Below, piece by piece: positions 1-20,922 of a DNA stretch of 20,922 nt. This DNA comes from a virus. Location of the stretch: IMG/VR virus record IMGVR_UViG_3300025674_004792, positions 1 to 20,922 of that record. The stretch is one strand, 5' to 3'. Made by a program: the position numbers and the translations under genes. Position 1 is the stretch's first letter. The number at the start of each line of letters is the position of its first letter. A model generated the notes under the pieces. That model did not search any database, was not told the DNA's origin, and was given only the letters and a program-made list of their open reading frames with translations.

Positions 1-1214
1 TTCTGTAATTGTTGTAGTTCTTCTGCTACTCCAAGTTGTGTAGCTTGTACGTATTCTGTAGCAGTTTGTGTTTCTCTACCAAATCTTCTTTGTGCTGCTT
101 GTATTCCACCTAATGATAATGATGCTTGACCAAAACCTTTTCTTGCACCTTCTTGTGTTAATCCTTGCTGTACTAATGACTGTGCTACTAATTTATTTAC
201 ACCAAATCCTGCAACTTCTGCTTCACCGAGAACTTGTGATGCTCTTATCTGACCTTCTAATATATCTTTACCAACTTTTGGAGAAACAAACATAGCAAAT
301 ATTGCTTCATTTGGTAAATCAATACCATAATTATCTAAGTATGCTTGTTTTACTTGTGGAATGTTATTAACAATACCTTGATAACCTGCTTCTAATCTCT
401 GTTTAAACTCTAGTGGTGCTACATCTCCACTAAGTGCATTAACAATATCATCTTGAAACTCATTAGGATTTAAGTTATAATCACGCAAACTAGCTTTCAT
501 ATTATCCACAGCAGCAACATACTCTTGTTCTGTCATCCTAAGTGAACCATCTTTTCTCTTTATTCCAGGATAAATCTCATTCATTATTGGGTCTGCTCTC
601 ATTTCAGCTAAAGCTAAACGTTCATTTCCTGATTCTGCATATTTATTTAAAAACAATCTAATTAATCTATCATCTAAATAAGGATATAAACCTTTAGCCT
701 GTTCAAATGTAGATGGTCCTGTTTGTGCAACTTCTGCTACTTGTGCTGATGCTGCATAATTACCAAGTAATGTAGATAAAGTATCTGTATCAATACCACC
801 ACCTGAACCTTCAGGTTTGCTAGTTAAATTAAATCCTGCATTTCTATATGCTTTTTCTTCATCTGCATCTTTTGCAGTTATTGCAATACCATCAGAGTTC
901 CATAAAACTATAGGATAACCATCATCTACTACAGTTTCATCTACTACTGGTTCATCTACTACAGTTTCATCTACTACTGGTTCATCTACTACTGGTTTTG
1001 TTATTACTGGTTCTTTATCACTACCATAAACTAAACCTTGTGTATTTGCTATTGCACCAAATTTTTTAGATTGTGCTGCTGCTTCAGCTATTGAACGTGA
1101 TTTATTTATTTTTGCTTCTGCTGCAGCTCTTGTCTTAGGTCCAATAATTCCATCAGGTGTTACACCTAATTCTCTTTGTAATGCTTTAATCTCTTCCGTT
1201 GTCATATTTTCCAT
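1..1214 (-). CDS. Partial virion-associated protein with N-terminal peptidoglycan-binding domain
   Basis: The frame starts at ATG 1214 and stays open to the left window edge, giving 404 codons with no stop, so the C-terminus is missing. Residues about 5-36 match the PG_binding_1 fold: a leucine/glutamine-rich helix, then TPDGIIGPKT. This domain usually anchors cell-wall-active enzymes to peptidoglycan. Residues about 74-98 are an acidic linker made of VVDEP/VVDET repeats. The rest is predicted mostly helical and glutamine/alanine-rich, and no catalytic domain is visible in the part present. The start lies 2 bp after the upstream stop at 1217, with TAGTAGG about 7 nt before the ATG. A second in-frame ATG at 1205 has GGAAAAT before it and is a possible alternative. 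By position it is probably an internal, tail or ejection protein. The domain call is good; the role is inferred. Confidence 0.85.
   Translation of the reverse strand, partial: MENMTTEEIKALQRELGVTPDGIIGPKTRAAAEAKINKSRSIAEAAAQSKKFGAIANTQGLVYGSDKEPVITKPVVDEPVVDETVVDEPVVDETVVDDGYPIVLWNSDGIAITAKDADEEKAYRNAGFNLTSKPEGSGGGIDTDTLSTLLGNYAASAQVAEVAQTGPSTFEQAKGLYPYLDDRLIRLFLNKYAESGNERLALAEMRADPIMNEIYPGIKRKDGSLRMTEQEYVAAVDNMKASLRDYNLNPNEFQDDIVNALSGDVAPLEFKQRLEAGYQGIVNNIPQVKQAYLDNYGIDLPNEAIFAMFVSPKVGKDILEGQIRASQVLGEAEVAGFGVNKLVAQSLVQQGLTQEGARKGFGQASLSLGGIQAAQRRFGRETQTATEYVQATQLGVAEELQQLQ
931..990 (-). repeat. Two perfect 30-bp tandem repeats encoding a VVDEP/VVDET linker
   Basis: Bases 931-960 and 961-990 are identical. 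Each 30-bp unit is two near-identical 15-bp halves differing only in their first few bases, and a further partial half-unit follows from 991. In the minus-strand frame they encode pentapeptides VVDEP and VVDET in alternation. The repeat lies between the peptidoglycan-binding domain and the helical body, so it probably acts as a flexible acidic spacer. Unit number could vary by slippage or recombination. Confidence 0.9.
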
Positions 1215-1216
1215 AA

Positions 1217-2434
1217 TTAACCTACTAAACTTTGTCCTGTAAATACACCTGATACATCTTGTTTGAACACATCTGTCATAGCACCAAGTACTGTGTCTTG
1301 ATATGTTGGGTCATTCTCATATTGTTTTCTTATTTCTGCAGCAAACAATGTCATATCTCCACCAACCTTTTGTGATATAATGTCCACATTTTTCTTATCT
1401 TGATTAGATAAAGCAGACTTACCAACAATAGTTTGGAATGTTCTATATAGTGGTGCAGACCATAAGGCGTGTTGACTACCTTTATAACCAGGAAACATTG
1501 TATCGTGTGCAGATTGTAATTGATTTTTAATAATATCTAAATTAGTTGTTACACCTTCTCCTAATGAAGCATCTGCTCTTAACATAGCTGCATACTTATC
1601 AATAACACCATTATTTTCAAATGCCATAGCTGTATCTACACCTAAGTATTGTGTAACTAATTCTTTTGCATCTGCAACTCCACTATGAGTAGGATTAATT
1701 CTTTGTATAAAACCTGTATAGTTTTGGTTCATAACACCTTGACCACCTGCCATAGCTAATTTGTATGGGTCAATAAGATAGGATATTGTCATAGCTGCTT
1801 CACCAGTAGTCATATTTCCTTGTGCAATATCTCCTGCTAATTGTCTAACTAAATCATCTACACCTTCACCTGATATTCCCATTTGTGCAATTTGTAGTTT
1901 AAGTGCTGTGTAATTATCTTTAACTAACTTAGCTGCTTTAGTTGGATTAGTATATATTAATTTAATCCACTCTCTTTGTTCAGGCGTACTATCTTTAAAC
2001 CAAGTTAATTGGTCTAAGTATGGCGATATATCTTCACCAGTTATTGCACCATAAGCAAACAACTGTTGTACTTCATCATCTAAATACCATCTTTTACCAA
2101 ATATTTCTGCTTTCTTTTGCAAATCGTTTTCCACATTTTCCAATATCCAATCAACATCTGTCTTTGGATTTTTAGGGTCTATGACTTTTAAGTCTGATAA
2201 GTTGAACATTGGAAAAAATGCATAACCATACTTGTCTGCAAATGTATCTATTGTATATTCTGTTGCTTGATTAAACGCACCTTCAGCAAAACTTTCAGGT
2301 AAATCAACATCAACTACTAATGGCATAACATTACCACTTGTAGCCGTGTACATATACACAGCATAATATTCACCATCTACAAGTATTAATTCATCAGGTG
2401 TTTGTAGTAAGCTACCTTCTTTAAATATTGCCAT
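1217..2434 (-). CDS. Unknown phage structural protein, mostly helical (405 aa)
   Basis: No catalytic motif is recognised. The N-terminus (about residues 1-35) is short and predicted beta-rich. The remainder is predicted alpha-helical with many Gln, Asp and Ala residues, and no signal peptide or membrane segment is seen. A C-terminal stretch around MFPGYKGSQHALWSAPLYRT loosely recalls repeated helical proteins in actinobacterial phage structural modules, but this is memory only. Its ATG shares one base with the TAA of the upstream 1549-aa gene (TAATG), with AGGGAT upstream as a modest Shine-Dalgarno site, so coupled translation is likely. It is followed within 2 bp by the peptidoglycan-binding gene. 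It is most likely a virion protein of the ejection or tail set. A capsid role cannot be excluded but is not supported. Confidence 0.75.
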   Translation of the reverse strand: MAIFKEGSLLQTPDELILVDGEYYAVYMYTATSGNVMPLVVDVDLPESFAEGAFNQATEYTIDTFADKYGYAFFPMFNLSDLKVIDPKNPKTDVDWILENVENDLQKKAEIFGKRWYLDDEVQQLFAYGAITGEDISPYLDQLTWFKDSTPEQREWIKLIYTNPTKAAKLVKDNYTALKLQIAQMGISGEGVDDLVRQLAGDIAQGNMTTGEAAMTISYLIDPYKLAMAGGQGVMNQNYTGFIQRINPTHSGVADAKELVTQYLGVDTAMAFENNGVIDKYAAMLRADASLGEGVTTNLDIIKNQLQSAHDTMFPGYKGSQHALWSAPLYRTFQTIVGKSALSNQDKKNVDIISQKVGGDMTLFAAEIRKQYENDPTYQDTVLGAMTDVFKQDVSGVFTGQSLVG

Positions 2435-5400
2435 TATCTATCCCTATTATAAACTGTATTTGCTAGTTGTAATGTTCTATTCATAATTACATTAGCTTCA
2501 GGTCTATTGTTATAGTACCCATTTAATACTTTATCATAATCAATATTGTCTTGCATTAGTTGTACTTTGTAATCATCAGGTACTTGTGCTTTCCATAAAT
2601 CTTCTCGTATATCTAATTCTTCGCTGTTATCTATTAGTGCATCTTCAAACACTTCACCTTGTGATTGTCTAAATAAATTATCTAAAGTAAATGTCCATAT
2701 TTTATCTGATAGTATTTCGGATGGTGACCTTTCTCCTGCTTCTTGTAATATCTCTAGCAGTTCAGGACCATAATCTTGCCAAAAAGTTTCTTCGACTATT
2801 TGTTTTTCCCAATCTTCACCATTAGCTAATATCTCATTTCTTTTAGCAAACACGTTAGCTAGTTCAGGAATACCTTGCATAGCTGCAATTATTAAGTTAG
2901 CTACTTCATATGCTGCCCATACTGTAGCTGCTGTAGCTGCTACACCACCAAGTGATACTGCACCTGCTGCTAATGCAGCTTTTTGTGCTTGTGCAAATGC
3001 TTTAGAAATTAATGTTTCACCTATGTCTAATGTTTTCCAAGCGTAACCTAATGTCTTACCTGTCTTAGTTTGTGAAAATGATTTAGCCATTTTACGTAAA
3101 GTTTGTTTATCAGGATTAAGTCCTACTGGTGGTCTATCAGGATTAAATGGTACACCATAAAAATCTGTTCCTTCTATTCCATTTAGATTTTGACCTAAAG
3201 AATAACCTGCGTGTATTCTTGGTAAATTATCATCATTAACTAATTGTGTTGTTACACCATTTTTAATAAAGTTTTGGTCACTTACAACTACATCTATTGT
3301 TGAATATGTAGGTGTATCATTTGGAAATATATTTTGTATGTTACTTTCTAAAACACCATTATATATATCCTTATTTGGAACTAAAAATTCTACATTTATC
3401 ATAGATATTGGATTATTAGTTTTTATAGTTTGACCATCTATTTCAATTCCAAATTCAGATAATCTTTGTAATGTAAACCCTGAACCTAGTTCAATATTTT
3501 GACCTTTTCTTTTAGCTATTGAGAAATATCTTGGCAAATCCTGTGGGTCACTAGAAGGTAATTTAAAATATATTTGTACTGCACCATCTATTCTGTTATC
3601 TACTAAATCAAATAACTTTGTTAATTTATTATTTATTTCATCAAGTTCAGGAATATGTGTAAATAATGCATCTAATTCAACAATACTATATATTTGTTGT
3701 GGAGAAACTTGATTAGGTGTTACTCTACCTGTAGGTGTTTGGTTTTGTATAGTAACTAAATCTTCTTGCATCCATCTATATCTTTCAGCTAACTCATCTG
3801 GAGATACTAATTGTGATTTATATTGAAGTATATCTCCTTCTCTTGAACCTAAAGTAATTCGTGTATTTTCAAAATCTCCATCTGTTATACCTATAGCTCT
3901 AGCTATTCTTCCAACAGGATGTACTCTATCCACCATAGATGCAGTTCTATCTGTTATTCCTGGTTCAATATCTATGCCTAATTCGTTCATAACTTGTGTA
4001 AATGCTGTATTAACTATGTTTACTTGTGAATCTCCAAAAGCAATATTAGATGAAATAGAGTTCATTATATTACCATCACTATCGGTATTGGTAATAACTT
4101 CTATGGTTGTATAATTTTTACTTAATTGTATACGACCATCAGCTAATGTTTCTTGATATATAACTGATGCTTCATAATACTGTCTTGGAAATTGCTCATT
4201 ACCAAATTTTTCTGTTCCTACAAATTCTATATCTGAAGATAACAATATATTTTCATCTGCTCTATTTCCTAATTGTTTAATCCAATAATTCATATTTCTA
4301 GTAAATAAATGTTTTGCTCTTTCACTTAGTACATTTCTTCCACTAAAATATCCGTGCTGAACACCAGTAAATACATCAGCAATTCTTTCTGCATCTACTT
4401 CAAATACATCTGATAATAATGTTAGTTGTGCATCTCCATTACTGTAATGTCCTGAAGCACCTGTAAATGTTGATTGTGTAGAATCATAAGGATAATATGC
4501 ACCGGCTTCAGGTTCTAATTGCAAACCAGTTCTTAAATTTTGATATGTATCTTCTAAATTTATTGTTTGTATATATTGGCTTAATCTTTGAGAACCAAAA
4601 GCATCAGGAGTATCAGGAGTAGAACTTGTAATTGCTGTTGGTGTTTGTGAACCATCTGTTATCCAATCATTTATAACTTGATTAGTATCAATTTCAGGTC
4701 CATCTTCAGTTATATCTATTAATAACTCTTGTTCTAAATCTGTTCTTGTTTTAATTCCTAATTCAATTCTTTTACTTTCAGGAATATTCATTAACAATAA
4801 GTTTTCAAAAATATTCCATTGTGAAGCACCAGTTCCCCATAAATCTTTTAATGGTCCAGTAGCAATTAAATCATTACCTGTGTGATGTAAATCCCAACCT
4901 ATTCCACCTAATTCAAATTTAGATATACCAAGTTTTTGTAATGTTTCTTCAGGCACATCCATAACATTGACACCTGTCATTAATTCAAAACTTTCTGTTT
5001 TAAAAATTAAAGCCATTAAATCTTTAGGAGTTATTAAATCTTCTAGTTCTTTTATCAAACGACTAATATCTCCTGTTTTTGTTACAAAAGTTGTATTACC
5101 TTTTAACAAATGGTCTAATATTAATCCTACATTCCAAGGTTGACCACCAAATCCTAATTGGAACATAGCATCTATAACTTTTCTTTTAGGAAATATACTT
5201 AAATCTGCATTTGCTAATCCTATCATTTGCAAATGTCTTGGTGATTTATTTATATCATTAAATATTTTTTTAGTTGCTGTTCCTTGAATATCGTATGGTT
5301 CACCCCATAAAACTTCATCATATTCTAAATCAATAGAAAATTCTTTATTACTTAATTTTGTTTTCCAACCACTATCTATTTCATTATTTGCATTAGGGTA

Positions 5401-7083
5401 TCTAACCATACTGCTTCTTATTACATCAGCATTTTTTTGTTCTCCTGCTGTCATTGTCATAGCATCTAATTTATTAAATAAAAATCCTCCAAGTTGATAG
5501 GTATTAGCAACATAAGAATTAATTGGTGAGTTAAACAATACTACACCATCTGCATCAGCAACAGCTAACAATCCTCTAAACCATTCAACTGCAACTCTTA
5601 CACCTCTGCTTTGTAAATTTTTTACTTTTTTTGCATTGTCTATTAAAGGATTTGGATAATAACCAATGGTTGCATCAGGAGTAAAATCTAAAAAGTTTGT
5701 TTGAATACTAGCTTCAGTAACTCTGAGTCCTCTACGTGCAGTACCTACATCATTTTCAAATCTTCTATGACCTGGTTGGTCTGATTCTGCAATACTTACA
5801 ATATGCTGATTACCATTTACATCAGTATGAACTAAACCTAAAAAATAACTAGGTTTTTTAATTAGTTCCTGGTATCTTGTTCCATCAGCTTTTTCTAATA
5901 TTTTTTTAAAAAATTCACCAATACCTTTTTTATTTACTACCATTTTATGTAAAGTATTTTGATTATATCTACTACTACCCGCATAACCACGTACACCTAT
6001 TATCCTCCAACTAAATTTATCTCCTGCTCTATCTAAAGCAGCTTGTATAAATGGATTTCTGTTTATTCTGTTTAACAAAATTCCAAACCTCGAATGAGTT
6101 GCTTGACTTGTAGTTATGAGTGGTCCATTAGAACCATCACTATTAATTAAATTTTGAAATTTTACATTATTATCTTTTAAAATATCATACCTTGTGTCTA
6201 AATAATCAGCTAACTTTTTTTGTACTGCATCATTATCTTCAGGAAATATTATTCTTGTTGTTTTATACGCTTCAGGAGTATTATCTACTGCTTTTTTATT
6301 TATATCGTGTGTATTAAATGGTTGTAATTCATTTAATTCATCAGGACCTAATTCTGATATATATGCACTATTTGCAGCTACAGGTAACTCTAATCTAACT
6401 GACCATCCTGTTTCTTTTCCGTGTTCTATTAATATTTCTGCTAATTCATTAAAGTCAACTAACCTATCCCCTCTTATAAATTCTTGTAAAGTAAAACTAG
6501 GATAAAAAACAGAATCATTATTAACATATAAAAAATTTTCATCTATTGCTTTTAATAATCTTTGTTTAGCTTCATCAAGAGAGTTATATTCACTCGGATA
6601 ATTTTGATATAACTTTTCTGCTACACCATTTAATTCTTCAGGTAGATTAGCAGGGTCTAATGCTTGTGCTGCATCAACTGCTTGTGTAGTTTCTGTTGTT
6701 CTAGCTCTAGGTGTTTCAGGTTCAGTTGGTGTTTCAGGTAAATCAACATTACTTAAACTATCATCATTGTACAAAGATACAAGTAACTCATCACCTATAT
6801 TTCTTTCTATTTGTTCTTCAAAATCAACCACAAACGAATTAGGTAATTGTCCACCTGCATCCATTACTGCATTATAAATACTTTCTGATACTCTTCTAGT
6901 TACCACTCTTGGAAAATTATTAGAATCATATTCTGTACCTACTTGTACAGCAGTATCTTTAATTAAACTTTTTACTCTATTTTGCTCTCTATTAGATAGA
7001 TTACTTACATTTATTTGTGTTTCTCTACCTACATAGTCTATTGCTAAACGATATACTTCATTTACAAATTCATTAAGTGTCAT
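2434..7083 (-). CDS. Giant phage protein of unknown function (1549 aa) with C-terminal hydrophobic segment
   Basis: An uninterrupted 1549-codon frame. The N-terminal ~110 residues are predicted helical and are followed by a Pro/Thr/Glu-rich linker at about 113-135, as often separates domains. The long middle is mixed alpha/beta without a recognised active site. Residues about 1365-1405 form an Ala/Val/Gly-rich hydrophobic stretch (AAGAVSLGGVAATAATVW lies within it) long enough for one or two membrane passes. The C-terminus is charged and helical. The ATG overlaps the TGA of the 56-aa gene (ATGA), and no good Shine-Dalgarno site precedes it, which suggests re-initiation after that gene. Length and position fit an internal virion protein ejected into the host envelope, or a large multi-domain 'polyvalent' protein. 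Both are inferences. Confidence 0.8.
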   Translation of the reverse strand: MTLNEFVNEVYRLAIDYVGRETQINVSNLSNREQNRVKSLIKDTAVQVGTEYDSNNFPRVVTRRVSESIYNAVMDAGGQLPNSFVVDFEEQIERNIGDELLVSLYNDDSLSNVDLPETPTEPETPRARTTETTQAVDAAQALDPANLPEELNGVAEKLYQNYPSEYNSLDEAKQRLLKAIDENFLYVNNDSVFYPSFTLQEFIRGDRLVDFNELAEILIEHGKETGWSVRLELPVAANSAYISELGPDELNELQPFNTHDINKKAVDNTPEAYKTTRIIFPEDNDAVQKKLADYLDTRYDILKDNNVKFQNLINSDGSNGPLITTSQATHSRFGILLNRINRNPFIQAALDRAGDKFSWRIIGVRGYAGSSRYNQNTLHKMVVNKKGIGEFFKKILEKADGTRYQELIKKPSYFLGLVHTDVNGNQHIVSIAESDQPGHRRFENDVGTARRGLRVTEASIQTNFLDFTPDATIGYYPNPLIDNAKKVKNLQSRGVRVAVEWFRGLLAVADADGVVLFNSPINSYVANTYQLGGFLFNKLDAMTMTAGEQKNADVIRSSMVRYPNANNEIDSGWKTKLSNKEFSIDLEYDEVLWGEPYDIQGTATKKIFNDINKSPRHLQMIGLANADLSIFPKRKVIDAMFQLGFGGQPWNVGLILDHLLKGNTTFVTKTGDISRLIKELEDLITPKDLMALIFKTESFELMTGVNVMDVPEETLQKLGISKFELGGIGWDLHHTGNDLIATGPLKDLWGTGASQWNIFENLLLMNIPESKRIELGIKTRTDLEQELLIDITEDGPEIDTNQVINDWITDGSQTPTAITSSTPDTPDAFGSQRLSQYIQTINLEDTYQNLRTGLQLEPEAGAYYPYDSTQSTFTGASGHYSNGDAQLTLLSDVFEVDAERIADVFTGVQHGYFSGRNVLSERAKHLFTRNMNYWIKQLGNRADENILLSSDIEFVGTEKFGNEQFPRQYYEASVIYQETLADGRIQLSKNYTTIEVITNTDSDGNIMNSISSNIAFGDSQVNIVNTAFTQVMNELGIDIEPGITDRTASMVDRVHPVGRIARAIGITDGDFENTRITLGSREGDILQYKSQLVSPDELAERYRWMQEDLVTIQNQTPTGRVTPNQVSPQQIYSIVELDALFTHIPELDEINNKLTKLFDLVDNRIDGAVQIYFKLPSSDPQDLPRYFSIAKRKGQNIELGSGFTLQRLSEFGIEIDGQTIKTNNPISMINVEFLVPNKDIYNGVLESNIQNIFPNDTPTYSTIDVVVSDQNFIKNGVTTQLVNDDNLPRIHAGYSLGQNLNGIEGTDFYGVPFNPDRPPVGLNPDKQTLRKMAKSFSQTKTGKTLGYAWKTLDIGETLISKAFAQAQKAALAAGAVSLGGVAATAATVWAAYEVANLIIAAMQGIPELANVFAKRNEILANGEDWEKQIVEETFWQDYGPELLEILQEAGERSPSEILSDKIWTFTLDNLFRQSQGEVFEDALIDNSEELDIREDLWKAQVPDDYKVQLMQDNIDYDKVLNGYYNNRPEANVIMNRTLQLANTVYNRDR

Positions 7084-7250
7084 AGCAGAGTAGTTAAATC
7101 AATAAATAAATCTGTTTCGCTTATAAAGTCAGGGTTTAATTTTTCTGATTCTATATCAATTCCAAAAGAACTCCATTTAACTTTTCCATCTTCTAAATAA
7201 ACTTCTAGTTCAGGATTTTCTTTTAAATATTCATTTAACTTATCTGCCAC
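7080..7250 (-). CDS. Small acidic protein of unknown function (56 aa, GTG start)
   Basis: This frame fills the gap between two long genes. It starts at GTG 7250, inside the end of the lysozyme-fold gene in another frame, and stops at a TGA that overlaps the ATG of the 1549-aa gene by 4 bp. GGAG at 7260-7263 is 9 nt upstream, a reasonable ribosome-binding site. The product begins VADKLNEYLKENPELEVYLE and is rich in Asp, Glu and Leu, with no cysteine pairs or membrane segment. The exact tiling between neighbours, the use of the ribosome-binding site, and the lack of a separate Shine-Dalgarno site for the next gene all support it as real. It may couple translation of the 1549-aa protein. Function is unknown. 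Confidence 0.75.
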   Translation of the reverse strand: MADKLNEYLKENPELEVYLEDGKVKWSSFGIDIESEKLNPDFISETDLFIDLTTLL

Positions 7251-8619
7251 GGAACATATCTCCTATTGCATTTCTTTCTTCAGTTACCTTAGACTTTTTA
7301 CCTTGTGGTTTAACTCTAAGTATTTTTTCCAAGTTATTTAAAAATGTTGGTGCTGCTGTTTGTGGTGCTACTCCTTGACCAACGTTTTGTCCTGGTCTTT
7401 TTGGAAATCTAGTATTGTTTTTATCTTCTAAAAATTGTCCTCTGTTTACTGGAAATCCTGTTCCAGGAGTTCTAATAGTAGTATCAGGTGCTTGGTCTGT
7501 AGTCATACCTAGTTCATTTTTAACTTCTACATCAACTTTTACATATGGTTGTACAGTTCTAAAAATATATTCATAAACACTATTAAGTTGTTCTAGTGGT
7601 TCTTCTTCTTTCTTGTTAAGAAAATACTGATACAAATATTGCTTTACAGCATTAACTCTTTGATTGACTACTTTACCAGTAATTACTTTACCAGTTGCAG
7701 CATCATAATAATTATCATTTGGATTTACATTTTTATTTTGCAGTAAATCTACAATGTTTTGACCATCTCCAACCATATCAACACCTCTATAACTAGCGTT
7801 GTATGGTAAATAAATATTAATATTTTTTGCATACATATCTACAATTTGTTGTGGACTTAAATCTTTAACTTCTTCAACACCTGCAAACATATTTTTTAAT
7901 TGATTGTTTACTTGTTCACCTGTATATAACCTAACTCTATTACCTTTACCTGTAGCATAAGTTTCTTCATTGTTTAACAATCTACCTTCTTTTGCCATCT
8001 GAATAGCACTCATCATTTCTCTAAGTGTCTTAGGTTTTTCTTCTAAAATATTTTGTCCTCTTGTTCTTTCAAATCCTTCTGCAGTAGGTTCAGGTTGTAT
8101 ACTTTCTATAGTTCCATTAGGATTTTGTATTTGTTCAGGATTTTCAATTAAGTTAACATCATATTGTTTTGCTGTTTCTATAAATGGACCACTATTACTT
8201 TTAATACCAAAATCTTGTACACCAACAGTTGTCCAGTTATCAATACCAATTCTTTCACCTTCGTTATATTGTGCTATTAATACAGCAGCAATAGCATTAA
8301 GTCCAGGGTCATCTAATGCATCTTTAATGTCATCATATGAATTAAATATATCAAATTGTTTTAAATAGTTACCCCATACAGATGAATTAATTTGCCAAGG
8401 TCCTCTTGACTTACCATTATCTCCTGGTTTGTTTGTAGCAAATCCACTAGGAACATCACCATCTCTATGCTCTGCTAATGCAATAGCAATTAACTTAGTA
8501 ATATCTTCTTCTTTATTTGGGTCTAATAATAAATCACTACTTTGATATTCAAAGTCTTGTCCATCAAGATAATTCTTTGCATATTGTATAAACTGAAATA
8601 ATTGCTGTGGGCTATACAT
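7240..8619 (-). CDS. Lysozyme-like / transglycosylase-fold virion protein (459 aa)
   Basis: The first ~130 residues look like the lysozyme superfamily. They contain a helix ending in a candidate catalytic glutamate (ALAEHRDGD, about E50), the GPWQIN signature at about 73-78 (compare G-L-F/W-Q-I-N in soluble lytic transglycosylases), and an Ala-rich helix with NAIAAVLIAQYNEGE at about 108-122. Such enzymes cleave the glycan strand of peptidoglycan. Without a signal peptide it probably acts from the virion during DNA entry, as the transglycosylase domain of T7 gp16 does. Residues about 150 onward form an unrelated, largely polar region, with a Pro/Thr/Gln-rich, probably disordered tail. GAGGAG lies 7 nt upstream of the ATG, which shares one base with the preceding TAA. 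The gene overlaps the 56-aa gene by 11 bp. The fold call is fairly sure; activity is inferred. Confidence 0.8.
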   Translation of the reverse strand: MYSPQQLFQFIQYAKNYLDGQDFEYQSSDLLLDPNKEEDITKLIAIALAEHRDGDVPSGFATNKPGDNGKSRGPWQINSSVWGNYLKQFDIFNSYDDIKDALDDPGLNAIAAVLIAQYNEGERIGIDNWTTVGVQDFGIKSNSGPFIETAKQYDVNLIENPEQIQNPNGTIESIQPEPTAEGFERTRGQNILEEKPKTLREMMSAIQMAKEGRLLNNEETYATGKGNRVRLYTGEQVNNQLKNMFAGVEEVKDLSPQQIVDMYAKNINIYLPYNASYRGVDMVGDGQNIVDLLQNKNVNPNDNYYDAATGKVITGKVVNQRVNAVKQYLYQYFLNKKEEEPLEQLNSVYEYIFRTVQPYVKVDVEVKNELGMTTDQAPDTTIRTPGTGFPVNRGQFLEDKNNTRFPKRPGQNVGQGVAPQTAAPTFLNNLEKILRVKPQGKKSKVTEERNAIGDMFRGR

Positions 8620-10046
8620 TAAAAGTTCTCCTCAAATACCATAAAGTTTCTTTTAAACTCTGCAGCTTGTGTAGCTCTACTAACTAATTCTTGACTAGCA
8701 TCTATTCTACCTGCTTCTAAATCATCCATTATTTTACCAAGTTCAAATGTTACATCTATTGGTTGTAGTAATGGTTTACCTAATTGTTGTCTTGCTTCTT
8801 CTGCAGATGGTGTAGTTACACCAAAACCACCATAAGTATATGGTCCTAATTGTGAAGTAGTGTTGTATGATTTAGATAATCCAATTACATCTCCTAAAGT
8901 AACTTTGTTCTTTTCTATTTCTGCTGCTCTATTAGCTGCTTCTATTTGTAAATTAGAAAAAATAGATGCATATTTTTGATAATCTCTTGCAGTAGGATTA
9001 ATACCTCTCTCAATAAATAATTGGTCAACAACAGATTTAACTTCTGCTTCTGATGGTGGTACTACTTCTCCTGCAAATTTTTCTGTTAAACTTTCTACCC
9101 AACTATTAGTTTGCTCATCAATACCTTTTTTCCATTCTAAAAATGGTCTTAGCTTTCCTATTGATGTAGGTGCATTTTTATCTATTAAACCTAATTGTGG
9201 AAACATAGCATTGGCATCATTAGCTTGTGTCATAAGTTGTGCTACGAAATCTACTTCATTACCTTTAGCTGTAAAATTTATAACACCAGGAACAAAGTTA
9301 TAACTTGATGGGTCTAATCCAAGAGATACTAACTCTTGTTGTAACTCAAATATAGCTTCTTGACTTAATCCTTCAAATATTGCAGTTGCTTCACCCATTC
9401 TAAATACAGGTGTTAATACATTTCCTTGTCCATCTTTTTTAAGCTGTCCAGTTGTAGGGTCAATGTATTGGTTACTTTCATTGATTGCCATATTTGGACC
9501 TGAATAATAATCATAAGATTTAAAATATATATCGCCTGTTTCAGGGTCTTGTGATTTCTGTGGTATTGCTACAAGTCCAGTAACTTTTTGATTATCAACA
9601 CTAAATGCTTGTTCTTCTGTGCTTTCAGTATTCCAATCAATAATGGATTGTTGTATTTCATTTACTACATCTACATCACCTATAAAACTAATTGTATAAG
9701 TATCATCTACACCACCAGTTACTTCTTTTTCTACTGATGCATCTTCTAAAAATTGATACAATGCATTAATATAACTTTCAAAATTTTCAGGATTTGTTAA
9801 TTCTTCCTTATAAGGCATAATTGATTCAAAATCAAAACCTAATTCATTTCTGCTAGGTAAAGATAATAAATAACCTAGTGAATATTCTTCACCTGTTATA
9901 CCACTAGGCGTTTTAATTCTTAATGGTATTTGTATTAAATTATTTATATCCTTAATAAAAATAGATAAATCTTGATAATAATTTTTATCATCATCTAACT
10001 TAGATAAGTATTCTTCAATTTGATTTTTTGATTTTTTAGTTGTCAT
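8619..10046 (-). CDS. Unknown phage structural protein (475 aa)
   Basis: A soluble, acidic protein with no signal peptide, membrane segment or recognised enzymatic motif. The N-terminal ~150 residues are charged and helical. The middle has short beta-rich and Gly/Pro turns (YYSGPNMAINESNQYIDPTTG). Around residues 228-255 there is a helix-turn pattern (FELQQELVSLGLDPSSYNF) that resembles a peptidoglycan-binding helix only superficially. The section near NPTARDYQKYASIFSNLQ is a long helix with coiled-coil character. Its ATG overlaps the TGA of the 2018-aa gene by 4 bp, and AGAAGG lies about 8 nt upstream. Placed between the giant protein and the lysozyme-fold protein, it is probably another internal or ejection protein. 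A capsid or tail role remains possible. Confidence 0.75.
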   Translation of the reverse strand: MTTKKSKNQIEEYLSKLDDDKNYYQDLSIFIKDINNLIQIPLRIKTPSGITGEEYSLGYLLSLPSRNELGFDFESIMPYKEELTNPENFESYINALYQFLEDASVEKEVTGGVDDTYTISFIGDVDVVNEIQQSIIDWNTESTEEQAFSVDNQKVTGLVAIPQKSQDPETGDIYFKSYDYYSGPNMAINESNQYIDPTTGQLKKDGQGNVLTPVFRMGEATAIFEGLSQEAIFELQQELVSLGLDPSSYNFVPGVINFTAKGNEVDFVAQLMTQANDANAMFPQLGLIDKNAPTSIGKLRPFLEWKKGIDEQTNSWVESLTEKFAGEVVPPSEAEVKSVVDQLFIERGINPTARDYQKYASIFSNLQIEAANRAAEIEKNKVTLGDVIGLSKSYNTTSQLGPYTYGGFGVTTPSAEEARQQLGKPLLQPIDVTFELGKIMDDLEAGRIDASQELVSRATQAAEFKRNFMVFEENF

Positions 10047-13000
10047 TTCAAATACCTTCTATTATCTAATTCTTTCCAAAAACTTCCTAAGTATATACTA
10101 ATCCATTCAGTATCTTCGTACTGTATAGCTAATTCTCTAGCATAAGCATCTAGTTCTTCTCTTATCAAGTCAATATTACCTGATGTACCACTAAGTGTAG
10201 CAGCAGTTTTACCAGGAATACCACCTTTAGGAATTGTTATACCTCTAAATTTTCCACCATTAAGCACTACATCTATAGCTCTATCATACTCTTTAAAGAA
10301 TTTTTGTAATGGTTCAAATGCAGGTGATTCTCTAAGTAATGGTTCATTTTCCCAATCTCTTAGTTCTAGTATGATTTGGTATTTATCTGCCATTAATACA
10401 GCATCTCCTAAACTACCATAAGCTATAACACCATACTCTTCTTGCAATCTACTTTTCTCTGCAGAATATCTTTCTTGTCTAGCTGAAGCAGTTAATGTTT
10501 TATCTTCTTTTAATTCTTCTTTAAAATTCTCTAACTCAAACTGTAGTAATGATTGTTGTACTGCACGTGAATATGCATTAGGTTCTAGTGTTTCTCCACC
10601 TGCCATAAATGCAGGTAATGAAAACTCATCATCTACTCTATCAGGAAATAAATGTATAGCTGTGTATGGTTTTCTATCCATTAATTCTTTATTTTCATTT
10701 TGAACCCAAAACGCATATGATTCTTTTTTAACAGGAAATCTACCTTGTTTTGCAGTAGATGATTGTCTAAGTGGTATAGGGTTCAATCCATACTTATTAA
10801 TAAATTGTTGTGTCGTTACATAATAATCAAACTGATTAGCTTCTAATAATTGTTGATATTTTTGTCCAAGTACTTGTATTGTCCACCAAGCACCATTCTT
10901 ATCTTTAACTTCATATCTTGGTTGTATAGCAGTAGGATATGCAGCTTGTGCAGAACCTCTTACTAACCAATGTATAGCAGCAGCTTTTTCTGCTTCTTGC
11001 ATAGCAACTTTAATTGATTCTTCATCTTCAGGTGTCCATTTACCTGCGTAGTAATATAAAGTAAATATATCCATAACTGTTCTTGAATAAGAAGCATTAA
11101 TTTCTTCTGTAGCTTCTTGTGATAATGGAACTGCTTTCATAATACCTTTAAACCAAGAAGGTAATTCATCAATAAAGTTGACACCACCACCAGGTTGTTC
11201 AAAGTTTCCTAAGACAAAATCATTTAAAAATTTAGGTGCTGTTGCAATTTTGGTTAATATTTTAAATGGAAATGTAACTATAGGACCAAATCCTGGTGAG
11301 AAACCATTAGCAGATATTAAGTTAAGTCCTTCTAAGAAACCATATGGTTTTACTCTTACACCTTCATCAGTTAAATCTTCTCCAAGTAATGTTGTCTGTA
11401 ATGGTGCAAATCCAAAAGCACCAGGTATAGCTGTCATACCAAATGTCATAACATTCATAACATCAACATAATTAAATAACAGTTCTCCTGTTACAGGGTC
11501 TGATGTAAAGAATGCATTATCTGTATCCCAAGGTTTTGCTTCTTTTCCTCTATCAATACCAATACGAGTTCTATTAAACTTCTGTGGGTTTTCAATAAGT
11601 AAGTTACCCCAAGTTTTTAAAACTTCTTGCCATATTTCAGGAAATGGTACATATGATGACATAACATCAGATAACACGTGTCTATCAGAACTAGCGTACA
11701 AAAGATTTCTAACTTGTTCCATAGCTTTATATTTAAGTAATGTTTCTGCTTGTTCTAGTGTTATAATGGTATTTTCTTCTGCAGGTAACTTAGATTTTTT
11801 TAGTAAATTCTTGAATAAATCACTATCTCCTACCCAAGTCTTAGCACCTACAATAAATTCTTTTTTAACATCTTCTGTCATAAATGGTAATAAATCTTCT
11901 GCAAGTGTATAAAACGACCATCTAAACATTGGGTCACGATTTAACCAATCAGATGGTTTAGTTAATAGTAATGAGTATGCACTACCTAATGCTTCATCCC
12001 ATTTGTTTAATGCACTTGTTGCTAATTGTCCTGTAGATGTTAAGTTTGGATTATTATTAAATGCTTGTTTTCTTGGACCTAAATCTAATTTAACTATATC
12101 TTCATCAAAGACTTGTTTTATTTTGTCATAAAATTTACCAAAGTATTTTTCTGTTTTAGCAGATAATACAGAATACTTTTGTGCTAATTCTAAATAATCT
12201 TCTCCATCAACAAATCCACCATTAGCAATAAACTCTCTTACTTTAGCTGCACCTAATGATAAATCTGCTTCGTAATCAGGAAATACTAATTCTCCACTTG
12301 GACCTGATATTATTTCTCTTGCTTGTACTTCAGTTATTTCTTGTCCATTACGTAATATTTTTCTACTTTCATTACCTTGTAATCTAGCTATTTCATATTC
12401 TGCAGATTTTAAATATTTCATTAATTGGTTTTTATCTTTTAATATTGCTCTAACTTCAGAATCATCACTTCTTCTAATTAATTCATTGATATATTTTTTT
12501 CCTTGTGTAGTTTCTGTAAAAAACTTTAACGCTTTATTTGCACCATCTCTAGCAACCACAACAAACAATGGGTCACCTGCTTTATTTAAAATATCGTGAA
12601 TCCATCCACGCCACCATTGAGGATTAATTACAGGAGTATCTCCAACCATTTTGTATTTATCAACCATAATGTAAAAATCTTCTGCTGCATTTAATTGTCT
12701 ACCTCTTGGCTTTAATGCATTAGTTAATGATTGTTCTGCCATTGTTTGTACATAATATTTATCTGTATTGAAGAATGAACCTGATGGTGCAGCTTGTGCA
12801 TATCCACCTTTTTTATTAATTATTTTTTTAGCTGTTTGAAAATTACTATCAAACAAAAATTCCATTACTTCTTGTATTACAGGAGAATCAATATTTATAT
12901 TATCTATTCGTGCATCAGGTTGTCTATAAATAGGAACTTCTATTACATCATATGCACCCCTATTGTATCTTATTGTAGATATTTTTTTAATTGGATGGTT

Positions 13001-16000
13001 ATCAGGTAGTATTTGTAAAAATTCTTCTCTTAAATATATTTTTGGTTGATGAGCTTTTATAGCAATAGACATAGCATTTTTAATATATTTTTCTGCTTCT
13101 GTTAATGAAGTAACATCTTCTATTTTTCCAAGTTGTACTGCAACATCTAGTATTACTGTGTTATCTACTATTTCTATATTTATTCCGTGTTGTGCTTTTT
13201 CTAATTGCAACCTTATTGATGGATTAGTTGCGTAATTACTTACAGCATTTGCCAACTCTTCTTTAGTTGTAAATTCAATTATTTGTTTATATTTTTTATT
13301 TGGAATAACAGAAACTGCAGCTAAATCTATTTTACTTAAATTTGAAAAAGGTAATATATTTGGTGGGCTATCTGTCATAAAAGTACTTTTTAAAAAGTTT
13401 CTACCATCTTTAACTTTTTGTTTACCTAATGTTTTAAGTTCACCAATAATTTCATCAAAAGCAAATTCAGTTACATTCTTACCATCAATAGCGTATTGTA
13501 AAAATGAATCTCCTACTTGTCCTGATGCATTTGTGTTAAGTCTTAACACTTTCATTATTTGCTGTATGTCATCATACTTCAAAGTTTGTAATGCTTTTTG
13601 CATATCTACATTACCTAACAATTCAGCAACGCTATCTATATCATCTGCTGCAATAGCAGTAGAATATAATTGTTCTCCTAAACTATCTACAAGCTGTATA
13701 TTCATAGGACTATTCTTAAACATTCCATTTGTTTTAAGCGAAGCTAATAACAATGGATGTGAAAATACATTAGGACCACCATACATAGCAATACGTACTG
13801 CTTCTTCAGGTGGAACTCTTAAACTTAATGCAGGTCTTAACATCCAAGATGGTTTTAATGCACGTTGCATTATGTAATCAGAATATAAATAATCTAACCA
13901 ACCAGTAGGTGCTAATGTAGTTTTACCTGAACGTAAATTCTTTTTTAATCCTCTTGTAGGTATCTTTGCATTTTCTAATATTTTTTCTGTTAGCTTATAA
14001 TCTTTTTGACCCCAAGTAGTAGATATTAATTTTTTAAGACCACTTCTATTTGGTCCAACCATTCTTCTAAAAGAACTTAATGCTCTTCCTAATTCTTGGT
14101 AATCAATTAATGGAGTAAAGTTATCAGCAAATTGACCTAAAGAAAAAGCAGTAGGAACAGCTATCTCTGTAGCTTCCAATATGTTTCCTGCATCATCAAC
14201 TCTATCAGGTCTATATTTATATTTTGTTCCAGGAAATGCTAATGGTTGCCCTTCGCTGTCATACAGATATTTTCTTTTTTCTGCAATTTCATTATTAACA
14301 AAATCCATAACACCTTTGACTAAATCTTCTTCATCTGCTAAATCAGGATTATCTTTAATAACTTGATTTTTAATTTTATTATTTAATGTTCTAACAACTT
14401 TAACTATGTCATCTTGATTTCTAGCTTCAAGCAATTCACGAATGTAATAATCTCTAGTTTGTTGAGTTTCACCTAATGTAATTAATATTCCATCTATGTT
14501 TTCTATTGTTTCACCAATGTAATTAACTGAAGCAAATCTACTTGGTGCTAAATCAAATAATCTTTTTACTCTTTGTGGTAATGCATTTTTTAACGAACCA
14601 CCTAAACCAATAACACCTTTGAATGGGTCATCACTCATTTTTCCAAGTAACGCACCTACAGTATTTCTAAGTGGTGCAATATCTACAGATTGACCTGCAA
14701 ATTTTTTAGCTAACTCGTTTGCCATATCTGCAACAACAGATTGTCGCATTGGTAATTTAGTAATTGGTGTTTCTATAGCAGCTTGTGCTATTTCTTGACC
14801 AACAAAAGAACCTGAATAAGGTGCAATCATTAAATCAGATAAATCTCCGTGTTTTAGTAAAGACATAACAATTTCTTTCATAGAGTTTTTATCTTTAACT
14901 TGTGCTAATAGTTTTAATACTTTAGGGTCAACTTTACTTAATGAAGGTATATCTTTAAGTCTTGATATTGAATCATTTTGTGTTAACGCATCTACAAACT
15001 TTTCTCCCCATTTAGAATCCATAATTTGTTCTGCAGTTTTACCAAAAGTTAATCTTCTAGCTTCTTTACCTTTTTTACCTGGAACAAATGTTTTTAATGC
15101 TCTAGTCATAAAAGCAGCATCATCAACATATTGTGCAACTTCTGTAGCAGATATTATTTGCCTACCTGCAGTTTTAGCTGCACCACCATAACCAAGTAAT
15201 AAGTTTATTGGGTCTGCACCTAATCTAAATGCACCATCAATAATGGTAGAAGCTAACGCATAAGCTATATCTCCTTCTTGCGAAAATTGTGCAGCTACAA
15301 CTCTACCTGGAGATATTGGTATTCTTTCTCCTGTTTTAGTTGTATAAGTAAATTGATATTCATCTCTTTCAAATTCTTCAGTTATTGGTTTACCATATAC
15401 TTTTTGTGCTTCTTGATATGCTTCTGTAGGTGATTTACCTAATTTAATCTGTTTACTGTAAACATCAGTATCTTCTAATGCGATTGAATTAGGTAAAATA
15501 CCCACACCTAAGTTAAGTGGTTTACCTGCATTTACTTCATTGATAGCTCTACGAAATTCGTTTTCACCATATGCTTCTTTTGCTTCATTATATTTATTAT
15601 TAAATTCATTACCTAAAGTTGATTTACGTATTGATTCAGTTAATTGTTCTCCTGGAATTAATCCTGCCAACGTATTACCAAGTACTGCTGTAGCAACATT
15701 TGAATCAGTAGCTTGTGCAGCAACTACAGAAGATTTAAAATTTCTTGATATATTTTGAAAAGCACTATCCATAGCTAAAAAAGATAACTGTGTTGCTCTT
15801 TTTAAAGGATTAACTTGTGTATTAACTTTTACACGTTGTTTTTTTTCCATAGCACGTTGTTGTGTTTGTGCAATCTTTAAAGTATCTTCATCATCTGCTT
15901 TTAATCCCATAAGTGGTAAATAAGCAATTAATCTTTTATCCATACTTGGATAGGTATATGCCATATCTCTCATAGCTTGTGCTAAATCAGGAGTAATAGC

Positions 16001-16099
16001 TCTTTCAAATTCAGATACTTCTTGAATGTTCTTATTTGTTTTTTCGGCTAATCCTTCTTTAACCTGTGAAGGCATATAGAAATTAGGTCTAAAATCCAT
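10043..16099 (-). CDS. Giant putative internal virion protein (2018 aa)
   Basis: The largest gene, one unbroken frame of over 6 kb. It is mostly predicted helical and amphipathic. Several moderately hydrophobic stretches are seen, for example near residues 126-150 and 1547-1577 (FGMTAIPGAFGFAPLQTTLL). A basic/aromatic segment near residues 746-775 (LKPSWMLRPALSLRVPPEEA) stands out. The C-terminal ~350 residues are charged, with coiled-coil tendency. No nuclease, polymerase or protease signature is recognised, and T7/N4-type RNA polymerase motifs were looked for without success. Length and position recall very large internal or ejection proteins of podoviruses, so injection with the genome is the leading inference; a tape-measure-like role is an alternative. 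It starts 1 bp after the stop of the preceding gene, with ATAGG upstream, and its TGA overlaps the next ATG. Confidence 0.8.
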   Translation of the reverse strand: MDFRPNFYMPSQVKEGLAEKTNKNIQEVSEFERAITPDLAQAMRDMAYTYPSMDKRLIAYLPLMGLKADDEDTLKIAQTQQRAMEKKQRVKVNTQVNPLKRATQLSFLAMDSAFQNISRNFKSSVVAAQATDSNVATAVLGNTLAGLIPGEQLTESIRKSTLGNEFNNKYNEAKEAYGENEFRRAINEVNAGKPLNLGVGILPNSIALEDTDVYSKQIKLGKSPTEAYQEAQKVYGKPITEEFERDEYQFTYTTKTGERIPISPGRVVAAQFSQEGDIAYALASTIIDGAFRLGADPINLLLGYGGAAKTAGRQIISATEVAQYVDDAAFMTRALKTFVPGKKGKEARRLTFGKTAEQIMDSKWGEKFVDALTQNDSISRLKDIPSLSKVDPKVLKLLAQVKDKNSMKEIVMSLLKHGDLSDLMIAPYSGSFVGQEIAQAAIETPITKLPMRQSVVADMANELAKKFAGQSVDIAPLRNTVGALLGKMSDDPFKGVIGLGGSLKNALPQRVKRLFDLAPSRFASVNYIGETIENIDGILITLGETQQTRDYYIRELLEARNQDDIVKVVRTLNNKIKNQVIKDNPDLADEEDLVKGVMDFVNNEIAEKRKYLYDSEGQPLAFPGTKYKYRPDRVDDAGNILEATEIAVPTAFSLGQFADNFTPLIDYQELGRALSSFRRMVGPNRSGLKKLISTTWGQKDYKLTEKILENAKIPTRGLKKNLRSGKTTLAPTGWLDYLYSDYIMQRALKPSWMLRPALSLRVPPEEAVRIAMYGGPNVFSHPLLLASLKTNGMFKNSPMNIQLVDSLGEQLYSTAIAADDIDSVAELLGNVDMQKALQTLKYDDIQQIMKVLRLNTNASGQVGDSFLQYAIDGKNVTEFAFDEIIGELKTLGKQKVKDGRNFLKSTFMTDSPPNILPFSNLSKIDLAAVSVIPNKKYKQIIEFTTKEELANAVSNYATNPSIRLQLEKAQHGINIEIVDNTVILDVAVQLGKIEDVTSLTEAEKYIKNAMSIAIKAHQPKIYLREEFLQILPDNHPIKKISTIRYNRGAYDVIEVPIYRQPDARIDNINIDSPVIQEVMEFLFDSNFQTAKKIINKKGGYAQAAPSGSFFNTDKYYVQTMAEQSLTNALKPRGRQLNAAEDFYIMVDKYKMVGDTPVINPQWWRGWIHDILNKAGDPLFVVVARDGANKALKFFTETTQGKKYINELIRRSDDSEVRAILKDKNQLMKYLKSAEYEIARLQGNESRKILRNGQEITEVQAREIISGPSGELVFPDYEADLSLGAAKVREFIANGGFVDGEDYLELAQKYSVLSAKTEKYFGKFYDKIKQVFDEDIVKLDLGPRKQAFNNNPNLTSTGQLATSALNKWDEALGSAYSLLLTKPSDWLNRDPMFRWSFYTLAEDLLPFMTEDVKKEFIVGAKTWVGDSDLFKNLLKKSKLPAEENTIITLEQAETLLKYKAMEQVRNLLYASSDRHVLSDVMSSYVPFPEIWQEVLKTWGNLLIENPQKFNRTRIGIDRGKEAKPWDTDNAFFTSDPVTGELLFNYVDVMNVMTFGMTAIPGAFGFAPLQTTLLGEDLTDEGVRVKPYGFLEGLNLISANGFSPGFGPIVTFPFKILTKIATAPKFLNDFVLGNFEQPGGGVNFIDELPSWFKGIMKAVPLSQEATEEINASYSRTVMDIFTLYYYAGKWTPEDEESIKVAMQEAEKAAAIHWLVRGSAQAAYPTAIQPRYEVKDKNGAWWTIQVLGQKYQQLLEANQFDYYVTTQQFINKYGLNPIPLRQSSTAKQGRFPVKKESYAFWVQNENKELMDRKPYTAIHLFPDRVDDEFSLPAFMAGGETLEPNAYSRAVQQSLLQFELENFKEELKEDKTLTASARQERYSAEKSRLQEEYGVIAYGSLGDAVLMADKYQIILELRDWENEPLLRESPAFEPLQKFFKEYDRAIDVVLNGGKFRGITIPKGGIPGKTAATLSGTSGNIDLIREELDAYARELAIQYEDTEWISIYLGSFWKELDNRRYLK

Positions 16100-16100
16100 A

Positions 16101-16511
16101 TTAACCTATATCTATATCTGCTTCTAATAGCTCATCCCATATTGGGTCAGGTAATACTCTTTTCGCTGCTTTAAAAATATTAGCAACTGTATTAGTTGCC
16201 ATTGGTGTAGGACCATTATCTCCTGCACCTAATGGAATACCTGATGTAATAGGTTCAAAAGGTTTATTAGTAGGTGCTGCTAAATTAATTGGCGATTTAG
16301 GAACTATTGGTCTAGTAGGTGCAACTCGTGGTCCACCACCTTGCATTGGACTAATAGCACCTGCTTGTTCTTCTAGCATTGTTGTCTGCCCTGTTGGGTC
16401 GCCTTCTTTTCTAGGTGGTGCAACTATATCTGCAAAAGCACCTGATTGTGTTAGGTCGGTAGCTTCCTCCAACGCTTTGCTTCTTCTTCCTCTATTATAT
16501 TTATTTGCCAT
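16101..16511 (-). CDS. Small Pro/Gly-rich protein of unknown function (about 136 aa)
   Basis: The N-terminus is strongly basic (MANKYNRGRRSK). It is followed by a low-complexity region rich in Pro, Gly and Thr that is probably disordered, then a short C-terminal helix ending in acidic residues (WDELLEADIDIG). I chose ATG 16511 rather than the in-frame ATG 16520. AGGAG (16521-16525) directly abuts the upstream ATG but lies 9 nt before the downstream one, a workable ribosome-binding distance. The start overlaps the end of the 69-aa gene by 11 bp. A basic head and disordered body would suit a head-completion, scaffold-like or DNA-contacting accessory protein, but nothing identifies it. Confidence 0.75.
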   Translation of the reverse strand: MANKYNRGRRSKALEEATDLTQSGAFADIVAPPRKEGDPTGQTTMLEEQAGAISPMQGGGPRVAPTRPIVPKSPINLAAPTNKPFEPITSGIPLGAGDNGPTPMATNTVANIFKAAKRVLPDPIWDELLEADIDIG

Positions 16512-16710
16512 ATAAGTCATCTCCTAGTTCAGGGTTGTATTCGTATTCAAATGTTAAGTTAATAAAAAAATGAGGATGTGGTGTAGGTAATGTTATAAAT
16601 TGGCTCATAACTACACTATTTAATTTATCTGTACCTGTATATGCTTCATCTGACCAATCTTCTTGATTAATCATATTGTAAAACTTAGCGATTACTTCTT
16701 GTTCATCCAA
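16501..16710 (-). CDS. Small protein of unknown function (69 aa, TTG start)
   Basis: The frame begins at TTG 16710, reads MDEQEVIAKFYNMINQEDW and ends at TAA 16501-16503. AAGGAG at 16717-16722 lies 6 nt upstream of the TTG, the best Shine-Dalgarno match in the neighbourhood, which supports TTG as the true start. The start overlaps the portal gene's stop by 8 bp. The product has an acidic N-terminal helix and a beta-like centre with aromatic residues (HPHFFINLTFEYEYNP). No cysteines or membrane segment are seen. Between portal and giant protein, a head-tail connector or adaptor is conceivable, but no family is recognised. Confidence 0.75.
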   Translation of the reverse strand: MDEQEVIAKFYNMINQEDWSDEAYTGTDKLNSVVMSQFITLPTPHPHFFINLTFEYEYNPELGDDLYGK

Positions 16711-18493
16711 GAGGAACTCCTTGTGGTGGTGGTCCTGCTTGACCTAAAGCACCAAGTACTTGTTCAATTCCTGGTAATCCACCTCCAGGACCTGCAGGTA
16801 TTTGTGGTCCACCTTGACCCAACAACGCTAATTCTTCAGGTGTAGGTTCTTCACCTTCTGCTGTATAAAATTTATCTAAAATCTCTGACATTTTTTGTGG
16901 ATTTTTTCTTATCTCTATAGCAGACATTAATGCCTTTTGGTCGCCTTGTGATGCTTGTGCCATAAGAGTTTCAAACAAAACTGTTTCTGCTCTTTCTGCG
17001 TGAATACGTTGTTGTATTCTAGTTATGTTATCTAATCCATCCATATTCTCTTGTAGAGTTTGTGTATCTATAATTCCTTGTTGCTTTAATTGCAAACCAG
17101 TAATAATTTTTTGTGCTTCATCAAATCCTGCCATAACACCATAAACTCTTCTAGTTTCATAAACTTCTGATATATCAGTTTCAGGTGTATAGCTTTCTTT
17201 AAAAGAAGTTCCTTTATGCCTACCTGCAATAGGTTTACGCACATTACCAAACATTAACTCATCATATTCAAGTCGTTTAGCATCCATCTCTTCTAAAGCA
17301 TCTTTTAATACTGTTTGATATTCTCTAACGTGTAGTGATGCAGATTGTCCTAGTTCTTCTAGTCCTCTACCAGTAACAAAAGAGTTTGGAGATTGACCAT
17401 CATCAGATACAGGATATGCAGCACCAAGTCGCAAGTGTCGCTCTAGTCTATCTACTTGTTGAAATAGTTGGTATGGTAGATTGTTGACAGGCTTTGACAC
17501 TTGTGAACCTGGTGTTAAATAGTTAACAGCAAATCTGCCTTTTCTATATTTACCTGATTCAATTTCTCCTACAATATTTGTTTCTGTAAATACTGCATCT
17601 TCCATAGCAATAGTTCCAAGAATATTAATCTTTGCCATATTTGCCATAAGACCAGTTATGTGTTGGAACTGTGATTGCATTTGGTCAAACGCATATCGTT
17701 TAGCAACAATAAACGCAGGACCTGACCTTAATATGTTAGGAATAAAATCTATAATTTTTTTATTTTCAGGAAGATAAATATACGTTCCTTCTTTGTCATA
17801 ATACTGAACTAATACTTTTCCGTGTCCTGTAGAGTTAGCCCAACTTCCTGCTCTATCTGTACTATCAAGTAAAGCAGAGTATGGATTTTGAAAACCTTGT
17901 TGTCCTTTTTCTGCTTGTTGATAAATATATGCTTTAGCTTCAGGATATTGTTCAGCTAATATTCTATGTGGAACTCTACGTATAATTGCTAATTCATCAG
18001 GTTGTTGGTCATTACCAAATGTTCCTGGATAACAAGTAAACGAATCTTGTAGTTCTGCATATGGATATGGATTACCATCTCTATCTCTTCTATGACCTAA
18101 TGTCCAAACAATAAATCCATAACCAGGTAACCATCTTGCTGCTTGTGGTAATTGTTTATCTAGCTTTTGAAATTTATCATAAGCAGTAACAATTCTCTCT
18201 AGCTTCTCTGATTTTTTCTTTGCTCTTTCACTATCCTTTTCGTTGATTATATCAACTTTTAAATCAGGACTTCTACCCAGTTTTTGTGCAAATCTTTCTA
18301 GTGCAGTTAAAAATAAGTTAGGTGCAGGTAATTCGTGATATTCTACATTAATTGTATTACCTAGCAACGCTTTAACTGCTGCTTCACCACCATTCATAAT
18401 ATCCCTAATTCTACTTCTATCAATAAGTGATTCTTGATTGATAACTCTTAGGTAATCTATTCTGTCATATAATTTATCGCTGTTAAGTGGCAT
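16703..18493 (-). CDS. Probable portal protein (596 aa)
   Basis: Identified mainly by place and form. It follows the terminase large subunit directly (ATG right after the TAG), has a typical portal length, and is predicted as a soluble mixed fold with long helices in the second half. Portals form the 12-subunit ring at one capsid vertex through which DNA is packaged and ejected and to which the terminase docks. The N-terminal ~60 residues are charged and helical, the central part (about 110-260) is beta-rich and aromatic, and residues about 330-480 hold long charged helices. The C-terminal ~50 residues are Gly/Pro-rich and probably flexible (GPGGGLPGIEQVLGALGQAG). GGAGATAG precedes the ATG. 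No other protein in the window is a better portal candidate, but no diagnostic motif exists to confirm it. Confidence 0.8.
   Translation of the reverse strand: MPLNSDKLYDRIDYLRVINQESLIDRSRIRDIMNGGEAAVKALLGNTINVEYHELPAPNLFLTALERFAQKLGRSPDLKVDIINEKDSERAKKKSEKLERIVTAYDKFQKLDKQLPQAARWLPGYGFIVWTLGHRRDRDGNPYPYAELQDSFTCYPGTFGNDQQPDELAIIRRVPHRILAEQYPEAKAYIYQQAEKGQQGFQNPYSALLDSTDRAGSWANSTGHGKVLVQYYDKEGTYIYLPENKKIIDFIPNILRSGPAFIVAKRYAFDQMQSQFQHITGLMANMAKINILGTIAMEDAVFTETNIVGEIESGKYRKGRFAVNYLTPGSQVSKPVNNLPYQLFQQVDRLERHLRLGAAYPVSDDGQSPNSFVTGRGLEELGQSASLHVREYQTVLKDALEEMDAKRLEYDELMFGNVRKPIAGRHKGTSFKESYTPETDISEVYETRRVYGVMAGFDEAQKIITGLQLKQQGIIDTQTLQENMDGLDNITRIQQRIHAERAETVLFETLMAQASQGDQKALMSAIEIRKNPQKMSEILDKFYTAEGEEPTPEELALLGQGGPQIPAGPGGGLPGIEQVLGALGQAGPPPQGVPLG
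16717..16722 (-). promoter_or_regulatory. Ribosome-binding site deciding a TTG start
   Basis: The minus strand reads AAGGAG, 6 nt before TTG 16710 and inside the 3' end of the portal gene. The only nearby ATG, out of frame in GGATGA, gives just four sense codons before a stop. The spacing and strength identify TTG as the initiation codon of the 69-aa gene. Confidence 0.75.
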
Positions 18494-20416
18494 CTATCTC
18501 CAATTATCTATATCCATCATACTAGATTCGTACCCTGAAAAGCTAGGATTATAATCATATCCTAACTCTGCAAAGCGTTCTTTTTGCATACGCCTAATTG
18601 CTCTCATTGGAAACCAACTAGCCATAACTATGTCTGTCTTTGTACCCACACTCTTGCTTTTATTCTTAGCAGAACTAAAGTACACTAACTGACTTGTATA
18701 TAAGTTTACCTTCTCTTGTGCTTCAAAGCTAAGATATGGCAAAGAAATATTTTGTTCTTGAAACATAGGTCGCATAGCAGTAACACCATAAATTGGGTCA
18801 AATTTATTCTTATGTGTTTCGTGTCCTTCTAAAAATATTCCGTGCTTAGATGCAAAATCTCTAATACTTTTATCTTGTCGTATTGCTTTTTGAAATCCGT
18901 TTTCTTCAATAACCCAATGAGATACATTATATTTTAACCACCACTCTTTCATAATCTCTAGTGCTTGTGGAATACCACCACCTAAATTGTTATTCATATC
19001 TACCATATGTAATTTGTTTGTTACTGAATCATATGCCCATAAGAACGCAGCTTGATAACCTGTAGATGCAGGGTCTAATCCTGCTATAAGTCTTGTACCT
19101 TGTGGTATGTGTCCTATGTTTCTTTTTTGGTCACGACACGCTTCTATTTCTTCTCTATCAAACAAAGCTAAACCATCAGGCATAGCAACATTCAAATAAA
19201 CCATTTCATAAATTGCTCTACCACCTGTAGTTTCTGCAGCTCTTTTTCTATCCATTAACCATTTGTAAGTTCTTTTACCTGCCCATAACATACAATCAAT
19301 ATGTTCTTCTTCATTCCAATCAGGTAAATTACAAGCAGTATCGTGTGCTTCTTCTACAGTTGCAACCCAACTTTGATTATCAAGTAGGTGTGAATATAAA
19401 TCATCATAATGTTGTCTTGAACCAATAACTACCATAGCAGTATGTTCTTCTTTTCTTGATGACAATGTTGTTGTCCACCAACTTCTAGTATTTTCTCTTG
19501 ATGATGGTTGCATTGTAGAGTTATGGTCCTCAATGTCATCTGCAATAATAATATCGCAATCACGAGAAAGTATCTTACCACCTCTACCAATACCAACCAT
19601 AGTTGGAGATTTAATACCAGTTACAGTTCTAGTACCTACAGTAAAACCATTTTGTGACCAAGACTTACCTGTACGAGATGTAGGTTTAAATTTTGCACCA
19701 GGTCCACATATTTCTTCAATTAATAATTCATTACTTTCTAGTTGGTCAAGTACAGAACCTACAGCATTCTTAGCAATCTCTTCGTTACCACCTACCCATA
19801 AAATACGAATGTTAGGATTTTTACAAATAAGCCATACTGCAAAATGAATTAACAAATCTGTTTTTCCGTGTCGTGGTGGTGATAATATTAATTGCTGTCC
19901 ACCATTGTCTATAGCATTCATAATTTGATTTATCCACTTCTTGTGAAATTCAGGTGTTTCGTATGCTATACCTTGTTCTGTTTGAAAATATCTTTGTCTA
20001 AAATCTTCAAAGTCAGCTAATGTTTTTTCTGCAACTTGTGGTAGTTTCCAGTTATCTTGTTCTTTCTTTGTTTTTAAATCTTCAATGTATGCAGAAAATG
20101 CCATAGATACTGCACCAACTGTTGTGCCTAATATCTCTGCAACTTCTTGCATTGTTATTTTTTCTGTGTATATATCTGCAGCTAAACCTGATTCAATTAT
20201 GTCGTTATAAACCTGTCCTCTACGTGCTTGTACATTTGTTTTTCTACTAGGTATTTCAAGTACATCATCTTGTTGTGACCATTCCTTACCTGCTTTTCTA
20301 GCACGTTTCTTTTGCATATTAATTCTGTTAGCACAACGTGTAGAACAATATTTTTTTGCTCTAGGTGGTAATGGTCTATGACAACCTGCTGCGTAACATA
20401 ATTTTTTATTTGCCAT
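18494..20416 (-). CDS. terL: Terminase large subunit with N-terminal zinc-binding and HTH regions
   Basis: The DNA-packaging ATPase/nuclease. Numbering here is from a GTG at 20425; starting at ATG 20416, as I prefer, subtract 3. A cysteine cluster C-x4-C-x11-C-x3-C (about 10-31) suggests a zinc-binding knuckle, and a basic stretch follows. Residues about 90-115 (TMQEVAEILGTTVGAVSMAF) look like a helix-turn-helix of the kind found in small terminase subunits. The ATPase has Walker A PPRHGKT (183-189), Walker B DIIIADD (291-297) and a coupling motif around GSRQHYDD (335-342). The RNase-H-like nuclease has acidic residues in GLDPAS (D451), VIEEN (E507/E508) and KTD (D598). ATG is favoured over GTG by codon preference, and no strong Shine-Dalgarno site separates them. 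The gene overlaps the end of the zinc-ribbon gene. No separate small terminase gene is seen. Confidence 0.95.
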   Translation of the reverse strand: MANKKLCYAAGCHRPLPPRAKKYCSTRCANRINMQKKRARKAGKEWSQQDDVLEIPSRKTNVQARRGQVYNDIIESGLAADIYTEKITMQEVAEILGTTVGAVSMAFSAYIEDLKTKKEQDNWKLPQVAEKTLADFEDFRQRYFQTEQGIAYETPEFHKKWINQIMNAIDNGGQQLILSPPRHGKTDLLIHFAVWLICKNPNIRILWVGGNEEIAKNAVGSVLDQLESNELLIEEICGPGAKFKPTSRTGKSWSQNGFTVGTRTVTGIKSPTMVGIGRGGKILSRDCDIIIADDIEDHNSTMQPSSRENTRSWWTTTLSSRKEEHTAMVVIGSRQHYDDLYSHLLDNQSWVATVEEAHDTACNLPDWNEEEHIDCMLWAGKRTYKWLMDRKRAAETTGGRAIYEMVYLNVAMPDGLALFDREEIEACRDQKRNIGHIPQGTRLIAGLDPASTGYQAAFLWAYDSVTNKLHMVDMNNNLGGGIPQALEIMKEWWLKYNVSHWVIEENGFQKAIRQDKSIRDFASKHGIFLEGHETHKNKFDPIYGVTAMRPMFQEQNISLPYLSFEAQEKVNLYTSQLVYFSSAKNKSKSVGTKTDIVMASWFPMRAIRRMQKERFAELGYDYNPSFSGYESSMMDIDNWR

Positions 20417-20510
20417 ATTTAACACATTCTTTATTTCTACACACTACGTGACCTTTTTCAATTTTTAATTTAACTCCACACATAGGACAAGGTATATCGT
20501 ATGTACTCAA
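20406..20510 (-). CDS. Tiny zinc-ribbon protein (34 aa, TTG start)
   Basis: The frame reads (M)STYDIPCPMCG, then CRNKEC and ends KYGK. Two cysteine pairs, CPMC and C-x4-C, are spaced as in a zinc ribbon. Without an in-frame ATG before the first pair, TTG 20510 is the likely start; it follows the TAA of the upstream 33-aa gene directly and in the same frame. The 3' end overlaps the terminase start. Zinc ribbons of this size are common accessory proteins in phage genomes and may bind nucleic acid or protein. Initiation could be by coupling, since only a weak purine-rich AAAGAAAAA precedes it. A start by stop-codon readthrough from the upstream gene is possible but unsupported. Precise function is unknown. 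Confidence 0.65.
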   Translation of the reverse strand: MSTYDIPCPMCGVKLKIEKGHVVCRNKECVKYGK

Positions 20511-20612
20511 TTATTTTTTCTTTGTTTTTGCATAATATGCTTGTACTTGTTTGAGGGTCATCTTTTTACCACTAGGTGAATAATAATATTTACCTCGTTT
20601 AGTAAAAGGCAT
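20511..20612 (-). CDS. Small lysine/tyrosine-rich protein (33 aa)
   Basis: ATG 20612 to TAA 20511-20513. The product starts MPFTKRGKYYYSPSGKKM and ends in a run of lysines, so it is strongly basic, with several tyrosines and no cysteine. It starts 2 bp after the stop of the 24-aa gene, with AAGAAG about 9 nt upstream as a weak ribosome-binding site. The composition suggests DNA or RNA contact, and the place at the head of the packaging operon is consistent with that, but no family is certain. Confidence 0.65.
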   Translation of the reverse strand: MPFTKRGKYYYSPSGKKMTLKQVQAYYAKTKKK

Positions 20613-20614
20613 AA

Positions 20615-20689
20615 TTACATCTTCTTATATTTTTTAGTTTTCTTAGCGTAAGATTTTTTCTTACCTTTTTTGTCTATAACCATACTCAT
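20615..20689 (-). CDS. Tiny lysine-rich peptide (24 aa)
   Basis: ATG 20689 to TAA 20615-20617. About half of the residues are lysine (DKKGKKKSYAKKTKKYKKM makes up most of it). There is no clear Shine-Dalgarno site, and a second in-frame ATG is at 20683. The same frame also extends upstream to an ATG at 20743, but that would run through the terminator hairpin, so the short form is preferred. The tight 2-bp link to the next small gene and the similar composition support a real gene pair. Function is unknown; nucleic-acid binding is a guess. Confidence 0.5.
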   Translation of the reverse strand: MSMVIDKKGKKKSYAKKTKKYKKM

Positions 20690-20702
20690 TACTATAACAC
20701 AA

Positions 20703-20722
20703 AACCCCACCGAAGTGGGGTT
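20703..20722 (-). terminator. Rho-independent terminator-like hairpin with UUCG loop
   Basis: A perfect 8-bp stem, AACCCCAC pairing with GTGGGGTT, encloses TTCG on the minus strand, the very stable C(UUCG)G tetraloop. On the minus strand the stem's last two T's and two further T's follow the GC-rich stem; the T-tract is short (TTTTGTG). On the plus strand no T-tract follows. It would terminate or attenuate transcription entering from the right, only 13 bp before the first small gene. Confidence 0.75.
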
Positions 20723-20824
20723 CTGCACGTACAGTCTGTCCATTTACTGTTTTATGAAAGAATATGAAATATCAAATCAACTAGCCATCAGTTTCTTAAC
20801 ACACAATTGTCATTATTTTTTCTG

Positions 20825-20921
20825 ATGAAAAGCCTTTTCTTTTCATATCTAATCGTGTACCTCTACACGATACTTTTGGACTTTCCAAAAGTATGTTTAT
20901 ACTAGCTTCCCCCCCAAGCTA
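20825..20921. other. Array of four consecutive perfect hairpins
   Basis: Four perfect inverted repeats follow one another: 20825-20832/20839-20846 (8 bp, 6-nt loop), 20852-20859/20864-20871 (8 bp, 4-nt loop), 20870-20880/20884-20894 (11 bp, 3-nt loop) and 20903-20908/20916-20921 (6 bp, 7-nt loop). The second and third share two bases. Every loop is pure pyrimidine on the plus strand (CCTTTT, CCTC, CTT, CCCCCCC) and so pure purine on the minus strand. None is followed by a T-tract on either strand, so simple termination is unlikely. The array lies upstream of the packaging operon, with about 100 bp of featureless AT-rich sequence (20723-20824) before the terminator. Possible roles are a structured leader or small RNA, a packaging or replication signal, or hairpin promoters. 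Confidence 0.7.
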
Positions 20922-20922
20922 A

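What the first reader, a model, noticed from the sequence alone, without database searches (positions are those of the whole stretch)
1..20922. Complete absence of CATG as well, while GTAC and CTAG persist
Several hundred CAT trinucleotides were read on the plus strand and none is followed by G. The expected count is about the same as for GATC because the base content is identical. GTAC (for example 47-50) and CTAG, also of the same composition, are present, so this is not a general effect of low GC or of palindromes. Together with missing GATC it suggests avoidance of two distinct four-base restriction or methylation sites, a fingerprint that could link this phage to a host.
Basis: seen in the sequence. 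Interest (0 to 1): 0.72.

Follow-up and report, generated by a model that had tools for sequence, protein, structure and literature searches.

The report
Phage purged of CATG restriction sites
This stretch of an uncultured marine phage, probably infecting small ocean actinobacteria, has lost every CATG (and GATC) tetramer, almost certainly to escape host restriction enzymes; comparing its relatives shows that each such site is either wholly purged or freely present from lineage to lineage, so the set of missing sites looks like a record of which host defences each phage lineage has met.

Summary
Confirmed: CATG 0 (expected 58 by Markov, 26 by synonymous-codon shuffling), GATC 0 (51 by either); GTAC, CTAG, TGCA and AGCT are normal. 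The window is the structural half of an uncultured phage distantly syntenic with Streptomyces Beephvirinae; a relative lies in an Actinomycetota MAG. The two losses have different histories. GATC is eliminated clade-wide (6 seen, 3,486 expected in 30 long relatives). CATG elimination is specific to the window lineage: CATGs of relatives are kept at 0 of 105 aligned positions here, against 33-73% in other relatives; 17 probably ancestral sites are all gone, most by one silent change. CATG is also absent or nearly so in at least three other lineages. Ten CATGs in a near-identical sister contig lie only in its early module, mostly in segments shared with CATG-bearing relatives, suggesting imports. 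Ten of ten clade contigs carrying a phage MT-A70 methylase have GATC; none of 30 long records without it does beyond stray copies. Type II site avoidance is supported, for more than two sites; no cognate CATG enzyme was found in the candidate host family.

The parts
1..20922 (.). CATG-free and GATC-free stretch of the phage genome (whole window)
   Evidence: 0 CATG and 0 GATC; codon-shuffle expectation 26 and 51
3..1214 (-). 404-aa protein, open at the window edge, with N-terminal peptidoglycan-binding domain; sits next to the capsid module in relatives
   Evidence: PF01471 E 7.8e-05, phrog_8424 E 1e-19
1217..2434 (-). 405-aa conserved virion-module protein of unknown function
   Evidence: ORF; 70-84% identical in the nearest relatives
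2434..7083 (-). 1549-aa fast-evolving protein of the virion module, function unknown
   Evidence: best segments 33-46% identical in full-length relatives whose terminase is over 90% identical
7240..8619 (-). 459-aa protein with weak lysozyme-like (SLT_3) match
   Evidence: PF18896 E 2.2e-04, below the curated cut-off
8619..10046 (-). 475-aa virion-module protein, unknown function
10043..16099 (-). 2018-aa giant protein; its place resembles the 1646-aa protein of Streptomyces phage Manuel (position only)
   Evidence: no sequence match in annotated phages
16101..16520 (-). 139-aa protein between portal and giant protein
   Evidence: phrog_8200 E 5e-06
16703..18493 (-). portal protein, 596 aa
   Evidence: tblastn to Streptomyces phage portal proteins, E 1e-20, about 24% identity over 86%
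18494..20425 (-). terminase large subunit, 643 aa
   Evidence: phrog_38 E 1.4e-63; Streptomyces phage terminases E about 1e-23

Best explanation
The window is part of a double-stranded DNA phage of marine actinobacteria whose lineage has been selected to contain no CATG, after its whole clade had already lost GATC and several other type II restriction sites. The likely force is host type II restriction: DNA without sites cannot be cut. Avoidance is all-or-none per site and per lineage, presumably because lineages meet hosts with different enzymes. When pressure is lifted, by a phage-borne methylase (MT-A70, apparently for GATC) or by a change of host, sites return. Shown here: the absence, its lineage specificity, selection at ancestral sites, the all-or-none states and the MT-A70/GATC association. 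Inferred: that the agent is a restriction enzyme, the host family, and that MT-A70 methylates GATC. Not found: the CATG enzyme.
For: 0 of 105 CATG positions of relatives retained in the window against 33-73% in other relatives and 29-52% for nine control words; 17 probably ancestral sites all lost, 11 of the 15 scored by one synonymous change, with mixed replacement words; codon-shuffle expectation 26, seen 0; GATC 6/3486 in 30 long relatives; independent CATG-free lineages; all MT-A70 carriers of the clade have GATC, six of them no CATG, and GATC shows the largest rise of all tested tetramer classes in carriers; CATGs of the sister contig confined to its early module, mostly in segments shared with CATG-bearing relatives; known precedent for elimination of type II sites in dsDNA phages (PMC6286503).
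Against: No CATG-specific nuclease or methylase identified in the candidate host family; host genomes are not CATG-depleted by the codon null; host assignment rests on protein similarity and one composition-binned MAG contig; some eliminated words (ACGG/CCGT, CGTC/GACG, CCGC/GCGG in the clade) are not palindromes; the retained CATGs of the G001 early module need the extra assumption of recent import.
Confidence: 0.85

Rival explanations
1. Base composition, codon usage or mutational bias happens to leave no CATG.
For: CATG is mildly low (0.73 of codon expectation) in relatives too.
Against: Codon-shuffle expectation in the window is 26 (sd 3.8) with 0 seen; control words are retained normally; relatives with the same genes and similar composition have CATG; elimination is all-or-none.
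Confidence: 0.01
2. CATG decayed by deamination of methylated cytosine (C to T), not by selection.
For: CATG contains a cytosine on both strands that a host methylase could modify; C-to-T decay would give TATG or CATA.
Against: At 17 probably ancestral sites the window has CGTG 6, CAAG 4, CATA 3, TATG 1 and others, so only 4 fit single deamination.
Confidence: 0.02
3. The sites are avoided because of another DNA-level system that reads the same words: methyl-directed mismatch repair, modification-dependent (type IV) restriction, phosphorothioation-linked restriction, or a host regulator.
For: GATC is also the target of MutH and of modification-dependent enzymes (own knowledge); PMC6286503 notes strong GATC avoidance in phages of hosts with GATC type IIM enzymes.
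Against: Would not explain CATG, GGCC and GCGC switching independently; type IV sites are rarely eliminated in that survey; a phage methylase going with return of GATC points to protection by methylation rather than attack on it.
Confidence: 0.1
4. Library or assembly artefact: DNA cut with CATG and GATC enzymes before sequencing favours site-free contigs.
For: NlaIII and DpnII are used in some library types (own knowledge).
Against: Aligned sites are replaced by substitutions, not gaps; the same species was recovered in four further records; one of them, G001, has CATG in another module.
Confidence: 0.005

Closest known systems
Elimination of orthodox type II restriction sites in dsDNA phages (Rusinov et al. 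2018, PMC6286503)
   Same: Palindromic sites reduced to under 0.1 of expectation with expected counts above 15, in a dsDNA phage; weaker in phages that modify their own DNA.
   Different: Host enzyme not known here; several sites eliminated at once; states compared among close relatives, which dates the losses and shows module breakpoints; purging of GATC goes with absence of a phage MT-A70 gene.
Streptomyces phages of Beephvirinae (Manuelvirus, e.g. Manuel MG518519)
   Same: Homologous terminase and portal; similar order terminase, portal, small genes, giant protein, further virion genes.
   Different: About 24% protein identity, 60% G+C, tRNA array, no avoidance of GATC or CATG (1.04 and 1.10 of codon expectation); capsid of the window's clade resembles Mycobacterium and Propionibacterium phages instead.
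Phage MT-A70 family DNA methyltransferases (PF05063, phrog_359)
   Same: 177-aa protein of G051 and relatives has the DPPW motif and matches the family at E 2e-32.
   Different: Not in the window or G001; target GATC is inferred from the association, not measured; unrelated phages with MT-A70 relatives have mixed GATC levels.

Membership tests
Elimination of orthodox type II restriction sites | Site is a short palindrome | tested here: met
   CATG and GATC; other eliminated words include 6-bp palindromes
Elimination of orthodox type II restriction sites | Observed/expected below 0.1 with expected at least 15 | tested here: met
   CATG 0/26 and GATC 0/51 by the codon null; 0/58 and 0/51 by Markov
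Elimination of orthodox type II restriction sites | Deficit is selective rather than compositional | tested here: met
   0 of 105 retained against 29-52% for control words; mostly synonymous single changes
Elimination of orthodox type II restriction sites | Host encodes the cognate enzyme | tested here: inconclusive
   Host family inferred only; D12 methylase in 7/42 genomes, no DpnII or ICEA hit, ICEA control found nothing
Elimination of orthodox type II restriction sites | Non-temperate dsDNA phage | tested here: inconclusive
   Tailed dsDNA phage by terminase and portal; I saw no integrase among the frames read, but the window is a fragment
Beephvirinae (Streptomyces podoviruses) | Homologous terminase and portal in the same order | tested here: met
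Beephvirinae (Streptomyces podoviruses) | Close protein similarity and shared capsid gene | tested here: not met
   About 24% identity; capsid of the clade matches Mycobacterium and Propionibacterium phages

The most novel reading that the evidence does not exclude
In this uncultured phage clade each restriction site is a switch, either purged to zero across the genome or freely present. A small phage MT-A70 methylase substitutes for purging of one word, GATC, and module swaps between lineages leave visible breakpoints where the missing-site pattern changes (G001, G061). The pattern is then a readable barcode of host enzyme exposure and of recent recombination in viruses that have never been cultured.
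Probability: 0.6. Interest if true: 0.72.

Novelty: new member of a known kind. Interest (0 to 1): 0.55.

Why it matters
Restriction-site avoidance is known, mostly as a statistical deficit in isolated phages with known hosts. Here it is complete, dissociable site by site, and ordered in time by close relatives: GATC loss old, CATG loss recent. The MT-A70/GATC exchange predicts a methylase's target from sequence alone, which is directly testable. If missing-site patterns track host enzyme repertoires, they give a handle on strain-level host range of uncultured marine viruses and on recent recombination between them.

Tried and rejected
Terminase profile against 84,980 bacterial and archaeal genomes: no relative; the capsid profile then gave one. 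Same depletion in host genomes: under a Markov null GATC and CATG looked like the consistently depleted palindromes of the host family, but the codon null removes this for CATG (1.02) and leaves a weak GATC deficit of 0.82, so it is not used as evidence. A phage gene separating CATG-bearing from CATG-free records: no convincing candidate. D12 and N6_N4 methylases as cause of GATC return: none in the 49 viral records; MT-A70 was then found by a motif search in G051. G052 and G053 have GATC but no MT-A70; both lack the Mre11-like early gene, so they probably do not cover that module. DpnII-type and ICEA-type nucleases in the host family: none. A paper on the candidate host was not held. Rfam and tRNA scans of the window: nothing.

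Full report
Observation. The window has no CATG and no GATC. Expected numbers are 58 and 51 under a maximal-order Markov model, and 26 (sd 3.8) and 51 when synonymous codons are shuffled inside each gene. The codon null also shows CGTC+GACG 0/27, CAATTG 0/12, AAGCTT 0/7.9, TCTAGA 0/7.2, CAGCTG 0/7.0 and GAATTC 0/6.6 in the window: CATG and GATC are two of several missing words.

What the window is. The long open frames lie on the minus strand: terminase, portal, a 2018-aa protein, further virion-module proteins and a peptidoglycan-binding protein. Terminase and portal match Streptomyces Beephvirinae at about 24% identity, in a similar order. The clade's capsid protein matches phages of Mycobacterium, Propionibacterium and Bifidobacterium, and its Mre11-like protein mostly those of Mycobacterium, Propionibacterium and Streptomyces. 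One capsid relative (86%) lies on a 58-kb contig binned into an Actinomycetota MAG, RS345. The 42 genomes of that MAG's family are 0.6-1.1 Mb, and stretches sampled from 20 of them are mostly 31-36% G+C. This fits Candidatus Actinomarinales as described in PMC7771536; that name is my inference, since the tool names no genomes.

History of the two losses. Among 30 terminase relatives GATC is 0 in all but one, which has a single copy; CATG is depleted but present in most, and 0 in L002, L003 and L004, which are 99.9% identical to the window. In an alignment of the window with six relatives, CATG of relatives is retained in the window at 0 of 105 positions; the other relatives retain 33-73%; nine control words are retained at 29-52% in the window. 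Seventeen sites shared by at least two relative lineages are all lost. Of the 15 that could be scored inside a gene, 11 changed by one synonymous substitution. The replacement words are spread (CGTG 6, CAAG 4, CATA 3 and four others), which argues against deamination.

Mosaic. Contig G001 matches the window at 99.88% over 19.9 kb and carries 10 CATGs, all in the 8.9 kb beyond the window's end. Nine lie where some relative is 92-99% identical locally, one where it is 88%; seven of the ten are shared with a relative at the same site. A recent import of early-module segments from CATG-tolerant relatives is the simplest reading, not a proof. G061 looks similar: 13 CATGs in its first 8 kb and none in the next 22 kb, while its relative G058 has none in 40 kb.

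All-or-none states. Among 80 capsid relatives CATG is zero or nearly so in L109-L111 with L119 (one clade, support 98/95), in L120 with L126, and in L130, besides the window's own lineage. GATC is present in G051, G052 and G053, which fall in separate places of the tree. GGCC and GCGC switch likewise: G058 lacks CATG but has 52 GGCC; G063 lacks CATG but has 27 GCGC. The deep forks of the capsid tree are weak, so I count lineages, not events.

The methylase. G051 encodes a 177-aa MT-A70 protein (PF05063 E 2e-32; phrog_359, DNA methyltransferase). Its GATC-free sister G054 does not, nor do the other viral records searched. A scan for that protein found ten further contigs of this clade, each with at least five clade genes; all contain GATC, and six have no CATG. 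Pooling ten carriers (111 kb; one near-copy left out) against 30 long non-carriers (1.22 Mb), GATC is 267/331 against 6/3486, the largest rise among the tetramer classes tested. Related contigs are not independent, so I give no p-value. G052 and G053 have GATC but no MT-A70; both lack the early Mre11-like gene and probably do not cover the locus. Specificity for GATC is inferred, not measured; unrelated phages with MT-A70 relatives show mixed GATC levels.

Mechanism. The best account is selection by host type II restriction enzymes, with purging as the default answer and self-methylation as the alternative for GATC. It fits the survey in PMC6286503, where near-complete elimination is largely confined to orthodox type II sites and avoidance is weaker in coliphages with modified DNA. 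The link to a specific host enzyme is open. In the candidate family a D12 methylase occurs in 7 of 42 genomes, one closest to DpnM among solved structures and next to a DUF6997 protein; C5 methylases in 9; an N6_N4 methylase match in 37; one genome has an MvaI/BcnI-type nuclease. No DpnII hit was found, and none for ICEA, whose control also found nothing. Host genomes show no CATG deficit by the codon null and only a weak GATC one.

Verdict. It is a new member of a known kind of phenomenon with an unusually clean comparative record. The idea that CATG plus GATC form one host fingerprint is too simple: they are separate marks with separate histories.

Noticed in passing
clade-wide (G002-G006, G008); CGTC/GACG also window 1-20922: Non-palindromic words are eliminated on both strands: ACGG/CCGT 0 of 235 expected, CGTC/GACG 3 of 352, CCGC/GCGG 1 of 91 by the codon null. 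Possible type IIS or type III sites; unexplained.
   Followed up: partly
L254:2216-2746 (G051), L274-L279, L334, L335, L340, L344: MT-A70 methylase gene in relatives; its carriers have GATC, other long records do not.
   Followed up: yes
G009:C30 (L246-L248, L243): 58-kb phage contig in the Actinomycetota MAG repeats itself at a period of about 43.9 kb, so the phage genome is probably about 43.9 kb; it encodes an N6_N4-type methylase.
   Followed up: partly
G009-G050 (e.g. L227:1330-2163): A roughly 280-aa N6_N4-type methylase without an obvious nuclease neighbour occurs in most genomes of the host family; specificity unknown.
   Followed up: no
L137 (G035): DpnM-like adenine methylase next to a DUF6996/DUF6997 protein, a candidate restriction pair.
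   Followed up: partly
G058, G060, G061, G083: GGCC, absent in most of the clade, is over-represented in these records.
   Followed up: partly
window 2434-7083: The 1549-aa protein diverges far faster than its neighbours (best segments 33-46% identical in full-length relatives whose terminase is over 90%) yet keeps its place.
   Followed up: no
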